NCBI GenBank assembly: GCA_948144175.1 | Contig: CANXME010002525.1 | Location: 62,001-126,000 of the forward strand | DNA: 64,000 bases | Direction of reading: 5' to 3' | Source: Closterium sp. NIES-65 | Taxonomy: Eukaryota > Streptophyta > Zygnematophyceae > Desmidiales > Closteriaceae | Shown: piece by piece, positions 1 through 64,000 of the stretch | Layout of the letters: every line of letters begins with the position of its first letter | Position numbering within the stretch: the first letter of the stretch is position 1 | The notes under the pieces: generated by a model | What the model was told of the DNA's origin: nothing | Databases searched by the model: none | Seen by the model: only the letters and a program-made list of their open reading frames with translations | Translations under genes and position numbers: made by a program

Positions 1-89
1 AGGACAGAACGGCATAGTCCTCCACACACATTCAAGCATGACATGTTCAAGACCAAATTAGCACAGTGGGGATGGAAACACAACCCCAT

Positions 90-315
90 TTATTCATCCT
101 GACCTGCCACCCACACCTCCACTTCCTCCCCGTCATAGTGGCCTGCTAGCCACCACTCATCACTATCGTCGCTCCACTCCTCCGCATCTTTTATCACTGC
201 GTCTGCCACATCATCCACTTGATCCGATGGCAATTCCGCCTTATCCCTCTCACAGTGGTAACCTGCAGCTATAGCCAATGAGAAGGAGGATAAGCCAGAA
301 TTTAGAGTGGTGTCC
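90..315 (-). CDS. Possible terminal coding exon, acidic protein
   Basis: An open frame runs from a plausible acceptor (TAGCTACAG, ending at 316) to a stop at 90. It encodes about 75 residues ending in an acidic, tryptophan-containing tail (motifs EEWSDDSDEWW and EEVEVWVAGQDE). The composition looks protein-like and unlike the GGGCA repeat next to it. It could be the last exon of the transposase-like gene to its right (same strand), but the exon phases I can see do not join directly. No family recognised. Confidence 0.25.
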
Positions 316-344
316 CTGTAGCTATGAATAATCTCAACCGCAGA

Positions 345-728
345 GCATGGCAGGGCATGCCTCGAGGGGGGGAGGGAGAAGGGCGGAGCGGAGCATGACA
401 GGGGAGGGCAGGGCAGGGCATGGCATGGCATGGGAGAGGCATGGCATGACGCGGATGGTGCAGACAAGGGCAGGGCGGGCCATGAGAAAGCAGGGCAGGC
501 ATGGCCCCTCTAGTCATGGCATCGCAGAAAAATGAGGGTGCTGACAAGGGCGGGGCGGGGCGGGACAGGGCATTGCAGGGCAGGACATGGCAGGGCAGGG
601 CAGGGCAGGTCAGGGCATGACAGGGCAGGGCAGGGCAGGGCAGGGCAGGGCAGGGCAGGGCAGGGCAGGGTAGGGCATGACAGGGCATGGCAGGGCAGGG
701 CATCTCCTGGAATAGCATGGCATGTTTA
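345..728. repeat. GGGCA-type microsatellite
   Basis: A near-perfect run of GGGCA pentamers mixed with GGCAT variants, densest at 590-670. It gives long spurious open frames on both strands made of Ala/Leu/Pro/Cys/His or Gly/Arg/Ala. Not a gene. Confidence 0.9.
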
Positions 729-1024
729 GTTGGAGCAGGGAAAGGAGGTGCGGGGCAGGACAGGGAAGATGGGGAGTGGCATGCCGAGGTGGAGTAGACA
801 AGATCGAGGCGAGACCAAACAGGGCATGGTAGGGAATGGGAGATCTGAGCAGGCCAAGTTATAGCATGGTGGGCGATGGGTGTTTGTCAAATACCTTTGG
901 GGGGGTCGATTGTCGTGGTGGGCGTCGTGGTGGTTCTGCGTGATGCCGAGCAAGCCTCGCGCGGGTTTGAAAGCTCGCCTGATATTCGCCTTGGGCACTT
1001 AGCGTGGGAGGTTCGACACATCAC

Positions 1025-4000
1025 CTATAAGCAACATACAGATGGGTTGGAAGACGCGGATGGTGAACACATTACGCTTGCTAGAATGTTTACGTCGAGT
1101 ATGAGCCATACTGAGCAATAACAACTCACGTTGCGCTGCCGTTGCTTACCCAAACGACGGCGAGCAGATCCACGAGACGTACCGCACACCGAACCGAACC
1201 CGCCTTGGCGCACTGGTGTCACTGGCTCAAGAACAGATGCTATGGGCTGTGCGATCGATGCATCGACCAGCTGCGCAGTCGTTGCTGTTGATTCAGGCAT
1301 CTCGTCAACATCCACAGTATCTCCATGCCGCAGTGTTCGTTGCCATTCCTCCATGATGCGATCAACCCAAGCCCAATCCATTTTAGTCAAGATGCGCTCC
1401 TTATATCCGCACCTGATCCTCGTCACCTGTCGGACTCTAGTGCGATAGGCGGTCACCAGGCGATCCATGCCGTGATTCCAATGAAGAACCGCGAGACCGA
1501 CTCGTGCCGGGAAGCTGACGTGAAACCGTATCCGCTTAGGTGCGTATTTGATGATCAAAGAATGGAAAGACTCGTTTAGAGAACTCGACGCGCCATGCAC
1601 AAAGGACTTAACCTTCTCAGAGCTTAAGTGCTTGGAGAACCATGCACAAACCGCCTTGTGTGTCGACGACCCAAACTCATATATGGCATGGTCCTTGCCC
1701 CACCCCTCTCTGACGCAGCGAGGTGGGGTCTCTCCTACCCCAGTGCAGCCGGAGTGGTCACCGGCCTAGTGGTTGGGTGGGCTCCCAAGCTCCCTCGCCA
1801 CGTCGGCCGGGGTCATAGGATGCCCCTCTTTCTTCTTCGCACCACATCGCACCATCACGTGATAGAAATGAGAGGATAAGCGTTGTGCCACAGTTTGTTC
1901 CTCCTTGCCAGAATCGATATGATCTTCACCTCGTTTCCGCTTTTGGCGACCAGTCCACCGAGGTAGTGTCTCGGGCTCGCTGAACGCATTAGGGTTCTGC
2001 ACTTCGGTATCAGCCCCGACTCCATCTAGCGCATCTGTGAATGTTAGAAAATGAAATACGAAAACTGAGTATAGAGTAGCACTTGGATCAAGCATGCCCA
2101 AAACTTGGTAAGGGGTGTATGCATACCAGTCTCCGTGTCGGTGTTGGCCCAAGAAGTGGATCCACCGATGAAATGGGAGTTTCCGTTTGCGCCAGCGTGC
2201 ACAAGCATGATGAGGGTGCTCGCCAAAGATGTCGGTCGCGCACCCTGCGTCGGGTGCACATCATAACTCCATAGCTCTTCCACGTCTTCCCATTGAACGT
2301 CAACGTTCCACTCCTCCGGTGTCGGCCTATCCACGGTAGCCCGCTCAGCTCCCTCATCCCGCTCCCGCACATCGGCATCAGAAGCACCAGGCACCTCGCC
2401 GTAGGTCACAGGCACCTCCACCGGGCTACACTCCCCCCCCATCCGCACCACCTTTCTTAGCTCGGGAAACTTCCATTTCGCCTCTTCCAGGGTCATCTTC
2501 CGGTAAACAATCGTGCCCATGGCTTTACAAATGGCTTCCACCAAGTCCCCTTTCAGTGAAGCTTTCGACTCTTTCTCCAACCCCCGTGCTGTCAGCCATT
2601 GCCGTAGCCCAGCGATAGTCGCAAGCCATAGATCCTCAATACAGGTCGCCTTGTCCACAGCCACTGGTGCACGGACCGCATCCTGAAGTTCTTTCAGAAA
2701 TAACTTGTAAAGCGTCCGCTTTACATGCCACCAGTCCACCTGGTGGTTCAACCCCCTTTCGGACGCTGCCCCACGAAAAGTAGTCCCTTGGTCGGAGATG
2801 ATCCCTTCTACCGTAAACCCTTTCTGCGCCAGTTCATCTAACCCTTTATCGAAAGCCACCCTTTCCAGTCGCACCGAAGAATTGTCGTCCACCCCTTTTC
2901 GTGTCGTCGCACAGTACACTATCTTTCTGGACGACAAATCTAAAAACGATACTGTACACCACTCTCCCTCACGGACATGTGACCATCGACCATCGACCAC
3001 TACATATTTTGTAGGGATTTCTCGCTTCATCATCTCTTCTCGTACCGCAGCCATAGACTTATCAGCCTCTCTCAATATAGCATTCCATAACCCATTATCA
3101 TCACCAAGGTACTTGTAAAATGTGCCCTTCCCTAGTGCTGGCAAGCCGACGTTGCGACAAAACTCCCACATTTGCTGATACCCCATTCCGGCTAAAGCAA
3201 ATGCCCCGACAAATTTCGACTGTAGAATCGGAGAATGGGCGCCTACACCGGTTCGTGCTCTCTCGATACGCCGGCTCGGACATGACCAAAACTCTACACC
3301 ATGCGAACACGCGTCGCATCTCCAAAACATGCCGACCGATGCCCATGAGAACTTCCATGACCTCAATGTCATCCCCTCACTACACGCTTGCTCATGTGAA
3401 CACACCAATCGACACCCTTGGAAGAACCCAACCAACTGTCGAGGCTCGACAAGACATACCCGTTGTCCGTCGATGTCATCCACGCTCGGAGCAGAAGGCC
3501 AGTGCCAGGGACACTCCCACGCGCAACTGCTCGTCGGTGGCTGTTGGCAGGCCTAGTGGACATAAAGAGGAGGGGAGTTTGGACATGGATACAACGACGT
3601 GTTTGATAGTGCACAATGACATTTTGCCATATGTAGCCACCACACCCACTACTCTCACCCTTGCACTGGCCGTTCTGGAGTCGTCGTCACACTTCGTGCA
3701 GGCGCGGCCACCGCAGTATCTCTGGGCACTCCGGAAACGCCCTCATCAGCATCCATGCCCACAGTGCCTACGGCTGGCGCATCTGGCAGCTCGGTCCCCA
3801 TGACGTTGCCACTCCCTCCATGGTTGGCCCCTGAAACGTATTGGGAGTGTGGACGGGACGTCGTTTATTACTCACGTCCAAAACAAGCCAACTTCAGATG
3901 CATCTTCCAAATCTTACCTGAATTACACGTCGCTGCAAATGCCGCGCCACGCCTGGCGCCTCCCCATGATCGACCGGAAACCTGTCGCAGTCTTCCGCGC

Positions 4001-4403
4001 GCATCATACTGCACCAGTGGGAAGGAGTATCTAAGCCCGGCCAGCACTCGATTGGGCCGTTGATGCAGGGCTACTACATCCTCCATAGTTCCTTTCGCGC
4101 GTTCTTTAAAGATGCGGCCGTACTCTTTTCGATGTCTTTCCACAATTACGCCGGTATGAGTGTCGTTTGATGCAGGATCTGTTAGGCAGAGAATGTGCAG
4201 GCAGAGAATGTTCAGGCATGTGATACATTTCACGGGTGTAGGACATTCGATAGAAAGACAACCAGCACTTCAGATCATGCACACATCACATGCTCGCCCA
4301 AACCTTGTGTCATACCTGCTGCTAGGCCCGCCTCAATAAGTCGGTTGGTCGCTTGGGGTGCTGACTCAACCAAAAAGTGAATCACATCATCTGTCGTCGC
4401 CAT
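1025..4403 (-). pseudogene. DDE-type transposase-like gene with internal TAG
   Basis: Exons that join in phase: 4403-4316, 4178-3876, 3830-3659, then one from about 3556 to 2127 and one from 2034 to 1130 (the 92-bp intron 2126-2035 has perfect GT/AG ends and phase 1). The junction near 3659/3556 is unresolved. A last exon may begin at the TTGCTTATAG acceptor near 1040. The core has a Cys-rich stretch, then DGRWS (Asp codon near 2994), SDQGTTF (near 2793), HQVDWWHVKRTL (near 2736), NHxAGDHSGC (near 1760) and NESFHSLIIKYAPKR (near 1573). This order of acidic residues matches a large family of uncharacterised transposase-like proteins known from animals, with an RNase H-like fold by inference. 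A TAG at 1768-1766 interrupts an otherwise continuous frame exactly where Tyr is expected, so this copy is probably dead. Terminal inverted repeats were not found. Confidence 0.6.
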
Positions 4404-4706
4404 CGTGTCCCCAAGGTACAATGCCGAGAGCCCGACGCGGAGAACACACAAAAGTGGCCGCATGTGGACCGAAATATTGACCGTTCCTCTCTGGGCATCC
4501 TTACATGCTTGTATTGCAGGATGCCCTCCCGCACCTACACCAACCCCTGCCATCTGAAACCATGTCAGCGCATACCCCGAGGAGAGGAAGGAGATGGATG
4601 GTTAGGGCGTTGGCACAGCAGGGACAAGGATTAGGGCATCTATAGATGTCTGCAGAAATGTGCAAATGCACGTCATGCAGCACCGAGCGGTGAGTGCACG
4701 CAATAG

Positions 4707-6330
4707 AGAAAGGGCCCAAAGCACCAGCAACTCTGGTTGCTGCTGCCTGGGGACTGAACGGGTGGGTGCATGGTGCTGAAACCAGGCCCAAGGCAGCTGC
4801 ATCCAGAGATGCTGCTGCCTTGGGACAGAACAGGTGGGTTTACAGTGGTGAAAGCAAGCCCAAGGCAGCAGCATCCAAAGTTGCTGCTGCCTTGGGACTG
4901 AACAGGTGGGTTTACAGTGGTGAAAGCAAGCCCAAGGCAGCAGCAACTCTGGTTGTTGCTGCCTGGGGACTGAACAGGTGGAGGCATGGTGCTGAAACCA
5001 GGCCCAAGGCAGCAGCATCCAGAGATGCTGCTGCCTTGGGACTGAACAGGTGGGTTTACAATGGTGAAAGCAAGCCCAAGGCAGCAGCATCCAAAGCTGC
5101 TGCTGCCTTGGGACATAACAGGTGGGTTTACAGTGGTGAAAGCAAGCCCAAGGCAGCAGCAACTCTGGTTGTTGCTGCCTGGGGACTGAACAGGTGGAGG
5201 CATGGTCCTGAAACCAGGCCCAAGGCAGCAGCATCCACGGTTGCTGCTGCCTTGGGACAGAACAGGTGGGTTTACATTGGTGAAAGCAAGCCCAAGGCAG
5301 TAGCAACTCTGGTTGTTGCTGCCTGGGGACTGAACAGGTGGAGGCATGGTGCTGAAACCAGGCCCAAGGCAGCAGCATCCAAAGTTGCTGCTGCCTTGGG
5401 ACTGAACAGATGGGTTTAAAATGGTGAAAGCAAGCCCAAGGCAGCAGCATCCAAAGTTGCTGCTGCCTTGGGACTGAACAGGTGGGTTTACAGTGGTTCC
5501 GCGCAAGCCCAAGGCAGTAGCAACTCTGGTTGTTGCTTGCTGGGGACTGAACAGGTGGAGGCATGGTGCTGAAACCATGCCCAAGGCAGCAGCATCCACG
5601 GTTGCTGCTGCCTTGGGACTGAACAGGTGGGTTTAAAATGGTGAAAGCAAGCCCAAGGCAGTAGCAACTCTGGTTGTTGCTGCCTGGGGACTGAACAGGT
5701 GGAGGCATGGTGCTGAAACCAGGCCCAAGGCAGCAGCATCCACGGTTGCTGCTGCCTTGGGACAGAACAGGTGGGTTTACATTGGTGAAAGCAAGCCCAA
5801 GGCAGTAGCAACTCTGGTTGTTGCTGCCTGGGGACTGAACAGGTGGAGGCATGGTGCTGAAACCAGGCCCAAGGCAGCAGCATCCAGAGGTGCTGCTGCC
5901 TTGGGACAGAGCAGGTGGGTTTACAGTGGTGAAAGCAAGCCCAAGGCAGTAGCAACTCTGGTTGTTGCTGCCTGGGGACTGAACAGGTGGAGACATGGTG
6001 CTGAAACCAGGCCCAAGGCAGCAGCATCCAGAGGTGCTGCTGCCTTGGGACAGATGAGGTGGGTTTACAGTGGTGAAAGCAAGCCCAAGGCAGTAGCAAC
6101 TCTGGTTGTTGCTACCTGGGGACTGAACAGGTCGAGGCATGGTGCTGAAACCAGGCCCAAAGCAGCAGCATCCACGGTTGCTGCTGCCTTGGGACAGAAC
6201 AGGTGGGTTTACAACGCTGAAACCAGGCCCAAGGCAACAACATCCAGAGATGCTGCTGCCTTGGGACAGAACAGGTGGGTTTACAGTGGTGAAAGCAAGC
6301 CCAAGGCAGCAGCAACTCTGGTTGCAGCTG
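4707..6330. repeat. 72-bp hairpin minisatellite (about 22 units)
   Basis: Units of 72 bp repeat from about 4707 to 6330; the motif CAGGTGGGTT recurs at 4831, CAGGTGGG at 4903 and CAGGTG at 4975. Two flavours alternate: one with GTGGGTTTACAGTGGTGAAA, the other with GTGGAGGCATGGTGCTGAAA. Each unit contains an inverted repeat CCCAAGGCAGCAGCA / TGCTGCTGCCTTGGG around a short loop. Because 72 is a multiple of 3 and the unit lacks stops in several frames, open frames of up to 512 codons arise on both strands. They have no start context or non-repeat extension, so I treat them as artefacts. Confidence 0.9.
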
Positions 6331-6869
6331 TGTGCCTTTGCCTCGTGACACGTGAGCGCGATAGGACCCTCAAGGCAGCAGCGACCATTGTCGCTGTACT
6401 ATAGTAGCAGTAGCAGAGAAATGGGCACTCACCTGGGCTATCCTCTGTAGCGATCCGCAGGGGCGTGTGCTGCACCTTGCTCCCCGTCACTCCGCAGTAT
6501 CCGCTTTAGTTGTGCGCGCGGTGGTTGTAGCCAGGTCACCTGGAGGGCGCGCTTCTCGTCGCCGGGAACGCGGGCTCTGCGTCGTCTGGAACGCGGGCTC
6601 CGCGTCGACTGGAGGGCGGGATCAGATCCGCCTGAAATGCGAGATCCGCGTCGCGAGGAATGCGGGCTCCGCGTCGCGAGGAATGCGGGCTCCGCGTCGC
6701 ACAGAACGCGAGCAGCTAAATGTGGCGAGCGAGTGCTGCTCGGCGCTTGGTGCGCGAGCCGAATCTAGTCCGCTTTCTTCCCCCTGGCTAGTCACAACGA
6801 CTCCAATACACTCGTCGTTTCTTGTTGTGCCTAGCTACCCGTAGTCTCCAGTGTGTCATCACGACCTTC
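6331..6869. other. Intergenic stretch left of the Copia element
   Basis: GC-rich sequence with several short direct repeats of GCGGGCTCCGCGTCG between about 6560 and 6700. No gene or RNA recognised. The last five bases before the LTR (CCTTC, 6865-6869) are the Copia target duplication. Confidence 0.5.
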
Positions 6870-6979
6870 TGTCAAATGTTGTAGCCTGTAGTGAGGTTTG
6901 TCTTAGGGGGTACAGAAGTTAGGGTTTGTCATATGTACCCCAACCAACATCAATGAACACACCATTCCTCATTCTGACA
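6870..6979 (+). repeat. 5' LTR of Copia copy 1
   Basis: 110 bp, begins TGTCAAATG and ends TTCTGACA (TG...CA rule). Identical over its length to 13952-14061. Very short for an LTR; no clear TATA box inside. Confidence 0.95.
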
Positions 6980-6995
6980 TGGTATCAGCTAGGTT
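6980..6995 (+). other. Primer-binding site, Copia copy 1
   Basis: TGGTATCAGCTAGGTT directly abuts the LTR. The first nine bases match the usual binding site for the 3' end of initiator Met-tRNA (TGGTATCAGAGC), as in many plant Copia elements. Confidence 0.8.
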
Positions 6996-7079
6996 AGGAT
7001 CCTGTGGGATCCCGTTCCTCCGTTCTCCGTTCGTACCTCCCGAGCCTGATCCTACCTCTCGTTCGTATCAGTTCCGTTG

Positions 7080-7720
7080 TTACCGAGCCTAGCGCCCTTT
7101 CCCCCGTCGCTTAGCGCCCTTTCTCCCCGTCGCCTAGCGCCCCCCCCCCCCCCCCCCGTCCCGTCGCGCCCTTTCCCCCCCCCCGTCACGCCCTTTCCCC
7201 CCGTCGCGTCGCGCCCGTTCCCCCCGTCGCGTCGCGCCCGTTCCCCCCGTCGCGTCGTGCCCGCCTGTTCCCCCCCCGTCCCGTCGCCCTGTCCCGTCGC
7301 GTCGCCCTACCCCGTCCCGTCACCCTGTCCCGTCCCGTCGCCCTGTCCCGTTGCGTCGCCCTACCCCGTCGCGTCGCCCTGCCCCATCCCGTCGCCCTGC
7401 CCCGTCGCGTCGCCCTGTCCCGTCGCGTCGCCCTGCCCTGTCGCGTCGCTCCCGCCCTTTCCCCCGTCGCGTCGCCCTGCCCTACGCCCTGGCCCGTCGC
7501 CCTGCCCTAAGCCCTGGCCCGTCGCCCTACCCTAGGCCCTGGCCCGTCGCCCTCCCTAAGTCCTGGCCCGTCGCCCTACCCTAGGCCCTGGCCCGTCGCC
7601 CTACCCTAGGCCCTGGCCCGTCGACCTACCCTAGGCCCTGGCCCGTTGCCCTACCCTACGTACTGGCCCGTCGCTCTAGCCCGCTCTTCCGCTGCGACTG
7701 AGTCCTCTTCCCCCCCGGTT
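7080..7720 (+). repeat. GC-rich low-complexity leader of the Copia family
   Basis: Between the primer-binding site and the GAG start lies about 640 bp of degenerate tandem motifs such as CCCGTCGCGTCGCCCTG and CCTAGGCCCTGGCCCGTCG, with a poly-C run near 7140. The reverse-strand copy has the same leader at 53206-53820, so it belongs to the element and is not local host sequence. The open frames in it are compositional. Confidence 0.8.
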
Positions 7721-7754
7721 GTTACTCGCCTGTTCGTTCGCTTTAGTCCTCACT

Positions 7755-10700
7755 ATGGCGACTCCGCGAGTTCTTCGTTTCGACGCTGACGGTAGACCCC
7801 TTGACTTTTCCGTCTAGCTTCTTCGCGCTCGCCGTCTGTTAGAGAGTCAGGTCCAGGGGGGCGAGACCCTCTGGTCACACGCTACTGGTGACCTCCCTGA
7901 GCCCCCCGAGCCTACAGCTTTAGGCCCTGCTCCTGACGACGCTGCTACGGCTCGCTTTGCCCGTCAGCGCGCTGACCGGACGGCTTGGACGTCGCGTGAC
8001 GCTGCGGCCTGCATCGCACTCAGCAGCCTCCTCCCTGAGTCCGAGGAGGTCCACTTTACTCAGGTTCGCACCGCTGCTGCGTACCTCACTGCGATTAAGG
8101 CCCGCTACTCTACTCCCGCTACTGTCTCTCTTGGCCGTCTTTTCCTCCCGTTCCTGTTTCCTGATCTTGCCTCGTTTGAGCGCTCTGCTGACTTGATCGC
8201 TCACCTCCGCTCGCTCGACGCTAGTTACCGCGCTGCTTGCACTGAGGCACAGCTTGCACTGCTTCCTCCCCCCATGGCGATCACTGTCTATTTCATCGCC
8301 ACTAGCCTCCCTGACCGCCTTGCCTCCGTTCGTGACGCGCTTCTGCTGAAGCACCCTAGTGAGCTGACTATCGAGGTCCTTGAGTCTGCACTCAAGGACG
8401 TCGAGAGCAACCTTCGTTCGGTAGCTGCCGCCTCTGGTACTGTGTCCCCCCCACTCTTCCACGGGTGCACAGTCCCGCAGTTACCCACCTTCACTGCCTC
8501 TCTTGCCACTGCCGCTACTGACGCGACTGCGGCTGCTGTTACGACTGCGTCGCGGTCCCGCGGCAGGGGGGGCAAGAAAGGTGGTTCTGGTGGAGGTGGA
8601 GGCGGAGGTAGCGGAGGTAGTGGGGGTGCTGTTGCGACTGGGGGTGGTGGGAGTGCAGCGTCTGGAGAGACCCCTCGTGCAGCGGCTGGTGACTCCACTG
8701 CACCTGCTGGTGGCGGCGACCCCCGAGCTCGTCAGTCGCCTCCTGTACTGCCGGCCCCGCTAGGTGGAGCAGCGGCATGGTACCAGGCTCAGCGTCAGCA
8801 GCACCTTCAGCAGCAGCAGCAGCCCCTTTCCTCCCAGCAGCCTCAGCAGCAGCAGCGTCAGCAGCTGGCTCCGGGGTCGGGGCTGCGTCAGCCCCAGCGC
8901 GGTGCGGCTTACCCTCCCTGCCCCTACCAGGTTCAGACAGGTCCTCGTCGGGGCCACCCTTGTGGCCGCTTTCACCCCCCTGGTCAGTGCTTTGCTCAGC
9001 TCACTGACACGGTCCGGTTGACCTACGGGGTTGGCGGTCCTGCTCCTGACTGGCTTCCTCTGGTTCAGCGCTACGGCTCCGCTCTGTGGGGCATGTCTGC
9101 TGAGTAGTTAGTTGATCTGATTAGTGCTCCTCATGCTATGTATGCTGTTGTTGACTCTAGTGTTTCTCACTCTGTTTACTCTGGTGTTGTTAGCTTAGGT
9201 GCTAGTCTTGCTCAGTTGCCTGTTGCTAGTGTAGGTACTTGTGTAGACTCTAGACCAGCGACTACCTCAGGGGACGCTTCGCTGTCGTTCACACTGGACT
9301 CTGGAGCCTCCCACTGCTTCTTCCGGGACAGCACGACACTTACACCACTTCCTGCGCCTGTTTCTGTAGCGTTGGCTGATCCCACTACGGGACCAGTCAC
9401 TGCCCGTCACACTACCACTTTACCGTGTCCTGCTGCTCCCTCCGGGTCTCTCACTGGGTTTCACGTCCCCTCGTTCTCCCGGAACTTGGTGGGCGTGCGA
9501 CCCCTCGTGAGTCAGCACGTGGGCGTGTGGTTTGAGCCTTCTGGAGAGACTGCGGTGTGTGTTGACGGAGACTCTTACCAGCCTCTTGCTACCTTTACTG
9601 CTGAGCCGGGCTCGGGTCTCTACACTCTTCACACTGGCCCGCGTGCGCCGCAGCAGCAGCCGCAGCAGCAGCAGCACCCGCAGCCGCAGCAGGAGCAGCA
9701 GCAGCACCAGCGGCCGCACCAGCAGCCCCCCCTACTGCCACTGCCCCCGGTTCCCCCCCCCGTTCGGGTCCCCGTGTCTCACCAGGTTGCTTCGTCCCCC
9801 CAGGTGTCTGTGTCGTGTCAGGTTCCTACGTCTGTTCCAGTCGCTGCGTCGTGCTCCTGCCGGTCGCTTGCCCACCCCACCGTTCTGTGGCACCACCGGA
9901 TGGGGCACCCGTCCCTTCCTCGTCTGCGCGCTATGTCTAGTCAGCATCTTGTCCTAGGCCTCCCACGTGTCTTGCCGTCGCTGCCGCCTTCGTTTGCGCC
10001 GCCGTGTCGTCCCTGCGTCGAGGGTAGGCTGCGCGCCACCCCTCACTCCTCCTCCCTTCGTCCGGCCACCGAGCCTTTTGAGACGCTTCACTTGGACGTC
10101 TGGGGCCCCGCCCCTCGTCTAGGCCCTGAGCGTGAGCGTTACTTTCTGGTGGTCGTTGACGACTTCTCCCGCTACACCACAGTGTTCCGACTGGCGAGAA
10201 AGTCTGAGGTGACTTCTACGCTGATCAGGTGGTTGCTCACCACCGAGGACACTCGTGGTCGTCGTGTCAGCTGTCTCCACTCCGACCGTGGGGGTGAGTT
10301 TCGCTCCGGCATTCTCGCTGGATTCTGTCGCGAGCAGGGCATTCGTCAGTCCTGGACGCTTCCAGAGTCCCCACAGCAGAATGGGGTTGCTGAGCGCCGC
10401 ATAGGCCTGGTCATGGAGATCGCCCGCACCTCCCTGACTCACGCATGTGCCCCCCATTTTCTGTGGCCCTACGCGGTCAGGTACGCCGCGCACCAGCTGA
10501 ACCTCTGGCCACGTGTCTCTCGACCAGAGGTTTCACCGACCAGTCTTTGGACAGGGTCCCCTGGTGTTGCGTCGCGGTTTCGTGTCTGGGGGTGCTTGGC
10601 TCTTGTCCGCGACACCTCCGCGGACAAGCTCTCGCCTCGTGCCGTCCCCTGTGTCTTCCTTGGTTTCCCTGAGGACTCCTCTGACTTCACCTTTTACCAC

Positions 10701-13700
10701 CCTCCCTCTCACCGGTTCTTTGACTCCCGTGACGTCCGTTTCGAGGAGTCCACTCCGTACTACGTCAGGTACCCCAGTCGAGGTCTCCCGGTTCCTCCTC
10801 CCCCCCTCTTCCTGACTGCCGCTCCCCCTCCTGCTCCCCCGGTACAGCCTCCCCCCCCTGGCCCAGCCCCGTCAGGTGTGTCCCAGGCTACCCCTCCTCC
10901 TTCGGTAGCCCCTCCGGTACAGCCTCCCTCCCCACAGTCCTCCTCGCAGCGTGCCGCTGGTGCTAGCTCTCGAGAGGTTGGTGCTGCGCCTGTTCCTGTA
11001 CCGGTTTCTGGTTCTGGGGGTGCTGGAGTTGGAGCTGGTGTTGGAGCTGGAGGTGGAGCTGGAGTAGGCACTGGAGTTTCTGGTTCTGGGGGTGCTGGAG
11101 TTGGAGCTGGAGTTTCTGGTTCTGGAGTTGGAGCTGACCCGGTGGGTGCAGAGGACTCTTGTCGTCCGGGAGCCGGTGCTGGCCGCGCGGACTCTGGGGG
11201 TGCTCCCTCTGGGGGTGAGGGTGCGCCTGCTTCGGGTTCTCGTGCGCCTGGGTCTGGAGCTGGTGTTAGTGCTGCCTCTGGGGGTGGTGCGCCTGGTTCT
11301 TCGGGGGTTGATTCTGGAGCTGCCGCTGCTTCGGACACTACTCCGCCCCCCCACCCCTACCCGACTAGGCACCAGGCTCGTGTTCGCCGTGCGCGTGACG
11401 AGCAGCTGGAGTTGGAGAGAGAGGAGAGGGAGTTACAGCGGCTGGCGGAGCAGCAGCAGCAGCTGGCGCCGCAGGAGCAGCAGTCCCAGCAGCAGCCGCT
11501 TCCGCAGCAGCAGCAGTCGCAGCAGCAGCAGCAGCAGCCACTTCCTCCTCCTGTCTCGGGTCTTCGGGCCCTTGGTCTCCCCTCCCCTTCTCCTCCCTCC
11601 TCCGCCTCTCCTCCTGTCTACGGTCCCACGTTTCCTCCGCCTGACTCCTCCCCCGCTGTTTTCTCTAGTTCTCCGCCTTTGTCCTCTCCTCCTCCGTCTC
11701 GTTCTTGGGCTACTCGTCGCTCCCCTCGTGCTCGTCCCTCGTCTCCTGTTCCCTTCACTGACCTTCGTACTGCCTTACTTTGTTCCAGTCCACCTCGTCC
11801 GTCTCAGTCTGTGCTTCCGTCTCCTCCTGAGTCGGCCCTCACCGTGTCGCTCCCTGCTCCTGTCACTGACTACTACCGCACGTACCGTCCTGTTCTCTCT
11901 CGTGTTCTCGCCTCTCTTGTTACTCACCCTCGTGCCTCTGTGTCCTCTGTGTCCGCTCTTACTGCCGCGGTTACTGACTTTGCCGCTACCCGCCGCCTTG
12001 ACTACGCCACCACGCTTGTGGCTGCTCCTCCTACCAGTCCTCTGGCCGTCGGGGGTGTGTCTGCCCTTGGCTGTGACGCCCTAGAGGACAGGCAGTTTGA
12101 GCTAGAGTTCCTGGCGGTCGCTTCCCCTCATCTCTGTGCCATGCTCCTCGCCCCTGAGGGTGACCCCGACGCCCTTGACATTCCGACTCCTCGCACTTAC
12201 GCTGAGGCAGTGTCAGGGCCTTGGGCCTCTCAGTGGAGAGCTGCCATGGACGCAGAGATGGCCTCCTACAGATCCACAGGCACCTACGTCGATGAGGTTC
12301 CCCCCCCTGGGGCGAACGTAGTCGACGGCATGTGGATCTACAGGGTGAAGCGGCCACCGGGATCTCCCCCGGTCTTCAAGGCGCGCTACGTGGCTAGAGG
12401 TTTCAGTCAGCGCGAGGGAGTTGACTTCTTTCAGACCTTCGCACCTACCCCGAAGATGACCACTCTTCGGGTGTTACTACACGTAGCAGCACAGAGAGAC
12501 TACGAGTTACACTCTCTCGACTTCTCCACTGCTTTCCTTCAGGGCAGCCTACACGAGGAGGTCTGGTTGCGTCGTCCCTCGGCCTTCACTGGCACTTTCC
12601 CTCCTGGGACCCAGTGGAGGCTGAGGAGACCTGTTTACGGTCTTCGCCAGGCCCCTCGCGAGTGGCACGACACTCTGCGTTCTACCCTCTCTGACCTTGG
12701 GTTCCAGCCGTCTTCTGCCGACCCGTCGCTGTTCGTTCGTCGTGGCTCCACACCGTTCTTTGTTCTGGTCTACGTCGACGACCTCGTTTTCGCCACTCCG
12801 GACAGGGTTGCTTTGGCAGACGTGAAGTCCGAACTGCAGAAGAGACACACGTGCACTGATCTTGGTGAGCTGCGCCACTACCTTGGCCTGCAGATCACCA
12901 GGGACAGAGCCGCTCGCACCATTACACTCTCACAGTCACACATGGTGCAGCAGGTCCTTCAGCGGTTCGGGCTTCAGCACTCCACCGTACAGCGCACACC
13001 TCTCGCTGTTGACCACAGACTCACTGGTCCCTTTCCTGACGAGCCGTTTGAGCCTAGTGGTCCCTACGCAGAGCTTGTGGGTTGCCTCATGTACCTGATG
13101 ACTTGTACTCGCCCGGACCTCGCCTTCCCTCTCAGCATCCTTGCGCGCTTTGTTGCGCCAAGAAGACACCGTCCTGTTCACTGGACGGCAGCTGTGAGGG
13201 TGGCGAAGTACCTAGCGACTACATCAGGCGTGGGGCTAGTTCTTGGAGGGCAGCAGTCTGTCGTACTCACTGGTCACTGTGACTCCTCTTACGCTGACGA
13301 CGCTGAGACTCACAGGTCTACTCAGGGGTACTGTTTCAGTCTGGGTTCTGGAGCTGTTTCCTGGCGTTCCACGCGCTCCTCTTCTGTCTCGATCTCTACA
13401 GCTGAGGCTGAGATTTACGCTGGTGCCATGGCGGCACAGGAGTTGCGGTGGTTGACCTTCTTGCTCGCCGACCTTGGTGAGCGGCCGAGCTCTGCACCGA
13501 CCTAGTTTACTGACAACAAGGCGTCGATCCTCCTCTGTCGTGAGCCGCGACTGGAGAGCAGAGTGAAGCACATTCACGTCAGGTACTTTCTTCTGCGAGA
13601 GTTGCAGAGACGTGGACAGGCTCGCTTCGAGTTCGTGGAGTCCGAGGCCAACACTGCAGACATCTTCACCAAGGCGCTTCCGCCTTGTGACCACCAGAGG

Positions 13701-13748
13701 TGTTGTGTGCAGTTAGGCCTTGTTGACACAGGTTCTAGTCATGTGTAG
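7755..13748 (+). pseudogene. Copia GAG-POL polyprotein with three TAG stops
   Basis: One 1,998-codon frame from ATG 7755 to TAG 13746-13748, interrupted only by TAG at 7815-7817 (Trp in the intact copy), 9105-9107 (Gln) and 13503-13505 (Leu). In order: GAG-like region ending in a Cys/His segment (HPCGRFHPPGQC); protease LDSGASH (Asp about residue 515); GAG-pre-integrase (LWHHRMGHPS); integrase with LDVWGP, HSDRGGEF and PQQNGVAERR; a long Pro/Gln/Gly-Ser spacer; reverse transcriptase with YVDD near residue 1673; RNase H with CDSSYADD and STAEAEIYA. No frameshifts relative to the intact copy. The classical CCHC knuckle is not visible and may be replaced by the Cys/His segment. Confidence 0.93.
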
Positions 13749-13951
13749 ACTTGAGTTTATTGCCTGCTTCGTCTGTACACTTGCTATATATACTTGTGAT
13801 CTCTTGGACTGGCCTTGTGGCCACTGTTGCTTGTGCTCAGAGTGTGTGGTGACGTTGTGATCCACCCTGAGCTTTGTTTTCTTTTGGACTGGTCTTGTGA
13901 CCGTACTCTTTTTGATTTTGCTAGACACCCCTCACTTAGGCTATGGGGGTG

Positions 13952-14061
13952 TGTCAAATGTTGTAGCCTGTAGTGAGGTTTGTCTTAGGGGGTACAGAAG
14001 TTAGGGTTTGTCATATGTACCCCAACCAACATCAATGAACACACCATTCCTCATTCTGACA
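13952..14061 (+). repeat. 3' LTR of Copia copy 1
   Basis: Second copy of the 110-bp LTR, preceded by the purine-rich GGCTATGGGGGTG and followed by the target duplication CCTTC. Confidence 0.95.
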
Positions 14062-14066
14062 CCTTC

Positions 14067-14750
14067 TTCCCGTTAGTGCAATCGCGCTTGCACGTTCCTA
14101 CACTTTGCTGTTGCCAGCTCCTGCGATGGTCGTTACCCAAGTAATCTGGGGTAAGGATCGTCTCGAACACGTTTCTGTTGTGGCGTTGAGTAGGTGGCGT
14201 TGATAACCTGCACGTGCTTTACTTGCTCAGTTTTTCTATTTCCCGTTAGCATCGAGCTGATTCAGTGGTGAGGTGACTTCGGGTGAGCAACACTTTCCAT
14301 GCTCGATGCAAGAGAGGATGTGTGAGAGAGGATGTGTGCGACACATTTGTCGCTTTGGGTTGGTGGGATAGCAGGATTGGTGAGTGCGAAATGTTCACTT
14401 GTTTGCGGCGGAAAATTGTTCTCGCCAAGGGTAGCCAACCGAAATAGGCTTCGCAGATCTCGCATACAGCCTATTTCAAATACACATAACTTGATCATTT
14501 ACCATGCTGACCCCGGGCTTTAACTTGGTACGGGTTGGAAAAGGAATTCTGCCTAACTATAAATGACACGTTTGACAAGTTTATTGCATGACATTCTCTG
14601 CACTTCTTGCGGTACAACAAAACACCACTAAACGTTGGACATTGTTCCAGCGAAGGACACTGCAAGAAGAACAAGCAACCTCCAAGAGCCAGATAGAAAG
14701 TGCTCAGGCTGGACGAAGGCCAACAGCTAGTAGTAGTGGTGCCAGGAGAA
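14067..14750. other. Intergenic / 3' flank of the CUE-like gene
   Basis: Ordinary AT/GC-mixed sequence between the Copia insertion and the stop codon of the minus-strand gene. It probably holds that gene's 3' untranslated region. No further gene, RNA or repeat recognised. Confidence 0.5.
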
Positions 14751-15819
14751 CTAGAAGACATCAGGATGGAAGCGGCCCGACATTGCTGCATGGTTCACAG
14801 CATCATTGGCTTGGCGAAGGTGGAGGTTGAGGGCATAGTTAGCCACCTGCACATCAAACGAGATAAGGGTGAGAGATTTGTCGATTGAAGCAAAAAAGGC
14901 CAGCTCAAAGAAGAAATCCATCAATTTAGAAAATATTGAATCAGAGCATAGCTTACCTCCAGCTTGTGGACTTGTTCTTGATACTGAGCCAGCGCTTGTC
15001 TCAACCTCCCAACCTCTTCGTTCTGAGCCTGATGCTCCTTCTGCTTCTCGTGTTGGATCGCCACTGCTCGCTTCAAAATCTGGTTCTCCTTGCTCAATAC
15101 ACCCACTTGCTGCTGCAGCACTTGAACTTCTGAAGCTGATTGACGTGCCTGCATATAGAAGCAAAAACAACGACATTCAGACCCGAGAGTGCCATAAAAA
15201 GAGCCCGCTGCTCGTAGACTAAAAAAATGGACATGCACGAATCCGAACACTCAAACTTCCTACGTACCTGTTCCGCGTGAATTGCAAAAGCATTTGATTG
15301 ATCCGGCTGCTTAGCATCCAAAGCCTCCTTCTCAAAAGCTTGCAGCACAAGTAACGCCTTCTGTCGAGCGTCGTCCACGCTTGCTGCTGTCATCATCTCC
15401 CGCACTGCTGCGTCTGCCCATTTTGCAGTCAGACCTGCCGACTCCGCTCTCTGTGCTTCCTCTGCGGTTGACTTTCGTGAATCAGCTTCTGCTGACATGA
15501 AGTCAGATGCAGTTGTGTATCCATGATTGTCTGAATGAATTACTGGAGTCTGCGATGGGCAAACTTCCAGGTTAGATCTATCCTGAAATTCTTCTGCGCC
15601 TCCATTGGAAACGCCGATTCTTGGATCTGACGCAAAAGCTCCTTCTATTTCCTGATGCTGATGCTGCTGAATTGATGTCTGCTGGAAAGGATTTGCAGTC
15701 GGAGGGACCTCGTGAGAAGATGTTTGATGATAGCGTCTGGTTCTTTTCGTCAGTGGAGGGGATGGGACGTAAACGCTGTCGTCAAAAACCGATCGCTTTC
15801 CACAAACAAGAGCCGACAT
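14751..15819 (-). CDS. CUE-family-like coiled-coil protein (GRFHPDVF tail)
   Basis: Three exons, 15819-15268, 15148-14957 and 14846-14751, with GTACGT and GTAAGC donors and CAG acceptors, all phase 0, giving 279 residues. The N-terminus MSALVCGKRS, the coiled-coil segment KENQILKRAVAIQHEKQKE, the following QYQEQVHKLE and the very end SGRFHPDVF are hallmarks of a conserved land-plant family annotated as ubiquitin-system CUE proteins (Arabidopsis At5g32440 type). In plants a CUE ubiquitin-binding helix bundle lies between the N-terminal tag and the coiled coil; here that part (residues about 30-110) is Gln/Ser/Pro-rich and I see no CUE motif. Molecular role unknown; ubiquitin binding cannot be assumed. 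It is transcribed divergently from the Mini-RNase III gene. Confidence 0.85.
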
Positions 15820-16324
15820 GATTATCGAACGAGAAGCTCACAGAACAGTCTCGGCAACTCGAACTTCTATTGAAATAATTAAGTACAGCCCTGATGAAGT
15901 AGATATTTCGCACCAACAAACCGCAAAGTTCGGTGACAGTCAACGGTAGCTGGGTGATGGCTTCTCGGGTCAGTCAGATGTCTAGTGCTGAAACAAATGA
16001 AATGCTTCCATCTAACCTTCCAGTGTGATGGCTGTATTTGAAGGACTCGGCCTTGGCTGTGGGATAGATGATGCCTTGCTTCACGATGGTTCTGGGCTGG
16101 TTGAGTGATTTGCTTGTTGCTGGTGGATGGTGGTGAAAAGGTTCGGTTCGGTGAAACGATTTGCCAAGGAGCAGCTGGAGAAGTGAGGGATGCGTTGCGT
16201 GAGAGCAGAGAGCATCATGCCTACGCTGCAAATTGCACATTCTCCCTTCTCCTTTCCGTTCTGTCTGTCATGTACAAAATCTGACGGAAGGGCCCCCATA
16301 CTGGGGGTATTTGAGGTGGGGGGG
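15820..16324. other. 5' flank of the CUE-like gene
   Basis: Upstream and probable 5' UTR sequence of the minus-strand gene. No coding or repeat structure supported until the inverted-repeat element at 16325. Confidence 0.45.
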
Positions 16325-16505
16325 TTAGGGCGGGTCCAGCGCGTACGTTTTCCGTACATTACAGTTCATCCAGTGCGTTAATCTGTACTGCGTCACGGTT
16401 CAAAACGGTGCAATTTCAAAACGCTGTGCACCGCCTGATATCGTTTTAAACCACGACGAATGAACTGTATAGCACCTGTAAACGTACGCGCTGGACCCGC
16501 CCTAA
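16325..16505. mobile_element. MITE-like inverted-repeat element (181 bp)
   Basis: The left end TTAGGGCGGGTCCAGCGCGT (16325 on) reappears as its exact reverse complement ending at 16505; the perfect terminal match is 26 bp. Weaker similarity continues inward (ACAGTTCAT near 16362 against ATGAACTGT near 16460). A TA dinucleotide lies at each edge (16326-16327 and 16503-16504), compatible with a TA target site. No coding capacity. The superfamily (mariner-like or other) is not certain. Confidence 0.75.
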
Positions 16506-17069
16506 GCTTTGATAACTGATTGGAGGAAACGAACTGACGAGCGTGATGGCATGGCATGCGCTGCCATCCACCAGAACCATACGGGCTGGTGGTGAAGCTG
16601 TTGTCCCGTCCCTGGGAGTCGCGGTGCCGTCAACTTATGTGGTTCGAGAAACTGGCGGGAAACGCTGGTTAGCCGTTTGACACTCTTGTGGCAACCACCC
16701 ACAATCAATAACTGCGTTTCCGAAGCAGGTACGTACTGCTGGGAAGGCTAGGAATTGCAGTTCTAGGGATCCGAACTAGGTTACTTCTACAGTGATGTTC
16801 AAAATTCGAACAGGCAGGGAAGATCTGACTTTGATGGGGATTCTGACTGGTTGCGTCTCTTGTGTGAAACTTAGAGCAATTTCTGACACGAATGGTTATG
16901 CAAGTGTCAATTTCACGGTAACGAGGACAGTTTCCCGCAGCCCTCATGTCGAAATTATGTACTACAGTACTTCGTTTGACCCGACTTTCGCACTGCAATC
17001 AAGCCTTCCACTCAAGCCTTCTGCTCTGTTCCTTGGATGGTAGATTTTACTGCTGGCTTGGTTGCCCTG
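16506..17069. other. Intergenic between two inverted-repeat elements
   Basis: No gene, RNA or repeat recognised. It lies in the shared upstream region of the CUE-like and Mini-RNase III genes. Confidence 0.4.
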
Positions 17070-17533
17070 TAAGGGCGTGTTACATTTTCTAACAGCGGCT
17101 AAAATCCGGACAGCCGTCCGAGAACGGTTCAGATTCCGAATCTCGGGCAGTCCGGGTCCAACGTCCAGACTAAACCTCGTCCGACGTTGTTTATGAAACA
17201 TTTTCAACCTGACGAAATTCAGAGTGTGCGCTAGGTTGTAACCATGATCACGACGAGATTGCGACGAATGTAACACTCAAGCGACTGAAAGACTCGAATC
17301 GTAGACCAATAAAAATGCTTTACTGTTAGATCCGTCCACTTATCGAACTGTAATCGTCCGGTCGAGTTGGGAAGGCAATTCACGCAAAATGTTCCATCAT
17401 CGGTCCGATCGTTAACGACGTCGCAAGTGGTCTAGCGAGGAAACTGACGAAAATAAACGACAACGGTAACCGCTAAAAAGTCCGGACGACTGCTCATCCG
17501 GACGGGCTGAAGTAAACAATGTGAACCGCCCTA
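17070..17533. mobile_element. Degenerate inverted-repeat element
   Basis: The left end TAAGGGCGTGTTACATTTTC and the reverse complement of the right end TTAGGGCGGTTCACATTGTT are clearly related. Both continue into TCCGGA/CCGTCCG motifs about 35-60 bp inward. The length (about 464 bp) and lack of an ORF suggest an older non-autonomous DNA transposon. It ends some 75 bp upstream of the Mini-RNase III start, so it may contribute promoter or 5' UTR sequence. Confidence 0.5.
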
Positions 17534-17609
17534 AGAGTGCTAGAAAGGATGGTTGGCAGTTCAAGGTGTGTCACGTATTCTGAAAACACCAAGCAAACTG
17601 CCTCCAGGC

Positions 17610-20600
17610 ATGAACGCTTCGCGTTTGATCAACGTCAACGCGATGCCACACGCTTTGGGCCCGCCTTTGAGTATCTGTGCTCATTTTACAATTAAGAGCT
17701 TCAAACACAATGTAGGCCTCAGCTCCGCGTCGAACCTAGCTCCTTCTCCGTGGGTTCAGGCAGAGCGCGAAGTCGAAACAAGAGGTTTCATCTCGTCCGT
17801 CCAGATTCCGCGTGCTCAATCATGGCCGTGGGGTCCGGCTTCGGTAGATCCCAATACGAAATCCGCTGTAGAGGGACGTGCCACAGCCACGGAACCTGCA
17901 TTACCTGGTAGGAACATCGGAAATGTTGCTACAAAAGAGTCCTCGTATCGCAATCTTCATCCCGCAGAAGCTGCTCCAATTCGAAATACCACACGGAATG
18001 TTGCTGGGAATGGCGCTTCTGAGAATGCCAGATCCAAATCTGGTCCAGCGAACGGCACCGCAGGCAGTACTGTCACGGAAAGTCGTGTGGTTGGTTCGGC
18101 CGGACCTGAGGCCCAGTTAGGTTCGGCTGCAGCAGTGGGAAGTAACGGGGTTGCTGGAGGTCGCAGAAGAAGAAAAATGCAGCCGAGTTCGGATACACTT
18201 GCGAATGCTGAATCAGGAGCTGGGCGCGTGACAAGTATCGAGTCTGCTAATAACGGACGCAGAGGGTCGACTGCATCAGACGTGAACCGGCGGCTGACTT
18301 CCAACGCTGCGTCGCAGCCGTTGGATGATTCAGTAACCGCGTCTCAGCCGTTGGATGTGTCTGATCCTAGGGTTTGGCTCCCTCCGCCGCCAGACGTGCC
18401 CAGACCTCGTGCTACGCATAATGCAGCCATGCTGGCGTATATCGGGGATGGAATCTATGAGGTGAGACTACGTGTAGTGGTGTCAATTCTTAAGAGTAAG
18501 CACTTCCTGAGACCACAGGGATGCGTCAACATACCTGAGGGAGACTCCCCGCTTGCTGGTAGGGCAGATCGGGGAAATGCCCTACTACAGTAATGTACAC
18601 CCGACAAGGAAGTCATTAGAATTGAGATTTTAGACAGTCTTGCTGTTTCCTTTCTGTTTTCCACCTCTCTTTATTTGCATACATCCAGGATCTCCTCTCT
18701 CCCTCTTTCAGCTGTTTATAAGGCATCATTTCGTGAACAAGAATTTCGTTGTGGTCACATTAGATTCGTTGATCCCTAATGCATGGATTTCTTCTAACAA
18801 CCCTCCCATCCACTCATCTCCTTCGCCATTCTGCCAACCCTCGCTCCCTGATCAGCTGTATGCGCGGCGTCACTTCTTGAACCCCCCGTCCGCCATAGCC
18901 ACGTACTGCCAACGAGTCACAGCTGTTGTCTGCTGCGAAGCCCAGGTGAGATTTGGTTTCGCTGATGCACGCGTATGTGCACATGAGACCCACACGCAGT
19001 AGATACTATCGCCACGTACTGCCAACAAGTCACAGCTCTTGTCTGCTGTGAAGCCCAGGTGAGATTTGGTTTCGCTGATGCATGCGTATGTGCACATCAG
19101 ACCCACACGCAGTAGATACTCTCGCCACGTACTGCCAACAAATCACAGCTCTTGTCTGCTGTTAAGCCCAGGTGAGATTCCGTTGCTGTAACACACAAGT
19201 ATATGCATGCGTGCACGCCCACCCCCCACCCCCACCCCCCACCCCTCCTCCCCACCCACCCCCCCCCAACACATACACGAAGAGGCACTCACCGACCCGC
19301 ACACATCCAGTGGCACTGCCCATATCGCCAACAGCCTCGTGGGCTGTGGGCTGAGAGGGCCAGATGCGAACTGACTAACTATCCTCTCACGCTTCGATGT
19401 GCACATGCATTGGGTGTTTGCGGGACGCGTGTGAGTCGACTAAAAACTCATCTGTGCACGCACAGATGCATTGGGTGCTTGCAGGACGCTTGTGGGTCGA
19501 CTTAATACCTATCAGTGCACTGCACTGCGCACATGCATTCGTTCCTTGCAGGACGCTTGTGGGTCGACTTAATGCCTATCAGTGCACTGCACTGCACACA
19601 TGCATTCGTTCCTTGCAGGATGCTTTGCTGCGACGATTGACCTCCTCGAAGATGCTCACAGAGGAAGAAAGGTACGTGCACGCATGCATGCATGTGTGTG
19701 AGTTTTGGGGATGCTGTGGGGGAGTGTACCATGGTAAGTGATGCCTTTGCTACGGCGATTGACCTCCTCGAAGATGCTCACAGAGGAAGAAAGGTACGTG
19801 CATGCATGCATGTGTGAGTCCGTGTCTGACTTTGATTCATTTTTCTGTTTTCTTCATATGCATCTGGGCTGGGCCCACTGGTACGATTCATACATATGTA
19901 ATTCTAGATTCCTTAAGGACGCTCTACAGATTCCTTGCAATGACTGAACACTCCTTAGTCACAGGAGTATACCATGCCATGGTGAGTGATGCCCCTAACT
20001 AGTTGATTTTGTCTGTAACTGTGCGGTGGAATACGGTGCCATGCTGCAGGGACGTGGTGCAATGCGGTGGGCCCAGCCCACTGGTACGATTCATACATAT
20101 GTAATTCTAGATTCCTTAAGGACGCTCTACAGATTCCTTGCAATGACTGAACACTCCTTAGTCACAGGAGTATACCATGCCATGGTGTGTGATGCCCCTA
20201 ACTAGTTGATTTTGTCTGTAACTGTGCGGTGGAATACGGTGCCATGCTGCAGGGACGTGGTGTGATGCGGTGGGAAGGCAATGCTTCCACAGGTGCCTTT
20301 TGAGCATCCCACAGGTGTAACCATGTAACTGTGTAACTCTCATGCCATGCTGCAGGGACGTGGTGCGGTGGGGAGGCAATGCCTCAACGGGGGCTAGGAA
20401 GGCCAAGGGGAGGGCTGGATCAACTGTGTATGCCAACGCCACTGCACTTGAAACACTTGTGAGTGATACGACTCTCGTTTGGCTGCTTGAATGATGAGAC
20501 TCTCGTCTCGTTTGTGGGTGAATGAGACTCTCGTTCAGGTGACCTTTGAGAAGACACAAAGGTACTTAAAGTCAGCAGAAGGTGATCCAGGGTGTATGCC

Positions 20601-20935
20601 AAAGCAACTGCACTTGAAACACTTGTGAGTGCAAATCTCATGTGATTTCTTGAGTCATGCCAACACCTGCTATTGGAGCACTAGCAGTCACTACACTTGT
20701 AAAACATACAGGCTGATTAGCTTTTGCAGTGGGTTGCTGTCTTCGTATGAGTTCTTTTTGTTCACCCTTGTTTTTGTTGTGTTTTGTGTTTTTGCTTTGT
20801 GTTTTCCCTTGCCCTTCTCAGATTGGATTCCTCTACCTCACCAATCCTCCCCGCCTCGAAGAATTAATGTACAAACTTGGCTTTGTGTGTGATGCCTCGG
20901 ATCTGCTCCTTCCTTCCCATGCAAAGCGCCAATAG
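17610..20935 (+). CDS. Mini-RNase III (plant RNC3/RNC4-like)
   Basis: Five exons: 17610-18461, 18856-18945, 19619-19671, 20356-20458, 20822-20935 (TAG), all joining in frame to 403 residues. The long N-terminal region (about 270 residues, Ser/Asn/Ala/Arg-rich) is probably an organelle transit sequence plus linker. The catalytic domain starts at AMLAYIGDGIYE (Asp of the GDxxYE signature), continues LYARRHFLNP, then LTSSKMLTEEERDVVRWGGN, and ends ATALETLIGFLYL, which carries the second acidic residue. Mini-III enzymes are homodimeric endonucleases lacking a dsRNA-binding domain; plant members mature 23S rRNA and degrade intron RNA in chloroplasts. Start: ATG 17610 is the first in frame; ATG 17643 is an alternative. 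Introns 2-4 contain truncated copies of exons 2, 3 and 4. Confidence 0.85.
18898..19185 (+). repeat. Triplicated 3' half of Mini-RNase III exon 2
   Basis: The segment beginning GCCACGTACTGCCAAC and running through the exon 2 donor (CCCAGGTGAGAT) plus about 60 bp of intron is repeated at 18898, about 19010 and about 19125. The first belongs to the real exon; the later two are echoes that still have a donor but no acceptor. Confidence 0.8.
19405..19797 (+). repeat. Echoes of Mini-RNase III exon 3
   Basis: The acceptor side of exon 3 (TTGCAGGA and preceding CATGCATTCGTTCC-like sequence) is repeated at about 19410, 19480 and 19545 before the real exon at 19619. A near-complete copy of the exon body and donor (GATTGACCTCCTCGAAG through GGTACGTGCA) follows at 19745-19800. 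Degenerate palindromes such as GTGAGTCGACTAAAAACTC (from 19431) lie at the joints. Confidence 0.75.
19866..20270 (+). repeat. 200-bp tandem duplication plus exon 4 echoes
   Basis: The block CCCACTGGTACGATTCATAC ... CATGCTGCAGGGACGTGGTG occurs at about 19876-20056 and again at 20087-20260. Each copy ends in a truncated copy of exon 4 (acceptor TGCAGG and about 15 coding bases). The real exon 4 starts at 20356; its 3' end plus donor is echoed once more near 20588-20632. Confidence 0.75.
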
Positions 20936-21164
20936 AAAGAAATCATTTCCATGCGCATAGTTGCACTCGCTTATTTTGTGTGTTTCAACCAACACTAGCG
21001 TCATTGTGTTTTGGGAGTATATTTCATGTAACTTTAGGAGACAACTCGCTTACACTCAATGTTGTGCAACCTTAGTGTTCGGACTGGTTGCTTCTAGTGA
21101 GTCAGCCTGTCACAAAAGCAAGACGACAAGAATCCACAAACCCATTCAGCCGACTCTTCGTCCT

Positions 21165-24100
21165 ATGACGCGGTTCCACCTCCTCCAGCGGTTCTGCCGC
21201 CGTGGATCGCGCCGCGATACCCGCCACAGCGATGTTGCCAACGGAGTGTGGAACCGCGTGATTCGCGCGGAAAGCACGGCTTGCAGCAGTGCTGCCGCTA
21301 CCAGCGCTAGCAGCACCGGTGGCTGCTCCACCATTAGGATCAATGGCTGTGATGGCGGAGCAGGGTTGATCGGTGGATCTGGACCGTCCAGATGGGACCA
21401 TCGGCATCAGGCTGGGCTGCTGGGCTCGATCAGATTTGATCTCCTCCCACGAGTCGAATCTTCTGATCGCGAGTCTTGTCACGAGCCTAGCACAGCCACG
21501 TCAGCAGATCCGCGTCAGCATAGGACCGCGTCGCTAATCCCGTCCGCTTCTTGCGCCGCCAGCTCCACATTAGAGGGTCCTTTCCCGTGGAATGAAGCAA
21601 CGGCGGAATTCTCCGCTCCCCAGTTCCGCTTTTCCGCGCCACCCCCGTTTTCCGCCTCTTCCGCCAGCCCTCTTCCCCCCTTCCGTTCCGCCGCCTCCCC
21701 CTCCTCCCCGCCGCATCTCGCTTTCTTTCGTTCCGCTTCCGCAACTTCCGCCTTTCTGCCCGGAAGCTTCGCCTTCTCGGCCGCCGGGTTTCACTCCTCT
21801 GCTACTTCCGCGAATGGCGCCGCAATCGGCGGCGCCTCCGGCTCTAACACTAGCGACGAAAGCAGCAGCCAAAATGCAGCCAGCGAGTCCGTTTTGTCTG
21901 ACGTGCCGCTTCCCTCCGGTGCTGATGTCAGCGGCGCGGTATTAGGCGACGGTGCCGCTGACGTCATCAGTGCTGCCACGTCGGACCTGGGGGTGACAGT
22001 GGGGTCTGAGCTGGCAGCGGCGGCGGCGCACTGCTCGGCGCCCATTGCCGCGTTGCAGCAGCTGATTGGTGCAGTGCATGACGTGGCAGGCCTGCCCTGG
22101 TGAGTGAGTGACGTGTCATGTGTTTATTCGGTCTTGCCCAAAGCATTGTTCATGCACTGGAGCCAGGCGAGCACCCCGTTATTGTGTTGTGATCCTCTCG
22201 TTATAATCACAGGTGGCTTTCTATAGCAGCAGCAACGGTGGGGATCAGGCTCATCCTGCTGCCTGCATTTGTCTACCAAGTCAGATCAACGGTCAAGATG
22301 GCTGTGAGTGTCAGATCAACGGTCAAAACGACAATGGGTTCAGCTGCGAGCTGCAGCACAACATACAATATTTCATCATCAAAAGTCCTCAGCTTTTGCT
22401 TCATTCTCAGCTTTTGCATCATCTCACATCATCTCACATCATCTCACATCATCTCACATCATCTCACATCATCTCACATCATCTCACATCATGAGCCTCA
22501 TACTCGCTGCTCCTTTTTTACTTTCTCCTTTTGACTCCCCGTGCCTTTTTCTTGCATCTACCCCTCTTTCTTTTTCTTGCATCTACCCCTCTTTCTTTTT
22601 CTTGCATCTACCCCTCTTTCTTTTTCTTGCATCTACCCCTCTTTGTTTTTCTGTTTTACCGTGCCCTTCATTCGTTTGTCATTCCCCCCTCTCTCCCCTT
22701 CTCTCTACCTCTTTCTGCCTCCCTCCAATCCCAACCAAAAACCAAACCCAACCCAACCGCACCCCACCCCTCACCACCAGCTCATCAAGCCAGAGATGGA
22801 GCGACTGTTGAACAAAGTCAAGGCCGCTGTGAGTCGCTCTGCCCTTCTCCTCCTCTCTCCTCCCACCTCTCTCCTCCTGTCCCCTCCCTCCTCTCTCTTC
22901 TCTCCTCTCTCCTCCTCTCCCCCTCCTCTATTGTTACCCATTTCTCTCCCACCCCTTCTCCGCAATGCGTTAGTTACATTGCCCGCTAACCTCAGGGCCC
23001 CCCTCTATAAAGCTCTAACGTTTCTGTGTGAAACCTCAACCGGTGACTTTTGAGTCGATTCAAAAGTCAACTCGTTGCGTTGCTCCCCAACCCCAGGCCC
23101 CCTTTTATAATGCTTCAAACCGTACAGATTAAACCTCGACCTGTGTTTCTGCCAAACCCCCTCCTCATCACCCTCATCACCCTCATCACCTCATGCATCA
23201 CAGGGGTACGACACAGAGGCAGTTGCTCACTGCAATGGCAAGATGCAAGATGCAAGATGCAAGATGCAAGATGCAAGATGCAAGATGCAAGATGCAAGAT
23301 GCAAGATGCAAGATGCAAGATGCAAGATGCAAGATGCAAGATGCAAGATGCAAGATGCAAGATGCAAGATGCAAGATGCAAGATGCAAGATGCAAGCGGC
23401 AAGAGCTGATCTGTCCGTCCCTTCCTTCTCCTCCCCTCTCCCTCTCCCTTCCCCCTCCCTCTCCCCTCCCCCCCCCCCCCCCCCTCTCCCCTCCTCCCCC
23501 CTTATGATTCATCGCAGGGCTACGACACGGAGGCAGTGGCTCACTACAATGGCAAGATGCAAGCGCTGCTAAAGAAGTAGGTGCTCTCGAGTCACTGTGC
23601 TCGAGCTTGTGCTTGTGCTTTTGCTCTGTGCTTGTGCTTGAACTCGAGCTTGTGCTTTTCCTCTTTTCCCCGTCAGATTGTGAGTTTGTCATTTAAGATT
23701 TTGTTTCTTCATATTGATGACTACCTTAAAACCTCTGAAATTTCCTTGTATAGAAAGGCGGTATGTCCCATACCCTAAACCCTTCTCCCTGTTTTTGAGG
23801 CGCCTTAAAAGTCGTTTTGAGGCGCCTCAAAATATTTCTCTGTGTACAAGCGCTGTGTGTCCCATACCCATACCCTTCTCCCCATTCCTGGCCAGACCAT
23901 AGCCACACCGCACCTGCGTACTCCTTCCTCCCATCCCTACCATCTGAGGTGACTTTTGAGTCGACTCAAAAGTCATTCCTGACCAGACCATAGCCACACC
24001 GCACCTGCGTACTCCTTTCCTCCCATCCCTACCATCTGAGTACTCCTTCCTCCCATCCCTACCATCTGAGTAGTCCTCCCTAAACCTCCAAAACCCCGAA

Positions 24101-27100
24101 ACCCTTAAACCCGAACCTCTTGAAACTGTAAACCCCCGAAACCTGAAACCTCCGAAACCCTTCTCCTGTGATGGATTTGACGCGTCAAGCCTCATTGACG
24201 CTTGCGCCTTCCCTCCCTCCCTGGCTGGCCTGCTGCCGTGTGTGATTAGCCGATTTTTGAGTCGACTAAAAAATCGACTAATCACACATTCCTGTGATGG
24301 ATTTGACGCGTCAAGCCTCATTGACGCTTGCACCTTCCCTCCCTCCCTGGCTGGCCTGCTGCCGTGTGTGATTAGTCGATTTTTGAGTCGACTGAAAAAT
24401 CGTCTAATCACACATTTCTGTGATGGATTTGACGCGTCAAGCCTCATTGACGCTTGCGCCTTCCCTCCCTCCCTGGCCTGCCTTCCCTCCCTGGCCTGCC
24501 TGCCTCCCCCTCTCCCCTCCTTCGACACATCTATCCTTCCCTCCTCCCATTGCTCCTCGGCTCTTATTCTCCTTCCCTTCCTGGGCTTCTCCCTGTCTCC
24601 TGTTGCACCCCCCTTTCCCCCCTGTTGCTCCCCCCTCCCCCCAGACACAACACCACGCCCTTTGCTCCTCTCCTCGGGATCTTCCTGCAAGCGCCCATCT
24701 TCATCGGTTTCTATTTCGCTGTACGTATTTTGCACTTGCACTTGCACTTGTTCTTCCCCCCTTCTCTTCTTGCTGTACCGAGGTGACTTCAAAGTCGATC
24801 CAAAATAAACCAAGGTGACTATTGAGTTGACTCAAAACGCACTTGCACTTGCTCTTTCTCTTCCCCCTTTCTCTTCTTGCTGTTTGCGTACCGTGCACTT
24901 GCTGCACTTGCTGAGTCGACTCAAAAGTCATTTTGCTGTACGTGTTTTGCACTTGCACTTGCTCTTTCTCTTCCCCCTTTCTCTTCTTGCTGTACGCGTA
25001 CCGTGCACCTGCTGCTCATCCCTGATTCACACTTCGCTGGTTGCCTGCATAAGCTCTTCTCTTGAGTCGACTCAAAAGTTGTACGCTTATTGTGCACGCG
25101 CTGCACTTCGCTGGTTGCATGCATAAGCTCTTCTCTTCTGATCGCCTGCAATGCAAGCGCTTCGTCATTCAGTCTCAGGCCAAGCCTTCTCTGCTTCAAG
25201 TTTTGAGTCGACTCAAAACTCGACTCATTTTGAGTCGACTCAAAACTCGACTCATTTTGAGTCGACTCAAAACTCGACTCATTTTGAGTCGACTCAAAAC
25301 TCGACTCATTTTGAGTCGACTCAAAACTCGACTCATTTTGAGTCGACTCAAAACTCGACTCATTTTGAGTCGACTCAAAACTCGTCGTTCAGTCTCAGGC
25401 CAGGCCTTCTCTGCTTCACTTCGAAATTTCTCAGAAAACACTTCCTTTAGTCCTTTTGCCGCAGAGAAAAATAGGTTCGACCCAGATCCAACAGACTTAA
25501 CTCGTCCTAATCTTTGAGATTTCTCAGAGAATGCTTCCTTAAGACCGTTCCTCAACCCCCCTTCTCCCTGTCCTCCTCCCCCTTTCCCTATCCTCCTCCC
25601 CCTTTCCCTATCCTCCTCCCCCTTTCCTATCCTCGTCCCCCTTTCCCTATCCTCCTCCCCCTTTCCCTATCCTCCTGTTGCAGATCACAGGAATGGCGGA
25701 GCACATGCCATCGTTCGCAACAGGGGGAGCTTTCTGGTTCACCGACCTCAGTACACCTGATCCCACCTATCTGCTGCCTCTCATGTCCTCTGCTGGCATC
25801 CTGGCTGCTGTGGAGGTATGTCGTTTTCTGCAAAGCTCACCTCACCTCACCTCACCTCACCTCACCTCACCTCACCTCACCTCACCTCACCCCACCCCAC
25901 CTCACTTCACCTCACCTCACCTCACTTCACACCTCACCTACCTGCTTCTTCTCCTGTCCTCGCACCCTCGCTCCTGTCCCTTGCACCCCTTGCACCTCCC
26001 CCCTTCTCAGCTGCATTTCTATTTTTCAATCCTTTACAGGTGAAGTGAGGTGCGGTGCGGTTTAATCCTTTGCATGCCTCTCTTGTATTCCAGCTGAACG
26101 CAGCAGAGGGCATGGAGGGAGCACCCAATGCAGCGCAGATGAAGTGGTTCATGCGAGGGCTTGCTGTGACCATGGTGCCGCTCACTGTCACGTTCCCTAA
26201 GGTAACGCATGTCTGCTTACTGTCGCCTTCCCTAAGGTAACTTTCTCTCACACTGTCACGCTCCTTGCTGTCACATTCTCCAAAGCAAGTTGTTTTGAGG
26301 CAGCGCAACTGAAGTGGTTTATTATGAAAGGATTGGCTGTAAACCATGGTGCCTCTTACTGTCACGTTCCCTAAGGTTGTACACTGCCATGCCACTCATG
26401 TTACTTGCTGTCACGTTCCTTAAGGTTGTACAGTGTGACACTACGTAATGTACACTGCCATGCCGCTCATGTCACACTACGTACAGTGACGTTGTTACTT
26501 GCTGTCACGTTCTGTAAGGTAACTTGTTCTGAGCCGCGTTAAAGGAAGAGCAGTGCTGATGGTTAATGAGAGGAGTGGCTGGCTGGGACTATGGTGCTGC
26601 TGACTGTCTGCTTCGAGTCGACTCAAAAGCTGGTTGATGAGAGGAGTGGGTGGGACTATGGTGCTGCTTCGTCCATTCAACTACTCCAGCCCTTCGAACA
26701 TGAGTCAAGGTGACCCAGTGGCTGGGACTATGGTGCTGCTTACTGTCATGTTCCCTAGGGTAGCATCAATTGTGATGTTTGCTAGATATGCACATGTGTT
26801 CCTGTGCTCATTCATTGTCAGTAAACCTAATGTATTCATATGTGTACTTGCAGTGTGCTTTTTTCTTCAGTGCGTTGGTTTTTTTCTCCTTCTTCTTAGA
26901 TTATTCTTAGCTGCCTTTTCTATTAATTTTTTGTTTTTCTCTTTTTTTACTGCAGGCTGTGTTCTGCTACTGGATCACCACCAACGTCTTCTCTCTTGTC
27001 CAGGGCCTAGGTACGTGTGTAGTGATAAACGGGATGACGTTTGAGTCGACTCAACTGTCACCAGGTGTTGCTGCAGGCTGTGTAGGCTGTGTTCTGCTAC

Positions 27101-27539
27101 TGGATCACCACCAACGTCTTTTCTCTTGTCCAAGGTCTTGGTACGTGCGTAGTGATGATCGTGCTTGTATAATTTGGCTGAGTCAGATATTCCTCATACA
27201 CCTTACCTTACGTCATTCGCAATATAGCCTCTGTTTTTTTTTTTTTTTTGGTGCTCCCTTGTGGTCCTTGTTTGGTGTGAATTGATTACCTTGTTGTCAT
27301 TCACTTCCCTACTAACATCCAATTTCTTTCTTTCGCTGTCTCTTTTCTCAGGTCTTAAGCGCCCTGGGGTGCGGAAGGCTCTTGGGATCCCTACTCTTAA
27401 GCCTCCGTCATCGAATGCGTCTCCTGGAAGTGCCTCTCTGGGATTACCTGTGACGCAAACATCTGCCCTTCCTCCTAAAGCAGCCGCAACAACGAGAGGG
27501 AACACAAGAAGACCACCGTCAAAACGGAGAACAAGGTGA
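21165..27539 (+). CDS. OXA1: Mitochondrial OXA1-type membrane protein insertase
   Basis: Nine exons in consistent phase: 21165-22099, 22213-22303, 22781-22828, 23518-23576, 24645-24720, 25684-25815, 26094-26201, 26956-27010 (or 27086-27140), 27352-27539; 563 residues. The N-terminus MTRFHLLQRFCRRGSRRD is Arg-rich with no acids at first, like a mitochondrial presequence, followed by a long Ser/Ala/Pro region. The insertase core shows GLPWWLSIAAATVGIRLIL, KHNTTPFAPLLGIFLQAP, GGAFWFTDLSTPDPTYLLPL, ELNAAEGMEG, VPLTVTFPKAVFCYWITTN and FSLVQGLGLKRPGVRK, the classic five-helix OXA1/YidC pattern. OXA1 inserts mitochondrially encoded and some imported proteins into the inner membrane; the basic C-terminus (SKRRTR) would contact the ribosome. 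The KRPGVRK segment fits mitochondrial OXA1 better than plastid ALB3. Its introns are full of echoes of its own exons and of short palindromes. Confidence 0.9.
22418..22492 (+). repeat. 10-bp tandem repeat (ATCTCACATC)n
   Basis: Seven or so perfect ATCTCACATC units in OXA1 intron 2, followed at 22544-22645 by four copies of a roughly 24-bp pyrimidine-rich unit (TTTTCTTGCATCTACCCCTC). Confidence 0.9.
23044..23069. repeat. 26-bp palindrome, TCGA centre
   Basis: Arms TGACTTTTGAG / TTCAAAAGTCA around TCGA (23055-23058), one mismatch. Flanked by diverged direct repeats (left from about 22966, right from about 23076; both contain GCGTT...CAGGCCCCC...AAACCTCRACC...GTG). Confidence 0.75.
23204..23396 (+). 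repeat. Echo of OXA1 exon 4 grown into (AAGATGC)n
   Basis: After a good acceptor (CATCACAG) lies a copy of the first 33 bases of exon 4 (GGGTACGACACAGAGGC ... AATGGCAAGATGC). Its last seven bases, AAGATGC, are then repeated about 22 times without interruption to 23396. The intact exon follows at 23518. The microsatellite was therefore seeded from exon sequence. Confidence 0.88.
23765..23880. repeat. Paired GCGC-centre palindromes between direct repeats
   Basis: TTTTTGAGGCGCCTTAAAA (centre 23800-23803) and TTTTGAGGCGCCTCAAAA (centre 23822-23825). The left flank GTATGTCCCATACCCTAAAC and the right flank GTGTGTCCCATACCCATACC are direct copies of each other. Confidence 0.8.
23883..24040. repeat. 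67-bp direct repeat split by a 26-bp palindrome
   Basis: Copies at 23883-23949 and 23974-24040 are nearly identical. Between them lies a perfect palindrome (23950-23975, arm TGACTTTTGAG, centre TCGA). There is no spacer on either side beyond one or two shared bases. Confidence 0.9.
24163..24480. repeat. A-P-A-P-A array: 75-bp repeat and 50-bp palindromes
   Basis: A unit starting TCTGTGATGGATTTGACGCG occurs three times. Between copies 1/2 and 2/3 stand two palindromes (24239-24288 and 24365-24414), each with 23-nt arms and two mismatches around a TCGA centre (arm GATTAGTCGATTTTTGAG or a close variant). Confidence 0.9.
24723..25136. repeat. Chain of direct repeats with TCGA palindromes
   Basis: A unit built of TTGCACTTGCACTTG, CTTCCCCCTTTCTCTTCTTG and GCGTACCGTGCAC repeats three times. 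Palindromes or degenerate versions sit at each joint: centres near 24795, 24827, 24916-24919 and 25067-25070. The last one separates 33-bp copies at 25029-25061 and 25104-25136. Confidence 0.8.
25162..25417. repeat. Seven-fold palindrome array between direct repeats
   Basis: Seven 27-bp units from 25201 to about 25381, each TTTTGAGTCGACTCAAAA plus a 9-bp linker CTCGACTCA. The array is bracketed by 36-bp direct repeats at 25162-25197 and 25382-25417 (TCGTCATTCAGTCTCAGGCC and matching). Confidence 0.93.
25838..25936 (+). repeat. (CTCAC)n microsatellite
   Basis: About 20 CTCAC units with a few CCCAC and TTCAC variants in OXA1 intron 6. A (CCCCTTTCCCTATCCTCCT)n pyrimidine tract at 25565-25680 precedes exon 6. 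Confidence 0.88.
26296..26765 (+). repeat. Echoes of OXA1 exon 7
   Basis: Pieces of exon 7 and its donor recur downstream in intron 7: near 26300-26378 (GAAGTGGTTTATTATGAAAG ... ACGTTCCCTAAGG), and shorter pieces with GGGACTATGGTGCTGCT at about 26585, 26653 and 26725. A TCGA palindrome (centre 26618-26621) separates the direct copies at about 26561 and 26632 (GGTTRATGAGAGGAGTGG). Confidence 0.78.
26956..27140 (+). repeat. Duplicated OXA1 exon 8 (8a, 8b)
   Basis: Exon 8a (26956-27010) and exon 8b (27086-27140) are each 55 bp with an AG acceptor and GTACGTG donor, and encode the same 18 residues (AVFCYWITTNVFSLVQGL). They differ at four bases, all synonymous. Using both would shift the frame, so they are mutually exclusive. 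A degenerate TCGA palindrome (centre 27046-27049) lies between them. Confidence 0.85.
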
Positions 27540-28338
27540 TGTAGTGGAATTAAATGTTGAGGACCTCTCTAGCATTTGTGGTAAATTTTCCTGAGGATAA
27601 AATATTTTTGTAGAATTATTGCATATGAGCTTCCTATCCGACTTCGAAGAATCGCACCCGTTCGAATAATAAATATCGACACTTCTTATCGGGAAGGTGT
27701 GTCAGCAAGGCTCTCGGCTGCCACGTCATCTCGATACTTTTGAAGCTCGAAGACATCCAAGGAGATCTTCCCAAGCAGGAGGTGTTCCGAGAAAGAGTGC
27801 CGCGAGATGGCGCAGAGAAAGACACGCTGCGATGTGCACAGAGCATGAGATACAAAGCTGCACTGAACTTCTTGAATACGGCACAAAGCACTTCCAAACT
27901 TCTGTGCACACCTCTAATCCATGTGCTCGGCTGTACGACAGGCAAAAAAATTACCGCTAAACACGCCCGCGCACATTCTGATCTCAGAAAATTCCGAGAG
28001 TGAAACTAGTATCAAGCTGTTACCACACCTCAGTCTCCAGACAGACTCAGCTCTACTGATTTGTGGTCTCAGGTTAGGCAGAGTTTCCGAGGGGATACAT
28101 AGCCTAGCAGTCACTTCACTCACCACCACTAACCAGCAGAATTTTAGAGACTGCTTTCGTCTTCGTGGGTGTGGAAAAGTTTCAAGACTTATCAGAAAAC
28201 GCACCTTACGTGTACGCGAGATTGATCGAATTAGGCTCGTGAATGAACAGAGCACAGGAAATAAAAGAGCATCTACGCGTTAGATACTAATCTTTCCAGC
28301 CCGCACCATTTCTTTCCTGCTTAGAACTTAAGCAAAGG
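27540..28338. other. Intergenic between OXA1 and the CGL160-like gene
   Basis: Holds OXA1 3' UTR and the 5' region of the next gene. Open frames here on both strands have no recognisable family, splice logic or start context. Confidence 0.45.
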
Positions 28339-31300
28339 ATGGCATTGCTAAGAGCATCCGGCTTGCAACTGCGGCTAAACGTCAGCCCATCGATACAATG
28401 CGTAAGTGTCACATACGGTTCCTCCGATCCATCCCATTTCTTTCCATTCACACCTTCTGATACGAAGCTGAAGTTACGCAAGCGGTTTTCTTCCCCCTGT
28501 TTGGAAAATATTCATTGGACGGACCTCGACCGCGTTTTGGGGGTGCTTGTTAGTAAGAACAACCTCCCTTGCTATTCTTCAATAAATTAAGTTTCAATGC
28601 TCCCCTCTTTTCAGTCACGCAGACGGCCCTCGCCTTTGTCACGCCTTTCTGTAGTCACATGCCAACTGGGCGATTCAAACGAAGGTGGGGAGTCCGTAGT
28701 GGCTCGGCCGTTCGAGGCTGAGACGGAGGCTCGGGCACAAGCCAGGCTCGCAGCTTCGGATCCGAACCGACGATACCAGGTGCGAGCAGCAGGTCCATCC
28801 TGACTGAACTAGATGCCTCTGCAGGCGGCATTTCCATGTTCTTTTTTCCGGCGTAAATACTGCAGGTTTCAGTGATTGAAAAAATCCAACTGCTGACGCG
28901 CTCACTGTTTGATAACAAATAGTCTCAGACATATGCTCATTCTCAAAGCCACCACTCCCAACCACTCCCGACCGTTGCAGGAGATGATGCAACGGAGGGA
29001 GGAGAGCCGACAACAGACCATGCGAGAGTACGGCGATGTGAGTCACTCTTGGAAGCCTGAGCCATTTTCGGTTGCATTTTAGATTTCTTAAAAACAAACA
29101 CCAAAAACCACCTGCAACAACAAACCATGCGAGAGTACGACGATGTGAGTCACTCTTGGAAGCCTGAGCCATGTTTGTTCCAAATAATTAACCCCACCCT
29201 TAAAAGCGTGAGCCAAATCCATTTCAAAGTCTTCGAGTCACCCTTGAAAGCGCGAGTCGCTATTCTCTTTCATCTCTGCCTCCCCAACCTTCTTAGTTTC
29301 CCCACTTTCCAATTCATCCGCCCGTTTTTTCCTGTACCAGCTGAAGAAGCAGTTGTCGCAGACGGCTATAGGAGTGGGGGCTGCAGGCACGCTCTACTGC
29401 TTCCTCGGAATCTCCATTCAGGTGAGAAAGTGCGAGGGTTTCTGTGAGAGTGTGTGCTTGCTGTGTGTGTTGGCAAGTGTGTTTGGGAGGTATTTGGCGA
29501 GTGCTTGTTTTGGGAGGTTGTGCGAGTACGAGTGGGTGTGTGTGTGAAAACAGGGGATGAAAGGAAAACGAGTGTGGGTGGTCGACCTCCGTGAGTGTGA
29601 GTGCGAGTTTCACGGAGTAGTTTGGCTTATTAAGTACAGAGACCGGGCTCGACCAGGTTCTGAAACGCCTCAAAACTAAAACGTTTCAATTACACCCCCC
29701 CCCCCCCCCCCCCCCCCTCCCCTCCCTCCCCCCCCCCCCACAAAAAAAAAAAAAAAAGTCAACCCCCCCAAGAAAACGAAAAAAACCCCATCCCTCCCTT
29801 GTTCTTCCCATGCGCCTCGTCCCGTCCATACTACAGACTGCCATCAGCTATGGCATCGGAAGCGCTGCCAGGTATTTTCGACTGGGTAGTGATGCTGGGG
29901 GAGGAAGGGGAGGGGAGGGGGTGAGGGGAGGGAAAGGGGTGCGGGAGGGGAGAGGTGAGAGTGTCAGCGTCCCTACTGGCTGAACCTCGCCTGTTGGTTA
30001 TTGGTTGAGGTCTCAATTGCCGATTGAGGGTTTAGGGTGTCGCTTCAGGGTATTGAATGTAGCTTTGAGATTTGGGTGTAGCTTGAGGGTGTTGGGTGCT
30101 GCGTGAGTGTTTTTGGTGTTCTTTCAGGGTTTTGTGTCACTTGAGGGTTTTGGGTGCCCATTTTGTCCTATCGTCCTTCTCCCATCGCCCATAATTGTTT
30201 CCTCCCCCTTGCCCCCTACCGCCCTTCACCCCATTGCACCCTACCAACCTTCCATCCACCCTTCTCCCCTTTCCCCTCTACCGCCCTTCTCTCCATTCCC
30301 CTTCCGCAGTTTTCCTTTTCCCCATCTCCCCCTATCTCGCGTCTCCCCAACCCCAGCTGCCTCTATCTGTTACTGCTCTTCAAGGTCAGCTGGGGGTGAC
30401 ACCCCTCACCCTCAGCCTGCTACCCCCAGACACCACTCTCATCTGCCTTGGCTCTCAAACCCCTCTGCCCCTCCCCTTCTCCCCATCTCCCACAACCAGC
30501 TACCTCTACCTGCTGCCGTTCTGCAATGACACTGGCACCTTTACACTCTTGAGGACCTGCGTGCCTGCAGCCTTTCTCAACCCTATTCCCCTTCTCCTCA
30601 TTCCCTCTCTTTCACCCTTTCCTCCCCCCCACACCCAGCTGCCTCTACCTGCTGCCGCTCTGCAATGACACTGACACCTTTTTTCTCTTGAGGGCCTGAT
30701 GCTGCAGGGTGTTTGTGAGAATTTTCAAAAACGACCTGCTGCCGCTCTGCAATGACACTGACACCTTTTCTCTCTTGAGGGCCTGCCTGCCTGCAGCCTT
30801 TCTCAACCCTATCCCCCTTCTCCTCATTCCCTCTCTTTCACCCTTTCCCCCCCCACACCCAGCTGCCTCTACCTATTGACAGCCCCTTCAACAACAACAC
30901 TGACACTATCACCCCTGCCCTGAGGACCTGCCTCTGAAACCCTCTGTGCTTCCTCCCCTATCGTCCTTCTCCCCTGCACAACCTCCCCCATCCAGCTGCC
31001 TCTACCTGCTGCTTCTCTTCTAAGGCACTGACACCATCACTCCAGAGGACCTGCCTCCGGTCTTCCTCACCCCCTGTCGCCCTTTTCCCCCCTTCTTCCT
31101 TCTCCCTTCTCCTTTCTCCCCATCTCTCCATCTCCCTTCTCCCCGTCTCCTCATCTCCCTTCTCCCCATCTCCTCATCTCCCTGCTCCCTCCCCACATCC
31201 AGCTGCCTCTACCTGCTGCTGCTACTCAACGACACTGACACCGTTGCCCCAGAGGACCTGCCTCCAGCTTTCCTCCTCACCTCCTGTCTCCCTTCTCCCC

Positions 31301-34300
31301 ATTTTCCCCTGTCACCCTTCTCCCCCACAACCTTCCTCCCAACATCCAGCTGCCTCTACCTGCTGCTGCTATTCAACGACACTGACACCATCACCCTGGA
31401 GGGCCTCCCTCCCGCTTTTCTCATCTGCTCCTCTCTCCATTCACCCTGACCTTACTCTTTCGCCCTTCTTCCCCACACCCCCAGCTGCCTCTACCTGCTA
31501 CTGCTGTTCAACGACACTGACACCATTGCCCCCGAGGACCTGCCTCCAGCCTTCCTTCCTCACCTCTAGCGCCCTTCTTCCCCCTTTCTCTCTTCACCCT
31601 TTTCCCTTCACCCTTCTCCCCCACCCAGCTGCCTCTACCTGCTGCTTCTTTTCAACGACACTGACACCATTGCCCCCGAGGACCTGCCTCCAGCCTTCCT
31701 TCCTCACCTCTAGCGCCCTTCTTCCCCCTTTCTCTCTTCACCCTTTTCCCTTCACCCTTCTCCCCCACCCAGCTGCCTCTACCTGCTGCTTCTTTTCAAC
31801 GACACTGACACCATTGCCCCCGAGGACCTGCCTCCCGCCTTCCTCATCGACCGGAACAAGCCCAAGAGGTGAGGCAAGATGACAAGGGGTGAGAAGGGGT
31901 GAGGAGGGGTGAGACGGTGTGAGTTGAGGTGAGAGTGGGTGAAACAGAAAATTGAGCACGTTTCAAATGTACTATGCAGCCAAACCCACATGAAACTCTC
32001 TACACCCATCCAAACCCCTCTCGTCACCCTCGTCACCACTTCTCATCCAGCTAGCTCACGCTGACAGCCTGGCATCAGCACACTCTTCTCAGAATCTTCT
32101 GCAGGGGCATTCAACGCCCTCTCGCCATCTCAATGTCTCTGTGTTCCCCTAACCTGCCACGGTGCCACCTTACCCAACCCCTACCCACCCCTCCCCTCAC
32201 AGGAAGGGGCTTGTTGACAGCTTAGGAACAGTCGATTAGCCCCAGAAGCTCCTGCAGGGGGCTCTGCTCGCCCTCTCCTCGCGCCGCCGCCTGCTCGTGC
32301 CTTCTCCACCCTCTATCTACCCACCTCATACCAACACCCCATCCCATCCCAACCCCCGCAGCTCCCAGGAAAGGCCTGATTGACAGCCTAGCAACAGTCG
32401 ACTCGCCCCAGAAGCTAGTGCAGGGGTCTCAGCTCGCCCTCTCCTCTCAATGTCCTTGCTCCCCTTACCTGCCCCCTTACCCACCCCTCTACCCAACCCC
32501 CCCCCTCCTCTAAAACCAACCCCAGGAAGGGCCTGGTTGACAGCCTAGCAACAGTCGATTCACCCCAGAAGCTGCTGCAAGGAGCACAGCTCGCCCTCTC
32601 CTTCCACCGTTGTTGTTCCCCTAACCTGCCACCTTACCACCCTCCCCCTTTGGCAGGAAGGGCCTGGTTGACAGCCTAGCAACAGTCAATTCACCCCAGA
32701 AGCTGCTGCAGGGGGCACAGCTCGCCCTCTCCTCGCGCCGCCTGCTCATGCCTTATCCACCCTCTACCCACCTCATGCCAACACCCCGTCCCAACCGCCC
32801 TCTCCCAGGAGGCCTGGTTGACAGCCTAGCAACAGTCGATTCACCCCAGAAGCTGCTGCAGGGAGCACAGCTCGCCCTCTCCTCCTGCAGTCTCTGTGTC
32901 CCTGTTACCCATCCCCTAACGATACCCATCCCTCCCCTCCTCTAACCACTCTCTACCCACCCATTCCAGGAAGGGCCTGGTTGACAGCCTAGCAACGGTC
33001 GACTCGCCCCAGAAGCTCCTGCAGGGCGCTCAGCTCGCCCTCTCCTCGCGCCGTCTGGCCGTGCCTGCTGCCCTCGTGCTGCTCTGGGCCTTCTCCGTGC
33101 AATTCAGCGGCAGCGACCCCAACAGCTTGCACATCGAGGTGAGGAGGTTTGTAGCTAAGTTGGATCTTACGTTTTCGGTTCCTAACGTTTTCGGACGATT
33201 ACGACAATTTTTACGTTTACGAACGGTCGCCCTGATTCGGCCTTACATTTACGGTCACCTAAAAACTTTTCTGAGCTGCCCGAGGAAAAGAAACGACCAG
33301 AGCATCAGGAAGACTCCCTCCAAACTAGTTCTGTAACTCGCTATCTTGTTCGACGTCAACCTAGCAGCTCGTTCGCAACCTATCGTGTTTCTCTCTTACT
33401 AACCCGGTCAACGCTGAATCTGAAACTTTCAGACTTGAAAGGCGCTCCATACGTAGTAAAGTCGCTATTCTATGCAGGTACACGACAAATTAGTGGTAGG
33501 ATCTGGTACCCGTACACAATCCAGAAAAAAACAAATATCACAGTAGTTTTTTTTTCCTGCCCGCCTCATACTTACGCGTAATTTTACGTTTCCGTTTACG
33601 TTTACGCTAAATTACACGAAAATTACGTTTACGAGACCTCAAAAAACGTAAGAGACCGGCTTAGGTTTGTAGGATGGTGGTGAGAGGTGGTAAGTGGTGC
33701 TGAGAGATGCATGCACCCTCCTCCTGCCGCCTGCTAGTGCCTGCTCGTGCCTGCTGCCCTCGTGCTGCTCTGGGCCTTCTCCGTGCAGTTCAGCGGCAGT
33801 GATCCCAACAGCTTGCACATCGAGGTGAGGAGTGACAAGGTTTGAAGGAGAGTGCTGGTGACTGCTGAATGTAGGGGGCAAAACTACGTGAAGTGAGGGT
33901 GTTTTTGAGACGTCTCAAAAACACCCTCACTTCACGTGAGGAGTGAGAAGGTTTGAAGGAGAGTGGTGGTGACTGCTGAATGTTGGGAGCAAAACTCGCC
34001 CTCCGCTCGCCCTCTGCTCGCCCTCTGCTCGCCCTCTGCTTGCCCTCTGCTAGTCCTCTGCTTGCCCTCTGCTAGTCCTCTGCTTGCCCTCTGCTAGTCC
34101 TCTGCTCACTGTCTGCTAGTCCTCTGCTCGCCCTCTGCTCGTCCTCTGCTCGCCCTCTGCTCGCCCTCTGCTCGTCCCCTGCTCGCCCTCTGCTCGTCCT
34201 CTGCTTGCCCTCTGCTCGTCCTCTGCTCGTCCCCTGCTCGCCCTCTGCTCGCCTTCTGATCGCCCTCTGCTCCCCTTCTGCCCTCACCTTTCCTGTAGTG

Positions 34301-34874
34301 CACGTTCTTGGTGCAGTTTTTGTATGCCATGCAGTTTTTACTGCTTTTATATTTTTTAGGCGCCTCAAAAAGCGCTTCAGAAATCGTCTCAGTTCCCTCT
34401 GCTCGCCTTCTGCTCTCACCTTTCCCGTGGAGCACGTTCTTGGTGCAGTCTTCATATGCCATGTAGTTCTTACTGCTTTGATATTTTTTAGGCGCCTCAA
34501 AAAGCGCCTCAGAAATCGTCTCAGTTCCCTCTGCTCCCCTTCTGCTCTCACCTTTCCTGTAGTGCACGTTCTTGGTGCAGTCTTCATATGCCATGCAGTT
34601 CCTACTGCTTTTATACCTTAATGACTTTCGAGTCGACTCAAACGTCAATTCGTACTTGGTGTAATCTTCATATGCCATGCAGTTCGCATCCTTTTACACC
34701 TTAATCCCTTCTCACTCTTTCACTTCTGCTCTCCGTTTCCTCCTTTCCCTTGCCCGGTCATCTGTTATATCCTCCCTTTGTTTCCTATGGAAACAGTTTG
34801 CGCCCCTCTTTATAGGCTTCCTCTCGTACAAGATTGCAGTGTTACTTTTCACTATCGAAGATGTTACCAAGTAA
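28339..34874 (+). CDS. Chloroplast Atp1/UncI-like protein (CGL160-type)
   Basis: Eight exons in phase: 28339-28401, 28615-28779, 28981-29037, 29341-29421, 29837-29871, 31773-31868, 32970-33138, 34797-34874 (TAA); 247 residues. The N-terminus MALLRASGLQLRLNVSPS...SRRRPSPLSRLSVVTC looks like a chloroplast transit peptide. Four hydrophobic stretches follow: around TAIGVGAAGTLYCFLGISIQ, SYGIGSAASCLYLLLLF, RRLAVPAALVLLWAFSVQF and FAPLFIGFLSYKIAVLLFTI. The arrangement and the last segment resemble the Atp1/UncI domain of plant CGL160, which helps assemble the membrane c-ring of the plastid ATP synthase. The usual long stromal N-terminal part of CGL160 is shorter here. Identification rests on pattern memory, so a related thylakoid membrane protein is possible. 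Introns 3, 5, 6 and 7 hold exon echoes. Confidence 0.6.
29107..29172 (+). repeat. Echo of exon 3 of the CGL160-like gene
   Basis: The 3' half of exon 3 with its donor (CAAACCATGCGAGAGTACG through GTGAGTCACTCTTGG) recurs about 115 bp downstream of the real one (28981-29037), without its own acceptor. Confidence 0.8.
29693..29760. repeat. Poly-C and poly-A runs
   Basis: A long C run followed by an A run in intron 4 of the CGL160-like gene. Simple sequence only. Confidence 0.9.
30356..31868 (+). repeat. Ten-fold array of exon 6 acceptor halves
   Basis: Starts after CAG at 30356, 30499, 30639, 30863, 30995, 31203, 31350, 31485, 31629 and 31773 (partial near 30732). Each has a pyrimidine tract, CAG, CTGCCTCTACCTGCTGCT, ACGACACTGACACC and a GAGGACCTGCCTCC-type piece. 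Only the last (31773-31868) continues to the conserved FLIDRNKPKR and a donor; the others fade into new pyrimidine tracts. A degenerate AATT-centre palindrome (30720-30723) sits between two copies. Confidence 0.88.
32203..33138 (+). repeat. Six-fold array of exon 7 of the CGL160-like gene
   Basis: Copies begin after an AG at 32203, about 32369, 32526, 32657, about 32809 and 32970, each with GGCCTGGTTGACAGCCTAGC and CCCCAGAAGCTSCTGCA. The first has an in-frame TAG in place of TCG/TCA. Only the last runs on to LHIE and a GTGAGG donor. A seventh piece (3' half with donor) lies at about 33725-33826. Confidence 0.85.
33825..33996. repeat. 61-bp direct repeats around a perfect 52-bp palindrome
   Basis: Left copy 33825-33885 and right copy 33936-33996 match at 57 of 61 positions. 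The region between (33886-33937) is a perfect palindrome with no loop: 24-nt arms (ACGTGAAGTGAGGGTG then TTTTTGAG) around ACGT at 33910-33913. The repeat itself begins with the donor (GTGAGG) echo of exon 7. Confidence 0.95.
33997..34265. repeat. 11-bp tandem repeat (CCCTCTGCTCG)n
   Basis: About 24 degenerate copies of CCCTCTGCTCG with CTTG, CTAG and TCCTCTGCTCG variants in intron 7. Gives spurious Glu/Arg/Gly-rich reverse-strand frames. Confidence 0.88.
34268..34700. repeat. Three or four direct repeats with mixed-core palindromes
   Basis: A unit containing TTTCCTGTAGTGCACGTTC, TTGGTGCAG and CATATGCCATGCAGTT is repeated from 34283, 34403, 34529 and (shortened) 34655. Palindromes at the joints: TTTTTTAGGCGCCTCAAAAA with centre GCGC at 34360-34363 and again at 34492-34495, then a TCGA-centre palindrome (34633-34636, arm TGACTTTCGAG). 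One chain therefore uses two different palindrome cores. Confidence 0.85.
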
Positions 34875-35228
34875 TGCTGATCCAAGCTCCTTCTACCAAG
34901 GGATACATTATTATTGTTTCTCCTATTACTGTACTAGGCTGCACACTCCAGCAGAGAATAAAGGGTGCTGATGTGGCACTCAAATTGTTGTGACCCAAAT
35001 CTTGTAGGATCTCCCACATCATCTCATACTGTACCATGATGAGTAAATACGGTAGCACAATTGTAGTGAAAAGGTGTAAGCAATGAGCATACAATATTGA
35101 ACATATGCAACTGGGTGACTGCTACCGTAAGTACCGTAGCAGTGACTGATGCTGCAACATACCCGTAGTGAGAGAATGTAAGGGCAGACCCTTTTCCCTT
35201 ACTGGGGTTTACTCAACCGCGTACAACC
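34875..35228. other. 3' flank of the CGL160-like gene
   Basis: AT-rich sequence with no gene or repeat recognised. It ends in GTACAACC (35221-35228), the target duplication of the hAT-type element. Confidence 0.5.
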
Positions 35229-35978
35229 CAGGGCTCTTGCTAGGATTTGGGCCTGTCTGACATACCTACCGTAAGTAAAAAAACCGTTCCGTCTGACGTT
35301 TAGACGGGCATATTTTTTTGGTCTGGTTTTTTGGACGAATGTTAAAGCTTAGTCTGATTCTTCATACGATTCAATTTGCACAGTCTGATTTAGCTAACAC
35401 ACATGTCTAACATAATCACGCTTGTTTTGTTAATGAACGCGCCCCTGGCGCGGTGCTGACAGCTCGCTAGCTGACAGACAGTTGTGTGGCTATTGAGGGG
35501 CACGCACATGACAATGAGGGGCTGCGACGCGAGGGATCAGGGTGGGTGGAGGTGGAGGGACGCGAAGGGAAGGGGGGGCTGGGCTGCGAGACATTAGGAG
35601 GGGCATGAAAGCGGGCTAGGCTGGGAGCGAGACCTGGAGAGACCTCAGGTTGGGGAAAGAGGGAGAAGGGTTGGACAGGACTAGGCCTGGAAGAGGAGCG
35701 AGGGCATAGAAGGGGGGGCTGAGCTGGTAGAGTAGCGAGAGATCGGGGGGGAAAGGGAGGGTTGGGGGGAGGGGGATCGGTATCAAACGAAAAACAACTC
35801 GTTCTCTGAAATTTCAGACTAACTATAGAGCTTGCTCTGAAATATCAGATGAACTAAAATCAGTCATCTCACGGATCAGACGAAATAAAAAGCATCGTCT
35901 TAGAGATCAGATGAAAGCGAAAATCTACGTCTGAAAATCAGACCATCAAACCAATTTGGTCTGATAACGAGAGCCCTA
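35229..35978. mobile_element. hAT-type non-autonomous element (750 bp)
   Basis: Ends CAGGGCTCTTGCTA... and ...TAACGAGAGCCCTA are terminal inverted repeats of about 14 bp with few mismatches. They are flanked by the perfect 8-bp target duplication GTACAACC (35221-35228 and 35979-35986), which is diagnostic of the hAT superfamily. Subterminal GTCTGA / TCAGAC motifs recur many times near both ends, as expected for transposase binding. No transposase frame inside; the middle is G-rich. Confidence 0.85.
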
Positions 35979-35986
35979 GTACAACC

Positions 35987-36383
35987 CCGACGCTCGGAAG
36001 TGTACGTTTGGCCGGTTTGCTTGCTGTCGAAGCAACCTCGCGTCGCCTTCGGCTTTCCTTTTGCCAAACCTGCACCCACCCAACCTCATGTTCCCAAGGT
36101 TCCTGCCTAGCTAGGTTGACCCGCTATATTATCGCGTCTCTTTCATTGTATCGTCAGTTCATTGAGTCAGAGTCTCGTTATTCGTTCTTCTGTGCAACTC
36201 TGTTTTACAACTCATAATAACAAAGGGTGTAATGGTTTTGGAATGCTACTGGTTTATGATTGGTTTATACGTAGACACATGCATATGTACACTACATAGA
36301 CACCGAGTAATATTTCACAATTGCATTGCTGGAAAACCTTTTATTACCGTACACCCAAATATTGAGAAGCTTTTCGTATGTAC
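35987..36383. other. Intergenic, 3' flank of HD-Zip gene
   Basis: No gene, RNA or repeat recognised. Probably includes the 3' UTR of the minus-strand HD-Zip gene. Confidence 0.45.
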
Positions 36384-39300
36384 CTACAGTGACAGCTTTA
36401 GAGATAGAATGTCCACTCGTCGCAGTTCCTTCAACGCATTCCCAACTTCTCCCCCTCTCTCCCCTCCTCCTGCTCTTGCTGCTGTTGCTCCTGCGCCTTG
36501 TGCAACCTCTCTTTTCCACGCTTCCGCTGCTCCCCCCAACCTCTTCAATTTTGCTGCTGCTACAGCTGTCCCTGCTCTCCCTGCCCCCGCTGTACCCTCT
36601 GCCCACACTCCACCTCCTGCTTCTCCCGACCCCCCCGCTTCTCTTGCTCTCTGGAACCTCCCTGCTCTTGCTGCTGCTGCTGTTGCCCTTGCTCTCCCTG
36701 CTCTTGCTGTCGCTGCAGCTGCCTCTGATGATGCTCTTGCTGCTGTTGCCCTTGCCTCTGCTTCCCCTGCTCTTGCTGCTGCTGCAGCTGCCTCTGCTGA
36801 TGCTCTTGTTGATGAAGCTGTGTTTGCTGATGCTTTTTCTGTAGCTGCTGCTGCTGCTGCTGCTGCATCTACCCCTGTTGATGCTCTTGCTGCTGCTGCA
36901 TCTGCCCCTGCTGACGCTATTGCGACCCGGGCTGCCAGGCTTTTGGGGGGTACTGCCCTGGGGATTGCGGGAAATACACCTAGAGAAGTGGGGTTACTGC
37001 GAATACGCCCCATGACATGCGCAGCACGGAACACAGCACTGGGCAGGTTGCATCTTGGAACCAAACAGATTGGACTGGGCTCAGCAGCAGCAGCTGTAGC
37101 AGCAGCAGCTGTAGTAGAGGCGGCAGCTGTAGCAGCCGCAGCTGTAGTAGAAGCAGCGGCTTTAGAAGCAGCAGCTGTAGCAGCGGCAGCTTTAGCAGCT
37201 GTAGCAATTGTAGCAGCTGCAGCAGGTGCAGCAGGTGTAGTGGCTGCGGAAGTGGGAGTTGTGGGGGAGGCAGGGGCGTCTGGGGGAGGTGACAACTGGG
37301 GAAGGTTCATGCAGGGCTCGGGGAGCGAGAAAGAGGAGGAACGGGAGCGATACGCGGTAACGAGAGAGGTCGGCTGGGAGTGAGAGGAGGGATGGTTACC
37401 GGTTGGAGATGAGGGAGGGGAGAGAGGGCACGAGGTTGCACGGGGGGAATGTGGGGAGCGAGGGGAGGCAGATGTTGGAGTGAGGGTAGAACAAAGGGTG
37501 GGGGCTTCAGTAGGCTTGGTTGCTCCTTGTCTCCGTAAAGGCCGAACCTGGCTTTGATGCCTCTCGTTGGATGTGCTTGCATATAATGTGACGGTAGCAG
37601 ATTTCGACGTGCTGGTTTCTTGGACTGGTAACATGGTAACTGGAAGCTTTCTGTTGTCTTTGTCGTGTTTCCTGCTCGCCTCTTGTACTGTACAACCTGG
37701 AGCGTCGTTGCTGAATGTCTTCATAAGAACTTCATCTGTATTGCAGGCCTCTGTCTTGATCTTATCAGAGCCGTTTGAGTCGGAGATGCGCTCCCTGCAT
37801 TGGTGCGCGTCAGAATGTTCGGCGCAGCCTGCGGACGCGCAAGGATCATCGAAAATCTCCTCCTTCACGCGTTTTTGCGGAGGCGCACTCATCTGATCGG
37901 GGGAAAGTGGAGGGGAAGCGATGAAAGCGGAAAGGCAGGTTTAGAATAAACCCCGACACTCATGGTTCGAGATTTCTGGGTTTTGGGGGGAGAACTTACG
38001 TACAATCATGGAATTTCCGCAGCGCTAACCTGCGATTCGAAGCGCTGCAAACGGCACTTACCGATTCGTTTTCGTGCGTCTTTCTTTTCGACGAACGCGG
38101 CAGCAGCGCGTCGTATTTCGATTTTAGCTCCGCGTGCTCCTCCGCCAAATCCCCCATCTCGCGCTTCGCCCGCTCATTTTCTTTCCGCAGTTCCGCCAGC
38201 TCCGCGTGCGCTTGCGCCAACTCCCCGCGCAGCCGCGTTAGCTCCCCTTCCCTCGCCAGCGTAGCGTGTTTCACGCGTCGGTTCTGGAACCATACCGCGA
38301 CCTGACGTGGCTTTAATCGGAGCTGACTCGCCAGCTTTAGCCGCGTCTCGAGTTTAATTTCGCGCTCGATGTCCGTAAAATGCGACTCGAGCACTTCGAT
38401 CTGCGCGGGCGATAGGCGCAGCTTGGACTTCCGCTTGGACTTGGGGGGCTTAGGAGTTGCGGGGGACCGTTGCGCAGAAGCGGCGGACGGAGAGGGGGAG
38501 GGGAACGGAAAAGGGGAATCCGCCGCTTTCTCGTGACACGCAGAGTAGTAGATGGGCGGCGAGTCACGAGCCACTTCCTCAGCTTCGTCAGTTTCTTCGT
38601 CATCCCCTCCCTCTCCCTCTTCCTCCTCCTCGTCGTCGATTTCGTGGCTAACGCGCCGCAGCAGCGGCGCTGGTTGCGCCGAGAAAAGTGCCGCCGCCGG
38701 GACCACGGGCTTCGAAAATCCCCGCGTGGTCCCGTTCTCGCTATTGATTGCCATAGAGGCAACCACGGCGCCGGTAATGCCAGTATCTCCCACTGCGGCT
38801 GTTGCTCTTGCCGCATTGGTATCGCCGTTGCTCGATTGCCCGGGACGAGCGGGAAAGGAATATGAAGGAAGCATCGAATGCAAGGATAGCTTCACGCCGT
38901 ATCCAGAAATCGGCGAGTCGCCGCCGTGAGGGTTGCGAGATGTGTGAGGTTCGCCGCGATAGTTGCAAGAGCCGCGAGAGCCGCGAGAAGTGCCTTCGGA
39001 TGAGTGGTTCTTCTCCGAAGCGCGTATCGCGTGCGGAGCCTCGCATGCGACGTCGTTAGGATGACCGTAGTCGTCGCCGTCGCCGTCGTCGTCGTCGCCA
39101 CTGTCGTCGCCATCGCCATCGCCATCGCCGTCGTCTTCTTCTTCGTCATCGTTCTCGTTCATGCGACGGTCGACGTCGTTGTCGTTGCTCGACAAATCAA
39201 AGCAATCCGGACGCTCGCCGCCGCCGCCCCCGCCGCCCCGGCCGTCGACATCCACGGGTCCCTCTTTTGTTCGCGAAAATGCTCGAGGGGGGAAGAAATC

Positions 39301-39582
39301 ATGGGGTGGCCGTGTTTGATGTGACACATTGACGACAGGGTGTTGTTGCGAAAGTCGCTGCGACGAGAAAAACCCTGCGGCGACTGACGTCTGGCAGATC
39401 GACGCTCGGCAGATCGATTGCTGCGGCGTAGAAGAGTCTATGACACGACGGCTCGTTTTTCCGCCGTCGTTTGGCGTCTTGACGAGCCTTTGCCGGGGCG
39501 CGGCAAGCTCGAGGCGGCTCTTGTCGGCGAAGAACGACGTGAAGAGCGGCAGTGAATTGCCGTCGGACCGCGGATCCATCAT
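36384..39582 (-). CDS. Large homeodomain-leucine zipper (HD-Zip) protein
   Basis: Two exons, 39582-38062 and 37892-36384, separated by a 169-bp phase-0 intron (donor GTAAGT, acceptor GATCAG); 1,009 residues. Residues about 1-380 are low-complexity with acidic runs (NENDDEEEDD, EIDDEEEEEGEG). The homeodomain follows: RLSPAQIEVLESHF, LASQLRLKPRQVAVWFQNRR. It is directly joined to a leucine zipper with heptads starting LTRLRGELAQAHAELAELRK. HD-Zip factors are streptophyte-specific and bind AATNATT-like pseudopalindromes as dimers. After WFQNRR the usual HD-Zip I sequence RWKTKQ is replaced by VKHATL, so class assignment is uncertain. The second exon adds 500 residues rich in Ala (coded by GCN runs), far longer than known HD-Zip I/II proteins (about 200-400). 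A further intron in exon 2 cannot be excluded. Confidence 0.82.
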
Positions 39583-40284
39583 GCGTGCGCGACTCACGCA
39601 ATAAACCGTCGGACAGTTTGGAGAGTTGAAAAAAACGGCCTGTCGAATAGACCAAGCCCTTCTGGATGTAGATGTTGTCTGTCACTGGGGCGATGTGGCT
39701 GTGATGATTCTTGCGGCAACTGTCACCGTGACTTGTGAAGAAAATCTTCAACGAGTTCGAAGTCGAGAGCGTTTCGGAGGTGGAATCACTGGATGCGTTG
39801 GACTGAAACCGGAAAGATGGTATATTCTTACAATTCGCGACTTCGTCGAGGGGGGCTACATAGCCCACATGTTCCGCAAGTGTCGGATCCCCACCTCTGC
39901 GTGATTAGGAGCGCGCAATAAATCAGAGGGGAGGTGGGAATAATCGAGGGAGGCGTATGTAGCGTACGGAGAGAGGAGATCCTAGGTTTTGACGATGGAG
40001 CACGGATGGGTTCGGTCTGGTTTGGAAAAGGTTTGGTCTGGTTCGGAGGAGGCTAGAAGCGTGACAGGCGTGTGTTTGAGAATCTGGACATTGCTTATTG
40101 GAGGTGTAGTCTAGCGAGATTTGAATCGGGGTGAACGCGTTCCTCGCTTCCAGCCAATGGCGTTCCAGCAAACCGCCTAGTTGTGTCTATCATGGTTTTG
40201 AAACATCCCCGAGTTGCAAGGTGCAATCCGCGTTTGGTTTTGGCAGCTTCTGGACTCCCATTCAATCTTGGGAAATTATACGCG
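39583..40284. other. 5' flank of HD-Zip gene
   Basis: Upstream region of the HD-Zip gene. Overlapping open frames are compositional. No promoter element identified with confidence. Confidence 0.45.
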
Positions 40285-41067
40285 CAGTCACAATTAGGCC
40301 CGTTTTATCGTGTTAGATTACAGGGTCATCACAAACGGTCACAGTACCGTACATTTCTATCGCGCGTGATCACAGCGCTATCACGCTTGGTCACACCTCG
40401 CCCCGCAGAGCTATCACGTTTGGTCACTCGTTGAAGCGACCCCTAAAAAGTTGAAATTCCGAATCTTACTGTAGGGATTCAAGGAAAGTTCTCTCGCGCG
40501 CGCCGTTTTGTCTCTAGTATTACGAGATTATTTCGCGACAACTCTCGGTAACTCGTGAAAAAAACACCTGCAAATTCTTGTTACTATTTGATTATCCACT
40601 GTTCGAATTATGCATAGTGTTCCTAAGAATATCACTTTTTGACGGGTAAACTCGAAGGGTAATTTCTGTTCCCAGTACAAAAAACTAAAACCCATTCGGA
40701 CTGGATTTTATTCGGGATGCATCAACCCTAAACACCTGGTCGCATGGTGTTTAGGGTTGATGCATCCCGAATGACGTGCCATCCTACAGAGGTTTATTTT
40801 TTCTTCATTCTCCTAAATGTCAGGCTAAAATCATGCGCGAGGTAACAAGCAGACAATATTGGAATTTCCCAAAATCTCTACAGTTTCTTTTGTGGTTTCA
40901 GATTAATCATTATCGTCTCATCGAGTGACCAAACGTGATAGCCTTTAGAGGCGAGGTGTGACCATCCGTGATAACACTGTGATCACCCGCGATAGGAATC
41001 TACTATACTGTAACTGTTTGTGATAGCCCTGTGACCTAACGCGATAAAACGGGCTTAATTGTGACTG
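40285..41067. mobile_element. Long-terminal-inverted-repeat element (783 bp)
   Basis: The left arm (40285 to about 40431) and right arm (about 40922 to 41067) are reverse complements at roughly 80% over nearly 150 bp, starting CAGTCACAATTA(G/A)GCCCG. The arms are packed with TGATCACAG, TATCACG and TGGTCACA motifs. No ORF. The arm length suggests a foldback or Mutator-like non-autonomous element. No clean target duplication was found, so the exact ends may lie a few bases further out. Confidence 0.75.
40710..40772. repeat. Perfect 27-bp hairpin inside the foldback element
   Basis: Arm 40710-40736 (ATTCGGGATGCATCAACC then CTAAACACC) is exactly reverse-complementary to 40746-40772, with a 9-nt loop (TGGTCGCAT). 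The right arm contains one TTTAGGG unit, the plant telomere heptamer, but only once. Confidence 0.9.
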
Positions 41068-41239
41068 TGACCCGCGATAGGAATCCACTGTTCGTGTTTC
41101 CCTATCGTAGCGACCCTCCACTTGGGCAGGTTGCGGTGCAATAAAGCGCATCAACGGTCGAGATGCAGTGATAGAGTGTTGGACGTACAAGAAACGAACG
41201 CGTTCATTCAAATATGTCGAGTCATCGAAGGCGACTATG

Positions 41240-41568
41240 TGTAAGGAATTTTCTCGGCATTCCTTACGGAGCCGACTACATCGCGTACAGCAAACAGCCG
41301 ATTGTTCGCCCGTTACTGCTAACGGAACTTCGCCGACTTCGCGCGCACTGTTTTGCCAAACCTCGCACTGCTGGCATGGCCGCATCGGCCTACGCTTCGG
41401 GACTAGCCCGAGCCTCGCTCCAGCGTAGCACTAGCCAGCTCGCACGCACCGCGTTACCGTTTTGCATGTTTCGCGTATAAATGTTCGCTCACGTCTTCGC
41501 TCACATTTTTGTACTCGTTTGACACCTTAGTGCAATTCTCGCTACCTCGATTCATTGCACCCGTAACA
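41240..41568 (+). repeat. 5' LTR of the Gypsy element
   Basis: 329 bp. A TATAAAT box at 41476-41482 could serve as the promoter. Differs from the 3' LTR only in the stretch GCTACCTCG versus GCTCTCTCA near its end. The next bases, TTGGTTATCAGAGCCCC, are the probable primer-binding site (initiator Met-tRNA-like, with one extra T). Confidence 0.93.
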
Positions 41569-41752
41569 CTTGGTTATCAGAGCCCCTTTCTTTTCGGACC
41601 GCGCATCTCCGCACACCAGGAAATCAACTTTTGATTTTTCACTCGAAGGGACTCACGCACCTTAGCCCCTAGGAGTCGCTGTCCTCGCGTTCTCTCGTAA
41701 ACGCGTGCAGCCACGACTGCGCCTAGACTAAGACGAGCCGACGCCCTTCGCC

Positions 41753-42913
41753 ATGGCCGACAATATCGACGTCACCACTCTCACGCAGGAGCGTTTGAAC
41801 GAGCTGCTGCGACAACTGCACGAAAGCTCCGAGGAAATCGCGGCGTTAACGGCAGAACGCTCATCACTGCAAAATGACCTCATGAGAGCACAATCTCAAG
41901 CACCTGGCACTCCGATTCAACCTGCACCCTCAACATCGCAACACGGGAGTGTGGGGCAACCCGCGAGCGCGGCCAGTGATGGCGTCGTCCGCCCCGACGG
42001 AGACGACGACCACGGCACGACACACCCCAGAGCGACGCCTGCGGCCCCAAGTCAGCCTCGCGTCACGATTTCGGCACCAACCCACGATTCGGGACTGCCG
42101 TCACCAATGCCGCTGAAGCCGCAGCGCCCGCCATGCTTTGACCCGAGTCAACGGGGTGGTCCTACCGTTCAGGCGTGGTTATTCACAATGAATGTTTTCT
42201 TCGACGCCAACTACGTCTCGGAGGACTCGGCGAAGATTCGATACGCCGTGTCGTTGCTGCGAGGACCCGCCATGGACTGGTGGCGCGTCATCGTCACGAA
42301 GCCGACCGACTACGCGACACTACCGACACGGGAAGGACAAACCGGACCCTGGGCGCCGTCGTATTTCGTGGAGGTGCCCCAGTATCGCACGTGGGACGCG
42401 TGGTGCGCAGGTCTGCGCGCTCGATTTGAGCCAATCGCGGCCTCGATCTCGGCGCGACAGAAGCTCCGCACTTGGCGCCAACTCGGTTCCGTCCAGGATT
42501 ACAGGAACGGATTTCTGGCGCTATGCGAGCAGGTGGGCTACATGCATGAGAGCGAACGCATCGACCGCTACATCGGCGGCCTGAAGCAGGACATCGCTCA
42601 GGAAATCCAGCTTCGCGGCGTCACCGAATTTCAGGAAATTCTCGCTATGGCGGAGAAGCTCGACTTCTTTCGCCGACCGAGACCGGGGTCCTACGGAAAC
42701 AACAACTGGGGACATCGGCCTCGTGGGACGAACGAAAGCGCCACGATACGCGCCGTCGCCGCAAATGCCGCTGCCGCACCGTTCAAAGGGCGCTGCTTTG
42801 CGTGCAATCGGCCGGGACATCGCAAGAGCGAATGCCCGGAAAACGCTAAGGGAAAGGGGGAAGCTGAGCAGCAGACACAGACCAAGCAGCAGGGAAACGC
42901 TGGAAGTCAGTAG
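41753..42913 (+). CDS. Gypsy GAG polyprotein
   Basis: 386 codons from ATG 41753 (context GCCATGGCC) to TAG 42911-42913. An N-terminal coiled-coil-like stretch (QERLNELLRQLHESSEEIAA) is followed by a Retrotrans_gag capsid region (about 140-300, with RGPAMDWWRV and RFEPIAASISARQKLRTW) and a CCHC zinc knuckle (C348, C351, H356, C361 in RCFACNRPGHRKSEC) that would bind the element's RNA. The 3' end overlaps the POL frame by 49 nt and carries the frameshift signal. Confidence 0.93.
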   Translation: MADNIDVTTLTQERLNELLRQLHESSEEIAALTAERSSLQNDLMRAQSQAPGTPIQPAPSTSQHGSVGQPASAASDGVVRPDGDDDHGTTHPRATPAAPSQPRVTISAPTHDSGLPSPMPLKPQRPPCFDPSQRGGPTVQAWLFTMNVFFDANYVSEDSAKIRYAVSLLRGPAMDWWRVIVTKPTDYATLPTREGQTGPWAPSYFVEVPQYRTWDAWCAGLRARFEPIAASISARQKLRTWRQLGSVQDYRNGFLALCEQVGYMHESERIDRYIGGLKQDIAQEIQLRGVTEFQEILAMAEKLDFFRRPRPGSYGNNNWGHRPRGTNESATIRAVAANAAAAPFKGRCFACNRPGHRKSECPENAKGKGEAEQQTQTKQQGNAGSQ

Positions 42914-42952
42914 CAGACGGGCCCTCTACTGACAGGTCACGCCGCTCGCCCG
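42892..42952 (+). promoter_or_regulatory. -1 ribosomal frameshift signal with H-type pseudoknot
   Basis: Slippery heptamer GGGAAAC at 42892-42898, read G_GGA_AAC in the GAG frame. A 7-nt spacer is followed by an 8-bp perfect stem (GTCAGTAG 42906-42913 with CTACTGAC 42926-42933). The 12-nt loop contains CGGGC (42918-42922), which can pair with GCCCG (42948-42952) to make a pseudoknot. The GAG stop codon lies inside stem 1. POL is open in exactly the -1 frame from 42865 on. The layout is what is known for viral and retroelement -1 frameshifting; function is inferred. Confidence 0.85.
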
Positions 42953-45900
42953 ACCCAACCGACCCTCACCGAGTGATTGTGCCGGTTCACGCAATCGACC
43001 ACACCCGGCCGAATAAGGAGGGTACCACGGTAGACAGCCCTATACTGCTCAGTGGGAAAATTGGGACGGACTTAGTTAAAATCTTCGTAGACGGGGGAGC
43101 CAGCCACAGCCTCATTAACACTGCTACAGCACGAAAACTGCGACTGCCACTGGACAGATGCTTACCTGAGATCGACGCACGACTGGTAGACGGCACGCCG
43201 CTGGCAATACGGGAACGCGTAGACCGAGTCCGGATTCGATGCGGGGGTAACTTCACGTTTAGTCAGGAAATGCTCGCAACGACCCTCGACGGAACCGACA
43301 TTTTACTCGGGCGTGATTGGCTGCGACGACACAATCCGCGAATTGACTGGACGACGGGTGACTGCACCGTGCGAGTAAACGGTAACAACATCGCCTTACC
43401 TCGCTGGGGCTCGCCTGAGTCTTCGTCGGTGCGTGTCAATGCGATCACGATGAAACGCGTTGTAGCGGCCGGAGCTGACGTGTACGCGGTTGACATTCGG
43501 GAAGCCGAGGCAGCAGACAAGGGGGGCGATTTACAGAAACTGCTGACCGACGTACCGAGTGACCTGGCGGCACTGTTAAAACAGTACAGTGACATTTTCC
43601 CGGACGACCTGCCGACGGGACTGCCACCTCAGCGACCGCACGATCACAGGATAGAACTGGAACCGGGGGCACAGCCAACAGTACAGCGACAGTTCCGACT
43701 GACCCAACCCGAACTAGACGAACTGAGGAAACAGCTCGATTACCTGCTCGAGAAGGAATTCATTCGCCCTAGTTCGTCGCCCTTCGCCGCACCCATACTG
43801 TTCACACCAAAAAAAGACGGGGGGTTTCGCATGTGTATCGACTACAGAGCACTTAACAGGGTTACCATTAAATCCCGTTACCCCATCCCACGAGCCGACG
43901 AACTGATCGACCAACTGCGCACAGCCCGGGTTTTCTCGAAAATTGACCTCCGGGGAGGCTACCACCAAATCCGCGTTAATCCACCCGACTGCCCTAAAAC
44001 TGCATTCCGAACACGCTACGGATCCTTCGAATACACCGTCATGCCATTCGGATTGACCAACGCCCCCGCCACTTTCCAAATGACCATGAACGAAGCATTC
44101 CGCTCGCTTTTAGATAAGTGCGTCATCGTTTATCTGGACGACATACTGATTTACAGCCCTGACAGAGCACAGCACTTACAAGACATCGAAGCAGTTTTTA
44201 AAATCCTGAGTGAGAACCGCCTACTGACCAAAGCATCTAAGTGTGAATTTTTACAGGACCGCCTGGAGTTTTTGGGACATGTTATTTCAGCTGCAGGAGT
44301 GGAAATAGACCCGAAGAAAATTGCGACGATTCAGGCTTGGCACGCGCCGACCAACTTGACCGAGTTGCAGAGTTTCCTGGGGTTCGTCAACTACGTGCGC
44401 CGGTTCGTCCCCGACATGGCGAAGTTGACTGCCCCGTTGACCGACCTGCTGCGGAAGGGGGTTGAGTACACGTGGGGGGAGAAAGAGCAAGCTGCCTTCT
44501 CGGCCCTCAAACATATTTTGTGCTCCCCGCCCGTCCTTCACATTGCAGATCCCCACCGTCCGTTCGAACTCGTCACCGACGCAAGTGACATCGCTGTGGG
44601 AGCAGTACTGTTGGAGGACTTCGGGAACGGCCTCCAGCCAATCGCGTACGAGTCCCGCAAACTGCACCCGCCCGAACGTAACTACCCGATACACGACCGC
44701 GAGATGCTAGCGATCGTGCACGCGTTCAAAGTTTGGCGGTGTTACCTGACTGGCGCCGACGTGACAGTACGGACAGACCACCGCTCGCTACAGTACCTTC
44801 GCGCCCAACCGAATCTCAACCCACGACAGATTCGCTGGTTGGACTATCTCGAGTCCAATTTTCACTACACCGTCACGTACAAAAAAGGAGCATCCAACAT
44901 CGCCGACGCTCTCACCCGCCCCACCGCCCAACTACACGCCATCCTACTCGCCCAGACCAACCCGCTTTTAACTGGCCTATTCACCCACGGATACCGCACC
45001 GACCCATTTTTCACGACCGGAAATTCACAGCAACTGGCAGAAGCAAAAGGAGTCTATTACGTAAAAACAGGCACCAACCGCATTTGGGTACCCGCGTACT
45101 CACTACTGAGGGAGCTGCTACTGCAGGAGGCACACGACGGGATTACCTCGGGACATTTCGGGGTAGAAAAAACGCGACAGCAACTGCAGCGGTACTATTA
45201 CTGGCCGGAGCTGTTGACCGACGTACAGCAGCACGTGGGCTCGTGCCCGACGTGTCAGGTGATGAAGAGTTCAAGGAAGCGGAAGGCGGGTCAATTGCAG
45301 CCGATCCCACCGCCCGAACGCGCCTGGCAGCAAGTAACCATGGACTTCGTCACGGGGTTACCTTCGAACCCTGGGGGTAACGACGCGGTGATGGTCGTCG
45401 TGGATAGGCTGACGAAGATGGCACACTTCGCTGCGTGCAAAAAGTCGATCTCAGCCGAAGAGACCGCTCGCCTGTTCATCGCAGCCGTTGTTCGCCTGCA
45501 CGGGATACCAGCAGCAATCATCAGCGACAGGGACACGAAGTTTACCAGCAACTTCTGGAAGAACCTCTGGGAGCAGTTCGGGACCAGGCTACAGTTCAGT
45601 TCGTCGTACCACCCCGAGACCGACGGCCAAACGGAGCGTACGAATCAGACGATGGAGCAGTTGATTCGTGCCACGTGCGACGACCCCACGACCTGGGAGC
45701 AGCAGTTGCCGCTGATCGAGTTTGCGTACAACAACGCCACATCAGCCACGACGCAGCAGTCCCCGTTCTACCTGAACTATGGGCAAAACCCCACAGTGCC
45801 CATGACGCCGAGTCCGGACAACCCAACGCCACGTGCACAACAATTCGCCGAAATCCTGCAAGCTGCCCGCACCAGAGCCGCCGAAGCAATAAAAAAAGCC

Positions 45901-46401
45901 AACGTCATCGCTAAGCGCAACGCTGATCGCCACCGCCGTCCTGTCACGTACCAATCTGGAGATTACGTGCTGCTCGACACGCAAAATCTGCGACTGCCCG
46001 ACGTACCGAAATTACGACCGCGCTATTGTGGACCATTCCAAATCAGTCACATGATCACACCCGTCACTGCACACCTACTGTTGCCAACCGACTGGTACAT
46101 TAGCCCTTCGTTCCACGTCAGCCTACTTCGCCCATACATCCCGACCACAAGTCAACTGCCGCGTCACCGGCCACAATCAATGACTCGCCCTGCATCAGAG
46201 CCGATCATCGAGCCCGAAAAAATTCTGAGCCATCGGATCCGCCACCCCACGGGAATCAGGAGGATTGAATTCCTCGTTCGCTGGAAAGACCGCACGCCAA
46301 CTGAAGATAGCTGGGTGCCCCTGAGCAACATCGAAAATCACCCTGCCCTGCAAGTGTACCTGAGGAGCCGGGGATTCCGCGATATACACGCACTCGCGTA
46401 G
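42899..46401 (+). CDS. Gypsy POL: PR-RT-RH-IN-chromodomain
   Basis: Frame -1 to GAG, open from 42865, presumably entered by frameshifting at 42892-42898 and ending with TAG 46399-46401. There is no ATG near the start; the first possible unaided start is GTG 42973, numbered 1 here. Protease DGGASH (Asp 40) and ILLGRDWL; reverse transcriptase with PFGLTNAPATFQ and YLDD (387-390); RNase H with TDASDIAVGAVL; integrase with an HHCC finger (from His 721: HDGITSGHF ... CPTCQ), MDFVTGLP (about 790), ISDRDTKFTSNFW and HPETDGQTERTNQ; GPF module (RPRYCGPFQI); C-terminal chromodomain (IRRIEFLVRWKDRTPTEDSW, about 1090-1140). Chromodomains direct such integrases to modified chromatin. All catalytic motifs intact. 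Confidence 0.95.
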
Positions 46402-46430
46402 CGGAGGGGGCTTCTTAAGGGGGGGGGTAG

Positions 46431-46759
46431 TGTAAGGAATTTTCTCGGCATTCCTTACGGAGCCGACTACATCGCGTACAGCAAACAGCCGATTGTTCGC
46501 CCGTTACTGCTAACGGAACTTCGCCGACTTCGCGCGCACTGTTTTGCCAAACCTCGCACTGCTGGCATGGCCGCATCGGCCTACGCTTCGGGACTAGCCC
46601 GAGCCTCGCTCCAGCGTAGCACTAGCCAGCTCGCACGCACCGCGTTACCGTTTTGCATGTTTCGCGTATAAATGTTCGCTCACGTCTTCGCTCACATTTT
46701 TGTACTCGTTTGACACCTTAGTGCAATTCTCGCTCTCTCAATTCATTGCACCCGTAACA
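46431..46759 (+). repeat. 3' LTR of the Gypsy element
   Basis: 329 bp, preceded by the purine-rich TTAAGGGGGGGGGTAG and followed by target duplication CTATG (46760-46764). TATAAAT at 46667-46673. Confidence 0.93.
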
Positions 46760-46790
46760 CTATGCCTTGTTCTCGATGATTGCAGACCCC

Positions 46791-46900
46791 TGTCAGAATG
46801 AGGAATGGATGTTGCATTGATGTTGGTTGGGGTACATATGACAAACCCTAACTTCTGTACCCCCTAAGACAAACCTCACTACAGGCTACAACATTTGACA
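46791..46900 (-). repeat. 3' LTR of Copia copy 2
   Basis: 110 bp, appears identical to 53945-54054. Differs slightly from copy 1 LTRs (GGATGTTGCATTG versus GGTGTGTTCATTG), so the two elements came from distinct source copies. Confidence 0.93.
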
Positions 46901-47104
46901 CACCCCCATAGCCTAAGTGAGGGGTGTCTAGCAAAAACAAAAAAGAGTACGGTCACAAGACCAGTCCAAAAGAAAACAAAGCTCAGGGTGGATCACAACG
47001 TCACCACACACTCTGAGCACAAGCAACAGTGGCCACAAGGCCAGTCCAAGAGATCACAAGTATATATAGTAAGTGTACAGACGAAGCAGGCAATAAACTC
47101 AAGT

Positions 47105-50100
47105 CTACGCATGACTAGAACCTGTGTCAACAAGGCCTAACTGCACACAACATCTCTGGTGGTCACAAGGCGGAAGCGCCTTGGTGAAGATGTCTGCAGT
47201 GTTGGCCTCGGACTCTACAAACTCGAAGCGAGCCTGTCCACGCCTCTGCAACTCTCGCAGAAGAAAGTACCTGACGTGAATGTGCTTCACTCTGCTCTCC
47301 AGTCGCGGCTCACGACAGAGGAGGATCGACGCCTTGTTGTCAGTAAACAAGGTCGGTGCAGAGCTCGGCCGCTCACCAAGGTCGGCGAGCAAGAAGGTCA
47401 ACCAACGCAACTCCTGTGCCGCCATGGCACCAGCGTAAATCTCAGCCTCAGCTGTAGAGGTCGAGACAGAAGAGGAGCGCGTGGAACGCCAGGAAACAGC
47501 TCCAGAACCCAGACTGAAACAGTACCCCTGAGTAGACCTGTGAGTCTCAGCGTCGTCAGCGTAAGAGGAGTCACAGTGACCAGTGAGTACGACAGACTGC
47601 TGCCCTCCAAGAACTAGCCCCACGCCTGATGTAGTCGCTAGGTACTTCGCCACCCTCACAGCTGCCGTCCAGTGAACAGGACGGTGTCTCCCTGGCGCAA
47701 CAAAGCGCGCAAGGATGCTGAGAGGGAAGGCGAGGTCCGGGCGAGTACAAGTCATCAGGTACATGAGGCAACCCACAAGCTCTGCGTAGGGACCACTAGG
47801 CTCAAACGGCTCGTCAGGAAAGGGACCAGTGAGTCTGTGGTCAACAGCGAGAGGTGTGCGCTGTACGGTGGAGTGCTGAAGCCCGAACCGCTGAAGGACC
47901 TGCTGCACCATGTGTGACTGTGAGAGTGTAATGGTGCGAGCGGCTCTGTCCCTGGTGATCTGCAGGCCAAGGTAGTGGCGCAGCTCACCAAGATCAGTGC
48001 ACGTGTGTCTCTTCTGCAGTTCGGACTTCACGTCTGCCAAAGCAACCCTGTCCGAAGTGGCGAAAACGAGGTCGTCGACGTAGACCAGAACAAAGAACGG
48101 TGTGGAGCCACGACGAACGAACAACGACGGGTCGGCAGAAGACGGCTGGAACCCAAGGTCAGAGAGGGTAGAACGCAGAGTGTCGTGCCACTCACGAGGG
48201 GCCTGGCAAAGACCGTAAACAGGTCGCCTCAGCCTCCACTGGGTCCCAGGAGGGAAGGTGCCAGTGAAGGCCGAGGGACGACGCAACCAGACCTCCTCGT
48301 GTAGGCTGCCCTGAAGGAAAGCAGTGGAGAAGTCAAGAGAGTGTAACTCGTAGTCTCTCTGTGCTGCTACGTGTAGTAACACCCGAAGAGTGGTCATCTT
48401 CGGGGTAGGTGCGAAGGTCTGAAAGAAGTCAACTCCCTCGCGCTGACTGAAACCTCTAGCCACGTAGCGCGCCTTGAAGACCGGGGGAGATCCCGGTGGC
48501 CGCTTCACCCTGTAGATCCACATGCCGTCGACTACGTTCGCCCCAGGGGGGGGAACCTCATCGACGTAGGTGCCTGTGGATCTGTAGGAGGCCATCTCTG
48601 CGTCCATGGCAGCTCTCCACTGAGAGGCCCAAGGCCCTGACACTGCCTCAGCGTAAGTGCGAGGAGTCGGAATGTCAAGGGCGTCGGGGTCACCCTCAGG
48701 GGCGAGGAGCATGGCACAGAGATGAGGGGAAGCGGCCGCCAGGAACTCTATCTCAAACTGCCTGTCCTCTAGGGCGTCACAGCCAAGGGCAGACACACCC
48801 CCGACGGCCAGAGGACTGGTAGGAGGAGCAGCCACAAGCGTGGTGGCGTAGTCAAGGCGGCGGGTAGAGGCAAAGTCAGTAACTGCGGCAGTAAGAGCGG
48901 ACACAGAGGACACAGAGGCACGAGGGTGAGTAACAAGAGAGGCGAGAACACGAGAGAGAACAGGACGGTACGTGCGGTAGTAGTCAGTGACAGGAGTAGG
49001 GAGCGACACAGTGAGGGCCGACTCAGGAGGAGACGGAAGCACAGACTGAGACGGACGAGGTGGACTAGAAAGAAGGAAGGCAGTACGAAGGTCAGTGAAG
49101 GGAACAGGAGACGAGGGACGAGCACGAGGGGAGCGACGAGTAGCCCAAGAACGAGACGGAGGAGGAGAGGACAAAGGCGGAGAACTGGGGAAAACAGCGG
49201 GGGAGGAGTCAGGAGGAGGAAACGTGGGACCGTAGACAGGAGGAGAGGCGGAGGAGGGAGGAGAAGGGGAGGGGAGACCAAGGATCCGAAGACCCGAGAC
49301 AGGAGGAGGAAGTGGTTGCTGCTGCTGCGGCTGCGACTGCTGCTGCTGCGGACGCGGCTGCTGCTGGGACTGCTGCTCCTGCGGGTCCAGCTGCTGCTGC
49401 TGCTGCTGCTGCTCCTGCGGCTCCAGCTGCTGCTGCTGCTCCTCCAGCCGCTGTAACTCCCTCTCCTCTCTCTCCAACGCCAGCTGCTCGTCACGGGCAC
49501 GGCGAACACGAGCCTGGTGCCTAGTCGGGTAGGGGTGGGGGGGTGGAGTAGTGTCCGAAGCAGCGGCAGCTCCAGAGTCCACCTCAGAAGAACTAGGCGC
49601 ACCACCCCCAGAGGCAGCACTAACACCAGCTCCAGAACCAGGCTCACCTGAACCCGAAGGAGGCGCACCCTCACCCCCAGACGCAGCACCCCCAGTGTCC
49701 GCGCGGCCAGCACCAGCTCCCGGACGACAAGAGTCCTCTGCACCTACCGGGTCAGCTCCAACTCCAGAACCAGAAACTCCAGCTCCAACCCCAGCTCCAA
49801 CTCCAGCACCCCCAGAACCAGAAACTCCAGTGCCAACTCCAGCTCCAACTCCAGCTCCAACTCCAGCACCCCCAGAACCAGAAACCGGTACAGGAACAGG
49901 CACCGCACCAACCTCTCGAGAGCTAGCACCAGCGGCACGCTGCGAGGAGGACTGTGGGGAGGGAGGCTGTACCGGAGGGGCTACCGAAGGAGGAGGGGTA
50001 GCCTGGGACACACCTGACGGGGCTGGACCAGGTGGGGGAGGCTGTACCGGGGGAGCAGGAGGGGGAACGGCAGTCAGGAAGAGGGGGGGAGGAGGAACCG

Positions 50101-51182
50101 GGAGACCTCGACTGGGGTACCTGACGTAGTACGGAGTGGACTCCTCGAAACGGACGTCACGGGAGTCAAAGAACCGGTGAGAGGGAGGGTGGTAAAAGGT
50201 GAAGTCAGAGGAGTCCTCAGGGAAACCAAGGAAGACACAGGGGACGGCACGAGGCGAGAGCTTGTCCGCGGAGGTGTCGCGGACAAGAGCCAAGCACCCC
50301 CAGACACGAAACCGCGACGCAACACCAGGGGACCCTGTCCAAAGACTGGTCGGTGAAACCTCTGGTCGAGAGACACGTGGCCAGAGGTTCAGCTGGTGCG
50401 CGGCGTACCTGACCGCGTAGGGCCACAGAAAATGGGGGGCACAGGCGTGAGTCAGGGAGGTGCGGGCGATCTCCATGACCAGGCCTATGCGGCGCTCAGC
50501 AACCCCATTCTGCTGTGGGGACTCTGGAAGCGTCCAGGACTGACGAATGCCCTGCTCGCGACAGAATCCAGCGAGAATGCCGGAGCGAAACTCACCCCCA
50601 CGGTCGGAGTGGAGACAGCTGACACGACGACCACGAGTGTCCTCAGTGGTGAGCAACCACCTGATCAGCGTAGAAGTCACCTCAGACTTCTTCGCCAGAG
50701 GGAACACTGTGGTGTAGCGGGAGAAGTCGTCAACTACCACCAGAAAGTAACGCTCACGCTCAGGGCCTAGACGAGGGGCTGGGCCCCAGACGTCCAAGTG
50801 AAGCGTCTCAAAAGGCTCGGTGGCCGGACGAAGGGAGGAGGAGTGAGGGGTGGCGCGCAGCCTACCCTCGACGCAGGGACGACACGGCGGCGCAGGCGAA
50901 GGCGGCAGCGACGGCAAGACACGTGGGAGGCCTAGGACAAGACGCTGACTAGACATAGCGCGCAGACGTGGAAGGGACGGGTGCCCCATCCGGTGGTGCC
51001 ACAGAACGGTGGGGTGGGCAAGCGACCGGCAGGAGCACGACGCAGCGACTGGAACAGACGTAGGAACCTGACACGACACAGACACCTGGGGGGACGTAGC
51101 AACCTGGTGAGACGCGGGGACCCGAACGGGGGGGGGAACCGGGGGCAGTGGCAGTAGGGGGGGCTGCTGGTGCGGCCGCTGG

Positions 51183-51224
<42 letters not shown>

Positions 51225-53152
51225 GGCTGCTGCTGCTGCTGCTGCGGCTGCTGCTGCGGCGCACGCGGGCCAGTGTGAAGAGTGTAGAGACCCGAGCCCG
51301 GCTCAGCAGTAAAGGTAGCAAGAGTCTGGTAAGAGTCTCCGTCAACACACACCGCAGTCTCTCCAGAAGGCTCAAACCACACACCCACGTGCTGACTCAC
51401 GAGGGGTCGCACGCCCACCAAGTTCCGGGAGAACGAGGGGACGTGAAACCCAGTGAGAGACCCGGAGGGAGCAGCAGGACACGGTAAAGTGGTAGTGTGA
51501 CGTGCAGTGACTGGTCCCGTAGTGGGATCAGCCAACGCTACAGAAACAGGCGCAGGAAGTGGTGTAAGTGTCGTGCTGTCCCGAAAGAAGCAGTGGGAGG
51601 CTCCAGAGTCCAGTGTGAACGACAGCGAAGCGTCCTCTGAGGTAGTCGCTGGTCTAGAGTCTACACAAGTACCTACACTAGCAACAGGCAACTGAGCAAG
51701 ACTAGCACCTAAGCTAACAACACTAGAGTAAACAGAGTCAGAAACACTAGAGTCAACAACAGCATACATAGCATGAGGAGCACTAATCAGATCAACTAAC
51801 TGCTCAGCAGACATGCCCCACAGAGCGGAGCCGTGGCGCTGAACCAGAGGAAGCCAGTCAGGAGCAGGACCGCCAACCCCGTAGGTCAACCGGACCGTGT
51901 CAGTGAGCTGAGCAAAGCACTGACCAGGGGGGTGAAAGCGGCCACAAGGGTGGCCCCGACGAGGACCTGTCTGAACCTGGTAGGGGCAGGGAGGGTAAGC
52001 AGCACCGCGCTGGGGCTGACGCAGCCCCGACCCCGGAGCCAGCTGCTGACGCTGCTGCTGCTGAGGCTGCTGGGAGGAAAGGGGCTGCTGCTGCTGCCGA
52101 AGGTGCTGCTGACGCTGAGCCTGGTACCACGCCGCTGCTCCACCTCGCGGGGCCGGCAGTACAGGAGGCGACTGACGAGCTCGAGGGTCGCCGCCACCAG
52201 CAGGTGCAGTGGAGTCACCAGCCGCTGCACGAGGGGTCTCTCCAGACGCTGCACTCCCACCACCGCCAGTCGCAACAGCACCCCCACTACCTCCGCTACC
52301 TCCGCCTCCACCTCCACCGGAACCACCTTTCTTGCCCCCCCTGCCGCGGGACCGCGACGCAGTCGTAACAGCAGCCGCAGTCGCGTCAGTAGCGGCAGTG
52401 GCAAGAGAGGCAGTGAAGGTGGGTAACTGCGGGACTGTGCACCCGTGGAAGAGTGGGGGGGACACAGTACCAGAGGCGGCAGCTACCGAACGAAGGTTGC
52501 TCTCGACGTCCTTGAGTGCAGACTCAAGGACCTCGATAGTCAGCTCACTAGGGTGCTTCAGCAGAAGCGCGTCACGAACGGAGGCAAGGCGGTCAGGGAG
52601 GCTAGTGGCGATGAAATAGACAGTAATCGCCATGGGGGGAGGAAGCAGTGCAAGCTGTGCCTCAGTGCAAGCAGCGCGGTAACTAGCGTCGAGCGAGCGG
52701 AGGTGAGCGATCAAGTCAGCAGAGCGCTCAAACGAGGCAAGATCAGGAAACAGGAACGGGAGGAAAAGACGGCCGAGAGAGACAGTAGCGGGAGTAGAGT
52801 AGCGGGCCTTAATCGCAGTGAGGTACGCAGCAGCGGTGCGAACCTGAGTAAAGTGGACCTCCTCGGACTCAGGGAGGAGGCTGCTGAGTGCGATGCAGGC
52901 CGCAGCGTCACGCGACGTCCAAGCCGTCCGGTCAGCGCGCTGACGGGCAAAGCGAGCCGTAGCAGCGTCGTCAGGAGCAGGGCCTAAAGCGGTAGGCTCG
53001 GGGGGCTCGGGGAGGTCACCAGTAGCGTGTGACCAGAGGGTCTCGCTCCCCTGGACCTGACTCTCTAACAGACGACGAGCGCGAAGAAGCCAGACGGAAA
53101 AGTCAAGGGGTCTACCGTCAGCGTCGAAACGAAGAACTCGCGGAGTCGCCAT
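47105..53152 (-). CDS. Copia GAG-POL polyprotein, uninterrupted
   Basis: 2,015 residues from ATG 53152 to TAG at 47105. Same domain order as copy 1: GAG with a Cys/His segment (GHPCGRFHPPGQCF), protease LDSGASH, GAG-pre-integrase WHHRMGHPS, integrase LDVWGP / HSDRGGEF / PQQNGVAERR, a 400-residue Pro/Gln/Ser-Gly-Ala-Val spacer, RT (YVDD, KARYVARGFSQREG), RNase H (CDSSYADD, STAEAEIYA). Compared with copy 1 it has a longer poly-Gln run (CTG/CAG repeat at 51181-51256) and no stops. It is the likely source of enzymes for the family. The start Met is conserved in both copies; a longer upstream frame is leader sequence. Confidence 0.95.
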
Positions 53153-53205
53153 AGTGAGAACCAACGCGAACGAACAGGCGAGTAACAACCGGGGGGAAAG
53201 AGGAC

Positions 53206-53820
53206 TCAGTCGCAGCGGAAGAGCGGGCTAGGGCGACGGGCCAAAACGTAGGGTAGGGCAACGGGCCAGGGCCTAGGGTAGGGCGACGGGCCAGAGCCTA
53301 GGGAGGGCGACGGGCCAGGGCCTAGGGAGGGCGACGGGCTAGGGCCTAGGGAGGGCGACGCGACGGGGGGAAAGGGCGGGAGCGACGCGACGGGGCAGGG
53401 CGACGCGACGGGACAGGGCGACGCGACGGGGCAGGGCGGCGCGACGGAGCAGGGCGACGGGACAGGGCAGGGCGACGCGACGGGGTAGGGCGACGCGACG
53501 GGACAGGGCGACGGGACGGGACGGGACGGGACAGGGCGACGCGACGGGACGGGACAGGGTGACGCGACGGGACAGGGCGACGCGACGGGACGGGACAGGG
53601 CGACGCGACGGGACAGGGCGACGGTACGGGACAGGGCGACGCGACGGGACAGGGCGACGGGACAGGGCAGGGCGACGCGACGGGACAGGGGGGAACAGGC
53701 GGGCGCGACGCGACGGGGGGAACGGGCGCGACGCGACGGGGGGAACGGGCGCGACGCGACGGGGCGAACGGGCGCGACGCGACGGGGGGAACGGGTGCGA
53801 CGCGACGGGGGAGATGATGC
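53206..53820 (-). repeat. GC-rich leader of Copia copy 2
   Basis: Tandem GACGCGACGGGACAGGGC-type motifs, homologous to 7080-7720 of copy 1. Contains no supported gene. Confidence 0.8.
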
Positions 53821-53944
53821 TAGGCTCGGTACTAGGCGCGGTAACAACTAAACTAGTACGAACGAGAGGTAGGATCAGGCTCGGGAGGTACGAACGGAGA
53901 ACGGAGGAACGGGATCCCACAGGATCCTAACCTAGCTGATACCA

Positions 53945-54054
53945 TGTCAGAATGAGGAATGGATGTTGCATTGATGTTGGTTGGGGTACATATGACAAAC
54001 CCTAACTTCTGTACCCCCTAAGACAAACCTCACTACAGGCTACAACATTTGACA
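53945..54054 (-). repeat. 5' LTR of Copia copy 2
   Basis: 110-bp LTR followed (in element orientation) by the primer-binding site; flanked by ACCCC at 54055-54059. Confidence 0.93.
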
Positions 54055-54156
54055 ACCCCGTACCCTTATTGGCAAGATTTTTTTAGTCTCTCTGTTCATG
54101 CTCACCCTAATGGCTAATTCCAAGGGGAGAAGACAACACCACAACGCAATGCAACC

Positions 54157-54300
54157 CTAGCTGCTCATAGCATGAAACCCCACCTTTCTGAAAATAACAG
54201 TTGCCGCAATAGAAGCATTTTCGCCATCAGCAACATAATGCACTCTTAAATTACTAAAAGATCCACCCCTCCAGCAACACAAACTATCTTTGGAGTCAGA
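54157..54300 (-). pseudogene. Echo of the DHPS C-terminus
   Basis: The reading SLCCWRGGSFSNLRVHYVAD then ASIAATVIFRKV mirrors the true C-terminal end (ACVAGGADVIRVHSVAAGRD then SSIVAAAIFRNP) encoded at 54302-54420. A degenerate palindrome GGAGTCAGACTCAAC at 54292-54306 lies at the joint. It is a diverged tandem copy just downstream of the real stop codon. Confidence 0.7.
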
Positions 54301-54301
54301 C

Positions 54302-59015
<4,714 letters not shown>

Positions 59016-59020
59016 ACGTT

Positions 59021-59863
59021 GTTTCGTTTGAGATATTGCGCTTGCGAAACCGAATCCGGCCTGTATCGGTTGTTGTTGCTGGTACTGCTGCTCATGGATG
59101 AAATGCAAGCAAACAGCCGATTCTCTAGCAGCCGACACTCTAGGAATGTCGCTACGGCAGGCTGGAAACGACGCCGAAGCGGACGCTGCGGGCCGAAAAA
59201 ACGGCTCCCGCCATCCGAAAACAAGCGCGGCGCATGCTGGAAGGCATTAAACGCGGAGCGCGAGACGTCTGACCATCCGCCTGCACCCTCCACGTGTGAG
59301 CGACCAGCAGGGGTGACCCTTCGAACGAATTGACTCACATCGCACGAAGGGCAACTTTGTAGCAAAACGCAAACTGAACGTTTATGTATTGAAGTGGCAC
59401 GGCGAATTAGCGTTGCAATCATTGTCCGTATAACGAGTCGAGCGAACTTGTATCGCGAAGTATAGTAAATGCACCGTTTTTGAGTGTCGCGAATGAAACT
59501 CACTGTAGTCGGAGCAGCATAAGGCTATACTAAATGTGTATCTGGAACAACTGACCTTCCCACACACCAAAAAGGAGCTAAACTTGAAGGCCATTAATGC
59601 AGAGCTACAGTACAGCACCAACAATATTTTGACTGGCCAGTGATCCTTGAACATGCCACGCTGTTCCTGCATTTGCAAATCTACAACTGATTACAGTGGC
59701 TGCTAAACCAGTCGAACATACGGTACCAGTAGGTAAAGATTTGACGGGCAACTTCGGTTGTTAGGAATGGATAACACCAACCAGAAACTAGATGTAAGCA
59801 AATGATGCATAACATAAATAATTGTATGCTTGTAGACATATATTGCGCTTGGCAGAGAGGCGC
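59021..59863. other. Region between HPPK/DHPS and EXO70-like genes
   Basis: 5' flank of HPPK/DHPS, including a minus-strand open frame (59503-58982) whose MIATLIRRATSIHKRSV segment may be its real presequence, and the 3' flank of the EXO70-like gene. Nothing else recognised. Confidence 0.4.
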
Positions 59864-60889
59864 CTATATGAAGAAATTCTGCATGACTCGCTTGGCACTG
59901 CTGACAGACCAGCGATACTCTGGGAAACCCACTAGGTCCTCCCTGGAATGAAGGGATTGGCAGCAGGAGATGCAGGGGAAGGACGATACCAAGCGTTTCA
60001 CTCTCTTGGAACTGCTGAAGGGCATGAGGAAGTCCTTGTAGGAGGAGAGGATGCGCTCGTGACACAGCAGAGGGGAGAGGAAGAGAGGAAGAGAGGGGAG
60101 GAGCACCTGAAGGGCATGAGGAAGTTCTTATAGGTGGAGAGGATTCGCTCGTGGCACACGCCGCGGAGGGAGGGAAGAAACAACAGAGACACGCTACCTG
60201 AAGGGGGAAGGGCTTACCTGAAGGGGGCTTACCTGAAGGGCATGAGGAAGTCCTGATAGGAGGAGAGGATGCGCTCGTGACACAGCAGAGAGGGAAGGGT
60301 TGAAGGAGGGGAGGGTTGAAGGTGTTGAAACAGCACAGACAGGTTACCTGAAAGGGGAATTGGGTTACCTGAAGGGCATGAGGAAGTCCTTATAGGAGGA
60401 GAGGATGCGCTCGTGACACACGTTGCGAGGGAGAGGAAGAGAGGAAGAGAGGTGTGTGGGGAGGGGGGAGGGGCGCACCTGAAGGGAAGGTTACCTGAAG
60501 GGGCATGAGAAACTCTTTATAGGAGGAGAGGATGCGCTTGTGACACAGGAGAGAGGGGAGGGTTGAAGGGGGGAGGGAAACAGCACAGACAGGTTACCTG
60601 GAAGGGGAATTGGGTCACCTGAAGGGCATGTTACCTGAAGGGCATGAGGAACTCCTTGTAGGAGGAGAGGATTCGCTCGTGACACACGCCACGGATCTGA
60701 GTGCGCGCCACCGAGTCGTGCACGTGGAATCGGCGCATGTTGAAACAGAGCTCCTCAAATGCCACGTTGAATGCATCCAGTCTGGGGGGTGTAGAAGGGG
60801 GAGAAGGGAGGGTAAAGGGGGGTTAACATGCGCAGAAGGGGTGTTTTTTTCACCTGCGACCTTGGCAGGGGAGAGATAAAAAGAAATGG

Positions 60890-60934
<45 letters not shown>

Positions 60935-62419
60935 ACAAAGACTATGCATGAACCCACTGAACCCATCCCACCTTCATCCCACCCCATCACAATTCATCCC
61001 ATCTTCTCATCCTACCTTTTCTGGAACTCGGCAGGAGGAATGCCCGTGGTGGGTGCACCTATTGACCCCATCATCTGTGCACGGGGAGGGGATGTGGGGA
61101 GAGAGAGATTTGATGACGCTGCAGGGGGGGATGTAAGCGAGAGGTTGGAGATATGCCCGAGGTGGGTGCACCTATTTACTCCATCATCTGTGCATGGGGA
61201 GGGGATGTGGGGCGAAGGGGTGAAGAGGGAAAGGACATCAGGGAGAGGGAGAGAGAGTGGTATCAGCCCTGACAAACCGCCCTTTTGAGTCGACTCAAAA
61301 CACAAACAGCCCTGCAAGATTGCACAGAGAAGTCAACCCTATCCTATTCCTCCCATCCTAATTCCTCCCATCCCTATTCCTCCCATCCCTATTCCTCCCA
61401 TCCTAATTCCTCCCATCCCTATTCCTCCCATCCCTATTCCTCCCATCCTAATTCCTCCCATCCCTATTCCTCCCATCCTAATTCCTCCCATCCTAATTCC
61501 TTCCATCCCTATTCCTCCCATCCTCATTCCTTTCATCCCTATTCCTCCCATCCTAATCCCTCCCATCCCTATTCCTCCCATCCTAATTCCTCCCATCCTA
61601 ATTCCTCCCATCCCTATTCCTCCCATCCTAATTCCTCCTACCCCTATTCCCCCCATCGTATTTCCTCCCATCCCTATTCCTCCCATCCTAATTCCTCCCA
61701 TCCCTATTCCTCCCATCCTAATTCCTCCCATCCCTATTCCTCCCATCCATATTCCTCCCATCCTAATTCCTCCCATCCCTCCTAATCCTCCCATCCCTTC
61801 CTCCCATCCCTCTCCCTCCCATCCTTCTCCCTCCCATCCTTCCCTTCCATCCCTCTCCCTCCCATCCCACTCCCTCCCAACCCTCCTTTTCCCATCCCTC
61901 TCATATCATCCGCACTCCTTCCAAACCCACCGCACTCCTCCCAACCGACCACTTCACATCCCACCCACCCCTGTTCACATCCTGCAACACCACTCATAAC
62001 CACCCCCCTTCCCACTCCCATCCTGCTCACATCATTCAGCAGCACGATTCATCTCGCTCAGCTGGCAGGCACGTCTAGGAAGCGGTTCATCTGCGTGTCT
62101 GCCAGTTGAGTCAACTCAACGGCCCTCCAACCGATCCCAACCGTTTCTCTTATCCCACCCACTGCCACCCACTCCCATCCCGCTCACATCTTTCAGCAGC
62201 GCGTCTAGAAAGCGGCTCATCTGAGAGTCTACCAGCTGCCACCCCAAACCCCCCCACCTCTTCATATCCCACCCCACCTCTTGCACATCCTGCCAAACTC
62301 CTCCGAAACCCACCCCACCCATCCCGCTCACATCTTTCAGCAGCACATCCAGGAAGCGGCTCATCTGAGTGTCTGCGAGCTGCCGATACTCCTTCGACAT
62401 ACGTAGGTCGGGGAACAGA
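59864..62419 (-). CDS. EXO70-like exocyst subunit, 3' exons (partial)
   Basis: Four exons join in phase: 62419-62332, 61074-61016, 60781-60635, 60014-59864 (stop). Earlier exons must lie to the right, beyond the 23-bp satellite. The encoded C-terminus reads LRMSKEYRQLADTQMSRFLD, GIPPAEFQKRLDAFNVAFEE, HVHDSVARTQIRGVCHERIL, SSYKEFLMPF and finally PEYRWSVSSAKRVMQNFF. The order AFNxAFEE ... V.D...R..IR......L..SY..F....F ... P..Y..SV......V..FF matches the end of EXO70, which tethers exocytic vesicles to the plasma membrane. The family call is from motif pattern only. The DSVARTQIR and FLMPF positions are unusual, so a diverged paralogue is likely. Confidence 0.55.
60053..60560. repeat. Echoes of the EXO70-like SYKEFLMPF exon end
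   Basis: The exon 3' end with donor (plus strand: TTACCTGAAGGGCATGAGGA, then GAGGAGAGGATGCGCTCGTG) recurs at about 60110, 60225, 60365 and 60490 between the real exon (60781-60635) and the last exon (60014-59864). Each keeps a GT donor but no complete exon. Confidence 0.8.
60895..60933. repeat. 39-nt poly-T run
   Basis: Uninterrupted T run (A run in gene orientation) in an intron of the EXO70-like gene. Could be a retroposed poly-A tail or a slippage tract; no adjacent retroposon recognised. Confidence 0.9.
61264..61314. repeat. 18-bp perfect palindrome, TCGA centre
   Basis: TTTTGAGTCGACTCAAAA at 61283-61300, flanked by short direct repeats CAGCCCTG (61264-61271 and 61307-61314). Confidence 0.8.
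61336..61800. repeat. 14/15-bp minisatellite (ATTCCTCCCATCCCT)
   Basis: About 30 units alternating ATTCCTCCCATCCCT and ATTCCTCCCATCCTA. Then it degrades into CTCCCTCCCATCC repeats to about 61910. Creates a spurious Ser/His/Pro-rich frame. Confidence 0.92.
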
Positions 62420-62830
62420 CTGCAAGCGAGGGGGGGAGGGGGGGAAGGGGGCAATGGGGAAGTGGTGGGAAATGGGGGAATGAGTTAGAGGGATGATGTG
62501 AACGGGTCAAGCTGAGTGTCTGCCAGCTGCCGATACTCCTTCGACATACGTAGGTCGGGGAACAGACTGCAAGCGAGGGGGGGGAGGAGAGGGGAAAGGT
62601 GAGTCAAGCTGAGTGTCTGTCTGTCAGCTGGCGATACTCCTTTGACATACGCAGGTCAGGGAACAGGCTGCAAAGAGTGGGAGGGATGAGAGAGGAGGGG
62701 GAGTGGTGGGGGAGATACGAATACCAGGCATGAATAGAGGGGAGGAAGGAAGCGGTTCATCTGAATGTCTGCCAGCTGCCGATACTCCTTTGACATACGC
62801 AGGTCGGGGAACAGAAAAGATTGCAAGAAG
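62100..62830. repeat. Echoes of the LFPDLRMSKEYRQ exon
   Basis: Parts of the exon at 62419-62332 are copied on both sides. 3' halves (with the TCACATCTTTCAGCAGC donor region) lie near 62185-62240 and 62035-62110, the last next to GTTGAGTCAACTCAAC at 62105-62120. 5' halves with acceptor (CCGATACTCCTTCGACATAC) lie at about 62530-62580, 62630-62670 and 62775-62820. Confidence 0.78.
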
Positions 62831-62870
62831 AGAGGGGGTGGGGAGGTGGGGAGAGGAAGGGGGGCGCTGA

Positions 62871-63058
62871 AACGGCATGGGAGGGATTGAGGGGCATGGC
62901 ACAATGAGAAAGTTTGAATGACACACAGGTTAACGAAACAAGAATTGGGGGAAAAGCACCTCCACTCACGATTGAAGTCTAGTTTTGAGGCGCCTCGAAA
63001 ATAAACGGGCATGGGAGGGATTGAGGGGCATGGCACGATCCGAGTGTCTGAATGGCAC
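62871..63058. repeat. Direct repeats around a GCGC palindrome
   Basis: Left copy 62871-62923 and right copy 63004-63058 (AACGGCATGGGAGGGATTGA...GGCATGGCAC). Between them lies TTTTGAGGCGCCTCGAAAA (centre 62990-62993). The right copy runs straight into the 23-bp satellite, whose unit resembles its end (GTGTCTGAATGGCAC). Confidence 0.85.
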
Positions 63059-64000
63059 AACAAGAAGTGTCTGAATGACACAACAAGAAGTGTCTGAATG
63101 GCACAACAAGAAGTGTCTGAATGCCACAACAAGAAGTGTCTGAATGGCACAACAAGAAGTGTCTGAATGGCACAACAAGAAGTGTCTGAATGGCACAACA
63201 AGAAGTGTCTGAATGGCACAACAAGAAGTGTCTGAATGCCACAACAAGAAGTGTCTGAATGCCACAACAAGAAGTGTCTGAATGGCACAACAAGAAGTGT
63301 CTGAATGCCACAACAAGAAGTGTCTGAATGCCACAACAAGAAGTGTCTGAATGGCACAACAAGAAGTGTCTGAATGGCACAACAAGAAGTGTCTGAATGG
63401 CACAACAAGAAGTGTCTGAATGGCACAACAAGAAGTGTCTGAATGCCACAACAAGAAGTGTCTGAATGGCACAACAAGAAGTGTCTGAATGACACAACAA
63501 GAAGTGTCTGAATGGCACAACAAGAAGTGTCTGAATGCCACAACAAGAAGTGTCTGAATGCCACAACAAGAAGTGTCTGAATGGCACAACAAGAAGTGTC
63601 TGAATGGCACAACAAGAAGTGTCTGAATGGCACAACAAGAAGTGTCTGAATGCCACAACAAGAAGTGTCTGAATGGCACAACAAGAAGTGTCTGAATGGC
63701 ACAACAAGAAGTGTCTGAATGGCACAACAAGAAGTGTCTGAATGCCACAACAAGAAGTGTCTGAATGGCACAACAAGAAGTGTCTGAATGGCACAACAAG
63801 AAGTGTCTGAATGCCACAACAAGAAGTGTCTGAATGGCACAACAAGAAGTGTCTGAATGGCACAACAAGAAGTGTCTGAATGGCACAACAAGAAGTGTCT
63901 GAATGGCACAACAAGAAGTGTCTGAATGGCACAACAAGAAGTGTCTGAATGGCACAACAAGAAGTGTCTGAATGCCACAACAAGAAGTGTCTGAATGGCA
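63041..64000. repeat. 23-bp minisatellite, over 40 units, runs off the window
   Basis: Unit GTGTCTGAATGGCACAACAA plus GAA; variants only at GGCAC/GCCAC/GACAC. No stop in any reverse frame, and 23 is not a multiple of 3, so all three minus frames stay open for over 300 codons. These are artefacts. Confidence 0.95.

What the first reader, a model, noticed from the sequence alone, without database searches (positions are those of the whole stretch)
19405..63058. Family of short palindromes placed exactly at the joints of direct duplications
More than twenty loop-less palindromes share arms TTTTGAG / CTCAAAA but differ in their centre (TCGA, GCGC, ACGT, AATT) and in outer arm sequence. Nearly every one lies between two direct copies of the local sequence (copy-palindrome-copy), in introns of unrelated genes: OXA1, CGL160-like, HPPK/DHPS, EXO70-like. 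Copy lengths run from about 30 to 135 bp. I know of no mobile element with such long target duplications and so small a body. Possibilities: a minimal palindromic mobile element inserting at widely staggered nicks; a repair or template-switch pathway that leaves a palindromic scar; or palindromes that provoke duplication.
Basis: partly seen in the sequence, partly recalled or inferred. Interest (0 to 1): 0.92.

Follow-up and report, generated by a model that had tools for sequence, protein, structure and literature searches.

The report
Palindromic inserts that duplicate their target
A Closterium alga carries tens of thousands of tiny perfect palindromes, and most of those examined sit between two copies of the DNA into which they landed, a pattern that none of the mobile elements or repair scars compared here explains and that looks as if one short tag had been written onto both ends of a staggered break.

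Summary
Confirmed, and larger than reported. The window lies in an 874-Mb Closterium assembly with 30,327 exact TTTTGAGNNNNCTCAAAA (reversed pattern: 4). In 264 kb examined, 49 of 62 palindromes have direct copies close on both sides, against 88 of 307 shifted local controls and 67 of 300 random sites. Palindrome and second copy arrive together: three filled sites have four paralogous empty sites with one copy and no palindrome. Copies run from about 15 to 190 bp. The centre is self-complementary (TCGA, ACGT, GCGC or AATT); the outer arms are mostly truncated separately (of 13,080 TCGA cores, 1,417 and 1,421 have a full left or right arm, 321 both). A head-to-tail tag joint seen at one sample site occurs 49 times genome-wide (control 0). 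Best reading: two 3' overhangs are each extended by the same short tag, the tag ends pair through the self-complementary tetramer, and fill-in gives copy-palindrome-copy. Coupled insertion with long duplication is shown at three sites; the tagging enzyme and template are inferred. Main rival: capture of a palindromic duplex at staggered breaks. My searches listed no described counterpart.

The parts
19405..19489 (.). copy 19405-19428, palindrome core 19428-19447 (TCGA centre, degraded), copy 19466-19489; start of a 67-bp tandem array
20426..20631 (.). copy 20426-20465, degraded palindrome GGTGACCTTTGAGAAGACACAAAGG 20538-20562, copy 20592-20631
22973..23148 (.). diverged copies 22973-23050 and 23074-23148 around GGTGACTTTTGAGTCGATTCAAAAGTCA (core 23047-23066)
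   Evidence: 56 of 74 identical; below threshold
23764..23882 (.). copies 23764-23789 and 23858-23882 around two adjacent GCGC-centre palindromes (23792-23811, 23815-23832)
23883..24040 (.). 66-bp copies 23883-23948 and 23974-24040 (65 of 66 identical) around GTGACTTTTGAGTCGACTCAAAAGT; perfect 26-bp palindrome 23950-23975
24164..24477 (.). X-P-X-P-X: three copies of a ~90-bp sequence, palindromes 24254-24273 and 24380-24399 with arms of about 25 bp each
24658..25015 (.). nested copies around two relics at 24780-24838 and a palindrome at 24908-24927; copies 24839-24905 and 24949-25015 (64 of 67 identical)
25030..25136 (.). copies 25030-25062 and 25104-25136 around palindrome 25059-25078
25162..25418 (.). 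37-bp copies 25162-25198 and 25382-25418 around an array of 6.8 units of 27 bp, each with TTTTGAGTCGACTCAAAA (25201-25384)
26560..26668 (.). copies 26560-26601 and 26631-26668 around palindrome 26610-26629
26954..27156 (.). 73-bp copies 26954-27026 and 27084-27156, each with a short exon-like segment between AG and GTACGT, around palindrome 27038-27057
   Evidence: exon read by eye
29010..29172 (.). 56-bp copies 29010-29065 and 29117-29172 around a degraded palindrome 29075-29094
30508..30930 (.). long copies 30508-30698 and 30734-30930 (169 of 188 identical) around AATT-type palindrome 30712-30731
33825..33996 (.). 61-bp copies 33825-33885 and 33936-33996 around the longest perfect palindrome, 52 bp, 33886-33937 (ACGT centre)
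34263..34615 (.). X-P-X-P-X with GCGC-centre palindromes 34352-34371 and 34484-34503
34567..34705 (.). copies 34567-34622 and 34651-34705 around TCGA palindrome 34625-34644
55887..56064 (.). 70-bp copies 55887-55956 and 55995-56064 around 34-bp AATT-centre palindrome 55955-55988
56300..56583 (.). 124-bp copies 56300-56423 and 56460-56583 (115 of 124 identical) around GCGC-type palindrome 56435-56454; the right copy lies in the HPPK exon and ends, on the - strand, at GTAAG
   Evidence: HPPK match of 56464-57150 (-)
61282..61301 (.). perfect TCGA palindrome without a long flanking copy (at most a ~12-bp repeat)
62870..63059 (.). copies 62870-62925 and 63003-63059 around GCGC palindrome 62982-63001

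Best explanation
Each site is the scar of one event. Shown at three sites with empty paralogs, and implied by the same anatomy elsewhere: a locus U-X-V becomes U-X-P-X-V, where P is a loop-less palindrome and X is 15 to ~190 bp of local DNA. Inferred mechanism: (1) two nicks on opposite strands, |X| apart, give a break with two 3' overhangs that both consist of X; (2) each 3' end is extended by the same short tag w (full TCGA form AGGTGACTTTTGAGTCGA), whose 3' end is fixed and whose start varies, as if the end paired somewhere inside a template and was copied to the template's end, sometimes for more than one round; (3) the tags end in a self-complementary tetramer, so the two 3' ends pair with each other; (4) fill-in copies w and X on both sides and leaves X-w-rc(w)-X. 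The palindrome is thus made at the break and not carried in as a unit. The template (short RNA, or existing tags) and the enzyme (telomerase-like or retroelement reverse transcriptase, or a template-copying repair polymerase) are unknown.
For: Flanks: 49 of 62 against 88 of 307 and 67 of 300. Four empty sites for three filled sites, each with one X and no P: C9 site 9163 (X 15 bp) against two units, C6 site 78970 (X 20 bp) against its paralogous gene, C9 site 4610 (X ~22 bp). Centres of the 67 exact cores: TCGA 30, ACGT 13, GCGC 11, AATT 9, and 4 single-base variants of these; a self-complementary end is what pairing of two identical tags demands. Outside the core the TCGA letters AGGTGAC stand at 0.44-0.73 and fall to chance beyond position -16. 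Left and right arm lengths do not correlate, r = -0.14, n = 50. Genome-wide, of 13,080 TCGA cores 1,417 have a full left arm, 1,421 a full right arm and 321 both, so 87% of the 2,517 sites with any full arm lack the other. The head-to-tail joint TTTTGAGTCGAGGTGACTTTTGAG, seen once in the sample, occurs 49 times in the genome (48 besides that one), control 0, in several places in 17-bp steps: w-w-rc(w) is expected from repeated tag writing, not from inserting palindromes. Small tandem duplications at breaks with 3' protruding ends are experimentally known in human and mouse cells (PMC8355091; abstract, outline and introduction read).
Against: No enzyme or template was identified. Near-invariance of TTTTTGAG is partly by construction, since sites were chosen by it. 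The tag picture is not clean: at TCGA loci, letters assigned to the insert match AGGTGAC in 68% of cells, but letters assigned to X still match in 46%, and where both arms belong to the insert they agree in only 57% of 162 cells (37% of 438 where one arm is X); boundaries are blurred, or inserts hold other filler. Full arms co-occur more than independence predicts (321 against 154, odds ratio 2.8); tandem arrays and age could cause this. At ACGT-type sites variable letters agree between the two arms, so both tags would have to come from one template variant. Microhomology between X and tag is only suggestive: 17 of 28 junctions with >=1 base, 7 of 28 with >=2, and the way boundaries are drawn favours matches. 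No clear target motif (50 edges). The head-to-tail joint is rare beside 13,080 cores, its runs may be later tandem growth, and mirrored pairs of places suggest that alleles are counted twice. The empty sites are paralogs at 72-90% identity, not alleles.
Confidence: 0.46

Rival explanations
1. Capture of a ready-made palindromic duplex or hairpin as filler at staggered breaks: both 3' overhangs are filled in (duplicating X) and end-joining takes up a trimmed palindromic fragment from an abundant source.
For: Explains X, the variable outer ends (trimming) and equal variable letters in both arms; gapped duplications without the palindrome also exist (29 of 51 at >95% identity have other spacers); association of full arms; impure insert letters.
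Against: Needs a pool of palindromes with four different self-complementary centres; does not predict the head-to-tail half-tag joint with fixed ends (49 matches).
Confidence: 0.28
2. A minimal mobile element (palindrome as binding site) moved by a transposase or recombinase that cuts the two strands 15-190 bp apart.
For: Tens of thousands of similar copies, several arm-sequence types, coupled target duplication.
Against: Enzymes of this kind as I know them give duplications of fixed, short length (recalled; introners: 3-9 bp, PMC9860276 passages); here length varies widely, and the ends are variable.
Confidence: 0.17
3. Palindromes came first and later provoked duplication of the DNA beside them (hairpin stalling, template switching).
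For: Palindromes are fragile in general (recalled); some loci show tandem growth X-P-X-P-X.
Against: Duplicating a segment that already contains P gives P twice; the four empty sites have neither P nor the second X.
Confidence: 0.06
4. Artefact of library making or assembly.
For: The centres are restriction-site-like hexamers (my observation, no call).
Against: Palindromes decay with their copies (rho 0.34, p 0.017, n 50; inner arms perfect at 6 of 6 loci under 2% divergence and at 43% of 21 over 12%); the core-bearing share of gapped duplications falls from 22 of 51 (>95% identity) to 10 of 56 (90-95%) and 5 of 52 (75-90%).
Confidence: 0.02

Closest known systems
Small tandem duplications at breaks with 3' protruding ends (CST / Pol alpha-primase; PMC8355091, abstract and introduction read)
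   Same: Opposed nicks, 3' overhangs, both filled in, so that the overhang sequence is duplicated; under 100 bp.
   Different: No conserved insert is described in the parts I read; here a specific palindrome lies at the joint, with 30,327 exact cores in the genome.
Introners (PMC9860276, passages read)
   Same: Many short inserts in genes, with target duplication and sometimes inverted ends; the full TCGA tag begins AG|GTGAC, so P plus the second X could serve as an intron when X ends in AG (untested).
   Different: Introner duplications are 3-9 bp; these inserts have no body and duplications of 15 to ~190 bp.
Non-LTR retrotransposons with long target duplications (rotifer R9; seen only as a cited title)
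   Same: Target-primed synthesis from nicked 3' ends, truncated copies, long duplication (recalled).
   Different: No element body, no 3' tail, symmetric palindrome, no fixed target seen.
MITEs / terminal-inverted-repeat transposons (recalled)
   Same: Inverted symmetry, high copy number.
   Different: Outer ends variable, duplication long and variable.
Mobile palindromes of organelle genomes (yeast GC clusters, Neurospora PstI palindromes, double-hairpin elements; recalled)
   Same: Tiny palindromes spread through a genome.
   Different: Organellar, with little or no target duplication (recalled).
Paired prime editing (recalled)
   Same: Two nicks whose 3' flaps, written from a template, pair with each other.
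   Different: Engineered; here the two flaps would be identical and pair through a self-complementary end.

Membership tests
MITE / TIR DNA transposon | Fixed-length short target-site duplication | tested here: not met
   X lengths 16-112 bp at 49 sites in a search limited to 130 bp; up to ~190 bp
MITE / TIR DNA transposon | Conserved outermost termini | tested here: not met
   Letters fade outwards; 321 of 2,517 sites with any full TCGA arm have both
Introner | Target duplication of 3-9 bp | tested here: not met
Introner | Insert is spliced as an intron | not testable with these tools
   no transcripts; an open-frame comparison of rebuilt empty sites was no substitute
Non-LTR retrotransposon copy | Element-derived body with 3' tail | tested here: not met
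   at cleanly bounded sites the insert is about 19-60 bp and palindromic
Non-LTR retrotransposon copy | Synthesis primed at target 3' ends, seen as truncation and microhomology | tested here: inconclusive
   arm lengths vary separately; microhomology weak
Tandem duplication from staggered breaks | One local copy before, two after | tested here: met
   four empty sites for three filled ones
Tandem duplication from staggered breaks | No specific sequence at the joint | tested here: not met
   core in 38 of 160 gapped duplications against 0.13% of shuffles; the other 122 lack it
Ordinary minisatellite | Palindrome repeated with each unit | tested here: not met
   at sites such as 33825-33996, 55887-56064 and 26954-27156 P lies once between two copies; some sites are arrays

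The most novel reading that the evidence does not exclude
A natural process of symmetric end-tagging: a telomerase-like or retroelement-derived enzyme writes one short templated tag onto both 3' ends of staggered breaks; the tag's self-complementary end makes the two ends pair, sealing the break and leaving a palindrome between two target copies. It would have acted thousands of times or more in this genome, and it may build introns, since a full tag begins AG|GTGAC and the second X copy can supply the body and the 3' splice site.
Probability: 0.38. Interest if true: 0.96.

Novelty: categorically new. Interest (0 to 1): 0.92.

Why it matters
A bodiless insert with a constant middle, loose ends and long target duplications does not fit the classes of mobile element or repair scar compared here. 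If the tagging reading holds, it is a way of mending breaks, or of spreading, in which the product is manufactured at the break, and a large source of local duplication and possibly introns in a close algal relative of land plants. The family is big enough for strain comparisons to settle the mechanism.

Tried and rejected
Chance palindromes: rejected. Chance flanks in a repeat-rich genome: baseline measured with local shifts and random sites. Artefact: disfavoured by joint decay. Target motif at the outer edges of X: none clear. Rfam families or tRNA genes in the window: none found at the thresholds used. Another palindrome family in the 29 spacers of young duplications without the core: none seen by eye. 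Splicing of the insert: the longest open frames across rebuilt empty sites (median 149 codons) were not longer than in controls (196). The paralogous intron at C6 32527 lacks a palindrome but was too diverged to count X. Of 50 rebuilt empty sites, 8 had an off-locus match spanning X; I aligned four: two were clear (9163, 78970), C10 sites 5726 and 6748 were too gapped to read; the other four, one of them a tandem array, were not aligned. Microhomology: suggestive only. Never answered by the genome machine: counts for CACGTG-N12-TTTTGAGACGT and for C..G centres, and an allele search with window 55700-56650. Literature: 10 searches, of which I saw the listings, named nothing that describes this; the Closterium genome-size paper (PMC10407611, passages only) has no word beginning 'palindrom' in its main text. 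Preprints are not held and most subscription papers are missing.
Full report
What the window is. A homeobox-type ORF at 37999-39597 (-) matches two proteins of Closterium sp. Yama58-4 (53% and 63% identity) and one of Closterium sp. NIES-67 (62%) best, of 9 hits, so the DNA is taken as nuclear DNA of a Closterium (Zygnematophyceae); the species is not given. The window is contig C2227:62001-126000 of an assembly of 874,075,685 bases in 2400 contigs. DHPS (Pterin_bind, E 2.9e-83), HPPK (1.3e-13) and EXO70 (9.4e-06) are confirmed by Pfam; the short exons taken for OXA1 and CGL160 gave no hit.

The palindromes. There are 13 exact TTTTGAGNNNNCTCAAAA in the window, 25 places with at most 3 mismatches to TTTTTGAGNNNNCTCAAAAA, and none in 10 simulated first-order Markov sequences. 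The 13 exact ones are perfect palindromes over 18 to 52 bp. In the genome the exact pattern occurs 30,327 times, the reversed pattern 4 times; TTTTGAGTCGACTCAAAA alone 13,080 times, reversed 0. In 264 kb (window plus 20 stretches of C2227, C6, C9 and C10, partly chosen because hits lay there; 5 kb of it reads N) the 67 exact cores have centres TCGA 30, ACGT 13, GCGC 11, AATT 9, and one each of ATGT, TTGA, AATC, ACAT, all one base away from the four.

The flanking copies. With copy edges within 16 bp of the core on both sides and score >=24, 49 of 62 palindromes (sites within 150 bp after another one dropped) have flanking direct copies, 88 of 307 sites shifted by 120-250 bp, and 67 of 300 random sites; at score >=40 the numbers are 43, 68 and 50. 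Looser measures point the same way with a higher baseline (51 of 61 against 49 of 150). From the other side, 38 of 160 independent gapped local duplications carry the core in the spacer, 0.13% of shuffled spacers and 2.9% of random places; by identity of the copies 22 of 51 (>95%), 10 of 56 (90-95%) and 5 of 52 (75-90%). The other 122 gapped duplications lack it, so short gapped duplication is a wider habit of this genome. Inner-arm mismatches rise with divergence of the copies (Spearman 0.34, p 0.017, n 50; the choice of sites with few mismatches limits this test).

Coupled arrival. Three filled sites have paralogous empty sites in the fetched DNA. At C9 (stretch from 115001) site 9163, filled X(15 bp)-P-X, two related units at 8758-8826 and 8922-9000 (90% and 84% identity over 69 and 79 bp) have one X and no palindrome; in the alignment the filled site is longer by 44 bases, which is insert (29) plus X (15). 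At C6 (stretch from 40001) site 78970 the paralogous gene at 33811-34024 has one X and no palindrome (72%). At C9 site 4610 the related unit at 3368-3556 has one X and no palindrome (78.6% over 159 bp). Eight of 50 rebuilt empty sites had an off-locus match spanning X; I aligned four of them, of which the first two above were clear and two (C10) too gapped to read. A further paralogous intron (C6 32527) lacks the palindrome but could not be read for X.

Anatomy of the insert. Folding both arms on each other, TTTTGAG is nearly invariant, which is partly how the sites were chosen; outside it the TCGA type reads AGGTGAC at 0.44-0.73 per letter and falls to chance beyond position -16 (31 sites). 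Arm lengths left and right do not correlate (r = -0.14, n = 50). Against a clean picture: at TCGA loci letters assigned to the insert match AGGTGAC in 68% of cells and letters assigned to X still in 46%; where both arms belong to the insert they agree in 57% of 162 cells, against 37% of 438 elsewhere. Genome-wide, full TCGA arms occur 1,417 times on the left, 1,421 on the right and 321 on both of 13,080; independence predicts 154 (odds ratio 2.8). Both arms full is thus the exception, with a moderate association. At 7 of 12 ACGT-type loci (one array counted once, read by eye) CACGTG or a variant lies exactly 12 letters outside TTTTGAG; the 12 letters differ between loci and agree, wholly or in part, between the two arms at the three loci where both are long (window 33886-33937, C6 95291, C9 2378). 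The AATT type has a form TGATGCTGCAGGGTGTTTTTGAGAA at three loci, with one base different in one.

Head-to-tail tags. One site in C9 reads, on the minus strand, AGGTGACTTTTGAGTCG-AGGTGACTTTTGAGTCGACTCAAAAGT, two tags in a row before the palindrome. The joint TTTTGAGTCGAGGTGACTTTTGAG, predicted from that one case, occurs 49 times in the genome (21 and 28 by strand, that case included), reversed 0, in several places as 17-bp steps. Mirrored pairs of places (C1666/C2336, C626/C1787) suggest that some are alleles or duplicates counted twice. The joint fixes both ends of the tag unit, AGGTGACTTTTGAGTCG(A), with the last A shared with the first A of the next.

Mechanism. Shown: insertion of P is coupled to duplication of X at three sites; P has a self-complementary centre and outer ends that are mostly truncated separately; tags can follow each other head to tail. 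Inferred: staggered nicks with two 3' overhangs, writing of the same tag on both 3' ends, pairing through the self-complementary tetramer, and fill-in. The duplication half has an experimental precedent at breaks with 3' protruding ends in human and mouse cells (PMC8355091; abstract, outline and introduction read). The tag half has none that I found. Missing or against: no enzyme or template, weak microhomology (17 of 28 junctions with at least one base, 7 of 28 with two), no clear target motif, impure insert letters, agreement of variable letters between arms, and the excess of double full arms. Capture of a palindromic duplex as filler remains the main rival.

Comparison with known kinds. 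Introners have short duplications (3-9 bp, PMC9860276, passages), and terminal-inverted-repeat elements short ones of fixed length with conserved ends (recalled); neither is met here. Long duplications are known for an rDNA-specific retroelement (seen only as a cited title), but such elements have bodies (recalled). Ten literature searches listed no description of this; the held library lacks preprints and most subscription papers.

Limits. All genome counts are exact matches and include arrays and probably both alleles. Flanks were tested in 264 kb, not genome-wide. Empty sites are paralogs. Splicing and activity could not be tested. Three planned genome queries did not complete because the machine was busy.

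Noticed in passing
window 60015-60690, 62351-62815, 32196-33057, 30985-31844: Gene stretches hold several diverged direct copies of what look like neighbouring exons, with unrelated spacers; local copying is common here beyond the palindrome class.
   Followed up: partly
window 8193-13505 (+) and 47105-53188 (-): Two Copia-like polyprotein ORFs in opposite orientation (family recalled); the stretches match at 94.5-98.4% with no palindrome of at most 3 mismatches inside.
   Followed up: no
window 41753-46401: Two long ORFs that read like gag and pol of a Gypsy-type element (family recalled, no search made).
   Followed up: no
window 2044-3483 (-): ORF that reads like a transposase (recalled, not searched).
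   Followed up: no
window 4714-6314: 72-bp tandem array, open in several frames.
   Followed up: no
window 63043-64000: 23-bp array of more than 41 units that begins inside the right copy of a copy-palindrome-copy site.
   Followed up: no
G000 C6 about 136185-136400 and 137344-137480: Arrays of 24-bp and 20-bp units built of TTTTGAGGCGCCT... and GACTTTTGAGGCACTTTTGC, i.e. of tag-like units.
   Followed up: partly
ACGT-type sites, e.g. window 33886-33937: CACGTG (or a variant) lies exactly 12 bases outside TTTTGAG at 7 of 12 loci; why the spacing is fixed while the 12 bases vary is unexplained.
   Followed up: partly
G000 C1666/C2336 and C626/C1787: Mirrored spacings of the head-to-tail joint suggest that the assembly holds alleles or large duplicates, useful for empty-site searches.
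   Followed up: no
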